The notes under the pieces were generated by a model. The model was not told the DNA's origin. It made no database searches and saw only the letters and a list, made by a program, of their open reading frames with translations. A stretch of DNA of 64,000 bases from Lophium mytilinum (taxonomy: Eukaryota > Ascomycota > Dothideomycetes > Mytilinidiales > Mytilinidiaceae): assembly GCA_010093605.1 (NCBI GenBank), contig MU004187.1, positions 2,151,890 through 2,215,889 of the forward strand. Direction: 5' to 3'. Positions 1 through 64,000 of this stretch are shown here, piece after piece. Position numbers and translations under genes: made by a program. The first letter of the stretch is position 1, and each line of letters opens with the position of its first letter.

Positions 1-1369
1 AGGCGCATTGTCCCGTCAGCTCGGCGCCTACGCTTCGACTCGTGATTTGAGGGCCTGCCTCTGTTTGCAGTCCCGTCGGCACTGTCCGAGTTCTCTGAGC
101 TGCTGGAAAGACTACGCCGGCGCTTGGGAGCTGGTGTAGGTATTGCCGGGGTTGTACGGTGGGTGCCTGGAACGCCGGAGGCACTGGGTATAGATGTATT
201 ATGTTGGAGGGCTGGTTGGGCAGAGATTCGATGGGAAGTAGAAGTTCGGGAGGTCGAAATGGATGGGTGGTCGGAAGTGAATGGGGTAGGAAGGTTCGGG
301 GGAGTTTCGTCGGCCAGGACGAAGTGCTGAAGAGGGTCTTCCGCGAAACTGCGGACGTGGGTGCTAGTCAACGGGGTACCGCGCTGGCAACCTTGGGTCA
401 GAGCAGCCGCATTCGTAGGTCCTGGAGCACGGTGTAGCTGGACGTGAGGGTCCCGGCGGTTCAGGTGGGCCTTCGGAGGTATGTTCGGCCTGCGGTGAGC
501 TCTCGGGCGGTTGGAGGGTCTGGACTGATGGATGAGAGCACTTGGACAGCCCGCGGGTGGCGGAGAGAAGTGGCAAGGCAAGATGCTGGTGGCTCGATAG
601 CAGGTCGCAAACTCCAGGCTTAGGGGACTCCAAGACTACGTGCTCGGGAATCTGGGGCTGTGGCGGGGAGGATGGCAGGTTGGCTTGACGTTGAGCTCGC
701 GGTAATGTTGTAGTACGCCGATGCCCGTGGGCCTCTAGACGCTTCCGGCAAGGGCAATAAACCAGCTTTGAGCCCGGGGACAACGCACGAGAAAGGCCGA
801 CGAAGCAGACACGAGGCAGCGCAGTGAAAGGCAGGCGGAGCACGCAGGAGAAGAACAGTGCACTCGTTCGGGTGTCCAGCGCTGCAGTTCACGTGTAGAA
901 GTATGCTCCCTACCTACGGGACGGCGGGCATGATGGCTGCATCATGGGCTAGCGGGGGGCTGTCCGATAAGAAACAACCGCCTTCACGCACCTGACATGC
1001 ATCCAACAAGACGGCAGCGTGCGCAGTAGTCAGTAGTCGCTCAGCACGCTGGCGTCAGTCTCAGTCATACAGCGCCGCGTCGTGGTGAGGTGCGTGCAAA
1101 CGTGAAGCTGACGAAGTACCCTGTCTCACCCGCTCCCCAGCTCTGGCTCGAGGGATCCATGGACAAGATGCCTGCAGCAACTGCAAGCACGCATGATGCC
1201 ATCGGCACATCATCCCTAGCTTTGTTGGCTGTTGAGAGACCCTAGTAGACCAGAAACAGGGCCCGCAGTGCTTTAGTGGGATCAACTCTTCATGTTGATT
1301 ATACATCTATTACTACTATATATGTACAACAAATGCTGCCCCCCCCCGCACTCTTTGTCTCATACGCGT
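1..1369. other. Left-edge intergenic region, no supported gene
   Basis: No open frame here shows a recognisable domain, and the longer ones lack an ATG start or a credible protein composition. The only structure seen is a short run of C bases near 1341-1347 and TA-rich sequence near 1300-1325, just downstream of the GH1 gene stop. This is probably the 3' flank of the GH1 gene plus intergenic DNA. Confidence 0.4.
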
Positions 1370-3234
1370 CTACATCAACCTCATTGTCGAGTTGCTAGAC
1401 TCGGTGTGCTCTTTGAACCAGTTCAGTAGCTGGAACATGCTCGCCTTTGGTGTTCTTGTCAGGTCTGTGTAGTTCACATATTGCAGCCCAAAACGGACAC
1501 TAGTGCCGGATCCCCATTCAAAGTTGTCGACTGCTCGAGTTAGCTGCACCGCTATTGAATGTGAGCTGCGAATGGTGGGAACTCACAGATTGCCCAAGCC
1601 CACGCGCCCGTCACATTAACTTTGTCGTACACAATAGATGCGAGGATGTTATCTAGATAATTCTGGTAATAGTCAGCACGGCGAAGATCCCACAGTATCT
1701 GGTTCAGATTCGTGAGCTGAGACTCAAATGGCTCCGCGAAGCCAAACTCCGTGATCACGATGTCAGGAATCGTCGGGAACAGCTCCGTCGTGAGATACTT
1801 CAAGAACCTGCGGATGCCGGTAGGCGTGTCATAGAGCCAGGACAATGCAGCATCTGCTGCCGGTCCAATAGGGAAGCCGTCGGGATCCGTCGAAGCACTG
1901 CCAGCACATTCGGGGTACGCTGGGCTCGAACTGTTGGACGCGCATGCCTCAACACCGCCTTCAACCTCGAACGCGTAGAAAGAAGAATACCCATCGATGG
2001 CATAGAAATCGCAAGATCCTTTGATCAAAGCCTTCTCCTTGGATGAAAACGTCGGTAACAAGTCTCCTAGAGTATCTTTCAGGCTCTTTGGGTAGTCGCC
2101 GTCCGTCCAAGGCCCTCCAAACCACCCTACGGCGAAGTCAAAATTCCTCTGCCTGGCTACTTCGTCGGCCTTGGACGTTGAATTGGCTTCGTAGTAGTTG
2201 CCCGAGTTCTTGAAGGTGATGCGGCCTTTTCCCTTGAATTCTTCGTGGTACCATTTCGCTACCTTTGCGTGCGCCAGAAGCGTGTAATGGCCGCACAGAA
2301 AACGCGCTTTCAACCCTCCCGTCACGCCGTTGTATGCCGGGTAGTATTTGCCGGCCGGGTAATAGCTGTACTGCCAATTACAGTATTGAGGCTCGTTTAT
2401 CGTGTACCATGTATCAACGTACTTGTCGTATCGGCTGATGATGAACTTTGCGTAGTTGAAGAAGTCGTCAACGATATGCGGATTTGTCCATGCACCGTAC
2501 TCGTTGAAGAGAGCTAGCGGAGTATCCCAATGGAACAGCGTCACAGCGGGGGAAATGCCGTTCTTGACTAGTTCGTCGATAACATCGTCGTAGTGATTGA
2601 CGCCTGCTTCGTTCACAGGGCCTTTGCCGAAGGGGAAAATGCGTGGCCAGCTTATGCTCGGGCTAAAGCCCGTGACGCCGAAACTTTTCAACCGGGCAAA
2701 GTCTTGTTTGTAGAGATAGTAGTGCTCGGCCACAACATCGGCAGTGGTGTTGTCGGCTACCTGGTTCGGCACACGATGAGCAAGTAGGTCCCATATTGAA
2801 GGCCCTTTTCCTTCGTCTTTTGCAGCGCCTTCGATTTGGTATGCCGAGGATGCGATTCCCCACTTGAAGTTCTTTGGCAGCTTGACTCCGTCCAGACTTT
2901 TGTCACTTGAAGCAACCAGTGGGTGCATGACTCCAGGAGTAGGATAGACCGAAGGTTCAGGTGTCGGCGAAATAGTAGTAGTAACTGGTCCAGTAGCTAC
3001 GGGTCCAACCTGATCCCAGAGAAATGCAAGCGCCTGGTCAGAGAAGTCTCGGTTGACCGAGGTAGCTGTTGGGGCTGCTGAGGCATTGTAGACCTTGGAG
3101 CTGTATCCTGATGCTATTCCGAAATTCAAGACACCAGCATTGTTATGAGAAGCAGCTAGAGACAAGGAAGCTAAAGCCATTTGGACAGTATAGAAGAGCA
3201 AGCCATGCTGAGCGCAGAAGCCTAGGAGAGCCAT
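1370..3234 (-). CDS. Secreted glycoside hydrolase family 1 beta-glucosidase
   Basis: Two exons, 3234..1587 and 1530..1370, with a 56-base intron (donor GTGAGT, branch GCTAAC, acceptor CAG at 1531-1533). The joined product is about 602 residues. The GH1 barrel follows an N-terminal extension of roughly 110 residues with a hydrophobic start that fits a signal peptide and a Ser/Thr/Pro-rich stretch. Visible GH1 landmarks are [17 protein letters not shown], the acid/base TINEP and the nucleophile ITEFG. The usual TENG is TEFG here. The second exon restores the conserved DNFEWG and the C-terminal strand, which would be lost if the intron were read through. The open frame extends upstream to a TTG at 3261, but the first ATG is at 3234. 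By family it should hydrolyse beta-linked glucosides outside the cell. Extra upstream exons cannot be ruled out. Confidence 0.88.
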
Positions 3235-4077
3235 GCTGTGGACGGTGAAGAAGAAGAGCAAAGACTGGGAGAAAGAAGGGGAGGCTTCGGCAATATGACT
3301 TCGGCAATATGACTTTATTCGCTGTGGATTCCAGAACGACCAAACCTTTCGATCAACTCATTTATTGTTTCTAGGGACACGCATTTGGGCACTTTATGTA
3401 GCATGGCTAACGCGGGGAAGATGTTCCAGAACAGAGGAACAGCTGCAAGGGCAGCTCCGAGGCTAGGGCTGTGATAGGATGAGGATATTGTGCTGTGGGG
3501 GAGCATGGTCTCGGTAGGACCGCCGAGCAAACATGAGATTGGCAAGCTATGACGAGATCTGAGATTTAGTGGGGAGATATCGCGGGTGAACAGTGTCTCG
3601 AGTGCTAAATCTTGGATAAATCTACGTTCGCGGAGATGACTCGCGTGGTTCCGTGTCCGATTTGGGTAGACCGCGCCCAGAGATCAGGTATAGGTTCGAG
3701 GAGTATGTCGCCCATGCATCTTGTCGCTGACTGGCATGAACGGGTCAGGCCGCCGTCTTTCCTGCAGATCAACTGGCTTGTTTACCAGAATCGACGGACT
3801 TGTAGCCTGTATTGGTGGAGTATTTTGACATGCGTTGTTGGGATGCATCCAAGCGATTCTCGGCTTGTAGACCTCCGAAGCCACGACTCATCCAAATGCT
3901 AGAAGGGAAAGTTCACATCAGAAAGGCTGCGCGGAGAGATGGTAAAGAAGGGCTACATTCAGGGCAGTTCACTTGATGGCAACACGTGCGCGTGCTTGGG
4001 AATCTCAGTATCGTTATCTAGGTGGAGCAGATACCTACCCAGTCTGAAGTGTAATTATACGTACTTACTACGCCAAA
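3235..4077. promoter_or_regulatory. Upstream region of the GH1 gene
   Basis: Non-coding in appearance. A 14-base direct repeat (tcggcaatatgact) occurs twice in tandem around 3287-3314, just upstream of the GH1 start. A 63-residue frame on the minus strand (ATG near 3506, stop at 3315) has a hydrophobic middle but no recognisable family, and I do not call it. No clear TATA box or operator was identified. Confidence 0.35.
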
Positions 4078-5292
4078 TCAATGGCGGAAAGCACCAAGCT
4101 CCCGTCTCCTGCAATCTGTTAGCCACTTTGATAACAGGTTTGCTATCCTGCCATGCTCACCACCAGGTCCTAAAGCCCACAGTACCGACATCGATCCCAA
4201 GCTCCTTGAGAGCACCAGTATCAAGATGACAGTCATATGGCCGCTTAACGCCATCCTGCTGCTCCTCGTTGGGCTTGAATGACTCCATGTTCTCGAGCGG
4301 CAGCCCTAGAATGTCCGCAAACTCCTGCACAATCTCCCATTTTGTCATCTTATCCTCAGACGAGAATTGTAGTATATTGGGGAGATCCATCTTGTCTCCT
4401 GGCTCCAGATAGAGCTTGCTAACGTCCAGGCAGACGCGGGCCACATCCTGCGTGTTTGTGGGGAAGCGCTGAGCATAGTCGTCGACTTTGATCTTGGGAT
4501 CGGTGGGGCTTAGCTCTTGCGAAGACCAAATCTGCTTCATGAGGATGTTCACGGCACTCTCTGATGGCTCGCAGGACCCGTACAGTATTGGGACACGGAG
4601 AACCACGCTGGGAACCGTGATGCCGCCATGTGTGTCCTTTGCAGTTATCTTGTTTGTAGCTTCTAATACAGCTTTCTCGCCGTCGAGCTTCGTCTGGCCG
4701 TAGACGTTGGGAGGATCGGGCTTGGAGGTGGGCTTGTAAGGCGCCTCGCCAGGAGCCCCGGAGAAAACGTAGTCGGTGGAGATGTAGATGAGGAAGATAC
4801 CGCGGGAGGAGGTCGCTGTCGCCAGGTCGCTCGAGGCCGTCACATTGAGAGCGCGGGCCGCATCAGGATCGGAGGTACAGGAGTCAGGGAAACGATTCGC
4901 TGCGCCTGAGATAGCATAGAGTCAGCTATAGCATCTCTAGGGCCTGTTGATGGCAGAGCGTCACGTTGCGAAGGGGGAGGAGGAACGGCTCACAGTGGAC
5001 AACGACATCTGGCCTTGGAGACAGACAGGTTAGCCGGCGACCATCAGTCTCTTGGGCATCACATACTTGACTTCATCTAGAACTCTCTCGACATCGCCTT
5101 TGCTGAGGATGTCAAGCTTCACGATGGCGGGCGGGTTCGCTCGTGTGAGCCCCGTGCCTACAGCCTGCCAGCCATCGCGATTGAAGGCTTCGAGGACCTT
5201 GCGGCCCAGCAGGCCCGAAGCTTTGCGGCATCAGTAGAGTGACGACAGCGTGTTCGAAGGTACGTACCGCCGGTGATGAGCGCAGTCTTCAT
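4078..5292 (-). CDS. RmlD/MAT2B-like NAD(P)-dependent reductase (methionine adenosyltransferase regulatory beta-subunit homologue)
   Basis: Five exons: 5292..5268, 5220..5067, 5013..4994, 4905..4161, 4108..4078, giving 324 residues with all phases consistent. Introns are 47, 53, 88 and 52 bases. Splicing exon 1 to exon 2 creates the Rossmann motif TGASGLLGR at residues 8-16. The extended-SDR catalytic pair is in YGQTK, and the STDYVFSG segment is typical of the RmlD/MAT2B family. The short last exon replaces a premature TGA with WWRRELGAFRH, an ending I expect for fungal members. The family includes dTDP-4-dehydrorhamnose reductase and the eukaryotic MAT2B subunit, which binds S-adenosylmethionine synthetase. 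MAT2B-like is favoured because this is a stand-alone fungal gene with no rhamnose-pathway neighbours, but that is an inference. Confidence 0.85.
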
Positions 5293-6049
5293 GTTGGATG
5301 TCTTTACTTCGTGTACGCCGGACCCGCGATGATTTTCATTAAGCGGCATCAACAGCGAGACTCAAACGTCATCAGAACATTGGAATGTTCGCAGCGAAAG
5401 GCTGCTCTCTTCTTCAAAGTCCCGCACAAGGCGAGAGCATCAATGAAAAGATGGGTTGAGGAGATATCTCACTCGAAGTGTGTTTCCAAAAATTCCCTGC
5501 CGATCCGAAGACCAACAGGAGCGGTCATAGTTGTAGTTTTCAACTAGCAAAAACACGGTCTCGGACGAATCCTCACTGACACGCGTATGCCCTTGCTGCG
5601 AAGACGTTAACAGATGAAGTGGTGGTGATTATTTGGGGTTGAGGGAGAAACTTACCACTAGGATGAGGAAAGAAGAAGGACGCGGGCGAGCTGGCCTTTT
5701 ATTCTGAAAATGCGCCAAGCCTTTTAGCGTCTCGGAGGCTGCCTGGCCGAAAGCTCCGGCTGGTGCCTGCAGCACGTGAGTCAGGGCGAGCACGTGCTAT
5801 TCCTAGACCTCACTGCCTGCCACTCAACCATGTTTCACTCAATGAAACTCCACTCTACCAGACATGACTCTACCAAACGCCATCCAGGGAATTGATGCAC
5901 TAAAATGATATGAGCCCATCCAGGTTCCAATCCAATCTATCCCAACCGTCAAGCAAGGGAGCCCCACCACCTCCTCGGAATGTGCCTTGTAGGTCACTAC
6001 AATACCTAGAGATGCACTTCGCTATCCTCTGTCTTACGTTCCGTTGACA
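5293..6049. promoter_or_regulatory. Divergent promoter between the MAT2B-like and MYND genes, with two CACGTG boxes
   Basis: This 757-base region separates two divergently transcribed genes. It carries two CACGTG palindromes 18 bases apart (5773-5778 and 5791-5796). CACGTG is the core site of Cbf1-type bHLH factors, which with Met4-type activators control sulphur/methionine genes in ascomycetes. A good donor-like GTAAGT on the minus strand near 5650 could mark a 5'-UTR intron of the MAT2B-like gene. No coding frame here is convincing. Confidence 0.45.
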
Positions 6050-7066
6050 ATGCTGCGCTCTCACGTATCCTGTCATGTATGCGGAATCACAGACCACCTT
6101 TCCCAATGCGAAAACTGTAAACTCGTTTACTACTGCGGGTCATATCATCGGATGCAAGACGAGGTCGACGGCGGACACGTCCGATTATGCTTTCGGATCA
6201 AGAATGCTCAGTATCTGATCGATCTGGCAAGCGGAAAGAAAAGGCTCACTATCGGCCGGCTCAAGCTCGTCGTTCCGGCTCTCGTTGAAATCGGTAGCTT
6301 CGCAGCCGTGGAGATTGCTGTGGACCTATCTCTGGACTTTCTTCGCTCGCACTCGTCCGTTAATGAGTTCACCCGAGCTCTCCTTCCTTTCCAGTTCTTG
6401 CGATCAGGCAGAGATCAGGAGTGCTACGACTTCATCACGTGGACTCTCGACAGGGACCCCGATGTTAGGCTTGATTATAGCCGCGCGGTCGAACACAAGG
6501 GCTCCAACGTCTTCGAGTCGATCGACATATTTGATTGGACACCCGATGAATCTTACCAGCATATCCGCCCTCCACGAATAAGCGAGTTGATATGCGTCAT
6601 CCTCATCAAAATTAAGGTTTTGCTAGACTTGGAAGCTCTACAAAACTCTCAGATAATCGCAGCCAAGGTTCCCCAAGAGCTTCTAGACTGCATCCGTGGC
6701 TACCTTGTGAACTCGAACCTAGTCGCCAAAAACAAAGCTGTTATGGACAAAACAGATCTGGCGGGTTTGATGGAGGACACCCGATCTCAAATAATCCACT
6801 TGCACGACCTTATTCGAGAAGAGAACTGGTACTTTTGGCCGGCTTTCTTTCATCCAGATACAGCATTAGCTGCGAAACTTGACCAAAACAAGCTTTTTGT
6901 CTGGGGTTCTCCGAACAATATGCAATGGGTCCTCCAACGCTGCTACAAATTGTGGAAAGCGACCCCTGGTGCTATCACATTAATGCATGACATAATCATT
7001 GGTCATATTGACTTCCTGGCGAGCGCTTTTGCCTTTGAGGAGGGAGTGGAGGAGGGAGTGATGTAG
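6050..7066 (+). CDS. MYND-type zinc-finger protein
   Basis: Single-exon gene of 338 residues. The start is the ATG at 6050; the open frame extends to an upstream TTG at 6044. The N-terminus (about residues 6-45) has the MYND arrangement CHVC, CENC, YYC, a downstream His and a final RLC. The position that is usually Cys in the CQ element is His here (YCGSYH), so the second zinc site would have a His ligand or be altered. The remaining 290 residues are alpha-helical in character with no domain I recognise. MYND fingers mediate protein-protein contacts. Fungal genomes hold many such short proteins with uncharacterised C-termini, so a specific role cannot be assigned. Confidence 0.8.
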   Translation: MLRSHVSCHVCGITDHLSQCENCKLVYYCGSYHRMQDEVDGGHVRLCFRIKNAQYLIDLASGKKRLTIGRLKLVVPALVEIGSFAAVEIAVDLSLDFLRSHSSVNEFTRALLPFQFLRSGRDQECYDFITWTLDRDPDVRLDYSRAVEHKGSNVFESIDIFDWTPDESYQHIRPPRISELICVILIKIKVLLDLEALQNSQIIAAKVPQELLDCIRGYLVNSNLVAKNKAVMDKTDLAGLMEDTRSQIIHLHDLIREENWYFWPAFFHPDTALAAKLDQNKLFVWGSPNNMQWVLQRCYKLWKATPGAITLMHDIIIGHIDFLASAFAFEEGVEEGVM

Positions 7067-7770
7067 GGAGAAGGCAATGCCAGCGATTTCGAAATTAGCC
7101 GGAGTAAAAAGGATGCAGCAGGGTGGAGGTCAAAGCATGAGGATCGGTGAAGCTTCCACGCAGACTTTGATTTGGTCCAAGGAAATTTCCATGAATTGCG
7201 TATGCGAGGTAGAGAACCTTTTCGACAACGGATCGAGGCTACTTTGCGATGGTGCCATGCCAATCCCTATCATGCGATTCCGTCGTCCTGCTGGCGGGCG
7301 TGAATTATCCGTTCGTCATGCGCAGAGACGGCGAGATGTGGCGCATGGTTGGACCTGCCTACGTGCATGGAATAATGCAAGGTGAACTGTGGGATGAGGC
7401 GCGCACGCAAAGATTTGTAGTTCACTGATGTCGATGTACGAAAGATTGAGGGCTCTTTGAGGAGGATATTCAGATCAAAATTTCATCAGCTTCGTGTGCC
7501 TGCGGGGCGCTTTGTGGCTTCGCGATCGCTCCGGTTTGGAAGGTTATCATGCATGCGTCATGACCTACTGCATTGGTTTCTACGGATTCGGCATGCAGCT
7601 AAGTGTGTGGCATTATCACCTCGCGTTGTCGTGCATGTCATTGATGGATATATTTACGGACTACGCGTGAGCGCTTACAAATCAGAACCAGTGCGAGATA
7701 TCGTAAACTCTACCATCACTACCGTAGACTTGACTATCGATGTCCAGTCTCCCGCCTTGTTTCTTCACCA
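7067..7770. other. Convergent intergenic region
   Basis: Lies between the 3' ends of the MYND gene (+) and the exonuclease-like gene (-). Several medium-length frames cross it, but none has a recognisable composition and they overlap one another on opposite strands. I see no structured feature. Confidence 0.4.
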
Positions 7771-8556
7771 TTACCGGGTGACAGGTTCTTCTAGCGGCCA
7801 TGTTCCGAGAGCTTTGTCCCTACCATTAGGTTGATAGTCCAGCTTCTGCGACTCCAGGACGCGCTTCTTCGTCTCCTGGTCAACTTTCACTTTCCAAGGC
7901 TGAGTGAGATTGTACCAATGGAGCTCTCGAAGAGAAGGTAGGAACTGTACGTCTCCAGCACAATAGGCGATGATGTCTTCCGATAACGGACGCGCATTGA
8001 AGACTTCGTACGAGCCTCCATTCGCAGGTTTGAAGAGCCGCTCCCCTTTCTCTTTCGCTAGTCGCCAGGACTGTCGCACTTGGGGTTCTAGGCCGTGGCT
8101 GTCAAGCTCAATGCATTTGGCAAGACCGCTCAAGAACTTCCGGGACCCGAAGCTCCGTGACGCATTCTCCATGAGCTGGACGTCTTCGATCCCCTGCAAA
8201 CTGACGTTGAATTGGGCGTATAGAGCGTCAGAATCGTTGCGGACATCGAAGAATACTTTCGGAATATCCGGCGACTCTAATATACCCTTCAAGGTCATCC
8301 CATCTTTCCCGGGGGTGCTGAACGCAAGGCTACCGAGAGATTGGACGTCGATGAGGAATACGCGGTTCGGGGCTCTGGTCGCTTGCACCAAGAGCGTCAC
8401 AAGGGAAATGGTCCCTTCACGGCAGAGATTGACCCCTTCGAGGTCGATGTATAAGGATGGCGGGCTTGTTGGTAATGTAAGGAGCTGGTCTACAAGATTG
8501 GATACTCCAGCCGTAGAATCGATAAGGGTCGTTGAAGGAGCTGGAGCTGTTTGCAT
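7771..8556 (-). CDS. DEDDy-type 3'-5' exonuclease domain protein (RNase D / Exd2-like fold)
   Basis: Single exon, 261 residues, ATG at 8556, TAA at 7771. The exonuclease motifs are visible in order: Exo I YIDLEG (Asp38 and Glu40), Exo II FFDVRNDSDAL (Asp104/Asp108 region), and Exo III YCAGD (Tyr198 and Asp202), the Tyr marking the DEDDy subclass. The domain makes up almost the whole protein. The family degrades RNA or DNA from the 3' end using two metal ions. Fungal proteins of this size are mostly uncharacterised, so the substrate is unknown. All acidic ligands appear present, so activity is plausible. Confidence 0.82.
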   Translation of the reverse strand: MQTAPAPSTTLIDSTAGVSNLVDQLLTLPTSPPSLYIDLEGVNLCREGTISLVTLLVQATRAPNRVFLIDVQSLGSLAFSTPGKDGMTLKGILESPDIPKVFFDVRNDSDALYAQFNVSLQGIEDVQLMENASRSFGSRKFLSGLAKCIELDSHGLEPQVRQSWRLAKEKGERLFKPANGGSYEVFNARPLSEDIIAYCAGDVQFLPSLRELHWYNLTQPWKVKVDQETKKRVLESQKLDYQPNGRDKALGTWPLEEPVTR

Positions 8557-8918
8557 GTTAGGAATGTCGTGGGAGGTAGAGGTGACGACGACTTACGAGA
8601 TGCCATTACTTGAACTCAAAGATCCAGTAGGCCCTCTCAAACCTTGAACGTATGAAGAGCGTAGCCAAAATCCATCTAGGGATTGAGAAGTAAGTGATAT
8701 ACATGATAAGTTGCTGCTGCTGCCTGGTGCACAGATTTCTTGCACAAAGACCGCGCCGCACCAGCCACTTCAAACGTAAAGAAGTCTCTCCGGATCTTCT
8801 GACGTTCGCAACGATCGCGATATTTTCATGGAGCCCGGGGTTTCCCTTCCTCTTCCATTTCCATCTCAAGCCTCATTATTACTTTTAATGTTTCATCCCT
8901 TCATTCTCGGCTGTCTTG
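8557..8918. other. Intergenic region between divergent genes
   Basis: No supported gene. It should contain the promoters of the exonuclease-like gene (-) and of the short STAND N-terminal-like gene (+). I see no distinctive motif. Confidence 0.35.
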
Positions 8919-9311
8919 ATGGATCCTCTCAGCATCACGGCCTCGGTGGTGGGGTTGTTGATGGCTGCGGGGGTCGTCACAGCCTTCACGTCAAACGTAC
9001 ACGATGCACCACGGCTCGCACATGCAGTTCTCTGCGATGTAAATGATGTTCAAACCGCATCGAAAACCCTTCCTCAATTTCTTGTCCGCGTGGAGTCCGC
9101 ACCCGAGAACCGAACCGCCCTTGTTCAGCTTGACCAGCTCATCACCTTGACGGAAGCTGTCTTCACATTTTCAAAGCTAGAGACTCTTGTGATATCATTA
9201 ACCATCTCGGTTTTCTCATCTCTGTCTGTTGTTTATACAGGCTCGCTTCAACCCTGCACCCCAAAGCGGCCCAACCCGCGAGCAACAAGCACAGCCACCC
9301 TAAAAGGCTGA
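8919..9311 (+). CDS. Isolated N-terminal domain of a fungal STAND/ankyrin-type protein (probably truncated)
   Basis: The ATG at 8919 starts MDPLSITASVVGLLMAAG, the signature opening of the fungal N-terminal effector-like domain found on NACHT/NB-ARC and ankyrin proteins. About 90 residues follow the usual pattern (VQLDQLITLTEAVFTFSKLE). The frame stops at 9311 without any nucleotide-binding or repeat domain. An alternative reading splices a GTGATA donor near 9191 to a TACAG acceptor near 9240, but this also ends within about 22 codons. Either this is a genuine short single-domain protein or a decayed remnant of a longer STAND gene. The downstream kilobase shows no continuation. Confidence 0.55.
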   Translation: MDPLSITASVVGLLMAAGVVTAFTSNVHDAPRLAHAVLCDVNDVQTASKTLPQFLVRVESAPENRTALVQLDQLITLTEAVFTFSKLETLVISLTISVFSSLSVVYTGSLQPCTPKRPNPRATSTATLKG

Positions 9312-10299
9312 CGATCGACAACCGCCATGCTCCTGGTTGCGTCTAGAGACGCAAATTAAGATGGTTTCCGAGGGGTATGAAACAAATCCTTCTCATTCTT
9401 TGGGTGGGTTTTGTTTCCTGCTCGTCTACATTCTCGATGTGAGTGCCGCCACACGAGATCGCTGACCGTCAAACAGACATCATGGTCATGACTCCTTCCG
9501 AATCCGGCAACTAGCTCCAGGTCAATGGTATCGATTCTACATCTCCTGATCCTTACAGAAAACCTGTTCGAGGTCTGTCGGTAATGGACAGGTACGGTGC
9601 CCATCAGCGCGCCTGGAAAGCTCAGCGGGGACCGTTGCCGCGGCGTATGAAACGCGAATTTGATGTCATTACAGCGAGTTTGGTCGTGGTCAAAGAGTGC
9701 AGGATCTTGAAGCTACACTAGCACGCTGACGATCGTTAGGCACCGTAGTTCATTATGGTTCTGTTTTTAGTAAACCGCACCAACAGCCAAGCACCTGCCA
9801 AGGACCCGCGCCAACAGCCAAGGACGTCGGATCAACGCCTTGCTAGAAACTGAGCACGGTTTGTTGGTTCTCGTGCCTGAAAGCTGATGTTCGATAGTTG
9901 CCGTGACACTGCTCGCTTCCGTATACAGTGAATAGTGATAAGTGCCAAGCGCTATGAAACGCTTTATATCCCATAAATCTAGGGATACTACGGAGGATGC
10001 TTGTCACGATCTGGCTGGTAGGAGTTCAAGCCTTTGCATTATCCCCATTTGCGATGTTGATCCTGGTGCAACTGAGAAAAGACTCGTCCTGGATATCTAC
10101 AAAGGAGATTATGGGGCCATCGAGTTCAAAGTAGGAGAGAGTTCAAATAAATGAGAACTATTTTTAACTTCAGAAGGGAAGATAAAAAGGGTTCACTTTA
10201 CGTCGGTTTTGTTCCTCACAAAGTCGACCTCCTTTCTTATCTTTCTCCCCATCCTTCAGTAGCCATCCGCTCTTTGGCCTCTCCGTAAAGCCATTCACC
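9312..10299. other. Gene-poor interval upstream of the aerolysin-like gene
   Basis: No recognisable gene. A 66-residue frame from an ATG at 9954 to 10154 (+) is possible but has no known relatives visible to me and no codon or motif support. Short imperfect direct repeats of 'accaacagccaag' type occur near 9778-9825. The 3' end should hold the promoter of the gene starting at 10300. Confidence 0.35.
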
Positions 10300-11678
10300 A
10301 TGTTATTGCTCGCCCCAATTGTACTCGGACTGTCCTTCTTCCGGCCTGTGTCGTCTGCTGAGATAACACCTACCCTCGACGACTGTATAACGGACGATCT
10401 TGGCCTGGCTGTAACCTATCCAATCCTCTTTACCCCGATCACAAACTATTGTGCTATGCAATTTAATCAAGGGCAACTCATTAATCGTCTCGAAGTTTGG
10501 AGCTCTGACCACCATGTCCGTGGCTTTCGAGTACATTACACCAACGGCGATACCACGACAATTGGAACCCAAACGAATGATTACCACGACTTAATCTGGG
10601 ATGTCAATCAAGTATCCATACTAAGAGCCATCGGACAACAAGCTGGTGAAGAGTCTGGGCTGTACATCAAATTGACAGATGGGCGGGATTTGAAGGCAGG
10701 AGTTCCATCTAATTGGAAGGACGACAACGCCGGCACGCAGAGTCATGGCGCGCTGATTGGGCTTGGGGCCAAATTTGATGATGACAAGCCTTGGATTAAA
10801 GCGATCACTATCCAAACGCTCAAAGAGACATCCACGAATTCCCGTATCCACGACGTCGTATTTCACCCCTCAGTGGATGAGCTGAATGGTCGTAGTACCA
10901 ACGCGTATGCTATCTATTCCGTCCACCAGATGCTCTAACCTTGGGCTGACATGGCACGTTACAGAGATCGAGGACTGGACCCACAAGCTCTCAAAAACGG
11001 CCACTACTTCAACGATCGCGGCACCGATCCCATTACAATCGGGTTTGAAGGACGTGAGATGGTTGAGACTAGTAAATCTTGGACCACAACCACCGCCAAC
11101 GACTTCCATTTAGGCTATAAAACTGAGATAGGGTCTGAAATTGGGGGCATCGCGGCAAAGGTCGATTGGAAGATCGGGTCAGACCTGTTTTGGGAGCATC
11201 ATAACGAGACGAGCACTTTGCAGGGCGAGTCAAAGCAGGTCAGTCACATATAGACTGTCAGAACAGTTCGTATAGACCTCTATGCTCACTCACTGTCTAG
11301 GACTGGCTGGTCTACAACGTCCAAACAGTAGTCAAACCGGGTCAGGCAGTACATGTTTGGGCATGGTCCATAAAGGGGAATATGAAGGTTGACTATACTG
11401 CCCAGGTCAGTTTCACACTCCTTCTGCGGTGTCTCAACGTCCCAGTATGGCAGGCTGATTTCAAGCAGATGACGGTAACCTGGAGCAATGGCAAGGAGCT
11501 CACCTTCGGCACAGCCGGTACCCTGGACCAAATCAGTTACTCTGACGCGTGGGTGCATGTGGAGGATGAAACGATCGAGGCAGCGCAAGCGGCAATCAAC
11601 TCAGGCGATGGGACGAGAATTGATGGAAACGGGGTTGTGATGCGGAAGCGGGCCGTGGAGCGAAGTTTCGTCGCGTAG
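10300..11678 (+). CDS. Secreted jacalin-like / aerolysin-like beta-pore-forming protein
   Basis: Four exons: 10300..10904, 10965..11238, 11301..11405, 11454..11678, giving about 402 residues. Introns of 60, 62 and 48 bases have GTATGC or GTCAGT donors and CAG/TAG acceptors, and phases agree. The 48-base intron is a multiple of three, so it might be retained. The start has good context (CACCATG) and is followed by a hydrophobic signal peptide of about 19 residues. The first ~200 residues look like a jacalin-type beta-prism lectin (NRLEVWSSDHHVRGFRVHY, later ITIQTLKE). The second half has the alternating Ser/Thr, Trp-anchored pattern of the aerolysin/ETX-MTX2 pore-forming fold (KSWTTTTAND, then an amphipathic stem). 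Lectin-plus-aerolysin chimaeras are known in fungi and animals as membrane-active defence or toxin proteins. Function here is inferred from fold pattern only. Confidence 0.65.
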
Positions 11679-12612
11679 AGGGAGACTGTGGATCAGCAAC
11701 CTCGACTAGGTCTGCAGTGCCCTTGTGCATTCCGCGCCGTTTCTAAGTTTTCATTGATCAGATAACTTTGTATCATTAGCTTTCATCTCTGATAGGCTTG
11801 GCCGGAACATCATACGGCAAGTTTTATATATCCCCCTGATCTCATCTGATATTTAGCTCGGGACTGGCAATGCAAGATGCCTGATTCCGTTGGGGAGAGA
11901 GCTCCCCTGGCTCTTCGATTGGCTAAGCCATACTTGACTGTAAAGAGGGGCAATCCAAAAAATTCTCATGAAATATGAACGATTCCCCTACCAACACCCT
12001 ACCGTGAAAAGAGAACAGACAAATTTTGAACGATGCTGCACTCGCTATTGTCAACCTGATGGGGTCTTTGAGGGAGCAAAGGAGCGGGAAACTTCTGGGA
12101 TATGGATGATATCGCTAGGGCTCTTGTCGGCGGGCATATAGATCAATTCATCACTTTCAGATCATTTGACAGGCAAGGAGTTAGGGAACGTTTTCATTAA
12201 ATTGAGTAGTAGCGTACCGGTACGTAAACACCGAGAGGGCCTCATGAATCTGTGTACGACTATGGCCAATGCACTGATATATGATCTGTAGGTACAGACA
12301 CAGCCTGATTCTACGCCGAAACTGTCTCAAGCGCCATAGGTAATGAAGGGTTTAACTTTCTTAAATTTGATAGTATGTTTTAGTGCCGCCACTTACGGAG
12401 ATGTCATGAAAGATAGTGCTTGAACGGAGCAATTTATTCTTGTGGGGGAAGATTGTCTTTGCCTACTTATGATTGCAATCCCCCCAAGGAGCCTCATCCA
12501 TCGTTTCTAGAGTTCCGGCGAAGTTCTCCTAGACTCGCTTCAAGGCAATCCTGACACGAGGAAAGGGCTCAGTCCCGACAGAAGAGAGTCAGGACAAGCC
12601 GGAGACGAACGT
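11679..12612. other. Convergent intergenic region
   Basis: Lies between the 3' ends of the aerolysin-like gene (+) and the first SRR1-like gene (-). No coding frame is supported. A short palindrome (gtaccggtac) is present near 12215-12226. Nothing else stands out. Confidence 0.4.
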
Positions 12613-13389
12613 CTAGTCCTCCGTCGTGACGGGGGGCAGTGGCCCTGACTTGGGCCAGTAGAATGAGAAGGCCCCCCACAGAGCCTGCGAAGTTAGCGCC
12701 ACTAGCTCAGGAGCAAGCTTCTTAAATTCTGCCCATTGCATTCCCTCTTCAGAATCCGGGTAGTGCTCCAGCCCTGGGAAGCTTTGCATCACCCGAGTCT
12801 GTAAGAATTTCTCCGTGGTAGCAGCCTGCTCCTCGGTCATGTCGAAGCCGTATTGTGGCTCTTGACGTGGCTCGTGAAGGTCCATGATAAGCTGTATGCT
12901 AACGCCGAGATACAGCTGCGGAGAATGGCGGATCGCAGCAACACCAACATACCAGGGGCAGAAGGGACTATAGACGAACGTGGAGGAGGTGACGTGTTCT
13001 TCGGCCTCCTTGACCACCTTGATGCCCAGCTTCTTCAGAAATGCCTTGTCTATGCGCTCGAAGGCTGGATCGGAGGCGTAGATCTTGATTTGGCGGCCGC
13101 CCTGTGCCGTGGACAGAATGTCTACAATATCAAGAAAGATAGTCAGCTGGGTCAGTCGCTGCTTACGCCGTCGCCTATATTCGTTCTCGTCGTCGTCGTA
13201 GTCAAGGAGGGGCGTCATATTTCCCAGGCCGACGACGACTGCGCGATCGATGTTCCACACAGAGCGGACGAGAAGGAGTCCTCTAAGCTGATTCGAGAAA
13301 GGCGACTTGAGCCATTCTTCTTTGAATACGGCCAGCTCTCCAAGAAGAGTTGATAGAGGGACTTGCTTAGGCGCGATACGCTGATCCAT
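12613..13389 (-). CDS. SRR1-like domain protein, copy A
   Basis: Single exon, 258 residues, ATG at 13389. The SRR1-like domain spans about residues 45-150: IDRAVVVGLGNMTP, then QLTIFLDIVDIL, then IKIYASDPAFERIDKAFLKKLG and a TFVYSPFCP motif. The domain is named after plant SRR1, implicated in circadian and light signalling. In fungi it is common and of unknown biochemical role. The neighbouring gene at 13600-14388 is a clear paralogue in the same orientation, and both keep CCACTAC immediately upstream of the ATG, pointing to local tandem duplication including part of the 5' leader. Confidence 0.82.
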   Translation of the reverse strand: MDQRIAPKQVPLSTLLGELAVFKEEWLKSPFSNQLRGLLLVRSVWNIDRAVVVGLGNMTPLLDYDDDENEYRRRRKQRLTQLTIFLDIVDILSTAQGGRQIKIYASDPAFERIDKAFLKKLGIKVVKEAEEHVTSSTFVYSPFCPWYVGVAAIRHSPQLYLGVSIQLIMDLHEPRQEPQYGFDMTEEQAATTEKFLQTRVMQSFPGLEHYPDSEEGMQWAEFKKLAPELVALTSQALWGAFSFYWPKSGPLPPVTTED

Positions 13390-13599
13390 GCCGTAGTGGT
13401 TGGCGTTTCTTTTGAGAGTCGAGATTGTGGTGGTTTGAGAAGGGGGGTGGGCTATTTTCAGTTTTCTGATTGTTCTACTGAGACTGACATCAAGGGGCGC
13501 TTTATGTGACAGGGGATGGTCATCATTGTTAGTGAATGACGGTGGTCAGAGGGAATTGTGGAGGGATGAGGTGGTTGAAGTGAAAGTAACCTAAGCAAA

Positions 13600-14388
13600 C
13601 TATTTAGAGTGAATATCTTCCTCTTTTGCCGGATGTGGTGCGGGCTTCGGCCAGTAGAGGCGGAATGGCCCTCGGAGCGCCCTATACGTCACGCTGAGTA
13701 TTTCAGCGTCACTTTGCCACTCTTTAAGCCGGTCCCTTTTTGTATGTTTCGGGACAGGTTCCGGGAATTTCTCGAGTCCGGGAAATATGTTTTCCACACG
13801 CTCATTAGAAAAGGCCTCACAAACAGCATACTCTTCCATAGTCATGATTGCTTTACTCGGATCCTGTGGATCATAGCATCGCCCTACGCACCAGCTCCAG
13901 CTAAGGCCGACATATAGCTCCGGCGAGCGACGAATGGCTCGGTGGCCAACTGGGCAAGGAGCGAAAGGGCTATAAACGAACGTTTTCTCTGTGACGAGAT
14001 CCACCCCCTCGTCTACAACGGTGACACCGAGATGCTCAAGCAGCTCTTTGTCGAGCTCATCGAAATCTGGATCAGACGCAAACATCTTGATGCTGCGGCC
14101 ATCTTGCGCAGAGGAGAGGATATTGACAATCTCCTGGAATATCATGGTCTGACATAGAATGTTTCGACGGAACTTGCGGTATTCTTCATCAGTTTTCTGG
14201 TCGAGCTGAGGAGGAGTCATGCGGCCGAGACCGATCACTAAAGCCCGATCAACGGTCCATTTTTCGGAGCGGGATAGAAGTAGCGAGCGAAGTTGCTCCG
14301 AGAAGACCGAGGCACGCCAGCTCGCCGTGTACGTGTCCAATTCTGAGGCCATGGCGTTGACTGAAACGGTGCGAGAAGGGTTTGCCAT
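13600..14388 (-). CDS. SRR1-like domain protein, copy B
   Basis: Single exon, 262 residues from the ATG at 14388 (MANPSRTVSVNAM). The open frame runs upstream to a TTG at 14523, but the 14388 start aligns with copy A and follows the shared CCACTAC leader. Domain landmarks match copy A: VDRALVIGLGRMTP, QTMIFQEIVNIL, IKMFASDPDFDELDKELLEHLG and TFVYSPFAP. The two proteins differ substantially, so the duplication is not recent. They are separated by only 210 bases. Function is unknown. Redundant or diverged roles of the pair cannot be told apart from sequence. Confidence 0.82.
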   Translation of the reverse strand: MANPSRTVSVNAMASELDTYTASWRASVFSEQLRSLLLSRSEKWTVDRALVIGLGRMTPPQLDQKTDEEYRKFRRNILCQTMIFQEIVNILSSAQDGRSIKMFASDPDFDELDKELLEHLGVTVVDEGVDLVTEKTFVYSPFAPCPVGHRAIRRSPELYVGLSWSWCVGRCYDPQDPSKAIMTMEEYAVCEAFSNERVENIFPGLEKFPEPVPKHTKRDRLKEWQSDAEILSVTYRALRGPFRLYWPKPAPHPAKEEDIHSK

Positions 14389-15405
14389 GTTGTAGTGGCC
14401 GTTGTTGACCGAATGCTGTGTGGGCGTTGCAGTGGGCGTTGCAGCGAACGCGCACGTAATGTGCGAGTGTGGGTGGTTGCAGTTGGAGCGAGGCGTTGTG
14501 GTTGTTCTATAAACATTTAGCAAGAGATATCAGAGGGCGCTGTAGGCGTAGGCATTTACCAATAGCGAATGATGGCAGTTATGAAGGTCTCACGGAATAA
14601 GGAGCTGTGGGCGGTTTACGCGATGTATTGGATGATTATGATGTAGGAGAGAAAGAGAGGTCTGGAGGAAGGTGAGGCTATATACGGGAGGTGACGGACA
14701 CCTGCCGTAGCCTTCGCCGCTACTTCCTGACAAAGAGGGTCTATGTCAAGTAAAACGCGCATGGACTCTCAAAGGCCATATTTATGCAGTACTAGGCCAT
14801 AAGTTTGGGCACATGAACTCATTTCTGCCTGGCTCCAACATGCCCACTCGGCACCACTGTTCGGGATACCCTGGCTGCTGAGCAGCAAATCAGTCAAGAG
14901 ATAGTCCACTTTGCAACGCTTGAACCTCGACATTACCATTGGATCTTGAAATCCTGCATGGGGGCTCTCAGCAGTGTCGATCCAGTGTGCCCAAACTTGT
15001 GGCCTGTCACTGTACTGCGAGTGCTATAATGGATACGTAATCAAGGAAGTTGATCACAAGCACAGATGAATACGGGGAGTATGATAACTTTGGGGGGTGA
15101 ACAGAATGACATAGCAGTGTGAGAAAGATGTGCCCCTGGCAATACCTAGTAGGCTACAAGAAATACTCCCGAGTGATCCAGTGGCGACCGTGTCTTACTG
15201 TGTTTCTGTTGTGCACAACTTCCTTTCAAGAAAGAACTGTTGGTTGATTGCACAAACAAATTAAAGGACGATGGAGGGTCGGAGACACTCCCGATTTGGC
15301 TCAAGCCGCGGAATAGAGCCATGGAATGTCAACTACCGCCAAACCCTGGATTTGTCCTGGATTGTTTGACACCACAGTCTCAAGTTGCCAACGTGCAAAC
15401 CGCCA
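14389..15405. other. Intergenic region upstream of SRR1 copy B, containing a MITE-like repeat
   Basis: No supported gene. The promoter of SRR1 copy B lies at the left side. The only structure is the 226-base inverted-repeat element at 14787-15012, listed separately. The frames near 15240-15600 (+) overlap the 3' end of the next minus-strand gene and look like shadows. Confidence 0.45.
14787..15012. mobile_element. MITE-like element with 27-bp terminal inverted repeats
   Basis: The left end begins CAGTACTAGGCCATAAG and the right end, read on the minus strand, begins CAGTGACAGGCCACAAG. Both continue TTTGGGCACA. The arms match at about 23 of 27 positions. The interior has no coding frame. Length and arm structure fit a miniature inverted-repeat transposable element. 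The right end is followed by TA, as in Tc1/mariner-type targets, but the left end is preceded by TG, so the target duplication is imperfect or absent. It is not visibly RIP-mutated. Confidence 0.55.
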
Positions 15406-16887
15406 TCATTCCTTTCGAAAAAGGGTCTTGGCGGTCTTCTTCATCGCTCTTATGACTTTCTTATGTAAGGGCTTCTTCCCGCGCATCGGCGGCATCGCTT
15501 GCGCTTCTAGATCCACGTTGGCTCCAATCTCGAGATTAGGCTCTTCATTGAGTAAGGTTAGCGACGCCAAAGGTGAGCGAGCTTGCCACCTGTCCACGAA
15601 ATAGCCTAAGCCATTCTCATTGGAAGGTTCATGGGTCCGAGGCTCGTTCGTATGGTTGCTGAACCGAGAGGAAGCACCGTGGCTAGAGCTTGAGTAAGAG
15701 ATAGAGCGAAAGCTGGAGGGAAAGCTAGAATCATAGTTGACAGCAACGCTATCGCGAGCGCTGGAAAATCTGCTCCGAATGAAGGGCACAGAATCGCCCG
15801 ACGTTATAGTCCCTGAAATGGAGGGATAGCGGCCGTCCCTGAGATTGATGAATCCTCGAACACGATGCAAGCTTCGGAAATCTACGGTCGAGTTGGTGGG
15901 CGAAGACGCGAGTTTCTGGAGTCCGTCCGTAATGACGCTGCTCTGGTTGAGCTTGGTGTTGGTATCAAGCGTCCGCTTTTCGAAGGTGATTGGCTCTAAA
16001 TCATCGGATCGAAGTCGCCGGAATCCCTTGAAAAGCTTGCGAGTTGACCTCGGGCTCATATTGGGGATTTGGGGTATCTTCTCGTAGAAAGAATGATCCT
16101 CGTCGCGATGAGGAGAAGGGACCACGCTCTGTGGGCGAGAGGGCCTGATCTCAATACCATGCTCCAGCGAATCAATGAAGCGTCCTGGTAATCCTGAGAG
16201 CACGGACTCTGCCGAGGGGCTCCACGATGAAGATGATGTTGACAGTGTTTCTACTATTGACCTACGCAGCTGGCCTAGGGCGCCGAAATCAGAAGCAGTG
16301 GGCATCGTAGGTCTCAGATGAGAATAACCTGGGAAGATCCACGTCCAGTGACCAAAAACATCGGCGAAATTTTCTTGAATTTGGTCGTATATGTTTTTGG
16401 TATCGTTCATAGACACCGCCACAGAGAACGTCAAACCCTTACCAAACCTGTCTCCAAGGCTAGCTTGTGCCTCCACGTCGCAAGCTTCTGGTGGCAGCAT
16501 TCCGCCGCGAAAGCGATCAACCTGCTCTTTTTGCAGCGAAGCTTTTGGGTCAGCGAGATTAGCGGTGCGAGGCCAACGAGCAGAACTAAGTTGCTGGCAT
16601 TGGGCCGGCAAACGGGGTAGCTTAGTTTGCATGATACTCCTCAGATAGGGTTGAGTTGGACGAGAATCCTCGGGCCAAGACCCAAATCCTCCGATTTGAA
16701 CATTGTCGGCTGGAGGAGCTGAACGTGTTCGCTCGTAAGGGAAGTAGTGGCGCCCAAGATCTTGAGGTGGATAGTCGCCATGCTGCCATTCGCCATCTTT
16801 CCAATGAAGCTCGCCGGTTGGAGTGCGGAGAATGATCGTATCATTCTCATAGTACTGCCAGACAAGCCACCACCAGGGTAGGGACAT
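15406..16887 (-). CDS. Hypothetical serine-rich protein
   Basis: Single exon, 493 residues, ATG at 16887, stop at 15406. I do not recognise a domain. The N-terminus is Trp/Tyr-rich (MSLPWWWLVWQYYEND) and includes a GELHWKDGEWQHGDYPP segment. The middle is a low-complexity Ser/Arg/Thr-rich, probably disordered region. The C-terminus is strongly basic (KKPLHKKVIRAMKKTAKTL), which could be a membrane- or nucleic-acid-binding tail. Length and uninterrupted frame support a real gene. It lies downstream of, and in the same direction as, VPS54, with a normal spacer. It is probably a lineage-restricted fungal protein. Confidence 0.65.
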   Translation of the reverse strand: MSLPWWWLVWQYYENDTIILRTPTGELHWKDGEWQHGDYPPQDLGRHYFPYERTRSAPPADNVQIGGFGSWPEDSRPTQPYLRSIMQTKLPRLPAQCQQLSSARWPRTANLADPKASLQKEQVDRFRGGMLPPEACDVEAQASLGDRFGKGLTFSVAVSMNDTKNIYDQIQENFADVFGHWTWIFPGYSHLRPTMPTASDFGALGQLRRSIVETLSTSSSSWSPSAESVLSGLPGRFIDSLEHGIEIRPSRPQSVVPSPHRDEDHSFYEKIPQIPNMSPRSTRKLFKGFRRLRSDDLEPITFEKRTLDTNTKLNQSSVITDGLQKLASSPTNSTVDFRSLHRVRGFINLRDGRYPSISGTITSGDSVPFIRSRFSSARDSVAVNYDSSFPSSFRSISYSSSSHGASSRFSNHTNEPRTHEPSNENGLGYFVDRWQARSPLASLTLLNEEPNLEIGANVDLEAQAMPPMRGKKPLHKKVIRAMKKTAKTLFRKE

Positions 16888-17502
16888 GACAGGAGTGTTG
16901 ATCGTGCTGCTGAGATTTGCTATGTTGAGCCGTACGATGCGATTGCTGATACCCTAGTGCTGAGTGTTGTTGGAATGTCTGCAGGTGAGAAGCTGGAATT
17001 TGACTTTCCAGTTGGGGAAGCTGTGGTAGGGAGCAGAAGTGTCCGGTGGGAGCTATTAGCGATCTTATATCTCTCGAGACGCCATTGTGCAATGCTGAAC
17101 ATGAACAAGTGAATATGGCGAAAGCGGTTGAGACAATGAACATTGTAAAGGCCTGTTAGCGAATCTAGAGATGAACTTTGTGTAGCAAAATGGCGAATGA
17201 ATGGAGAAAGAACTTGGCGATTGAGGACCAGGAAGGTGACTGATTGCTGTGTTCAGGATATTTCGAAATAACTGATATCTCACATTCGAGATCGTGTGTC
17301 CACACTATACTGTCAGTCTGGTAGTCATCTGCATGCTATCCATGCTTTCGAGACCGAGGAAAGCAGTTCGGCTTGGCCGCCTTCAGTATCATTTACTATA
17401 TGTGGTTCGGGATCAGGAAACATCACCATCGCAGGTCTTCCAGAGGACTAAAGTGCAGATCTTGAGATCTTATTACTGTTATACAGGGAGGCCCTTCACT
17501 CA
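16888..17502. promoter_or_regulatory. Spacer between VPS54 3' end and the serine-rich gene
   Basis: 615 bases with no supported gene; it should contain the promoter and leader of the minus-strand gene starting at 16887 and the 3' UTR of VPS54. The frames crossing it lack recognisable content. Confidence 0.35.
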
Positions 17503-20500
17503 TCACGAAGCAGCCTCAGTTCCGTTCGTCGCGTCGATCTTCTCTGGCGAGGACCTGCCACCGATCTCACCGGTCTCGGAAGGGGCCGGCGGTGGGGCAG
17601 GACTTTCTGTCGTCTTCTCGTTGACCATGCGGATAAGGTAGGGCCCTGTGTCTCCAGCCCCATCGATTTGACTGAGCATCGAGTCGAACAATTGGGCGTC
17701 GCGGAGGAGTCTGCATATGAACAAAGTCAGCAGGTGTGTATAATTGAAGCGAATGAACGAAGCGACAGGAGCAATTCATACCTCGATTTACCGGCCGCCG
17801 TCTTGACCACTGCAGCGGAAAATGCCTTCCCAACTTGCTCCCGGTAGCTTACAAACACCGGCAACATGATCATGCGAACCGACATATCCGATAAGATCCT
17901 GCTGATGACTTTGTGAAGCGTGAGGGTGTCTTTCGTCAAAGTTTCCATGTTGGGGCTGACTTGTCGTGTAGTGTCCTCGTCCCAATTGATTTTCTTCAGA
18001 TTCTTTACATGGACAGCAGCCCTGTTGCTCATTATGTCAATGAGCTTGTCATGAATGCTGACTTGCTGATCTTGTAGTAATCTTTTAACGTTATCGAATT
18101 CAGCGATAGACGCTCTAGAACTGGGTGAATGCCGCCGTGCGAATTCTCTGACGTATGGTAGAATCGCAATAATAAAGCTCAAGGCTTGGGAAGCAGTTGC
18201 AAGATGTCGAGTGTTGATATTTTCGAGGCCCGCGCTGTGTATTGCGCCAGCTCCAAGGATCTGTTGGCATAGTCGAGAGTTGAATAGTTTGAGATAATCG
18301 CAGATCAGTACAGAGACTTCCGCGGTCATACTGGGTATTGCGGAGATGAGATTCTCGAACCTGTCAACACCCTTTAGAGCCGCCACCGCTGATGCGCTGA
18401 CAACGTATCGTTCTTCGTCTATGGTTGCATGGCTCGGACCTTGTGATTTCTCTTTGGAATTTCCATTAGTTTCTAGGGCCGCGGTGCCATTGATTGCAGG
18501 ATCAATGTCTTCCCAAACCATCGAACTCTTTGACCATATTGCGGGATCGCTAGTCATTCCTTGAAGTATTCGCAACAAGACGTCATTGTTTGCATCCCCG
18601 AAGTCTTTTGCCTTCCATCGATCTGAGTCCATGACTTGGTTAAGTCGCTGCTTTTCAGTCTCTCCCATCAGAGACACAAATTGGCCAATGTGATCATTGA
18701 CAACACCTTTCAATGCTGCACCCGACCGACCAGATACAGCCTCACACTCGTCTGCAAACAACCTGTTCAGACTGAAATAACGCAGGAACCTAGGAAGCTC
18801 CAAATGAGTAGTCCCCTCAGATCTCACCCTCAGGATCTTCGTTATCTGAGTTTGAGCAGCATCCACAGCTTGACCCAAGAGGCTAGACATATCCAGAGCT
18901 TGCATTAGCTCTTCCTGAAGATCGCTGGACTCTAGGATTGGCCCCCGCGCATTCATATATCCATCAATGCTTCCAAGATTAGGGGTTCTGGGAGGTGAGC
19001 GAGTACCACCTGCCGATGGCGGAGGTGTTCCGACACCGCTTGTGACGTCGAGAAGCACTTTTACTTGAATACTGAGTCGACGCAATGCCTCTCCAACGTC
19101 TGAATAGATTTGGACAAATAGCTCTTCCGCATCGGCGGAATCTAGAGCTCGGAGGTTCCGAGACAAGATGGACGATTTATCTTGCTGGCTGTGCATGCGA
19201 CTGCTCCGGGTCGACACTGAAGTGACGGATTCCGCGTCGTCGTCTGTCGCGCTCGGGAGGTGGTGTCGAATAAGGACTTTCATTTCCCTGACAATGGCGT
19301 CCCTAAAAGCTGCCGCTGCCTTGATTGTGTAGTTAGATGCGCTGAGACCTATCAGATTTGCCCGCAAATCTGAGCGGAAAGTCTCATTCGTTTTCATGTA
19401 TGCTGGTAGTATAGACTGCATTCTGTTGTGGTTGCCTCGAGATCTTTGGGAAGCAGATGCCCAGCGTTGGAGAGTGTCCTTGTGTGGTACGCTCTGAACG
19501 TGTTGGCGAAGGTCAACTAGCAATGTCTCTAAAAATCTAGCCTCGAATCCTTTACCGATGCGGGATTTTAGTTGCTGTATTCCTTCTGCCAGTCCATCGA
19601 AAGCCTTAAGACTACGCAGATCTACGAGCCTACTCGGTAAATGTGGCTGGAGCCATAATACTGTAGAGGGATCTGTGATGTTCAGATCTCCTGATATAAG
19701 CTTTTCCAAGGCATCTATCCGGCTTATAGCTGTCTCGAGTTCGCCTCTGTCAATCAGCTCCTCGCAGTGGGAGAAACCTTGCATGACGCTCTGTAGCTGA
19801 TCGGTCGCATCTGTAAGCTTCCGAAGATTCTCTCGCCTTCGCTTCATATCTATGATCTTTAAGCCTCCTACGGCCATCTGGCGATCCAGATTGCTCAGAT
19901 CCTCTCTTAGCGACTTTATCTTCGCAACCGATTCGGCGGCCTCGGATTGCAATTCTCGGAGGGAACCCAGAGCAGCAAAGAAGGAAGTAGACGCGGTGGA
20001 AATAGAGGAGATAAGGTGAACCTCGACAGTGTCCATATACCATGAGAGTTTCTCCTGTAGAATAGCATTGCTTGCTAGAGCCTTCCTGCCAGTAGGCTGC
20101 GGACTTTCCAATCTACCGTTTGCTCCATTTGTGTCGTTATCACTTTTGGGTTGTGGTTGTCGAATCACCTCGGAACGCTCGCTGACAATGTCAAATGTAC
20201 GTGGGTTTTCAAGGTGGAAGTTGTCATCGAAATAGACGTTCGGTATTGTTGATAACGGTGTCACGGCGTTGAGGTTTCGCCTAGAAACGCCTCCGCTTGA
20301 ACGTCGCCTTGGCTGTGGTGAGCCCCCAGGAGACAAAGTTGCCATGGAAGGCCTGGTAAGTGGTGAAGTGACTGCATGGTCCCTTTGTAACCCTTTCTCC
20401 AGTATCTCGTCAAACTCCTCTTTCTTATCCGAATCCCTCTTAAATATCTGGGAAGAACTGCTATCTGTTTCTGCCTTTGCCCTCTGGAAAGCGTCGTATA

Positions 20501-20994
20501 GCGAGCCTACTTGAGACAAATACGAGTTGAACGCGGTGGAATCGATGTGGGGTATATTCGTAAGGGTGACGGGAGGTATGTCCTTCGTAGAAGGGGGTTT
20601 GTGCCCTGAGGCGCCAGAAGCTGCGGTATGCGGCTGCATCCCCGTGCGGACAATCGGTGGTTGAAGTAGGGTCGAGATTGCTGCGCATCTCAGATTAGCT
20701 ACGTGACCACGGGTCCATGTACAACTCCCAGCGCATACCATTTTGTCCAACCTCTTTCACTGAGCCCATCCTGCTTTGCGACGATGTATCCAGAGCACCA
20801 CCGACCGAGTTCAGAGAGTGAATCGAGTGTATAGAGCTCGCCGTCGACCCCCGGCGCCCACGGCTGGGGTTGTATCGTCCGGTGGAATTTGGTCTCTCAT
20901 GTTGAGGGAAGGGGTACTGATTGCGTTGCGAGTTCGGAGACTGGAGGGATTCGAAGCTATCAACAGATCTCCTGGACGGCGAAGGAGACGACAT
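17503..20994 (-). CDS. VPS54: VPS54 homologue, GARP complex subunit
   Basis: Three exons: 20994..20739, 20680..17782, 17710..17503, giving 1,120 residues. Intron 1 (58 bases, donor GTATGC, branch GCTAATC) joins GQN to AISTLLQPPIVRTG. Intron 2 (71 bases, donor GTATGA) joins GKSR to LLRDAQLFDSML. The N-terminal 85 residues are Ser-rich and disordered. The Vps54-type coiled-coil region follows (ISTASTSFFAALGSLRELQ, LRKLTDATDQLQSVMQGFSHCEELI), with the long helical C-terminal domain after it. The GARP complex (Vps51-Vps52-Vps53-Vps54) tethers endosome-derived vesicles at the trans-Golgi. Length is in the usual fungal range. The open frame alone begins at a TTG (20750) and would miss the first exon. 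Confidence 0.88.
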
Positions 20995-21775
20995 CGTCGG
21001 ATGGCGGTATTCCAGGAGGTGATGTTGGGAGCTTGGGAGACATTAGGCAGCGAGGGCGCAGTGAGCTACCACTTTAACATGTCGTAGATTCACGTTCTTG
21101 GGTCGTCGGAAATATGTACGAGGACAGGTTCTAGTAAGCGCGCAATGTTGTTGGTTTACTTTTGACGTGTATAGCTCCTTTGATGATGCCGAAGGACGAC
21201 TGCCAAGACATTCGGATTTATCGGCACCAATTGTCCCGATGGATTCTGTCCAACGAGACTCGACCTCAGATTTCATCAACCTCACACGATGCCTTGCCGA
21301 GTATGTGCTTTCCTGCTAGCACACCTTGGCATATCCTCCTTTCGAGTTGTGCTGTATCAATCATCAATGCTGCGTCGCCTTAGTCTTCTTAGCCTTTGGG
21401 CATGGGGACTAATAACATCTATTCTACCCGAATCCTGTACGCACACTTTTATACGGGAAATCAAAGATAACTTTTCAGAGATGGCTGTACGCAGGATTGG
21501 TACGGCCCAACGTCAATCAGAGATCACTTTGAAAGCCCGCAAAACTGGGTTGAGTTATTACATCTGGGTGTTCATCTCAACATTTTCTCGTACGCAGTCG
21601 GGCGGAAGAGCTTGCCATCCATTGTTGTGAATGAGTTCGGCCGGCACCTCGACCGGTATTGGTCCAGGGCTGTTGAGTAAAGCGATTACATGCAAACGTG
21701 TTTTGGCCATGGAAAGCTACACCAGGATAACAGACCCAGCAGAACAAGAGCCAACTAAAACTACTACAGCCGTTC
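20995..21775. promoter_or_regulatory. VPS54 upstream region
   Basis: Contains the VPS54 promoter (minus strand) and the 3' flank of the GH92 gene. Short frames cross it on both strands but none is recognisable. No distinctive motif was found. Confidence 0.35.
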
Positions 21776-24560
21776 TCACCATTCCGCTGACTCCCCGCTG
21801 AAGGTCAGGCTGGGTGGCAGATCATTTTCCGCGGTCCCCCAGTCACTTTCCGTGGAACCCAACTCCAACTCTAGCACCCCTCCATCCAAGAAGAAGCCGT
21901 GGGTCAGGTAGTTGCGGGTATACGGCTGCCCGTCAAGCTTTGCGCTCTGAATGTAGATATTCTTCCCATCCGGGTCGAAGTTTGTCGAAGATATTTTTGC
22001 CGTCTTCCCAGTCTGCGGATTTGTGAAAGACACTGACTTGAAGAACGGAGGAGTAATGAAGTACACATTTTGGCCTAGTACGGTCAAAATAATCCCTCGA
22101 TAGCATTGCCATAGCTGATCTACTTACCGGGGTTCGGAAAGACGCCCAGCATGGTTAGAGTCGAAAAGGAGCCCATTGCGCCACTGTCGTCGTTCCCTGG
22201 CTGAAACTTGTTAGCAATACGGACTAGGCGTTTGCAGACATTCACTTACGATGCCGGCGATAGTGTCATTGAATTGGCTTGGAATGTAGAACCGTGTTCT
22301 CGCGGCGGACAATCCAGGCCGTCCGGCATAGTGGTAGAGGTATACTAGCAGAAATGCTTGCTCATCGCCGATGTAAAGAAGTCCGCTTTCGTGGATGAAG
22401 TCCAAGCGCTTAGCAAACGTATCAGGGCCGCCTAATGTTGCGATAAGTTCAGCCATGTCTCCGGGAGCGAAGAATGTGTACATCCAACTGCTTCCTTCAT
22501 ACGTCTCGTGGCCATTTGGATTCAAATAACAGCTCGTAAAGTTGAGCAAAGGCGAACAGAATATTGGATCTTGGTATCCCCATGTCCCGTTTAGGAATTT
22601 CGATTGCAGAAACCCGACGAAGCCAGTATCGGTGCCATTGATGGAAGAAGTTTCGTCCTCTTTATACATGTTCTTCCAATTTCTTGATCGTTGAGAATAT
22701 TTTTGGTAATCTTCCACACTCCCTAGACCACCTTTGGCCATTTCTGCGATACAGAAGTCATTGTAGGCATACTCGACCGTTCGAGAGATGCTGCGGGTGC
22801 GAGCGCCGGAGTTGAGGTCGAAGTCATCAGTCGGGATATACCCAAGATGCTTCCAGCTTTCGATGCCTCCCCGGCCTTCGACGGCCCAATTCAGTGGCTC
22901 GTCTTCGGCATCAGACACGACAGCCTGGTATGCAGTGGCCCAGTCCACGCCCTCAGTAATATTCTTCAGGTATGCATCCGCGAGCACAATGTCGGCATTG
23001 GAACCACCCTTTAGGCAATTAGCGAAATCTATGTAAAGGGGATAGCGCCTGTCATACCTGGGTAAACCCTTTGCACAGGCTCATGCGACAATCGGGCAAC
23101 TTTCCCTCATGGCGATAAATATCTATCAGGCTTCTGACCATGAGTGTTTGCGAGTGTGGGTCCAATAGCGTGATCAGGGGATGAATGCTACGGAATGAGT
23201 CCCAGATGCAGTAATAAGAATCATAGTACGGTTCATCGCTCTGCCACAATGGGTTTTCTCCTGTGTAGTCTGGATTGAAAAGTTATGTTTCCTTGCTAGT
23301 TTAAAGGTAACTCGAATTATTCGTACCTTGCGGGCTGATCATACTTCGGTAGACTCCGCTCCAGAAAGTTGTCTGAAGCTCCTCACTTACACCTGCAGCG
23401 TCGATCTCGATGACACTCAATTTTGCGTCCCAGGCGTGTTCAGCGACGCTCAAAGTGCGGTTAAAATCGAAATCAGAAATCTCTTTCTCTGCATTTCCGC
23501 AGGCTTGTGCCACGCTTATAAAGCTGACCCCTACGCGGACGAGAATTTGGCCATTTGAATCCGGTGCGTGGAATCTCGTCCATGCTCCGGCAGCTAAAGG
23601 CAAGGATAATCAGCAGATATCCATTGAATAGGGAAAGAAGCGATTACGTAGAATCTGGGGTGAGACGTTGACCCCATCCTCTTGAACGAAGAGCGATCTC
23701 TCAATTCCAGCGCGATTATTACTGAAAACGCCAGTATCACGAACAGTAGCACCTGAGAAATCGGCACAGAAATGTACTGTGTACTGGCCAATTCCGAATG
23801 ACGGCGAATATGTCCCGTTTCCCGAGAGACGACCAGTGACAGGATCAACTTCAACGTGGCCTTTGATTCTTGAATTCGGAAGATCTGCCAAATCGACCAA
23901 GATCAGTGGGCTTAAGGTCGTGTCGGGGTCAAGAGGCTCGGTAGGGAAAGTGAACCTATAGAGTGCGGTATGGTTCGAAACAGTCATTTCGGCATGGATC
24001 GAACTGTTTAGCGTGAGCGCAAAGTATCCTGGGTGCGCCTCAACCGTCCCATTGATGAGCCCGGTAGCTCTATCGGCTCTATTTAAATTTAGCAAACAAG
24101 ATTCTGAAACTCATTATCTTGAAATTTACTTAGTATAAGCGCAATTGTTGATGTCATCGCCCGGACATCCTGCGTGTGGAAAGATAGGAAAGTTGCCGAG
24201 CGAAGGAGACTATAGACAGATCAGTGTTCAGACTGCCATGTAGACTTCGATATGGCGCCTACGCCTCCCGTCCCTGAATCATGCATATGAGAGAATCCCA
24301 TGATAGGACTCCCATCTGAGGCAAAGCCACCTTGATTTTCACCTCCATTGGTATCAGCACCTGCTTTTGCCATACCGAAAGGCAGTGTTGCGCCAGGGAA
24401 GACATGTCCTGACAATCAATCAATTCACACGTACTTCCTACTCGCCATGTTGCTTACCACCGTTTGTCGTTCCGATGAGAGGGTTTATTGGTTTTTGCGC
24501 ATTGGTTCCCACCGACGAGAGCAGACAGAAGAGCCCCAAAGAGCGCCACGAGAATGTCAT
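21776..24560 (-). CDS. Secreted GH92 alpha-1,2-mannosidase-type enzyme
   Basis: Nine exons: 24560..24458, 24408..24263, 24209..24130, 24078..23648, 23593..23327, 23269..23058, 23008..22250, 22200..22128, 22074..21776. All phases agree and the product is 789 residues. Eight introns of 49-57 bases have GT-AG borders. The N-terminus MTFSWRSLGLFCLLSSVGTN is a signal peptide. GH92 landmarks follow in order: NPLIGT, HVFPGATLPFGMAK, GFSHMHDSGTGG, LGNFPIFPH, RVGVSFIS, SYYCIWDSFR, YEGSSWMYTFFAPGD (general-acid region) and PGNDDSGAMGSF. GH92 enzymes are calcium-dependent inverting exo-alpha-mannosidases acting on N-glycans or cell-wall mannans. The gene ends the euchromatic part; its start lies only about 580 bases from the RIP-mutated block. 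Confidence 0.9.
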
Positions 24561-25140
24561 TCTGCTGTTCTTCAAAGTGATCGATAAAGTGATGGCCAGG
24601 AAGTCCGGATCGATGTTGATGGAGAATGAAGGTCTCGGCGACGATCAAGAACCCCGCTCCGTCTTAGTACATCCATACTGGGCAGGCGCGAAGTTTGTGA
24701 TGCTGTTCATACAGAAATTCCATATGAAATTAGTGATGCAACTATAGCTAGGATGTAACGGGAGTGGCTGCGGGGTACTCTAGCGTGATAGTAGGAATGA
24801 GGGGCATAATAGTGCCAAGGGCAATCAGGTGTACCCGGTATAATGACTGACTCGACTCAGTTGGACGTCGCTGTAACTACGGTCACTGCAGCGGCGGTCG
24901 AAGACTTGGACGGCTTTTGGAGAACATGGTTCTGTCTATAAATATTTCTGCAAGCCAATATCGGAGATCCTGGATTATTAATAGGCGAGATTGGTGGACT
25001 GGTAACAAAGCTAATATTGAAATTATAAAGATGTTGTTGGAATTGGAAGTCTCGTAAGTACTCGGGCCTTATTTGTCGGGTGCAAAACAGCGTGCATTTC
25101 TTGGCAAAGGTCCCTGCAACACACACGTTAATTTGTATAA
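24561..25140. promoter_or_regulatory. GH92 promoter region at the boundary with AT-rich DNA
   Basis: Upstream region of the GH92 gene. It keeps ordinary base composition up to about 25,140, after which CpA and TpG dinucleotides almost disappear. A TATAAATATT-like stretch lies near 24937-24947. No gene is supported here. Confidence 0.4.
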
Positions 25141-25449
25141 GGAACGTCGGGATCCTACCTAGAGAACTTAATTTTTTTACCGCATCTTAACGCCGCCTAA
25201 CTTAATAATTAGTAAGGCTATTAATACTATTATAGAGGCTATATACTAACTTTTTCTAGTATAGTAGATTAAGAATTATATATTACTATAAGCGCTAGGT
25301 CTACTAGTAGTAATTAATACTTTATTACCGCCCGTTAATATATATAAATTATATAACTTCTTTAACTATTATAGCGCCCTAAGGCTATTATATATAAGGT
25401 TAGAGTTAGTATTAAAACTATTTATAATATTAAGAAGAATTTAATACTC

Positions 25450-26300
25450 TATAGAACTTCTATAAGGCCGCGTTAACTATATATAGAATAACTATATAAG
25501 CTCTTATAGATAGATAAAAATATGCTCTTTAAGTAGCTAAAGGTAGAAGAATAGTATAATTAAGATAAAATAGCTACCTAGCTTAATAAGGAGCGTAGTA
25601 TTAATATTTCTTAGTCTACTATCTTCTAGATAATAAAGTAACGTAGTTAGAGTAGAAAGGTAGTAAAGTATAAGTTATTAAGGGTAAGTAAAAAGCTATA
25701 GCTTAGTTACCTAGTAGAGCTCTCTAAGTATAAGGCTAATAATTTTATCTTTCTAGATAAATCTATCTTTAATAAGAAGACTAGTTAGCGCTACTATATA
25801 TATATATCTATTAGTAATTCTATATACTACTAGAGTAATATAATAAGAGGTAAGATATAGAGTATATATATAGTAATAAGCTAGAAGGGCTAGCTACTAT
25901 ATATAGGCGTGTAAGAAGAATACTTTAATAGTAATAAGTTCTATAGCTAAATTATTAACTACCTACTACTAGCGCTATAGTAGGTATTTAATAGTAGATT
26001 TAAGGTAATTATAATAGATAATCTAGGTATATATACTAATAACTGCGTTATAGAGGCTATAGAGGCCTAGAACTATCTAGTATACTATCTTCTACTATAC
26101 TCTTTTAACTTTAATTCTATTAAGTTAACCTTTATAATACTTAAGGCCTAGATTTACTATAACTACTACTATAAGCGCTATTACTATTTAAACTTTAGTA
26201 CTTTCTTACGGGCAGTAATTAAGTAGAGTTACTATAATAGGTTTACTACCTGCTAGTTCTAGTATATAGCTAGTAGAATATATATAGTAAAAAAGTATAT
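25450..26300 (+). pseudogene. Tc1/mariner-type transposase relic
   Basis: Reading through RIP stops gives a helix-turn-helix region (IATQLNKERSINISQSTIF, about 25,570-25,630). A first catalytic block follows near 25,755 (DKSIFNKKTSQRYY, from a DESGFNEKTxxRYG-like ancestor), then a second Asp block near 26,010 (IIIDNLGIYTNN). The C-terminal signature is near 26,086-26,125 (LLLYSFNFNSIK, from a PPYSPDFNPIE ancestor). The third catalytic position reads Asn and the signature Glu reads Lys, both explained by G-to-A changes. It is dead through many stops. Terminal repeats were not resolved, so the limits are approximate. Confidence 0.65.
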
Positions 26301-27757
26301 TATATAGATATATATAAAGCTAGATATATATAAAAGAAAAGATACTAATATTTAAATTAAAAAGAAGTAGGCTAAAAAGTAGGCTAAAAAGTATATAGTT
26401 ATATAGCCTTTCTATTTAATATATACTCTATATATAGTATTACTATTTTAGTATTACTATTTTAGTATTACTATTTTTATATACTATCTAAGCTAAAACT
26501 TAAGTATTAGCGCTAGCGGATAATCTATAGCTTATATATTAGTATAGGGTAAAGTTATATAGTAAAGCTTAATAGCTATTATTTATTTTTTCTATATATT
26601 CTTACTTTTCTCTTAATTTTCTTCTTTCTTTAAACTCTATATACTATTAATTACTACCTCTATAATACTATAGCTAATAATACTATAGCTAATAATACTA
26701 GTAATTAGGGCTCTATTTCTAGCCTAATTAATAATATTCTTATAGAGCCCTCCCCCTCTCTATCTCTTACTACGCACCTCTTTAGAACCGCATACCTCTT
26801 TAGGCCCCTTAGAGTTTACCTAGATTCTCTAGTAATATAAATAGTAGTAGCTAGGCCGCTCTCTACTAAAAAGAAGATAATAGGCGTTTAAGCTAATAAT
26901 AAGGCGCTAGAAGCTTTCTCTAGTAAAAGTCTAAAGAATTCTAGCTCTTAGAGGCTTTATATAGTATATAGTAGGCCTATATACCCCCTTTCTACTTTTA
27001 CTATTAGTAGAGATATCTATAATATATTTAACTAGAAAAAGAATAAGAATAAAAATAAAAATAAAGAAGAGAGAACTAATTTCCCTCTACTATATATAAT
27101 TTCTAGTATAGTAGCTTAAAAATATAGCTAACCTATTTATATAGAAAGTACCGCGCTTACTATCTACTCTCTTCTCTTACTATTACTATTATTTTAGGCC
27201 TACTAACTCTCTTTTAGTATACTAATAACCTTACTACTACTCTTAGCTTCTCTACTATTACTATAGCCCTCTAAGAGTACTTCTACTGCGCTAAGCTTAC
27301 CTATATAGAGCTTATTAATAGCTAATATAGCTAGAATTAGGCGGGCCTAGCCTATAGTATATACCTAGAGTACGCCTAGAATATATCTATAGGGGGCTAT
27401 TATTAGTATAATATTAATTTCTATACTAATAATAATCTAGATAGTAAATATAGTATATATAGGGTTAGAAGTAAGTACTATATATAGGTTAATACTATAG
27501 AAGATATAGTAGTATTTAAGCGGGCTCTAAAGCCTAGGGCTAGTTATACTAGAAGAAAAAAGTAGAGAATTAAGCCTATTTAACTATATACTTAGAAACT
27601 ATAACTATAACTTTAAAAGTTTATTACTACTAATTAATATTTCTATATATTTAGTACGCGGATATAAATATACGCGTTTAAACATGTAATTTAGCTATCT
27701 ATTTATATAATTTAGACTTATATTTACTAAGATATAATAAAGTAATATATTTTATTT

Positions 27758-28206
27758 CTATATAGCCTTTCTATTTTATATATACTCTATATAGTATCTA
27801 ACTTAAGGCTTAAGTATTAGTAGTAAGAATCTTATTTTAATATTTTATAGCTTAAGTATTAGTAGTAAGAATCTTATTTTAATATTTTAAGGCTTAAATA
27901 TTAGCGTAGGGTAAATTTCCTCTACGCTANNNNNNNNNNTTTTATATATACTTTATATATAATCTAATCTATAGCTTAAGTATTAGTAGTAAGAATCTAA
28001 TTTTAATATTTTAAGGCTTAAGTATTAGTATAGGGGAAATTTCCTCTATACTAATACTTAAGCCTTAAAATAAGATTCTTACTACTAATACTTAAGCTAT
28101 AAAATATTAAGATATATTTTTATATTTTATCTATACTAATACTTAAGCCCTATATTATAATAGCTCTAGTTTAAAATAGAAATACTAAAATAGAAAGGCT
28201 ATATAG
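27758..28206. repeat. Fold-back element with large internal palindrome
   Basis: The ends ctatatagcctttctat (27758) and the inverted atagaaaggctatatag (to 28206) enclose tandem units with cttaagtattagtagtaag. The centre has two palindromes built on 'aagtattag...gggaaattt' cores. One is complete at about 28011-28068, with arms continuing outwards to roughly 27971-28105. The other, at 27902-27929, is cut by the run of Ns. Confidence 0.6.
27930..27939. other. Assembly gap (10 N)
   Basis: Ten Ns directly follow the short palindrome agcgtag...ctacgct at 27903-27928. The neighbouring intact palindrome suggests that the sequencing or assembly stopped at a hairpin, and that the gap may hide the continuation of the other arm or a collapsed repeat. 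The true gap length is unknown. Confidence 0.95.
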
Positions 28207-28240
28207 CCTATATAATAGATAGAAAGGCTATATAATTATA

Positions 28241-28619
28241 TACTCTATATCTACTCTATATACTACTATTCTCCCTCTAGAATAAAGCCTTCTCTATACG
28301 CGTTTATATATATATCTACTAGATTTACTAGATTCTTTACAACTTATATAGTTCTATAGAAGTCTTTAAACCTATAGATCTTATCTATAAACTTTATAGC
28401 TATTCTATCTAGTATTTCTCTACTAGTAGCTATTTTATATACCTTAGAGAACCTATTCTCTATCTCTTAAAGAAACTCTAAGGTTTAGGCCTACTATAAG
28501 TAGATACCGGCGGCCTTAACCTATATTACTTGCGCTATTTAGTTAATTATATTATCTATTTTCTACTAGAAGAAAGCCTTTATTAGTTTAGTATTATCTA
28601 TACCCGGCGCTATATATTA
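28241..28619 (-). pseudogene. Unidentified RIP-mutated coding relic
   Basis: Read on the minus strand with stops as Gln, a frame of about 100 residues appears (for example FSKVYKIATSREILDRIAIKF, KFIDKIYRFKDFYRTI). It is cut by the left end of element E1 at 28620. I do not recognise the family. It is presumably part of another transposon into which E1 inserted. Confidence 0.35.
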
Positions 28620-29849
28620 GAAATTTCTAAATTAAAAAATGCGCGGAGAATACTAGTTACTTATATAACCTTCTAGAAGACTATATATTTTACTACTCTA
28701 TAGGCTTTATACTACTCTATAGGCTTTATACTACTCTATAAAAGTTTACCTACTTTTTATATAAAATTTACATGTAGGCTGCGTAAATAATTCTTAATTA
28801 TAGATAATCTAGTATTATAGGTAATTATTATAGTTAATAACTACTTTATAGTTCTTATAAATATAGCTATCTACCTCCTCTATCTAACCTTCTAAAACCG
28901 CCTAATCTACCTAGGTTATAGATAAATAGATAATAATATAGATAGGGCCTTATATACTAAATATATAATTATTATATATAGTAGAAAATTTAAAGTTATA
29001 CTAGTATATCTAGTTATTTCTTCTTACTACCTCTACTAGGGCTTTATAGTCTATAGTAACTTTATATATATTATAGACTTTATATATTATATAGATAGTA
29101 ATACCTATATATATTTCTAAGAATTATATAACTATTACTAACCTTAATAATTTTAATATTCTAGTAGACTATTAGAGCTAGTAATACGTGCGCTAGATAT
29201 CTAGGCTAGAGAATAGCACGTAATATATATATTATATATTAGATAGTAGACTATATAGTAATTTAAAATATATCTAATTACAGTATATATATTATAAAAT
29301 AGAAAGATAATACTAAGTATAAGATAGAGCCTACTTATACCCTATTTACTAATTCTATACTACTATTTCTTATCCCTAATACTCTTAAGCAACTTAATAA
29401 CTAGCTATAGGCTTTTTTCTCTAGAATTCTATACCTTAATATAGGCAGCTATAAACTTTTAATATTAGTTCTTATTAATATAATTATAGTATTATTTTTA
29501 TACTAGCTATATTTATCTTTCTTTATATAAAACTACTACTTAAATTATATAAATAAGAGATTAAAAGGGCACTACTTCTAGTAGTTCTTTATTTTAATAC
29601 TCTTCTTAGCCTCCCTATAAATTAGAGCTAAGTAGTATAAGTTATTATTAATAAGAGGCTCTATATTATTAATCTTATTATTCTATAGTTAATATAATTA
29701 GTATATTATACTTTAGCTCTCTACCTTATATAATTATCTATACTATCTATAATATCTAATAAAGTATTTCTAAGGGGGGGGCTAGATAGAATTAAATATA
29801 GTAAGAATAAGTATCTAGAGTTAAATAGTTATACTTTACTCTTAATGCG
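28620..29849. mobile_element. Large DNA element E, copy E1, left segment
   Basis: Homologous base by base to 34,601-35,812 but much more RIP-mutated (for example 'atgcgcgg' here is 'acgcgtag' there, and 'cttatataacc' is 'cttacgtaacc'). It has a small internal duplication of the 'ctactctataggctttat' segment. It ends at ATGCG (29845-29849), where the Gypsy retrotransposon inserted, and continues at 63,692. It is preceded by TTA, as is copy E2. Confidence 0.85.
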
Positions 29850-30085
29850 TGTTACGTTATTTCTTAGTATTCTCTTAGTAGTTATTAAGGTTAGGGGTTA
29901 TTATATGCACGGACGTTATATAATCTCTAGGCTAAGGGTTCTTCCGGCGCCTAAGGTTCTGCCGGCGCCCGGGGTTCTACCGGCGCGTACTTAACTATAT
30001 AGTAGGCTTATAGCTAGAGCCTCTCTTCTCTCTATATAACCTTATTAATAGAAATATAATTCTTTTCTTAGCTATAAATTTAATA
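29850..30085 (+). repeat. 5' LTR of the Gypsy-type retrotransposon
   Basis: 236 bases from TGTTACGTTATTTC to CTATAAATTTAATA. It matches 63,456-63,691 at the same length, with differences that are nearly all C/T or G/A. It contains a triplicated 'ggttct(t/a/g)ccggcgc' motif near 29936-29988. The ancestral ends were probably TG...CA. It is preceded by target duplication ATGCG. Confidence 0.9.
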
Positions 30086-30248
30086 CTAGGTTGCGTTATT
30101 CTTTAAAACCTAGAAATATAGAAACCTTAATTTCTTTTTATATAGCTATACTACTATACGCACACGCACCTATATAGGTGCTGCTAGCTTTAAGATTTAG
30201 CTATATAATTACTTAATTACTAACCTTAAAACTAATACGTTTTCTTTT

Positions 30249-30280
<32 letters not shown>

Positions 30281-33200
30281 AATACTCTCTTTTTATTTTC
30301 TATACTATATAAAGCCTAGGCCTTACTATAAATAACTAGGTATAACTAACTACCTTAATAATACGCCCGGTGGGTAACTCTATAACTCTAATATTCTATA
30401 AAGTAAGGAGGGGGTTAGTTACTAGAATATTAAGAAGATATAGAATAATACTTAGGGTAATATCTTTAAAGAAGTAGATAAGAAAGTACTACTAGTAAAC
30501 CTTAACCGCTTAGCCTTATATATAAAGAATTAATAAAACCGTCTAACTAAGTAGTGTAAGCGTATTAGTAAGCTACTTAATATAGCTATAGTAGAGGCGC
30601 TTAATACCTAGAACTTCTATACTATTAAAGTAGACTTCTAAAATACTAAAAGCCCTATTACCTTTAACTTTCTTCTAGATTTATATAATATTAAGAACCT
30701 AACTATAAAGCTAGAAGGCACTATATTCTAGAGCTTATTTAAGTTCTATTAATAGGTAAACTCTAAGCTACTTAAAGCCTTTAAACTACTACGCGCGCTA
30801 GTTAAAAGCACTAATATCTATATTAATAACTATAGTACTAGCTTAGAGAAATAGAAATATATATCTATAAACCTTTATAAGAAGTTTAATAATATAAATA
30901 AGAAACTTAAAGACTTAAAGATCTAGCTTAATAACTTTAAGCTTAGCCTCTAGACTATATAAGCCTACGTATACAACCTCTAATAATAATAGTAATAGTC
31001 TAAACCTGCTAAGATAATATTTAAAGAACCCGTTTATTTTAATAATAATAAGCAGCGCGACAACAACGTTAACTATTAGCGGATAAACGGCGGGGCTAGA
31101 GAATAACCCCTAAGTAGGTCTAATAACTTTAGTTATAATAGCTATAATAATAATACCTATATAGAGCCTATATATACTTCTTCTACTTTATATATAAACC
31201 TCTATAGCGGCGGTAACTAAGCCTGCCGCTCTACCTCTCTATATAATAAATAATTAGATAACTAATATTATAATAATAGCTACTATAATAGCTATACTCT
31301 ACTATATACTTAGCTACTATTATTAGCGTCCTACTAGTGCACCTACTGCTAGCCGGACCTAGTTACATTTAATAGAGAGAACCTAGACGCATATTTAATC
31401 TAGCGCAGTAAGGTTCTTACTAAGATTTACTACGCCTTTTCTAATAAGATAGATAACTATAAGCTTAATTATATTAAGAGCGTTTTCTTAGGTAGACCTT
31501 TTAAGCGCATTTAGGTATACCGCTATAATTAGGTTATCTATAATAAGATTAACGCCCTCTATTCTCTAGATAATAGATATAGTAAATATAATATTAAGGC
31601 TAAGGCCCTAATATAGCTAGAAACTCTTTATATAGGTAATAATTTATTTACTATATTCTATAACTATTTTCTAGATATTACTAGTAACCTTAACTAGAGG
31701 GCTACTAAGCTTATCTATTAGTTTAAGACACGTCTTATACTATATCTATAATCTAAGCTTATTAATAGAGTAATATATAATTACTTTAATAACTTTATAT
31801 AATATATCTATACTATAGATATATAAAATATAGCCTTCTAGTAAGCTAAGAAGTATAATACTCTTATCTTCTAGCCCTATTAGGTTATAGCATTAACTAC
31901 GCCTACTTAATTAACTCGCAGCTATGGCCGCGGCTATAGCGGCTACTTATCTACGCCTACTATAGGTACTAATACTATAACTATAACTATAATAACTTTT
32001 TCTATAACTTTATTAACTACTCTACGTGCACCTACTATTATAGCCGCGGCTAGTATAGAATAATACTTACGCGCTATAAATCTAGTAGATAAACTAGTAT
32101 ATATCTAGAGTATTAGTAAGCTTACTAAAGCTAATAAGAAGAGAACACGCGTAGTAGGCGCTTACAACCGCTGCCGCTATATTAGTTATTACGTAGTAGA
32201 TAATAACTACCCTTTTTAAAACTTCTCTATCTAGATAACTAGCGGCCTTTCTCTACGCGCTACTAATACTATATTTTCCGGCTAGAAAAATAAGTAGTTC
32301 TTAAGTATAGTTACGCCTAAGAACCTATTATAATTAATTATAAACCTACCCTATTATCTACCCTATTATTAACCCTGTTATTAACTCTATTATCTTCCCT
32401 CTATTCTATACTAACTTTCTCTAAATATAGTAACTTAGTTTCTACTAATAACCTTCTAGAACTATAAAGAAAGAACTAGAAACTATATAAAAGCTACTAT
32501 AGGGGTACTAAATATAGAATACCTAAAAAGTACTAAATAAAGAAGGTAGTAGAACCTCTACTCTAGTTTAATACCCCTTTCTAGCTATAAGAGGTGCTAG
32601 AGTATATTAAGAATAATAAGAGCTAGCTAGAACTTTATATTTCCGCTACGGCTATTATATATACTTAGCATAATATTATAAAGCTTTAGCTAAAGAAAGG
32701 TAGTTAGTACTTACTTTCTTATTCTATAGCCTTAGATAGTAATTAAATTATTTATACTTACTCTCTCTCTAATAATAGTATAATATCCTCTTTTATTAAT
32801 TAATTATTTACGCGTAAATATAAAATCTATTATATTTCTCTTAATTCCCCTCGCCACCTAATATATATTAATAATTCTAACTTCTTATAATCTATTATAT
32901 ATATAGTAATTATTAATATTACTATAGGCTTCTATATAGAGTAACTAGTTTACTATATTATAGACCTAGGCTATATACCCGTAGTTCTTAGAATAGATTA
33001 GTATAAAACCTATAATCTAGAAATTAACTTTATTAAGAAAAGCTTCTACTTCTATTAATTATAATACTATAATCTATACTACTATAGTAATGGCGTACCT
33101 ATAAAGATTTTCTATAAGGGCGCTATATAACCCGCTAGGCTAGTTAAACTTTAGTCTATATTTCTATTTATAATATCTATTAGTTCTATAGAATGCTATA

Positions 33201-34600
33201 TTTACTGCGCTAAGCCTAAAGACCTTATTTAGATCTATAGGCCGGAGTTTATTTCTATACTAAATAACTTCTTATTTAATATACCTGTAATAGGACACGT
33301 TATAAGCGTTCTAAAAGGGGACGGTATACTTAAGCTCTACGCCTTATTAGTTAATAAATATAATAAGTTTATAAAGAAATAAAGAATATATTTATCTAAT
33401 AAACTTTAGAAATAGTTAGATAAGTATTTCTATTCTTAGGTTAATATATAGTTATAATAAGAAGTAGAAAACCTACCTCTATACTATAACTATAACTATA
33501 TAATTCTTCTATAGCTAGACGCGCCACTACCTAAATATAAGACCCGAGTAGTATTAAAGAAAAAAAACTACATTATCTATAATAAACTCTAGAAGCTACT
33601 AGGTAATAGTTTTATTAAGAATAGTAACTCTTCTATGTACGCGCCCGTGCTTCTTATTAAGAAACTAGATAGAACCTACTAGTTCTGCGTTAATTATTAC
33701 GGTCTTAACGCTATTACTATAAAGAATTAATACCTAATTCTAATTATCTAGGAGACGCTTAACTACCTCTATAAGGCTAAATAGTATACTAAATTAGATA
33801 TTATTTCCGCCTTTAATCGCGTATATATTAAGCCTAGTAATAAATAGAAAACGGTGTTTATTATATAGTATAGAATATTCTAATCTAAAGTCTTAGAATT
33901 TAGTATATATAATAGCCCTAGTACCTTTTAAATATTTATTAATAATATATTACGTAAATATCTAGATAACTTCTATTTAGCTTATATAGATAATATACTA
34001 GTATTTATAGATAGAACTAAAGAGAACTATATTACCTATATATAGAAAGTCCTAGACTAACTATATAAGGTAGGCCTCTTTCTTAATATTAATAAGTATA
34101 AATTCCTTATTAAGTATATTAAATACCTTAGCCTTATTATTATAACTAAGGGCGTTAAAATAAATCTAGAGAAAGTTAAAGCTATTACTAAATAGGCTAC
34201 TTCTATATACCTTAAGAATATTTAGGCCTTTTTAGGCTTAGCTAACTTCTATAGGTAATTTATCTAAGGCTTTTTATAACTATATAAGCCGCTTACTAAC
34301 CTCTTATAGAAGGGACTAGACGGGCGTATCTATTTTAAATAGATGTTAAGCTACTAAAAGGCCTTTAATAACCTTAAAATAGTATTTACTACCGCGCCCT
34401 ATCTTAAATACTTTAATTCTAATAGAAAATTACATATTAAAATAGATATATCTAACTATATAGCCGCGGGCGTATTCTTATAGCTATATAATAATAGTAT
34501 ATAGTATCTAGTTACCTTTTACTTCTATAAGATAATACTAGCGGAGTATAACTATAAGATCTATAATAAAAAGTTACTTACTATTATTCTTACCTTATTA
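30086..34600 (+). pseudogene. Gypsy-type retrotransposon, internal region left half (gag, protease, reverse transcriptase, start of RNase H)
   Basis: The frames read through RIP stops. A Gag-like region occupies about 30,430-32,300. A protease-like segment near 32,940-33,060 retains IPVVLRIDQYKTYN, from a VILGMDW-type ancestor. Reverse transcriptase runs about 33,540-34,230, with LLIKKLDRTYQFCVNYYGLNA, the FNRVYIKP segment, and YIDN in place of the YxDD catalytic box near 33,984. The RT-RNase H connection follows (AFLGLANFYRQFI, then PLTNLL). The RNase H frame reaches LLTIILTLL and is cut at 34,600 by element E2. A (TTAC)n microsatellite lies at about 30,250-30,280. Domain order PR-RT-RH-IN with a C-terminal chromodomain marks a chromovirus-type Metaviridae element. 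Confidence 0.8.
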
Positions 34601-35791
34601 GGAATTTCTAAATTAAGAAACGCGTAGAGAATACTAGTTACTTACGTAACCTTCTAGAAGACTACGTATTTTGCCGCTCCGCGGGCTTTACGCTACTCCG
34701 TAAAAGTTTATCCACTTCTTACGCGAAATTTGCGCGCAGGCTGCGCAGATAATTCTTAATTATAGATAATCTAGTATTATAGGCAATTATTATAGTTAAT
34801 AACTACTTTATAGTCCTTGTAAATATAGCTATCTACCTCCTCTATCTAACCTTCTAAAACTGCCTAATCCGCCTAGGTTGCAGATAGATAGATAATAATG
34901 TAGATAGGGCCTTATATACTAAATGCGTAATTATTACGTATAGTAGGAAATTTAAAGTTGCACTAGTATATCTAGTTATCTCTTCTTACTACCTCCGCTA
35001 GGGCTTTATAGTCTATAGTAACTTCGCATGCATTATAGACTTTACGCGTTATATAGATAGTAATACCTGTATATATTTCTAAGAATTACGTAACTATTAC
35101 TAACCTTAATAATTTTAATATCCTAGTAGACTATTAGAGCTAGCAACGCGTGCGCTAGACGTTTAGGCTAGGGAATAGCACGCAATATATATATTGCGCG
35201 TTAGATAGTAGACTATATAGTAATTTAGGACGCATCTAATTACGGTATATATATTATAAAATAGAAAGATAACGCTAAGTATAAGATAGAGCCTACTTAT
35301 ACCCTATTTACTAATTCTATGCTACTATTTCTTGTCCCTAATACTTTTAAGCAACTTAATAACTAGCCGCAGGCTTTCTTCTCTAGAATCCTGTGCCTTA
35401 ACGCAGGCAGCTATAAACTTTTAATATTAGTCCTTATTAGATATAATTATAGTATTATTTTTATACTAGCTGCATTTATCTTTCTTTATATAGAACTGCT
35501 GCCTAAATTACATAAATAAGAGATTAAGAGGGCACTGCTTCTAGCAGTTCTTTATTTTAATACTCTTCTTAGCCTTTCTATAAATTAGAGCTAAGCGGTA
35601 TAAGTTATTATTAGTAAGGGGCTCTATATTATTAATCTTATTATTCTATAGTTAATATAATTAGTATATTATGCTTTAGCTCTCTACCTTATATAATTAC
35701 CTATACTATCTATAATATCTAATAAAGTGTCCCTAAGGGGGGGGCTAGATGGAATTAAATATAGTAAGGATAAGTACCTAGAGTTAAATAG
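34601..35791. other. E2 left terminal region
   Basis: Homologous to all of the E1 left segment. No family could be read in any frame, though the minus strand has short open patches. Near 34,714-34,748 is a GC-richer, probably subterminal, stretch with ATTTGCGCG and two GCGC-containing repeats. The same nonamer recurs near the right end at 61,131-61,139. This segment may hold transposase-binding sites. Confidence 0.4.
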
Positions 35792-36586
35792 TTATACTTT
35801 GCTCTTAATGCGCTTTATTAGCGCATGTATCTTCTTGCGTTAGTTAATAAAGTTCCGCTGCTAATCCCGCTCCTTTACTTCTATTCTCGCTACCCTTGCG
35901 GTAAAGGCCTGTTATTGTTCTAGTATTATGTCTTTAGTTAAATCTAATACGTTATAGCGGTTGGGGTTATTATATATATTCTTATTATTATCTTCTTTAT
36001 AGTTTATATACCGACCTACCCGTTTTATAATAAATTCTTGCTAGTAGGATAATAGTTAGTGCTTGCGGCGTAAGCTAAGTGCCCGCTATTAGGCGAGACA
36101 TTTATTATAATTTGCTACCCTAGCTTATAGTTAGCATGGTCTTGTATAAGGGGGGCGGTAGTTAATACTAGTAGCGGCGACCCCGTAAATTAGGTTTATA
36201 CGCTTCTAGCCTAAGGTATATTTACTAATAGCGTAGTAGAGGCAAGTATATATATATATAATAGTATCGCCTAAAAGGGGGTTAAAAAACTCTTTTAAGT
36301 GTCTTTATATCCCTAAGGCGTTTATAGACTATCCTGTAAAGAGTAGGTCTATAACTACTATCTAGATAGCCTTAGCTATAAAGATTACTAGTGGCCCCTA
36401 TAATCTATTAGAATGCTGTCTAACGCTAGGTTAGTAACTAACCTTAGCTTAGTCTTTATCTGCCCTAAAGAGATAGTTCTAATCCTTTATTAGCATTAAT
36501 GCGGTGCTAGTAATATCTAGAGTTATAGAACTAAGACTATAGCATTCTTATATAATATTATAAGCAACCTTTATTATAGTATTGCG
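35792..36586 (-). pseudogene. Unidentified element-E protein (C-terminal part)
   Basis: With RIP stops read as Gln or Trp, one minus-strand frame stays coherent for about 265 codons and ends at TAA 35792-35794. Recognisable stretches include SSITLDITSTALMLIKD, NYLFRADKDQAKVSYQPS, RLQGPLVIFIAKAIQIVVID and EFFNPLLGDTIIYIYTCLYY. The tail is a basic, Gln/Arg-rich helical region. The coherence shows that it was a protein, but I do not recognise the family. The frame includes the palindrome ATGCGCTttattAGCGCAT (35808-35826) where Gypsy inserted in copy E1. The N-terminal part further upstream was not resolved. Confidence 0.5.
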
Positions 36587-39500
36587 GAAATAACTAAAAG
36601 TATTATAAATCTAGGTTATATATTATAATTAGCTATTATATAAGGTTATAGAAGTAGGGAGAGGGTAATATACCTTCCGCGCGCAAAAAGGGTCTAGAGT
36701 AGTGGGGACATTAGCTTAAGCGTAGAATAGTTAGTCTTTATAGACGTCTGCCTATGTTTATATTAGTACTTACTAAAATATATCTAGCCTAATACTTTTA
36801 GTCTAGGCTATAAGGTTATTACTATATTCCCTAATTATATTAGTACCTAATACTATGCTTCTAAGTATCTAGTATCTTATTTATTCTTCTACTGCCGTAT
36901 ATTTTACCTCTATAGTTAGTGCTTTAGCATGCCTATCTACGCTATTCTATATCTAAATTATTTTACTGCGTTATTTTATGCTAAGGGAGCTAATGCGGTT
37001 ATAAACGGGTGTGCCTCTACCTGTGCCTAAGAAGCGGCTAGTAGGAGAGAAGAATAGTAGACTACTTAATGCAAAGATATTAGACCTAGTTATTTAGTTA
37101 ATAGCCCTGCGGGCTTCTATTCTAGCCGCTGTCTTATTTTAGACTATGGCGGTACTCTAATAGGTATTTATTAGCATATACTACTTAGTAGAGTAGCTAT
37201 AATATATATATAAGCTAATCTTACGCTTAAAGTCTATTTACACGCGGAAGTTAGTATTACTAGATTAGAAGATAGGCGTGTACCTGTTCTTATCCTCTAT
37301 ACCGCGTTTTCTCTTTCCGGCAAGAGATAAGGTGCGGCTGGACGGCCGAGATAATATAGTATTGCCGTCTTAGAATATTCTAGTAGTGCGTTCTCTTTTA
37401 CTTATTAAGTTCTATATATTTATTATTAGTTAGCAGGCGTTAGAGTTAAGGGAGCTAGGCGCGTTACTATGTTAATTAGTTTTAAGGCAGCGCGTTTTTA
37501 CTTTTTTACTATCTATAGTTATATGCGTTAGCTGTATATATATTAACGTGTACTATAGATAGGGTATATAGTATAGCATATTTAAGTTATATAGTAAGTC
37601 CCTATTTAGGGTAGAAAGAGATAGTTTTATATTACCTTTTACTATATTTAAGTAGGTAACGTTAAGCCTTACTAAATAATAGATAGGGGGCGTGTAGTAA
37701 AAGAATATTCTATTTTTTAAGGTAGAGTGCGAGAATAATAACTATAAAGGGAAGTAAAGTAGATTATAATTAAGTAGCGTGGAGAGAAGGGAATAAAGGG
37801 GGAGTAAGTCGCGCGTTTATTATAATAGAATATAATAGAGCTAGCTAGATGCGGTCTATACGCGTTAACTTAGCGTCTTTAGCTAGTTATATGCCTCTTC
37901 TCTATCCCCCCCTTAATAAAGCCCTATTATCCTATATAATTAAACACTTCTATCTACGCAATTACCTCTTTTATTATATTGCCTTAGACTAGAGCTTGCA
38001 CTTACGCACTTGCATTAACTTCTACTAATTGCCGCACGCGCGCTACTACCTTCCGCTGTTATTTCTAGATGGCATTTTCTACACTATTAGAATAGTAGTT
38101 AGTTAAGAGATTATAGACTTTGCATTCTATATTATTAGATAGATGGCTAGCTAAGTTAGAGGCCCTAATAGAGGTATTAATATCGCAACGCGCAGCTGTC
38201 CCCTTATCGCTAACTTTATCTCTAGTTAGGCGACCTACTTAGGCGTAAATAACCCGCTAGCTATCTCCTCTAGCTATAGTATATGTCCCTTTTTTATATT
38301 ATTAATAATAAACGCCTCTGCCTTTACTAACTAAATTGCGTAACCTTAAGCTATTACATTCTTCTCTCTCTCGGCCTAAAATACTCTCTTTACTACTATT
38401 TAGGCCTCCTTTCTATAATTCCGGCCCTCTATTAGTCGCCACGCTATAAGCAGTTATATACTATATTATAGGGTACTCCTCTATAGTAAAGAGGTCTCTA
38501 GATAGAAGAATAGAAGGGCAGTCTACTAGTAGTAAATTCCCCCCCCGTAGGATCTATATACCTGGTTAGAACGTTTAGCCGTGCGGCTATACTTCTAGTT
38601 CTAATAATAGCTATAGTTTAGATAACTCTATACTGCCTATGCGTAGGGATATTAAGCTATCTATATTCTAGTCTAGTAAAATAGTATAAGGTTATAATAA
38701 GGCCCCGCCTTAGAGTAGTATAGTCCTAGTCTAGTTCCCTTAGTAAGGCGGGCTGTAGAATAGTCTAATTATAAATTAGGTTAGCTAGATATATAGACTC
38801 TTGCGCTATTTAAGTTCTCTATCTTTTATAGTTCCGCACTCTTATCTCTTATATAACTCTTATATTCTTTTTAACTTTTTCTATAGCTTTAATCTCTTAC
38901 TTATTTATCTTATTGCGCAGGCGTTTATAACTAGTAGAGGCTAATATAGGTATAGGTAGAAGGATAGTATAGTGCTAGCTAGAGTAGATAGGTATAGAAG
39001 TGTTGTCTATCTATGTTAGCTATATTAATTAAAATTATTGCATGTATCTAATATACTATTTAGTTAAGGCTTAATAATTAGGGTAATATAGTCTAGTTCT
39101 CTTAATAAACTCTAATATACTATTACTATATACTAGTCTACCTTATTCTTAACTAGAAACTTAAGATTATCCGCAATATAGTAATATATAGTTTCGCGTT
39201 CTATATTAAGACTAAATATTATATTTAACCTAGTAACAAGTATACTAAATTTAGGGGCTGGCATTACTAGCATACTCTTTAGTAGCGTGGGTAGTGCAAG
39301 TTTATATACTAGTATAATGCGGGCGGCCTTACTACCTAGCCGCTTTACTAATATTAACTTTATTTCTATATACGCTAAACTACGGTAGCATTTAGGGTGC
39401 GGCGAAGTTCTATTTTATTTAGTAGGCGGAGTGTCTATAGAATTAGAATAATAAGACGCGTTAATATAATCTTATCTTTTCTTATTATAGTTGTATCGCT

Positions 39501-41279
39501 GTGCAAGTTTTAATATCTACTTATATTCTTCTTTAAGTAGAATATATAAAAGCATTTTAGGAAACTTCTTTATAATGTCTATTATTATAGATTATACTAT
39601 CCCCCTAATTATCTTTAAGTAGAGGGATCCGCCTAGCAGGTCTACTAACCTTATCTTAGTCTCTATCGCGGTATATAGCGTATTGTATTTATAGGCGCTA
39701 ATATTAAGGCCCTATATAAGCTTATTTCTAGAGTCCGGCTTAAGGTTATTAGGTATTAGGGACTAGCCTTATTTATCTAACAATATAATAGTTTAACAAT
39801 TCTTAGAATATAGAAGGGGTAGAAAAGGTAAAGTTAGAGTTAGTTTATATACGTATTTAGATAACAGAGTGCTAAGACTAGACTCTTATCGCGTCTGCGT
39901 AACTAAATCGGCTACTTTAGTAGTAACTATTTTATAGTAATTAATAGGATACCTATACTGCCTCTTCTCTTAAGAAGGAACTAAAGCCCCTTCGCATTAA
40001 TAGTAACCCAGTATTTATTAAGTTATTAGTGTAAGATCTAGATAGTTTAGTATTAGGCTGAAAATTCTATATTTTATACTGCTGCCTAATATATTTATGC
40101 ACTTAAGTATTAGAGATAATTATAAATAATGCTCTATTATTAACTATTACTATATAACGGCCCGGTTTATTTATCTAAATATATACTTAGGCGGTGCTCC
40201 CTTTTTTATAATTATTAATATTATTATAGGGCGCTATTATAATGCTTTAGGGCTTTAGCTAATTATATATAGTATAGGGATACTAATATTATAAGAGTAT
40301 AGGCCTACACGCCTATTTTAGGATACTCTTATTTAATTTATATAATAGCTAGGACTAGGGATATATACTTTCTCTAGCGACTTAGATGTATTAAGAAGCG
40401 TAATAAATATAATAGTGTTTTAGAGTATTTTCTAAATTAAGTAGAAAGGTTGCAAATAGATAGCGTCTAAATTAGCTATAGAGTAGCATGTGAATGTATT
40501 ATACTATCTTAAAACTAACCTAACTTATCTCTACGTCTAATTAGCTGTGGTGTTGGTAGTATATTAAAATATAGGTAGCTAGAAAGAGCTTAGTATTAGT
40601 AAGTGTATACTTTTCTACCCGTTTTCTTTTAGCTAGTATATATATACAGCACTAAATTATACTACTATAGGCCTATAGTATACTCTAATTTATAGGCTGC
40701 TCTATTTAAATCTCTTTATTAGGAATATAAGTAAGATTAGATGCATACTAGCTACTAATATCCTATAGTCTAGATTAGAAGGGTAGAATAGAGGGTTCTT
40801 GCAACCTTTCTATACCTTATAACGTGCGAGAATATTACTAATAATATATGCGGGCCTATAGAGCATTAGCGCCGCTGTATAGATATTTACCTATATAATG
40901 CTATAGTTTATATTACTAATACTTAGGCCTTAAATTACATTTAAGGCTTATACTGCTAATACCTAAGCCTTGCGGTAAGTATATAGTTAAGTAGATTATA
41001 TTAATATTAAAAACGGGCAGTCTATAGTAGACCTGCTATAGATATAGTATACTTATTAACGCGGTAATTGCAGGTGTATTATAGAAGTAGAAGTTAGAAT
41101 AGTTTATTTTATAATATCTACTATAGAACTATATGCACTATATAATTAGTGCATTTAGTAGTTACCTTAGTACTAATAGTTTCTTAGTTTTTCTTCTTTT
41201 TTAGTATACTTTATATAACCTTATATATAAACTTATTATTATTAACCGCACGGGACTAAGCTAGCGTATCTACCGGGTT
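36587..41279. other. E2 interior, unresolved
   Basis: No stop-tolerant frame could be followed with confidence over this 4.7 kb, although minus-strand patches (for example LGTGRGTPVYNRISSLSIK near 37,000) suggest that the upstream part of the 35.8-36.6 kb gene or a second minus-strand gene is present. The sequence is moderately RIP-mutated and shows no internal repeats that I could see. Confidence 0.35.
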
Positions 41280-44200
41280 GTTACCCCCTATATAGGCAAG
41301 AATAATGCTGCATATTCTATTAGACCTCTAGTTCTTCTACTATACTTTAGATATAATCTATATCTTAAGGCCGGATGCGGTCTATAGCTCTATAACTATT
41401 ACGCACGTATATTAAAAAGTAAAGTTAGAGCCTTCTACTCCTCTAGTCTTTCGGTTTGCGACTAGAATATTAACGGCCGCTAGATTGTCTTAATTACGCT
41501 TAAAGCTAGTATTAAATTACTTCTATTACTTAACTATTAGCAATAAATATAACTATGCAAGCTTTTTAGTTAGCATAGTCTTTATAATTATCTAGTATTA
41601 ATTATATTAGTTTATTAGATAATAATTGCCAATTATAGATAGAGATAGGTAGCAACTTATAATGCAGATAACTAAATTAACTATAGGCTTCTTGCTAACA
41701 ATTAGTATTTTCTTCTTCTTAGCTTAAATGTATTAAACTATGCTCCTAATCTTCTTTAGCTTCCCTAAATTAGCTAGTAGGTCGGTATACTATTTAGCGA
41801 GAGTACTTTCTAAGTCCGTGTAATCTATCTAGCCCGCATTTTTAATATCTTCTAGAGTAAAGGTTAGGTTACTTATTAAGCTAAGCTCTTTCTATTACAT
41901 CTTTAACTTAGCTAGCCTAGGAATTAATGCAAAAATCTAGGGCAGCCTTCTCTTACCTAAGCCTGTTAGAAAGGCGCCTAGGCTAAAGGAAGGCGGCGGC
42001 TTATTAATTGCTGCTCTATGCCTTAGCTATTCTTTATACTCTTCTTTAAGGTCTGCGTATCTCTCTCTAATAACTATATAGTACTCCTTAATAAAGGGTT
42101 TAAAGTAGTTAAGTATACTAACTATTACCTGCCGTATAATATAGAGCGGCATATTCCCTAAGGGAAGGCCGTCTAGGCTAAGGCTTATTAGCGTTCTACA
42201 GATGCTTATAGCTGTAATTATATCTAACACTCTCTAGAGATGCCTAGATAATTTAGAATTATTCTATAGTTGCCGCTCTTTCTTTATTTTTAAGGCAAGG
42301 TAGTAACCTCTAGCCCCTATAAGGTCTCCTTAATTAATACGCCGGAGGGTAGGGCCTTAATAAAGAATATTAAACTTATCCCCTTTATCTATATCCTCTT
42401 TCTCTAACTCCTTATCTAGAAGAGTATTATCCGGGTTGTCTTTAATATTAGCGTTTAAGTTAGTTAGGTCTACTATCTAAGTTAGCGTCTATAAACCTCT
42501 ATATAGCATAACTATTAAATATAATAGAGTTTTAGGGCCGCGGAGAAAAGAAGTCCCGCTATAGAATAAGCCTCCGGGGTAGCTATATAGATTAGCAGCC
42601 TTATTAAACCCTCTTAAGTCCTAGCCCCAATAAACCTAATTAAGCGCACGGTTAATATTTGCCTATTTGCGCGTAGTTAGATAGAATGCATGCTAATACT
42701 GCATAGACTTAATATAGCTAAAAGCTGTAATATATAGAGATATATTATTAAATTCTAGGTAAAACTTATTAAAAAAAACGGCCCTATATATATACGTGGG
42801 GGTTACTCTATTACTATATAATAGGTTATAGAATATTATAAAGGTCTCTAGTAAGTTTAAATTCTTATTATATTTTTTATTAAAGGTCTCCGCGCTTATA
42901 ATAATAAGGTAGGTTTTTACTTTTAGATTTAGCTTATACTATACCCGACTGTTTATTTCTTAGTGGATAGGCCTAAGGTTCTTCTAGTCTTTAGAAGTAA
43001 GGTTACCCTCTATAATGCTTCTATATACACGCTAGATATAAAGTCTTCCGCTAGGGACCTTAAAATTCTTATTCTTATATTTAATATCTAGCTAGTATTT
43101 CGCCTTCTTATAGGTCTAATTTAGTAGACTCTTCTTAGTAAGCTAAATAACGCAGCCTTTAACGCTGCTAGAATGTAGAGTATTAGTACTAGCCTCTCTA
43201 GTATAAGTAGTAAATGCTATTAATATTTATAGAGTTTTTCCTATTCTAGGGGGGTCTATAAGAATTAGCCTACGCGCCCTACTAGTAAGACCTTAGATAA
43301 TACTATATATCCCGGCCACCTAGTATAGGGCCGCACGCATCTTTAGGTTAGTAGTTATTTCTAGTAGCTTAAAGGTTGCGTTACTAGAAAAATTCCTATA
43401 TATTAGAGGTAAACTAAAAAACTATAGCACCTTCTTAAATGCTGCTATTAAGATATTCTTTATAGAGCTTAATATTAGGGCTATTATAGCAGTAATATTA
43501 ATAGTATCTACCTTCTCTATATTGGCTGTAATTATCTTATTTATATCTATAGAGGGTCTAGTTTTACTAAGACTATATATATTAAATTTAAGCGTAGCTA
43601 TAATATTAATACTACTAATTACTATATCCCCTGCAACTTAGGTATTACTAGGGATAGTCTAGCTGCTTTCTATAGCAACTATAAGCGTATAGAGTTGTTT
43701 TTAGGCGGTTAGGTACTAAGTAGTTCTAGGCCTAAGCGCTCTAAGCTGCTATATAACCTTATTATAGATAATACTAGGCTAAATAGAATTACGCATTAAC
43801 TTAGTATATAGCTAGATAATATTAAGCATCTATTAGAGTAATTGCGCTTTCTTCTCTACTTATAGCTTTTATACCTTCTTCTCTACTAGTAGTTTCTACT
43901 TTCTTTATTTCTCTTACTCCGCTATCTCTTCTAGCTATTTCTGCCTCTTTGCTTTCTCTTTAGTTACGGTCTTAGCTAGCTCTCTTTCCTTCTATTCTAT
44001 CTACTTTTTGGCCTTCTCCGCTATTACTATATCTACTAGCTCTCTCTCCTTTATCTCTTTCTTCTTTATCTCTTTCTCCTTTATTTCTTTCTTTTTTCTT
44101 TCTTTCTCTACTTTTACTATTTCTGCCAGCGCTTTCTCTACTAGCGCTTTCTCCGCCAGCTCTTTCTCCGCCAACTCTTTCTCCTTCTTCTCTTTCTCTT

Positions 44201-45560
44201 TCTTTTCTCTCTCTGCTTTTGCTGTTTCTACCAGCTCTTTCTTCTTTTTTTCTTTTTCTTCTTTTACTATATCTACTAGCTGTTTCTACTTCTTTCCTTT
44301 ATTCTATTCTGTGGTAGAATTAACTCTATCTATATTAGCTATATATATATATAGACTTATAGTTAAGTTAATAATTATTTTATCTAGAGTATTAGCGGCG
44401 GTAGGTTTAGGTAGACCCTTAGCCGCGGCAGCCTTAGGCTTGCTATAGCGGGGGCGTTTCTTAGCCGGGCGGATACTAGGGGGCGAGGACTTAAGAAAGT
44501 GCAGACCTAGCTATGCATTAGTTAGTAGTAATATTTAATAATTAATAATAATTAATATATATCTAGTCTTAAGTTTAGATATTATCTCTCTAATGTTAAG
44601 GCCCTTTACTATAAAACTAAGTACTATCTCTTTAGGTATACTCTTTATTTTCTCTAATAGTGTAGTTAGATAGAAGTTATTCTCTATTAACTTCTAGGTT
44701 CTATTAACTATAATAATGTGCTCTAGAGGGTTAAAGTCTATAAAAGTTCTATTAATAGCTTCTAGAAACTTTATAAAGCTATAGTCTTCTAGCTCTAGGC
44801 CTTTACTACTAGACCTTGCAAGATAGAGAGTAAAAAGGCGTCTAGTACTTTCCCGCTATAGCAGCTAGTATATTGTGGCGAGGACTGCGTGCAATAGCCG
44901 GGGCTTAAATAGAGTATTTCGGGCAGTAATATCTAGGGATTTTATTAGAGAGCTAAGGCCTGCTAATATAACTAACTTTATAGATAAGGCTAACTTAAAC
45001 CGCTTCCGCTTTTTATTACTTTTAATAATACTGCCCCGCATCTTATATTTCTTATAGACTTTATACTAGATTAATATCTAATACGCTTACTTCTACTTAG
45101 CTAATATAGAAGACTCCTTAAATATATAACTCTATATATCTATAAAAAGTATATATATTTTAGACTAAGTATCTAAGTAGGTATTATTCTTGCTATAGTT
45201 GTTTTAGCCTAGTTATAAGAGATATTTTACCTGTAGGTATACTTTAGAGTTCTCTATTAGTATAAATAAGTTAGCTTCTATCTAGCGCTATATCTTAGAA
45301 GCTAGACCTAAGCCGGCTATAATATTTATTTAACTTAAGTAGCCTTTAGAGTTCTTAGTAAAATTAAATGCCGCCTTACTCTGCAAAGATATATTGCGTA
45401 GTAGGTCTACTAGGAATATTATAGTCTTCCCCTAAGTAGGTCTAGAGCGTTAGCGGCTACTATAGGGAGGCCGGCGGCTGCGGCGGTTATCTAGCTTATC
45501 TAGCTCTAAATTACTATTGTAGTCTACTTAACTAGAGTCTATACTTAATAACTATTTATC
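41280..45560 (-). pseudogene. SNF2-family helicase/ATPase with charged coiled coil (element-E cargo)
   Basis: Stop-tolerant minus-strand reading gives, in order: an acidic/Arg-rich N-terminus (YNSNLELDKLDNRRSRRPP, about 45,500); a long Lys/Glu/Ala coiled coil (about 44,300-43,870, EREKKEKEKKEKELAEKA type); then an SNF2 ATPase. Motif I reads LILIDPPRIGKTLQILIAF (about 43,260; the Arg is explained by G-to-A from GIGKT). Motif II is degraded (VFFNKFYLEF). Motif III reads YSGTSFLRGPK (ancestrally SGTPFLRGP), and the helicase-C start reads KKKILIVSKKP (about 41,660). Motif V/VI-like sequence (EGSNFTFQYT, then IISKV) follows near 41,500-41,400. SNF2 ATPases translocate on DNA and remodel chromatin. 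On a transposon this may help transposition or target access (inference). Confidence 0.65.
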
Positions 45561-47759
45561 CGGGTTAAACTTCTTATTGTTTTAATTATTAGGGAGGCGT
45601 TATTAGTAACTAGTGCGTTAACCTAATTTTTTAGCTATATTAGGCGAATAAGATAAGAAGTTAGGGTGTAAGGAAGGTAGATAGAAGGGGGCAGGGTTAG
45701 TAGATAGAATAGCGTTGTGCGGTAATATAGGCGAGGGCGGGCGGGAGGCTAATAATATTAGATAAACGGTGATAGTAAGTAATAAGTAAGGTAGTTACTT
45801 ACCTATAAAGTTATAATAGTAGACGCTACTTATAGTATAATTAACCTTAGGATTGCGCGCGTTAAAAAATAAGGCGACTATAGTAGAAGATATATAAATC
45901 CGCGCGCGCTAGTAATAGAAGTAGCTACTCTTAGTTATACTTTTAAATAGGTATAACGTCTATTAAAGAAGTACTTATAGAGCGGTACTAGAAATACAGT
46001 AAGCGCAGGTAAGCCTAAGGCGTAGAGAAGGAAGTTGGCGTATAAGGGAGGAAGGAGAAGGAGGAGAGAAAGAGAGAAGAGAGAGATGGAGGAGGAGGAG
46101 GATGAGGGAGGAAAGATAGGTAAGAATAGTAGATAAGAATTAGAATTAAAAGGCTAGATGGAAGGTAAAGTTTAAAGTAGCGCATAATTAAGTGCGTAAT
46201 TAGTAAACAGGCTATATTATAATATAATAGAAGTAAAGAGTTATATAGCTTAAAAAACTCTACTATCTAATAATTAGTAATAATTAGCCTCTACCTTAAT
46301 ATTTATCTATACCTATTAGCTTTTAGTAACACTTAATAGATTAGTAATAACTTCTACCTAATATTGCCTTCTACTTGCCTAGGTTAGTTAATATAGAAAG
46401 AAAGGCTAATTTCTATATATAGGTGCCTCCCCCTATTATTTAAGTTAGCGTTGTAAGCTCTACTAGATTAGCGGCTAATAGGTTAAGGTCCTTAGAATAG
46501 AAAGAGAAGTTGGCCGCAGCTATCTAAGGAGGTACTGTGCTGCTTATTATTGCCTAAGCTGCTGCGCGCCTCTCTACCTCTAATAGTAGCTTATTATCTA
46601 CTAAAGTTACGCCCTATAAGCTAGCAGGTAGCAGCACTAATTTATATATCTTTTTACTATCTACCCTTCTTATAAGCGTTACTAATTTAGCTTATACCGC
46701 GGGATAGCTTACTTACCTACTTTCTCCTTTACTAAATAAGTACCCTTACTCTCTAGCCCCTCTACTAGCGCGCACACCGCCTCTATACAGAGAACGCCCA
46801 CTTTAACCTACCCGGGAAGACTAGCGTTACCTACCTACGTATTTATTATACTTCTTATCTACTTACTTGCCCCCGCTAGCGCTAGGCTAACTATAGTCCG
46901 CATTTAACTAGCCTATATATCTCTCTCTCTTATAGCCCTCCGCTACTCTAGGCGGCGCTTTCTAGAGGCTCTACTTAGTAGTTCCCGCTCTCTTTCTATC
47001 TCTTGCAGCTCGCGCTCTAATAACTAGGTTAGCGCGCTTCTTTTTACGGATTTAGCCTTTCTAGAAGTAGTAGAATTACGTAGTTATATCTTATAGGCTA
47101 CGCCTCTAGAATATATATAGGTTAGTAACGCTTAGATTTACCTATTATAGTATGCTATAAGGCTAACCCTTAAGTATAGCTTAAAATTAGTAGAGGCAGG
47201 TTAAAAGTAGATAAGAAAGATAATAGAGTAATACTTAGATATTTAGGGGACTAATTAACTGCTATATAGTATCTGTATTCTACTAGGTAATTTAGCTATT
47301 AAATGCGCGTTTAGATAAAAGCCTCTTAATATAACTAATATCTTACTAGATATAATAGTGCTTAGTTCTAATCTAATTATTAGCCCGATATTATACCGGC
47401 CTTAACCCTAACTCTCTAGAAGGTAGCTACTACTATAGTAACTTATGCCTTCTATAATAATAGCTAATATACTACCGGTGTATATTAGACTAAAGCTCTA
47501 AACTCTTCTAATAACCTACTCGCTATTAAATTACGGCCTCTTCTTTAACCCCAACTATTTTGTTTAGAATATAAGCGTATCTATCTATACTAATACTAAC
47601 TAACTATTTAAATATATTAGGCCTAACAGTAATATATAGTTTAAAATAGTAAAGGCTAATATACTTTAAATAGAGACTAAGTAGTAAGTCTAGCTTATGC
47701 GCGGTAGTATCTAGACTTAATAGACTAATCTATATATAGAGAGGTTACTACTAAGCCCT
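45561..47759. other. E2 interior between divergent genes, with a long purine tract
   Basis: Lies between the 5' end of the minus-strand SNF2 gene and the plus-strand gene starting near 47.8 kb, so it probably held a bidirectional promoter. The plus strand from about 46,025 to 46,115 is almost pure purine (ggaggaaggagaaggaggag and continuing), with GAGA and GGA repeats. The rest is AT-rich and shows no readable frame. Confidence 0.4.
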
Positions 47760-50094
47760 TCTTCTAACTCTACTCTAAGGGCGCCGACTAATTCTTTAAT
47801 CTTCTATATAGCATACGCGAAATCTTAGTTATAAGGGATAAATTAAATAAACTATAGAAAGCGGAACTTAAGAAGATACTCGCTACTTAAAAGACTATAA
47901 TATAGTCTACTAATAAGTCTAAGTCTATAGTAACCTTTAAAAAGAAATATAGCAACCTTTAAAAGCGCTAGAGATATACTAAATACTAACTTAATTCTAT
48001 AGTAAATATTCTAATCTTAGAAGGCTAAATAGGGGTAATAGACGCCTACGCCCTTACTATTATTCTAATAACTATGCCTGATACTACCTATATAGTAAAG
48101 CTTACTAAGGCGCTATAAGACTAAGAGCTACTAAAGCAAGTTATAATTAAGTGCTAATTTAGAATCTCTACTTAGATGCGCCCTAGCCTATCTACTAATA
48201 TACCGGGTGCATAATAGTGCACTTGCTTTTATTATTTTAATCTAGATACGCGTAAACTATAAAAGGTAGCCTCTATAAATAAGCCTAAGTACTACTATAA
48301 CCTTACTATTAAGGGCACCCTTAAGGTTCTTAAGATTCTAGAAGAACACCTACCGCCCTTATTTAGAGGCTAGATAATTAGGTGTAATACTAACGCAACC
48401 GCTAGTAAAGAGCTAGCAGAGGTCTCTATCTTCCTCGCCGTTATTCTAACCTAACCGGCCACCCCCGCTAAGCTAGTAGAACCCCGCGAGAGGTTAATAT
48501 AGGACGCCGTTTACTACGTAAAGGTCTAAGATAAGCATAAGTCTTATATTAGTCTACCTTAGAATCTATATTTTAAATAGTATATATCTATTATCTTGCA
48601 TATAATCTATAGAGAATTAGCTAATAGAAGTCCGGCCTTATAAATATAGCTTATATTTATAGTTCTAGTGTTTAGATTACTATATGCTAATAAGCTATAC
48701 TAGATTGTATTCTATAGCTAAGTAGACTCTCCGCTTAATACTATCTATACTAATAAGAAGTTTAAGGCTATAATAATAGATAGTTTTACCTAGATATACC
48801 TAGTTATATCTACGCTAGATACTCTAGAGAAGTTAGCGTCTATAGAAGTATAAGCTAGAGAATTTTACGGCCTTAAGTAGCCTCTAAATCTACTATAAAC
48901 TACACCCCTACTTCTAGAGTTATAGAAGGCTAAACTTCTTACCTAAACTAATCTACTATTTATTAGAATTATAGAGCACCTACTAGTGCCCCGGCGCAAC
49001 TACTATATCTACTCTTCTATTAATACTTTAAGCAAGTATATAGACCTAGATTATATTCTCTATTTTAAAGTTACTACTTCTAATATAGAGGAGTAAAGTC
49101 TAGATAATAAGCGCCGGTATACTACTTAAATAGTATATAAAAACATCGCCCAGCGTACTATACTAGTTAACTTATTATAGAAATAGGTTAACGCCTAGAC
49201 TTATAAGAAGTTTTATAAGGTATTATATAATATAGCTACTAAAATACTTATAGTATTACCTATAATACTAAATATAGTAAATATAATAAATAATATAGTA
49301 GAGGGCTTTATAGACGCAACTAAGCCCCTTTATATATATCTAGATTAGCACCGGGTTCTAATAATAGAGGATTATATACTGCTAGAGGGACTATATGCTA
49401 TTAATATTTCCTACTAAGGCTGCTCTAACTAGTTTCTATCCCCGTTTAAGTTAGCACGGGTTACAGTTAAGCAAGTTTATAACTTTAAGATAACTAGTAG
49501 ACCGGGAGGGCATAGTAAATATAATATTAAGAATATCCTTAGGTACTATACTAAGGTACTAGACGAGTTTAAGGCTGGCCGGGCTAAGGCTAGTAATGGT
49601 GCGGAGGGGGATAAATAGAATACTGCTAAAGTCTACTATATTAATAGTCTAACCTTCTATATAGACTGCTATACGGCTAGAGGTTTTACTATATTTATCT
49701 AAGAACTAATTACTAATAGCACTATTAACTATTATAAAGTAAGTAGCTACCTAGCGGTTAGCTATTACTACTCCGCCTTTAGCTATAACGGAAGCAATAA
49801 CTTCTACTCTAAGTATAATACTAGCGAAGATAATAATACTAACTAAGACAGTACCTATACGCTATACTCGGGCGACAATAAATTAATACGCCGGCGGCTA
49901 ACTATCTTAGATTACATCTATAAGGCTATTCTAGACCTTAAGAACTGCGCTAGGCTTCTTAATAGAGATAGTAATAGTGGTAATAACTTAAACGCGCAAG
50001 ATAATTGCGGACTATAGAATCTGCGTAAAGATAAGCTTAGCTAGAGAATACAGGACTATATAGCTAAAGTGTTGGCTAAAATATAGTAAGTAGT
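47760..50094 (+). pseudogene. Unidentified large element-E protein
   Basis: A plus-strand frame reads coherently for well over 600 codons once TAG/TAA are taken as Gln or Trp. Stretches include EGQIGVIDAYALTIILITMP, KVLKILEEHLPPLFRGQIIR, LNTIYTNKKFKAIIID, GFIDATKPLYIYLDQHRVL and ITSRPGGHSKYNIKNILRYY. The last 130 residues are Ser/Asn/Asp-rich. No catalytic motif or zinc-binding pattern was recognised. Its length and preservation suggest a core protein of the element. The exact start is uncertain. Confidence 0.5.
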
Positions 50095-52259
50095 AGAGGG
50101 CCACTATAATTAGGAATAATTAATAATAATTAAAAATAATTAGATATTCTGCGGGCGGCCCGGGTAGACTATAGTATAAGAGTTGCTGCTGGCACTAGTT
50201 ATAGGCGCCGGCGACTTAGACGGGAGGCAGTATCCCTGCTACTAATTTAGAGGTGTTAGTAATCTAGAAGTCTTCTATACCTATATACTTAATTTAAAAT
50301 ACTAAGTTATTATTATATTTACTATAGGTTATATATATAAATACTAGATAGTAATATATATAGCCTATAAGCTAATATCTTCCTAGGGCTAAATATCTAC
50401 TAGCCTAATTTCTAGCACTATTAATAAGGGCTTAATAATTCTTTAGCTTCCCTATTAACCTAGTACGGAATAGGGCCTAGAGTTTCGCCGGGGTATTATT
50501 ATAAAAGTAGCTAAAGAACTTAACCTACTTTTAACGGCGCGGTATAGACTATTAAAGAAAGGCTTAAGCACTCTTATAATCTATAAGAAGATAGTCCTCC
50601 GCCCTTACTACTTACTAGTTCTTATAAGTTGTCTACTCTCTATCTACCTTATTCTTATTAAGTGTAGTTATTGCTAACGTGTATACCGCTAATTCTACCG
50701 CGCGCAAGAGACTTAAGCGGCCGAATTAGTAATATTATAAAACTCCCTGCCTAACTAGCGCCTTCTAGCTATTATCTAATTTTGCGCCAGCTAAGAGAGA
50801 CGCGGAGTTTAACCTAGGCTACTTAATGCGCATCTAATATTACTATCTTGTAGCCGTCCTATAACTAGCACTTACCCTAGCCGCCGTCTTCTTAATAACG
50901 CCGGCACTCTTAGTAGATACCCGTTAACTCTATTCTACTAGACTAGCAATACATCGCCGCCCAGCGCTCGCCTTGCGGAAGGGAGTAACGCGCTTAAACT
51001 TAGTGTCTTCTTCTATATTACCTAGATAGCACTCGCCTAGAGTTAAGAGTTCTTTACTATAGCTAGTAACTGCGGCAGGAAGTTAGATACTAGAAATTAG
51101 TAAGAGGTAATACTTACTTTTAACACACGCTGTACTATTAGAACTAGGGAAACTAGATATAACTACTAGTACGCGCTTAAAACTACGCCCACTATAAAGG
51201 TTTATGCTAGCTATAAAGGATATAGAAATAATAGAAATAATTACGTACGGGCTTTAGGGTTATAGTTTAAGGGAGTAAGCCGTAGTCTTTAATATGTAGA
51301 TGCGTTAAGGGTCTAGGCTAATAAAATAGCCCGCCCCCTATTAGAATGCGTTGCGTGCTATTAAAAAATAATAAGTACTATATACTAGCCTATAATCTAA
51401 TATAATCTATAATAATTACTTGCAATCTATAAGTTTCTATATAGGGCTAACTAAATTTAACTAGAAATAGAGTATATACTTTCTACTAAATATAAATACT
51501 GCTATAAGTTATTCTAAATACTTAGCGCCCTAAATAAATATATACTATGCTATAAAAAGCTCCTTAAGATACTATAGCGGGTTCCGCTTGCTAATACTAG
51601 AACTACTAGATCCGTAATCTAGTCTTGCATGCTCCGCGTTATTTAGATAATAGACGGGATATTATTTAGAACGCCTAGATTGCTACTAGTAAGTCTACCC
51701 CTACTAGCTAACCCCTGCAATAAGATAGAGTATAAGATAAATAAAATAGAGCTATATATCTCTAGTAAACTAGAAGAGTACTAGAGTCCGCCTTTTATAA
51801 ATAGAGGCCCTATAAGCTTAATATATAATAACCCGCCGGAGGCTACTAAATTCTACGTTCTATACTAATAAGGCCGACTAATAATATTATCTATATTATT
51901 ACTGTAAGAGGAAGTATATCCCTCTACTAAATTAGGTATGCCTGTAGGGGCGTCTATTAGACAGGCTAATACTAGATAGTAGATGTAAGTATTATTAGGG
52001 ACTGCTATCCCCCCCGCCCGTAAAGGCGGTATTAGAGCTTACTAACTAGTTACTCTATTATAGGGACTAATCCCCCTTCTATCTATTTTAATTAGCGTTT
52101 AACTATGCTTTTATATTATAGCTTTAGTAGATTAGCTGCACTAAGAATAATATTAACCTGCTATTTAATAACATCTACCTTAAGAGTATATTCTCTAACT
52201 CTCTTATATTTACATTAGGCGATTTATAGAATAGTAAACTAGAGGAAATTAGATATAGT
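50095..52259. other. E2 interior upstream of the transposase
   Basis: Contains fragmentary plus-strand frames. Part of it, from about 51,400, probably belongs to the N-terminus of the Plavaka-type transposase (YCYKLFQILSALNKYILC near 51,490 might be a decayed Cys/His segment), but the frame is broken and I could not join it. Confidence 0.35.
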
Positions 52260-54870
52260 ATTAGTAATACTAACTACATAGTAGAGATGCTGCATTTCCT
52301 AAGTAAAAAATAAAGCTTAAGCGGAGAGTGGCATCTAGTATACTACTTTAATATAATAGCAGCTATATTATTTCTAATTAGACACCGCCCTTTCTATAAT
52401 TACCTTATATTTATACCGGTTTAAGTCCGCAATATAGAAGGCCGGTAGGTATATACTAAGTTGTATACATTAGACTAGTAGTAGTAGACTTAGTTAAAGC
52501 TTCCAGCGGGGGCTATAGTAATACCTATCTTACTCTCCGCAGATAAGATATAGCTTACCTAATATTACGGCGATAAGAGCGCATAGCTAGTCTATCTAAC
52601 TATTAGTAATCTAGATAGGACTACGCGGCGCTTAAATATATTACCTGGCACCCTACTACTAGGCTTTATACTAAGCACGGCGGATAAAGAAGACTACCTA
52701 AAGTATTAGCTATACTATAGCTCTTTAGGCTACATTCTTAGGTATTAGTAAAATTCTTACTAATACTAAGCGGTTTTCTAATATAAAATAAGCTATTATA
52801 GAATATACTACTAACGGAATTATACTAGAATGCAGGGATAGTAAGAATTAAAGGTGCTATCTAGTATTATACAGAATTATAGCCGATTATAAAGAATAGA
52901 GCCTACTTATAGGTATTAAATTTAGAAAACACTGCACTATATACTAGGTACTATTGCATTAACGCGAAGACCTAGAGACTAAATACGCCGCAAGGTCTTA
53001 TTACTTAACTATTATTTAGATTAAATAGCAATGTAATAATAAAGAGTATTTAAAACTTCTACTAAATAAAGCGCTATATAATATAGAGGCTATAGAGCTT
53101 AATATAGAGTTATATATATATTCTATAAATAACTTTACCTAGAAACACCCCTATACTAATATCTACTAGATAATAATAATAGATATTCTATACTAACTAT
53201 TTACGGGCGTTATTTACAACCTTATTAAATGGGTCTAGCTACTAGTAGCGGAGGTCTACACCCCAGCAATTAGAAGAAAAGATGCCCGTGTTCTAATAGA
53301 AAATAAGAGCGGCTTAACCTAGCTAGACGAGCGATTTAAGGACGTGCCGCCTTTCCCGGGTCTATCTACGTTTAATAAGAAGAATTTTAGTAAACTTTTA
53401 TAGTATACTAGCTCTAAATAAAAGTCTATAGCCCGCTAGCTTATAGTAGTAGTAGCACTGCTGCTAGAAGTAAAGGCGCTAAACGCGCTCTAGTTCGTCT
53501 ATATAATGCTTAATTTTACTATTCTAGTGCAGTATAAGATGCATAATAAGGCCACGCTAGAGTATATAGAGCTAGTAATAGCTTAAATTAATATATATAA
53601 GTTAGAATTTAGAATATTTAGACCTAGAGATAAGGATGGAAACTACGCCTTCTACTATTTAAAATTCTATGTTATGCAGCACTACGTCGATTTTATATAG
53701 AAATTTGGCGCCATTAATAGCTATAATACCGGCTTAAATAGTAAAGTAAAATACTAATACCTAGTTAAATTACGGTATTAGTTAATAAACTATAAGGACT
53801 TTCTACCCTAGATCTACTAATTAAACTAGAGACTTATAAATAACTAGGCTATAAACGATATACTAAACTACTAATATTACTATTCTTAACCGGCAGTAAT
53901 AAGAGATATACTAATATAATAGATAATAGTATTAGAAAGCATTAATATCTTAAACTTTAAATAGCCTAGATATAATAATTTCTATAAAGGCTAAATAGTA
54001 TACTATCTAAAAGTAAGTATTAAGTATATAGCTAATATAAGCCGGGAGCTAGACTTTATAGCCGCCGCCGCCGTATTTATTTAAGAAGAGAGGCGCAAGA
54101 TCTAAGGCTAATATACTAAGCCTAGCAGTCTAGATATATTAGACCCTAATCTATTCTAGGTTAGCTACCTCTAGCTTAAGTTTTACGCTAGTATTTTGTG
54201 TTAGAAGCAATTAGGTGCTAGCAAGGACCTAGAAAGCCTTATAAAAGAAAATCTACAGTATAACCCTAAGTAGTAGAACTAAGAATAGCAACGCAACTAT
54301 TTATAGGTGTAAGAGTATGGCTTAGACTATACTAAAAATAGAAAGACGCGCGTTAGTATTACTAATAGAAGGTTAGTAGGGTAGCTGCAATTTATAGTAA
54401 CTATTATAGACCCTATTCTAAAGAGTAAAGATACCTTATAGGCGGCACACTCTAGAGTTTTTATTTACCTTCTAGCGCTAATTAATAACGGGAAGCTATA
54501 TTATGTCTATGGCCTAGTAGAGGTAGCTTCTTAGACTTCTAATAATAGCCGCCGCTAATAAAAGCTAGAAGTATATTAATTCTATCTACTACTATAAGTC
54601 CTCTAAAGTGTATATATTATACTAGCTACCTTTAGCCTAGACTTTACCCATTTTTTTATTAATAACTATATTAACTAGGATTAATATAATATACTCTATA
54701 TAGAAGACTAGGAGATAGAGGCGCAAGAGGTAATAAGGTAGTACCGGCTTAGCGGTTGCGCTAAAGAGATTAAAGCTGCCCTAAGAGTTAAAGACGCAGC
54801 GGAGATTTTAGTAAAGCGCGTAAGGGTAAGAGCACTTACTAACGCCTTTCTCCCGCAACTAAGCCGGTAA
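52260..54870 (+). pseudogene. Plavaka-type (KDZ superfamily) DNA transposase
   Basis: Reading through RIP stops gives the diagnostic Plavaka block near 52,505-52,650: AIVIPILLSADKIQLTQYY, GDKSA, VYLTISNLDRTTRR and GTLLLGFI (typical ancestor IPILLASDKTQLT...VYLTIGN). The second block at about 53,200-53,400 reads LFTGVIYNLIKWVQLL and LDERFKDVPPFPGLSTF. The third at about 53,680-53,800 reads YVMQHYVDFI, INSYNTGLNSK, and YKDFLPQI. The first block and the later ones differ by one frame, so an intron or indel lies at about 53,040-53,160. The last frame ends at TAA 54868-54870. KDZ transposases are RNase H-fold cut-and-paste enzymes, and fungal members are associated with large elements carrying accessory genes. 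Dead here because of many stops. Confidence 0.75.
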
Positions 54871-57800
54871 ACACTAAGAAGTAGTATAGCGAAGAGGGGC
54901 TATAGCACTAGCAAGCAACGGCGTAAATAGAAATAAGGCCGCAAGAAAAGACGTCCTTAATTTTTCCCTACTATTAAGAGATAATTAAGCATTATTTAGC
55001 TTTATTAACCTCTAAGGCTAATTAATATAAGATAATAACTGCGTACTTTCCTATATAATTTCTATAATACTAGGTAACGCTAGTATACCCTGCTAGCGCT
55101 GCCTTACTTTACTTTTTAAAATTATACGTTGCTACCTTTACCTGTTTCCCTTTACTAATAACGGCCGCCTAATTAAATTTACTAGCTACTTAAACTTACT
55201 ACCCTCTAATTACTTTCTTTCCTTAATACTTTGCAGTAATTAACCCTAAATAGCGCCTATAGTAAGTATATTATCTATACTAGAGGTTCTAGGCTATAGT
55301 TAAGTTATAAACTACTTTCTAGTGGGTTAATACTGCAAGATAGAGGTGTAAGGTGCAGACCTTAATACACTTAAACTGTACTTACCTATTCTAGTCTAGT
55401 TAGACGCGGATAAACCTCTCTCTAAACCGGGTTGGGACTATAAGATACCCTCCGCCTTTACTAGAGCGTATACGTCTAAAGAGGGGGATATTTTCTATCT
55501 CCGCAACTTTAAGTATATTAGTAATAATACTCCGTATTTTAGCCCTATTAAACTAATACCTGTAAGCTATATAACGTTCTAGCCGATAATACTAAGCTAA
55601 TAGAATAAGCGTTTTATTAATTAAAGCTGCACCTATCTATACGCGGTTAGAATGTAATCCTTTTATAGCCCTACGCTATAAGATATAATACTAAGATAAA
55701 TTATCTAGAAGAGTTAGCGAGTATTAGCCTACTTAAAGAGGTAAGTAAGTACTCTCTCTTCTATAGATACCTACTAATATAATATTCCTTTTCTAGCTAT
55801 TTAGGTAATGCTATTAAGACTCTATTATTTATAATACTTATATATATATATTACCGGGTAAGACGCTAACCTTTACCCTCCTAAAATTCTTCTATATATA
55901 TAGTCGCGTCTACTATATAGACCTAAATACTAATAAATACTTTAGCCTATAACTATTATCTCCTGCTATAATATATATAGATTGCGGATCCGCTAGCCTT
56001 ATAGATAAGTGTACCGGTCTAGACCCGCTCTAACTAAATATAGCTAACTAGTTAATAATACTTTAAAACCTCTTAAGCGATATCTATATGCGATATATTA
56101 TTAACTATAAATAATAGTTAGACTGTAACCTACTAAAGCCTTTTAATCTAGAGGACTTTTAGCACTTAGTTAATCTATATATAATAGAACTTACTAACTA
56201 TAGAACTAATTTAGAGATAAGTAAAGCGTTTAAGTTAGAATTTAAGCCTAATACAGATAATACGGAGAAGAAGAATATAGAGATAGAGGCAGGCGAGGTA
56301 GATAATACTAAAGCGGAGATAGAGGCAGACAATATAGAAATAGAGGATAGCGGGTAGAAGGCTTCTCTTAAGCGTGCTTAAGTTATATAGTAGGCGGTAT
56401 ATATAGTTAGTCTAGACCCCTAAATATAGTAGTTTATTCTATAATAGCGTCTATATTTAAGTATAAGGTATAATAGAGTTTTAAAAATATTAATACATAA
56501 GTTAATTACTAGCAATTTAATTTTTCTTACTACCCATACGCTTAACCCTTCTCTTTTATAGATTATTAATTATAATTAGAGATTATATATATCTCCCTTT
56601 TATAATTAGAGTTAGCCCGCTACTTATATTATCTTACCCGTCTTAATTCTATTATACCCCTTCTTGTTAAGTAGGGCTACTACTTATTTAAATACCGCGC
56701 AGGTATATATAAGTTAGTTATACTAGTTAAGATTTACGCCCTATAAACTATTTAAAGTAATACCTAGGGTAGCTAATATTAGGGGCTGCATCCCTAATAA
56801 TATTAAGAGGCATTCTATTAGTAGACCTACTACCCCGTCTAATAGACCTAAATTCTTCCTCTAATTCTAAAGTAGTATATATTATTCTTTATCTTTAGGC
56901 TCTAACGCTAGAAGACCGCCCTTTATAGAGCCCGGTATCGCCCGCGGCTTCTACTCTATTGCCTCTAATGCTTAATATAATTAATTATAATTAGAGATTA
57001 TTACCCTCTTACAATAGTATAAAGTCTATCTTAACTATCTAACTTCTTAGGCTACGCAGCGTTATCTATTACCTAAGCTAAGGCTATAAACCCGCTTTAC
57101 CCGGTAGGCGCGCGTTATGTTATAGCTAGTAAAGACCTTTACCTCCTCCGCTAATAACTAAGCAGGCCGGTAAGTAAAATCTAACTCTAATCTTACTCTC
57201 GCGTATAAGCCTTGCTATACTCTTTCTTACTATATTACTAATAGCTTAATAGCCTAAATTACTGCAACCCTGCTACTGCAATAGAGTAGATAGTAGTCTA
57301 CTAGGATAGACTGGCGGACCTTACTATTACTATCTATATTAATAGCTATATAGACTACTTTAAAGCGCTATATACTATATATAGCGGAGATAACCTAGAG
57401 AAAGCTACTATATTTCCCCAGCGCCCTTAGAAAGATATTACTAACTTTAAGGTTAAATATAATATACTTATCCAGTCTATATATAAGTATTTACTATACC
57501 TAGTTCTAAGTTAAAAATTAGGTAATATAAAGGGCGGCCAGTTTAATAAGCTAGAGATAAAGACTATACTAGAGGTAGTAAAGAAGGCCTATAGGGATAG
57601 CTCTAAGAGCTTCTTTATTAAGAATTAGGCCTACGTAAGTCTATCTACTACTTCCCTACCTATATCTACTAACTATTCGCTAGTATAAGGAGCTTATAGT
57701 ACCTATAGTTCTAGATAAGAGCGGCTTTAAATACTCTAGAGGTAAAGAAGGTATAGTAGTGTAGCTATATAAGGGCTATAGACTCTAAGTTAATATATCT

Positions 57801-60800
57801 ATAAACACGCTTAATATTACTAGCAGCGCAGTACTAATTATATATATAAGCTACACTTTAATACCTACTCTACTAAGTATATTCTAATCTGTAATTATTA
57901 ATATAGATGTTAGAAAGACCTTCTACTACTACTAAGACCTAAAATATACGCCGCTGCTATACGTAAGAAGATTACATATTTACTAACCTATATTTAGTCC
58001 TCTTACTAATGCGTGCCTACTTTATTAACTCTAAAGATAGTTCTATATTTAAAGTTAGCCTTATAAACCTAATATTATTCTGCTTAAATTACGCCGCCTT
58101 AGGCAAGGCTATTAGCTGCTATGCAGCTACATCTAGGGAGAAAGGGGAGAAAGACAACTGCGACCTTTAACTAGAAGTCTAAATTTACACTAAGTATATT
58201 CTTGCAGTTAAGCCGCAGATCTTAATATTCTAGAAGACTAGAAGCGTGTAAGTAGTGCTATTATTGCTAGAGACCTATATCTTTATAGACAAGCCGCAGA
58301 CCTTAATACGCTAGAAGACTAAAAGTATATAAGAGGCGCTATTATCGCTAGAGACCTTAGTAATAGCTAAGGCTAAAGAGAAGAACTTAGAAATAGCAGT
58401 ATTAGGATAAGAGACTTAAGGTGCAACCTTAAAGAATAAATATAAAGCGCTACCTAATAAACTAGAGCCTATAGACCTTATAGAAGATAAAGATAAATTA
58501 GATATATACTACTTTAATAATAGAAAGAACTAGGTAGAGAAAGTTAACTAGAATAAAGAAAATGCTATAGAGGAGGTATTATCTATAGAAGACCTAGATA
58601 GCTTAGAGGTGGCGGAGGCGGCCTTATATAAGGCTAAAATAGGCCTAATTATAGCTTAGACTAGCGTTAAGAAGGCCTTAGAAATTATGCGTACTTGTAT
58701 AGTAAGGGATAAAGAGGAGAATACTAACTCTACTATCTTCTACTCCCCTAATATTATCTAAGAGACGCCTAAAAGTGGATATAGAAGGCGTGTACACTTA
58801 GTATAGTAAGTACTTCCTTAAGGAATTACTAATTTCCTAGCGCATATATAGGTAGAAAGCGGCCTTAAATAGAACTATATAAGTCTATCTATATATACTC
58901 TCTATATACCTTCTATACCCTTACGCCGCTGCTAAGTTAACTTTTAATAGATGCGCAGCATGTATATATACCTTATGTCTTAGAGCCTATCTCCGCCCTA
59001 AGCTCTAACTTAGAAACTGCTTATCTACCTACTTCTAATATAAACCCCCTAAACTGCACACGCTTAAAAATACTACTAGTCTTATAATATCTATTTAGAG
59101 ATGTTCTATAGTTATAATACCTAGCGCGTTAAGCTATAATATAAGGGATTAAACCTAAGGCTAATTAAGAATAACTATTAGTAATAATGGCGCACTACTA
59201 TAAAGACGCACTTATGCAAGATCCTAATAGTATACTTAAGGGAAAAGTATATAGCAACTATTAGTTAAAATACGTGCGCCTAAGCCTTAAATTTCTAGCG
59301 CCTGCCTATATATATAACAGGACTATTCTCCTCTATTCTACGGGTATAAAAGCCTGCCCCGCATCTCTTTCTCTATGCTATAGAGTAGTAGAAGGTAGTA
59401 AGAGTTAAAAAGGTAGAAGAGTTATAGTAGAGATTAACTTAAGGCTAACTATTTAGAATATAGCGGGTGTTAAAATTGCGTATACTAATAAATTATAGTA
59501 GGGGCTAAAGCTAGCAGAAACTTATCTAAGAAGCTAGAATATAGAGAATAAGAGGTAGTGCGCGGGTATAGCTTACTAATAGTATCTACTATAATAGAAA
59601 GCTAATAGCGCACTAATATCTAGGTTAGTAGTTAGACTAGCACAGTTCTATAGAGCTATATTAGGCAAAGGTAATATACTCTAGTATTACTAGCTTATAT
59701 TGCCTACTAAGCTTCTCTATCCCTTCTGCTCTACTCTATAAGCTTTTTTATCTACTAGGTTTCTCTATCTCTTCCGCTCTACTCTATATAATAGCGCCTT
59801 AGTTCTAGTGTAATCTTTTATATATATAGCTCTTAATCTTTCTAACTACTACACGCGACTATATATCTATATTCCCCACCGGCTTTTAACCCTACCCTAA
59901 CTACTACTTCTCTAGCCCTACTTTCCTTAGAAAATAAGCGGGTAGATAGAATATATACTCTATTACCGGCGCTAGATACACTTTAATCTAGTATTACGGG
60001 GATAATCTAGCCCTTATATGCGCTAGTAATAGACGACTATCTACTATATAATAACGCGGTAGAGAGAGGGAAAATAAAGCTACCCCTACTCTAATATCTC
60101 TAACTCTCCTTGTAGTACTGCGCAAGATTATCTAGAATTATATAAGATTATCTATAATTATTATAGTGTGCCCCCTATATTCTTATATTCTAAAAGAGAC
60201 TCTAGCCTATTTTTTTAAGTATATTTTAGGTTCTATAACTACCCCGCTAGATAGAGAGTATATATTCTTATTACCTTCTAGCGTATAAGTACACTATAGG
60301 CTAGGTTGCAAAATAATAGTATCTTAACTCTTAAGGTTAGAAGTGTAATAGGAGAGACTATAAACAGAGGAGCGGCAACCTAAAATATAGATAGAAGGAG
60401 TAAAGCGTGCTAATATAGAGGGAAATAAAAGACGTAGAAGAAGTAAATAGAAAGAAGGGGCTATAGAGGCGGTAGCGTTATAGCTATAATACTAGAGGCT
60501 ATTCTATAATATAGATATAAGAGACTACTACTAGAGCTTATATTAGTAGTAGAATAGTTATATACTTTTTATTATTTGCGGATAGTTATACACCGCGGCC
60601 TAACTCTTAAATAATGGGTCTTAGTAGCAACGTAGTAAGAGTCTACCTAAGAATATATTAAGTATCCTAATTATAATTTATAAGCTAGACCCAGCACTAA
60701 ATTATAGAATAGATAGATTATATCTTTTCTACCTATTCTTTATATATCTATTAAATCTACTTTTTAACTACTATAGCCCTAACTTTACTATACTAACTGT

Positions 60801-61207
60801 TTATAGGATAAAGATTAGACGTTCTAGCCTAAGTACTTACTATCTCTACTTACTTCTACCCCCGCCTTGCACTGCTATAGAGAGGGAAGAGCGGTAAATA
60901 GAATTATTTTATAGCAGAACGTGGGCGGCATTATATACGGGGCACGTGTGTATTAGCTCTAGTACTGCTAAGGCTAATTAGGTAAAAGATACTATAGAAC
61001 TAAATTATTAATAGTTTAAAATAATAGATAATAATTAAGTGTTATTAGGCTGTATAGTATATAGGTAAACTACTACTAGTCTATATAGTAATATTACCTG
61101 CGCTAGTAGTTTACGCAGACATTGCATAATTTGCGCGGTTTACCGGAAGTTTGCGCCGTTCGCTGCCGAGCACTAATAGCCCTAACTTTTATAGTTTTAG
61201 GTTTTTC
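54871..61207 (+). other. E2 right part, unresolved coding relics and right terminus
   Basis: Plus-strand patches look protein-coding: an acidic repeat-like tail near 56,050-56,370 (IEIEAGEVDNTKAEIEADNI) and a frame near 57,290-57,620 (TIYINSYIDYFKALYTIYSG, GGQFNKLEIKTILEVVKKAY). Neither is recognised. The last ~120 bases, with much CG and CA/TG left (61,105-61,175), look nearly unmutated and contain ATTTGCGCG, shared with the left end. The element ends at 61,207. Confidence 0.4.
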
Positions 61208-63455
61208 TAATACTTTAAAGAATAGAAACTATAGTACTAAGGTAATAAATACTAGAACCCTATCTAAGTACTAATAGATTACTAAAATCTACTATACTTT
61301 ATAACTACGTAATAGCTTAATTAGTAATAGATACGCTAGCTATAGATTCTATTAGAAATTAATTACATTTTAATATACCGGCCTAGCCGCCTAGAAACTA
61401 AACTAGATAGTTTTACGCGTTATAGCTAGAACCTTCTATAATTTAATAATAATAAATAATTTCTATTTTAGTAGTAAACTATAATTAAGATAAAGAACTT
61501 TACCTCTAAAATATTAAAAGAACTTTATATCTATACTATAGATATTATAAATTATACCTAGCCCCTATATAAACTTATTAAAGAGGCCTATAATATAGAT
61601 AAAAGCGCTTTCTAAGAAAGGGGTAGTAATTCTAATAATAAGTTAAATAACTGCCTAGTCTACCGCATTATAGCGCTTAAGTAGCGCGGTAATTAAAAGC
61701 TGCCACGCAATATTCTAAAAAATAAGCGCGTCTAGCTATTAATAAGTAAGCTAGAGGTTACTAATAATAAGCTATAGGTCCTCTATAAGGAATCTAGATA
61801 ACTATTTATACTATAATTAGCCGCACTCTAGCTAAGAATCTTATAGCTAGGCTATAACTATACTAGCGCAGGATACAGGGGCTATACTAATTACCTATAA
61901 TAGATTTACCCTAGCTACTACTAGCCTAGGTTTACTAAATTAATTATAATATATATTAACGCCTATTAACGTTATTATAATATTAAGCCTTCTAATTTTA
62001 CTAAGTAAGGCTTTCTACGCCTGTTACCTATCCCCCTCTATTACTAGCGCGACATTACTATAGACTATATAGTCGACCTACCTATCTATAAATATTATAG
62101 GCGTAAGTACTATTATATACTAGTTGTAATTAATAGACTTTTAAAGAAATATTACTTTCTCCCTATTACTTCTCTAGAAGTAGATAAGCTTATAAAGGTC
62201 TACTTCTAATAGATCTATTAACTCTATAGGCTACTAATATCTATTACTAGTAATCTAGGTATATAATTTACCTCTAAGTTCTAGTAATACCTCTACTATT
62301 AGTTATAATTGTCGCTTAATATATCTACCACCTTCCACCTAGAAATAGATAGTTAGATAGAAATTACTAATACTAATATAAAGAAGTATCTATAAGCCTA
62401 TATTAACTATATATAGAATAATTAGTATAACCTACTACTCTTAGTAGAACTTATTATAAATACCTATATATCGGCTACTATAGGCCTATTACTATTTTTT
62501 ACTAATTATAGCTATACTCCTTACTTAGAGCTTAAGCTACTAACTACTAATAATAAGAAGATATCTAAAAATAAGAAGATTAAACGCAAGCTAGCTAATA
62601 ATATAGCTTAACGCCTAAAGAATATTAAGGTCTATCTATAGAACCGCATTATATAGGCTTAAAAAGAATAAGCTTACTAAGCTAACTACTACTAGAATGT
62701 AGCGGCGGATATACGTGTTAATAATATAGTCTAGCTTAATATAAAAAATATTAAACTAGATTGCGCTAAAAAAGCGCTTAATAATAAATTTATAGGCCCC
62801 TTTTATATTAATAAGGTTATTAATTAGAGCGCCGCCTTCTAACTAGACTTACTATCTAATATAAAGATATATAACGTCTTTTATCTATTACTACTCTATT
62901 TTAATATATCTAAGCCTATTAAGGGCTAGAATTGCCTAGAATCTATACTACTACTAGAGCTAATCTAATAAGAGGATAATAATAAGCTAGTAGAGGAATT
63001 TATAGTTGCCTAAATTATTAACTTATATATTAAGAATAATAATATTTAATATAAAGTCTACTATATTAGTAGTATAAGGCCTTATTAATTCTAGTAACTA
63101 TTTAGAAACCTTAAAGGCTACCTCTATAAGGTCTTTAACTTCTATTATTATAGCCTATAGAAACCTAAACTACCCGCTTACTTTATTAAACTAAAGGACT
63201 AGACTCTACCTATATAGTAGAACCTCTAGAACGTTACTATATTATTATAATAGTCTAGTATAAACTAAGATCCTGCACCGCTATTAAATAGTAGAATTAA
63301 TTTAACTAAGAATACCTACCTATATAGTTTTATTAGCACGCTCTATCTATATATAGAGCTACGCCTATATTAGCTATCTAATATATAAGTTTAAATAGTA
63401 AGTCTTTCTCTATATCTAGTTCTTATAGAAGCTTAGTTTTTAAAGGGGGGGTATA
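61208..63455 (+). pseudogene. Gypsy-type retrotransposon, internal region right half (RNase H end, integrase, chromodomain)
   Basis: The frame resumes as QYFKEQKLQYQGNK and then IQVLIDYQNLLYFITT, the RNase H segment matching the VLTDHKNL box. Integrase follows: a zinc-finger region (about 61,880-62,000), the first core Asp in ITIDYIVDLPI (about 62,055-62,085), the second decayed to Asn in ITSNLGIQFTS (about 62,240), and the Glu region HLEIDSQIE (about 62,335-62,361). A chromodomain-like tail lies at about 62,990-63,100 (LVEEFIVAQIINLYI, QYKVYYISS). A polypurine tract (aaaggggggg) lies at 63,442-63,451, four bases before the 3' LTR. Confidence 0.8.
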
Positions 63456-63691
63456 TATTATATTATTTCTTAGTATTCTCTTAGTAGTTATTAAGGTTAG
63501 AAGTTATTATATATACGGACGTTACGTAATCTCCGGGCTAAGAGTTCTTCCGGCGCCCGAGGTTCTACCGGCGCCCGGGGTTCTACCGGCGCGTACTTAA
63601 CTATATAGTAGGCTTATAGCTAGAGCCTCTCTTCTTTCTATATAACCTTATTAATAGAAATATAACCCTTTTCTTAGCTATAAACCTAATA
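63456..63691 (+). repeat. 3' LTR of the Gypsy-type retrotransposon
   Basis: 236 bases, same length as the 5' LTR, starting TATTATATTATTTC (ancestral TGTTACGTTATTTC) and ending CTATAAACCTAATA (ancestral ...CA). It is followed by the RIP-altered target duplication ATACG (63692-63696), pairing with ATGCG at 29845-29849. Confidence 0.9.
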
Positions 63692-64000
63692 ATACGCTTT
63701 ATTAGCGTATATATCTTCTTATATTAGTTAATAAGGTTCTACTACTAATTCTACTTCTTTACTTTTATTCTTACTACTCTTATAGTAAAGGCCTATTATT
63801 ATTCTAGTATTATATTTTTAGTTAAATCTAATATATTATAGTAGTTAGAGTTATTATATATATTCTTATTATTATCTTCTTTATAGTTTATATACTAACC
63901 TACCCGTTTTATAATAAATTCTTACTAGTAGAATAATAGTTAGTACTTATAGTATAAGCTAAGTACCCGCTATTAGGTAAGATATTTATTATAATTTACT
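63692..64000. mobile_element. Large DNA element E, copy E1, continuation (runs off the window)
   Basis: Homologous to E2 from 35,808 onward (atgcgctttattagcg... there, atacgctttattagcg... here) and heavily RIP-mutated. It carries the C-terminal part of the unknown minus-strand gene described at 35792-36586. By comparison with E2, another ~25 kb of E1 should lie beyond the window. Confidence 0.85.

What the first reader, a model, noticed from the sequence alone, without database searches (positions are those of the whole stretch)
34601..61207. A 26.6-kb Plavaka/KDZ-type element carrying an SNF2 ATPase and unknown large genes
The element combines a Plavaka-type transposase with an SNF2 remodeller that has a long coiled coil, and at least two other long frames of unknown family. 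Such a multi-gene load is far larger than a simple cut-and-paste transposon. An element-encoded chromatin remodeller could help it act in silenced or RIP-prone DNA, or choose targets. At least two copies exist in this window, so it was mobile as a unit.
Basis: partly seen in the sequence, partly recalled or inferred. Interest (0 to 1): 0.9.

Follow-up and report, generated by a model that had tools for sequence, protein, structure and literature searches.

The report
Giant RIP-mutated multi-gene Plavaka transposon
This is the mutated remains of an unusually large (26.6 kb) fungal jumping gene that copied itself around the genome as one piece, carrying a Plavaka-type transposase plus several other genes, one of them an ATP-binding protein that only loosely resembles chromatin remodellers.

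Summary
Window 34596-61212 (26,617 bp) is one mobile element, inserted in a Gypsy retroelement that itself sits in an older copy of the same element. The joined flanks match two uninterrupted Gypsy copies without a gap, leaving a 2-bp duplication. Five full-length copies in the own genome share the layout, each with a matching 2-bp duplication, and differ almost only by RIP-type transitions: 4,513 transition columns against 34 with a transversion. This rejects two elements lying side by side.

The transposase is Plavaka (PF18759, E=9e-20 in the least mutated copy). Kojima 2025 moves Plavaka from KDZ to the EnSpm-like CMCT clade.

The "SNF2 remodeller" is only partly supported. A ~1,500-codon frame with a K/E-rich stretch and a P-loop exists, and SNF2 is its best of three profile matches (E 8e-5). 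Pfam, PDB and protein searches found nothing, and canonical SNF2 genes mutated in silico remain easily detectable. A divergent helicase-like ATPase is likeliest.

A DUF6532 domain (E=2e-9 in one copy) and further coding blocks point to two mostly divergent gene arms. New variant of a known kind.

The parts
34596..61212 (+). Whole element E2, 26,617 bp (orientation set by the transposase)
   Evidence: Joined flanks match two uninterrupted Gypsy copies; four other full-length copies align end to end
34594..34595 (.). Left copy of the 2-bp target duplication (CT)
61213..61214 (.). Right copy of the 2-bp target duplication (CT)
34596..34614 (+). Left terminus TATTAGGAATTTCTAAATT; CATTAGG in copy C12A
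61194..61212 (-). Right terminus; first 9 bases inverted match the left end at 9 of 9 in copy C13 and 8 of 9 in the other four full copies, imperfect beyond
52170..54300 (+). Plavaka transposase gene, at least two frames (mod0 to about 52790, mod1 from about 52730), broken by stops; a coding block at 54636-54876 may be its end
   Evidence: PF18759 at 52311-52805 (E=1.2e-12) and 52783-53235 (E=2.1e-10); copy C12A E=9e-20 and 1e-17; relative in Daedalea quercina E=4e-20; block
41030..45638 (-). Large P-loop protein gene, about 1,500 codons in one frame (94 stops in 1,536 codons of E2, 65 in 1,516 of C12A)
   Evidence: no Pfam, PDB or database match
43233..43256 (-). P-loop (Walker A) DPPRIGKT, preceded by a Q-motif-like YQ.AG
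   Evidence: hhalign to host SNF2 profile E=8e-5, to AAA profile E=3e-4, not to DEAD; coordinates
42756..42776 (-). FFNKFYL, candidate DExH box altered by RIP (eye only)
   Evidence: inference
41697..41720 (-). KKKKILIV, candidate helicase motif IV
   Evidence: hhalign rank 5 of 138, E=0.17, not significant; not among the five best windows when six SNF2 genes were used
43838..44345 (-). K/E/R/A-rich stretch, probably coiled coil; copies differ by 15 and 45 bp here
   Evidence: no coiled-coil predictor run
35650..37700 (-). DUF6532-bearing gene region
   Evidence: PF20149 E=1.9e-9, 38.1 bits, cut-off 24, at 36143-36619 read from copy C12A; the only PF20149 match found in the genome; not seen in E2 itself
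38000..40000 (-). Further minus-strand coding blocks of unknown family
   Evidence: codon-score map
46300..47140 (-). Minus-strand coding blocks upstream of the P-loop gene
47650..50200 (+). Plus-strand gene of unknown family, one frame (mod2)
   Evidence: no Pfam match, no PDB match
55250..58900 (+). Plus-strand coding blocks downstream of the transposase (best at 56076-56496, 57336-57636, 58236-58776), unknown family
   Evidence: no Pfam match in the plus frames; PDB asked only for 57880-58900, none
29850..34595 (+). Left part of the Gypsy-type host retroelement of E2
61213..63691 (+). Right part of the same Gypsy element
28615..29849 (+). E1, left part of an older copy of the same element
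   Evidence: 128 transitions, 1 transversion in 1,218 sites against E2; GC 0.229 against 0.319 (run on 28614-29851)
63692..64000 (+). E1, continuation after the Gypsy insertion

Best explanation
A formerly autonomous, very large Plavaka-type (CMCT clade) cut-and-paste DNA transposon of 26.6 kb with two mostly divergent gene arms. The plus arm carries an unknown gene, the DDE-type Plavaka transposase and further unknown coding blocks. The minus arm carries a ~1,500-residue P-loop ATPase with a charged stretch, and a DUF6532 gene region. The transposase would cut at short CATTAGGAA-type ends and insert with a 2-bp duplication (ends and duplication shown; catalysis inferred from family). The ATPase and DUF6532 proteins are most likely element-encoded helpers of transposition or excision/repair, like the helicases of AcademH and KolobokH transposons (inferred, about 55%). 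The whole unit amplified recently and was then shut down by RIP (shown by the substitution pattern).
For: Five full-length collinear copies with transversions of 6-24 per ~26.6 kb in the six pairs without C11. Exact empty site. One copy inserted in an older copy of itself, with an AA duplication against the E2 empty sequence. 15 left and 15 right ends in the genome, counted. PF18759 in this family only: 12 of 12 matches found lie in its copies, each with 10-24 stops. DUF6532 over cut-off in C12A. The P-loop frame gives ranks 1 and 2 (overlapping windows) of 138 frame windows against the SNF2 profile. Coding blocks beyond chance.
Against: No intact copy was found, so gene ends, introns and function are inferred. 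No homologue of the P-loop protein was found. Its DEAH and TP-type motifs are not visible, and the best hhalign probability is only 61%. DUF6532 was detected in one copy only, and its domain stretch itself stays below the 99% codon-score level (7.8 against 13.4). Two of the 15 coding blocks run against the two-arm layout (plus at 45936-46176, minus at 50436-50676). A sixth, interrupted copy lacks an identical 2-bp TSD. No relative with the same gene order was available.
Confidence: 0.85

Rival explanations
1. One reading: the second large gene is a true SNF2-family chromatin remodeller that helps the element act in silenced chromatin.
For: The best hhalign match of three tested profiles is the SNF2 N-lobe: Q-motif, P-loop and Ia over 45-60 columns (E 8e-5 and 1.2e-4 in two overlapping windows, next best window 0.062). 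The motif IV region aligned in the right place (E=0.17).
Against: No Pfam family at all in five copies scanned (C12A, E2, C11, C5, C8), and none of SNF2 type in C12A read through. Six canonical host SNF2 genes mutated in silico at full RIP still average 54-187 bits (N-lobe) and 122-177 (C-lobe), means over matched pieces, against at most 5.2 bits for any element frame. The AAA profile also finds the P-loop (E 3e-4). hhalign E-values moved with the make-up of the profiles, from 0.021 to 8e-5. All five aligned copies are RIP-mutated.
Confidence: 0.2
2. Composite: separate elements inserted into each other before the amplification, so the non-transposase genes are passengers.
For: Two divergent arms of different content; unknown genes; fungal DNA transposons are known to capture genes (PMC12730594).
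Against: Repeat searches of the window showed no second pair of element-like ends inside E2, only short local repeats; partial copies break at scattered places. Whatever its origin, the present unit moves whole.
Confidence: 0.2
3. Not a transposition unit: segmental duplications in AT-rich regions.
For: The window copies lie in a nested AT-rich repeat island, and one full copy lies in an older copy of itself.
Against: Exact ends, 2-bp duplications in 5 of 5 full copies, different flanks, precise empty sites.
Confidence: 0.01
4. A Starship or other tyrosine-recombinase giant element.
For: Size range and RIP-type host.
Against: No DUF3435 match in the scanned frames or the genome (the genome search had no positive control); DDE-type Plavaka transposase present; inverted termini and 2-bp TSD.
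Confidence: 0.01

Closest known systems
Plavaka (PlavakaA/B) DNA transposons, CMCT clade (Kojima 2025, PMC12730594; abstract, results parts 1-2 of 3 and discussion part 1 of 2 read)
   Same: Plavaka transposase domain; 2-bp TSD (PlavakaA 2 bp, PlavakaB 2-3 bp); CA...TG-type ends if the C of copy C12A is ancestral; some carry extra genes (TET/JBP)
   Different: Ends CATTAGGAA...TTCCTAATG differ from TGT...ACA (A) and CATCA...TGATG (B); carries a P-loop ATPase and DUF6532 and no detected TET/JBP; 26.6 kb; RIP-active host. The words SNF2, ATPase and DUF6532 do not occur in that paper's main text
EnSpm/CACTA elements of the red alga Chondrus crispus, 16-20 kb with 4-5 ORFs (Kojima 2013 as cited in PMC6431247; passage read)
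   Same: Related transposase clade (CMCT); enlarged multi-ORF DNA transposon
   Different: Smaller and from another lineage; their ORFs and termini were not compared here
AcademH and KolobokH (Kojima 2020, cited in PMC10799480; passages read)
   Same: DNA transposons described as sources of helicase domains in fungi
   Different: Different transposase superfamilies; here the ATPase is not a recognised DEAD or Helicase_C protein
TET-positive KDZ, hAT7, IS3EU and EnSpm transposons (PMC12730594)
   Same: Fungal DNA transposons with extra genes thought to counter silencing
   Different: Kyakuja and Dileera have 7 and 8 bp TSDs; no TET/JBP match here (uninformative control)
Starship giant elements (search listing and starts of abstracts only)
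   Same: Large multi-gene elements of Pezizomycotina
   Different: Tyrosine recombinase captain and diverse cargo genes; no captain seen here

Membership tests
Plavaka | Plavaka transposase domain (PF18759) | tested here: met
   Two adjacent frames over cut-off in E2; C12A E=9e-20 and 1e-17
Plavaka | 2-3 bp target duplication | tested here: met
   2 bp in 5 of 5 uninterrupted full copies; interrupted sixth copy not identical
Plavaka | Known termini TGT..ACA (A) or CATCA..TGATG (B) | tested here: not met
   TATTAGG/CATTAGG..CTAATA; outside both described subgroups, though compatible with the clade's CA..TG. Membership therefore rests on transposase and TSD, as a divergent subgroup
CMCT clade | C(2)C and H(3-4)H between second D and last E | tested here: inconclusive
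   Invariant D123, D215 and C247 align with two basidiomycete relatives; RIP blurs the rest
KDZ (Kyakuja-Dileera-Zisupton) | 7-8 bp target duplication | tested here: not met
   2 bp
SNF2 remodeller | SNF2_rel/Helicase_C profile match | tested here: not met
   none of the 42 PF00176 genome matches listed lies in an element copy
SNF2 remodeller | P-loop with SNF2-like surroundings | tested here: inconclusive
   hhalign E 8e-5 (SNF2, probability 61%), 3e-4 (AAA); weaker with other profile make-up
SNF2 remodeller | Seven helicase motifs in order | tested here: inconclusive
   Q and I; IV weakly in one of two profile runs; II and III only by eye
DUF6532 protein | PF20149 over gathering cut-off | tested here: met
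   38.1 bits against 24, copy C12A only
Starship | DUF3435 tyrosine recombinase | tested here: inconclusive
   No match, but the genome search had no positive control

The most novel reading that the evidence does not exclude
A distinct, giant lineage of Plavaka transposons whose transposition depends on an element-encoded, highly divergent helicase-like (SF2) ATPase and a DUF6532 partner: a multi-protein transposition machine in the EnSpm-like clade, moving ~26 kb as one unit in a RIP-active fungus. The only two transposase hits found, Daedalea and Suillus, are basidiomycetes, so transfer between fungal phyla is not excluded.
Probability: 0.35. Interest if true: 0.75.

Novelty: new variant of a known kind. 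Interest (0 to 1): 0.55.

Why it matters
Cut-and-paste transposons are usually thought of as a few kilobases with one or two genes. A 26.6-kb unit that amplified whole to about 15 copies, with at least four genes, widens what a Plavaka/EnSpm-like element can be. It gives a concrete test of whether such elements bring their own ATPase for transposition. It also shows RIP stopping a recent burst, with nested copies that order the events.

Tried and rejected
SNF2 by Pfam with X at stops (on E2; on five copies) and with stops read as Q/W: nothing of that kind. PDB by sequence and by a five-copy profile: only weak hits (best E 0.075 and 0.32) to antibodies and other unrelated chains. Two database searches for the P-loop protein: none; the first drew words from the charged stretch too, so it was weak. 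The first in-silico-RIP profile was misaligned and is replaced. Stop-codon comparison across five copies was uninformative, because CpA is nearly exhausted in most copies. Weak Pfam hits (DUF948 E=0.1, MTES_1575 E=0.024, DUF5408 E=0.59, Pet127 E=0.032, Rv2466c-like E=5.3, Presenilin E=0.9) were not accepted. In copy C12A the Pfam scans with stops read through left out the plus frames of 41.0-45.6 kb, the minus frames of 51.9-54.3 kb and short edges; E2 was scanned in all six frames with X at stops. TET/JBP and DUF3435 searches found nothing, but their controls were silent. Subterminal repeats: none beyond shuffles. The PNAS paper on KDZ/TET that I recalled is not held. I found no description of this gene set in searches of an open-licence library; that does not show that it is unpublished.
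Full report
What is there. The window has a gene-rich left part (about 50% GC) and, from about 25 kb on, AT-rich DNA (25-39% GC per kb) with strong RIP signatures: high TpA and few CpA and TpG. It sits in a Gypsy-type LTR element (29850-34595 and 61213-63691), which sits in an older copy of the same element, E1 (28615-29849 and from 63692). The Gypsy insertion left ATGCG/ATACG, a 5-bp repeat allowing for one RIP change.

Limits and mobility. The flanks of E2, joined with one CT, match uninterrupted Gypsy copies at C17 (175/181) and C19 (172/181) with no gap. Four other uninterrupted full-length copies were fetched and aligned with E2: C12:1357799-1384403 (C12B), C13:1214973-1241622, C11:258833-285321 and C12:209907-236510 (C12A). 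In 5 of 5 the two bases before and after the element agree (CT, AA, TA, AA, AG), with a chance of 1.5e-5. The 9-base ends match inverted at 9 of 9 in C13 and 8 of 9 in the other four. C12B is inserted inside an older copy of the element, whose intact counterpart in E2 shows the AA duplication directly. A sixth copy, interrupted and taken by me to be one copy (C7:1090915-1128476), gives TA against AT and so does not show an identical repeat. By my count there are 15 left ends and 15 right ends in the genome, window copies included; one further short match on C5 (98 bases) resembles the left junction and was not counted. The search tool states that such counts are lower bounds.

History. Over 26,665 aligned columns the five copies differ at 2,360 C/T and 2,153 A/G columns, against 34 columns with a transversion, two of these also with N; a further 126 transition columns hold N. 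1,340 of 2,341 C/T sites precede A and 1,210 of 2,140 A/G sites follow T, as expected for RIP. The six pairs without C11 have 6-24 transversions each. The C11 pairs show 921-928 because that copy holds 910 N. So the copies descend from nearly one sequence and were then mutated by RIP. E1 against E2: 128 transitions, 1 transversion in 1,218 sites, and E1 is more AT-rich (GC 0.229 against 0.319), in line with its older place in the nest.

Transposase. PF18759 (Plavaka) matches E2 in two frames, 52311-52805 (E=1.2e-12) and 52783-53235 (E=2.1e-10). In the least mutated copy, C12A, it scores 9e-20 and 1e-17. All 12 genome matches found for PF18759 lie in copies of this element and hold 10-24 stops each, so no working copy was seen. 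A database search found two relatives, in Daedalea quercina (E=4e-20) and Suillus subalutaceus (E=2e-10), both basidiomycetes (recalled); only the 8,000 candidates sharing most words were scored. Kojima 2025 (PMC12730594; results parts 1-2 and discussion part 1 read) moves Plavaka out of KDZ into the EnSpm-like CMCT clade, with 2-bp TSDs and TGT..ACA ends (A) or 2-3 bp and CATCA..TGATG ends (B). The present element has 2-bp TSDs but other ends: TATTAGGAA..., CATTAGG in C12A. It is therefore a divergent Plavaka, not a KDZ element.

The 'SNF2' gene. On the minus strand one frame runs over about 1,500 codons (41030-45638; 94 stops in 1,536 codons of E2, 65 in 1,516 of C12A), with a K/E-rich stretch at 43838-44345 and the P-loop DPPRIGKT at 43233-43256. 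Pfam found nothing in five copies (C12A, E2, C11, C5, C8) and nothing of helicase type in C12A read through. PDB found only weak unrelated hits, and two protein searches found nothing. As a direct test I mutated six host SNF2 genes in silico and asked whether profiles of the others still find them: at full RIP they average 54-187 bits (N-lobe) and 122-177 bits (C-lobe), means over matched pieces, while no element frame exceeds 5.2 bits. This excludes a canonical SNF2 remodeller of the kinds tested, not a very divergent one. In profile-profile comparison of 138 overlapping frame windows across the element, the two windows holding the P-loop rank first and second against a six-gene SNF2 profile (E 8e-5 and 1.2e-4, probability 61% and 55%; next 0.062) over 45-60 columns including the Q-motif. 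Against an AAA profile only the 18-19 P-loop columns match (E 3e-4), and against DEAD-box proteins the frame does not match. With a three-gene SNF2 profile the E-value was 0.021, 0.0054 and 4.5e-4 in different set-ups. In one search the motif IV region lines up in the expected place, though weakly (E=0.17); with six genes it is not among the five best windows printed. My reading: a real P-loop ATPase, more SNF2/SF2-like than the two other kinds tested, but divergent. The DExH and other motifs are seen only by eye.

Other genes. A DUF6532 domain (PF20149) lies on the minus strand at 36143-36619, E=1.9e-9 in C12A, the only one found in the genome. In Ganoderma, DUF6532 is listed together with KDZ, Plavaka and CxC2 domains as extra in two species (PMC8955403; one passage read), which fits an association with such transposons. 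A codon score trained on the P-loop and transposase frames and applied elsewhere marks 45 of 339 overlapping windows, in 15 blocks, above the 99% level of shuffles (3.4 expected). The DUF6532 domain stretch itself scores 7.8, below the 13.4 level, so the map misses real coding; the neighbouring part of the same frame is above it. The best frames switch mostly from minus to plus near 47.2-47.7 kb, so the element seems to have two divergent arms; two blocks go against this (plus at 45936-46176, a low-complexity stretch, and minus at 50436-50676). The blocks at 47.65-50.2 kb and 55.3-58.9 kb on the plus strand and at 38-40 kb and 46.3-47.1 kb on the minus strand have no accepted Pfam match. PDB was asked about the 47.65-50.2 block, the 57.9-58.9 block and the DUF6532 region: none. 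At least four genes (unknown plus, Plavaka, P-loop, DUF6532) are supported; the true number is not known.

Mechanism. Shown: ends, 2-bp duplication, movement as a unit, RIP. Inferred from the family: DDE-type cut and paste. Inferred by analogy only: the ATPase and DUF6532 proteins assist transposition. AcademH and KolobokH are described as DNA transposon sources of helicase domains in fungi (PMC10799480, passages read). Enlarged 16-20 kb EnSpm elements with 4-5 ORFs are known in a red alga (PMC6431247, passage read). An active KDZ element of Cryptococcus, for comparison, is about 11 kb with 8-bp TSDs (PMC12810828, passages read). The idea of an anti-silencing remodeller is not excluded, but the protein is not a canonical remodeller and all five aligned copies were hit by RIP. 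The host is probably a filamentous ascomycete, judged from CpA-directed RIP (recalled and PMC12730594); no call named it.

Noticed in passing
29850-34595 and 61213-63691: Gypsy-type LTR element split by E2, with a 5-bp duplication in E1; related stretches at 39 other places in the genome.
   Followed up: partly
12613-13545 and 13600-14529 (minus): Two adjacent paralogous ORFs, 41% identical over 305 positions.
   Followed up: partly
27774-28268: Cluster of AT-rich direct and inverted repeats with a run of N inside it.
   Followed up: no
L009-L011 (C12:1357300-1385400): A copy of the element inserted inside an older copy of the same element.
   Followed up: yes
L026 (C2:1911000-1914800): A left end on one strand abuts a right-end fragment of the element on the other strand, perhaps another self-insertion or a rearrangement.
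   Followed up: no
G000:C5:125481-125578: A 98-base match that spans the Gypsy/element junction of E2, possibly a duplicated junction or a second insertion at the same site.
   Followed up: no
44080 and 44222: Copies differ by 15 and 45 bp in the K/E-rich stretch, which also holds a diverged tandem repeat of about 105 bp (44032-44242), so its repeat number may vary.
   Followed up: no
58210-58357: A short direct repeat of 67 bp, 84% identical, inside a plus-strand coding block.
   Followed up: no
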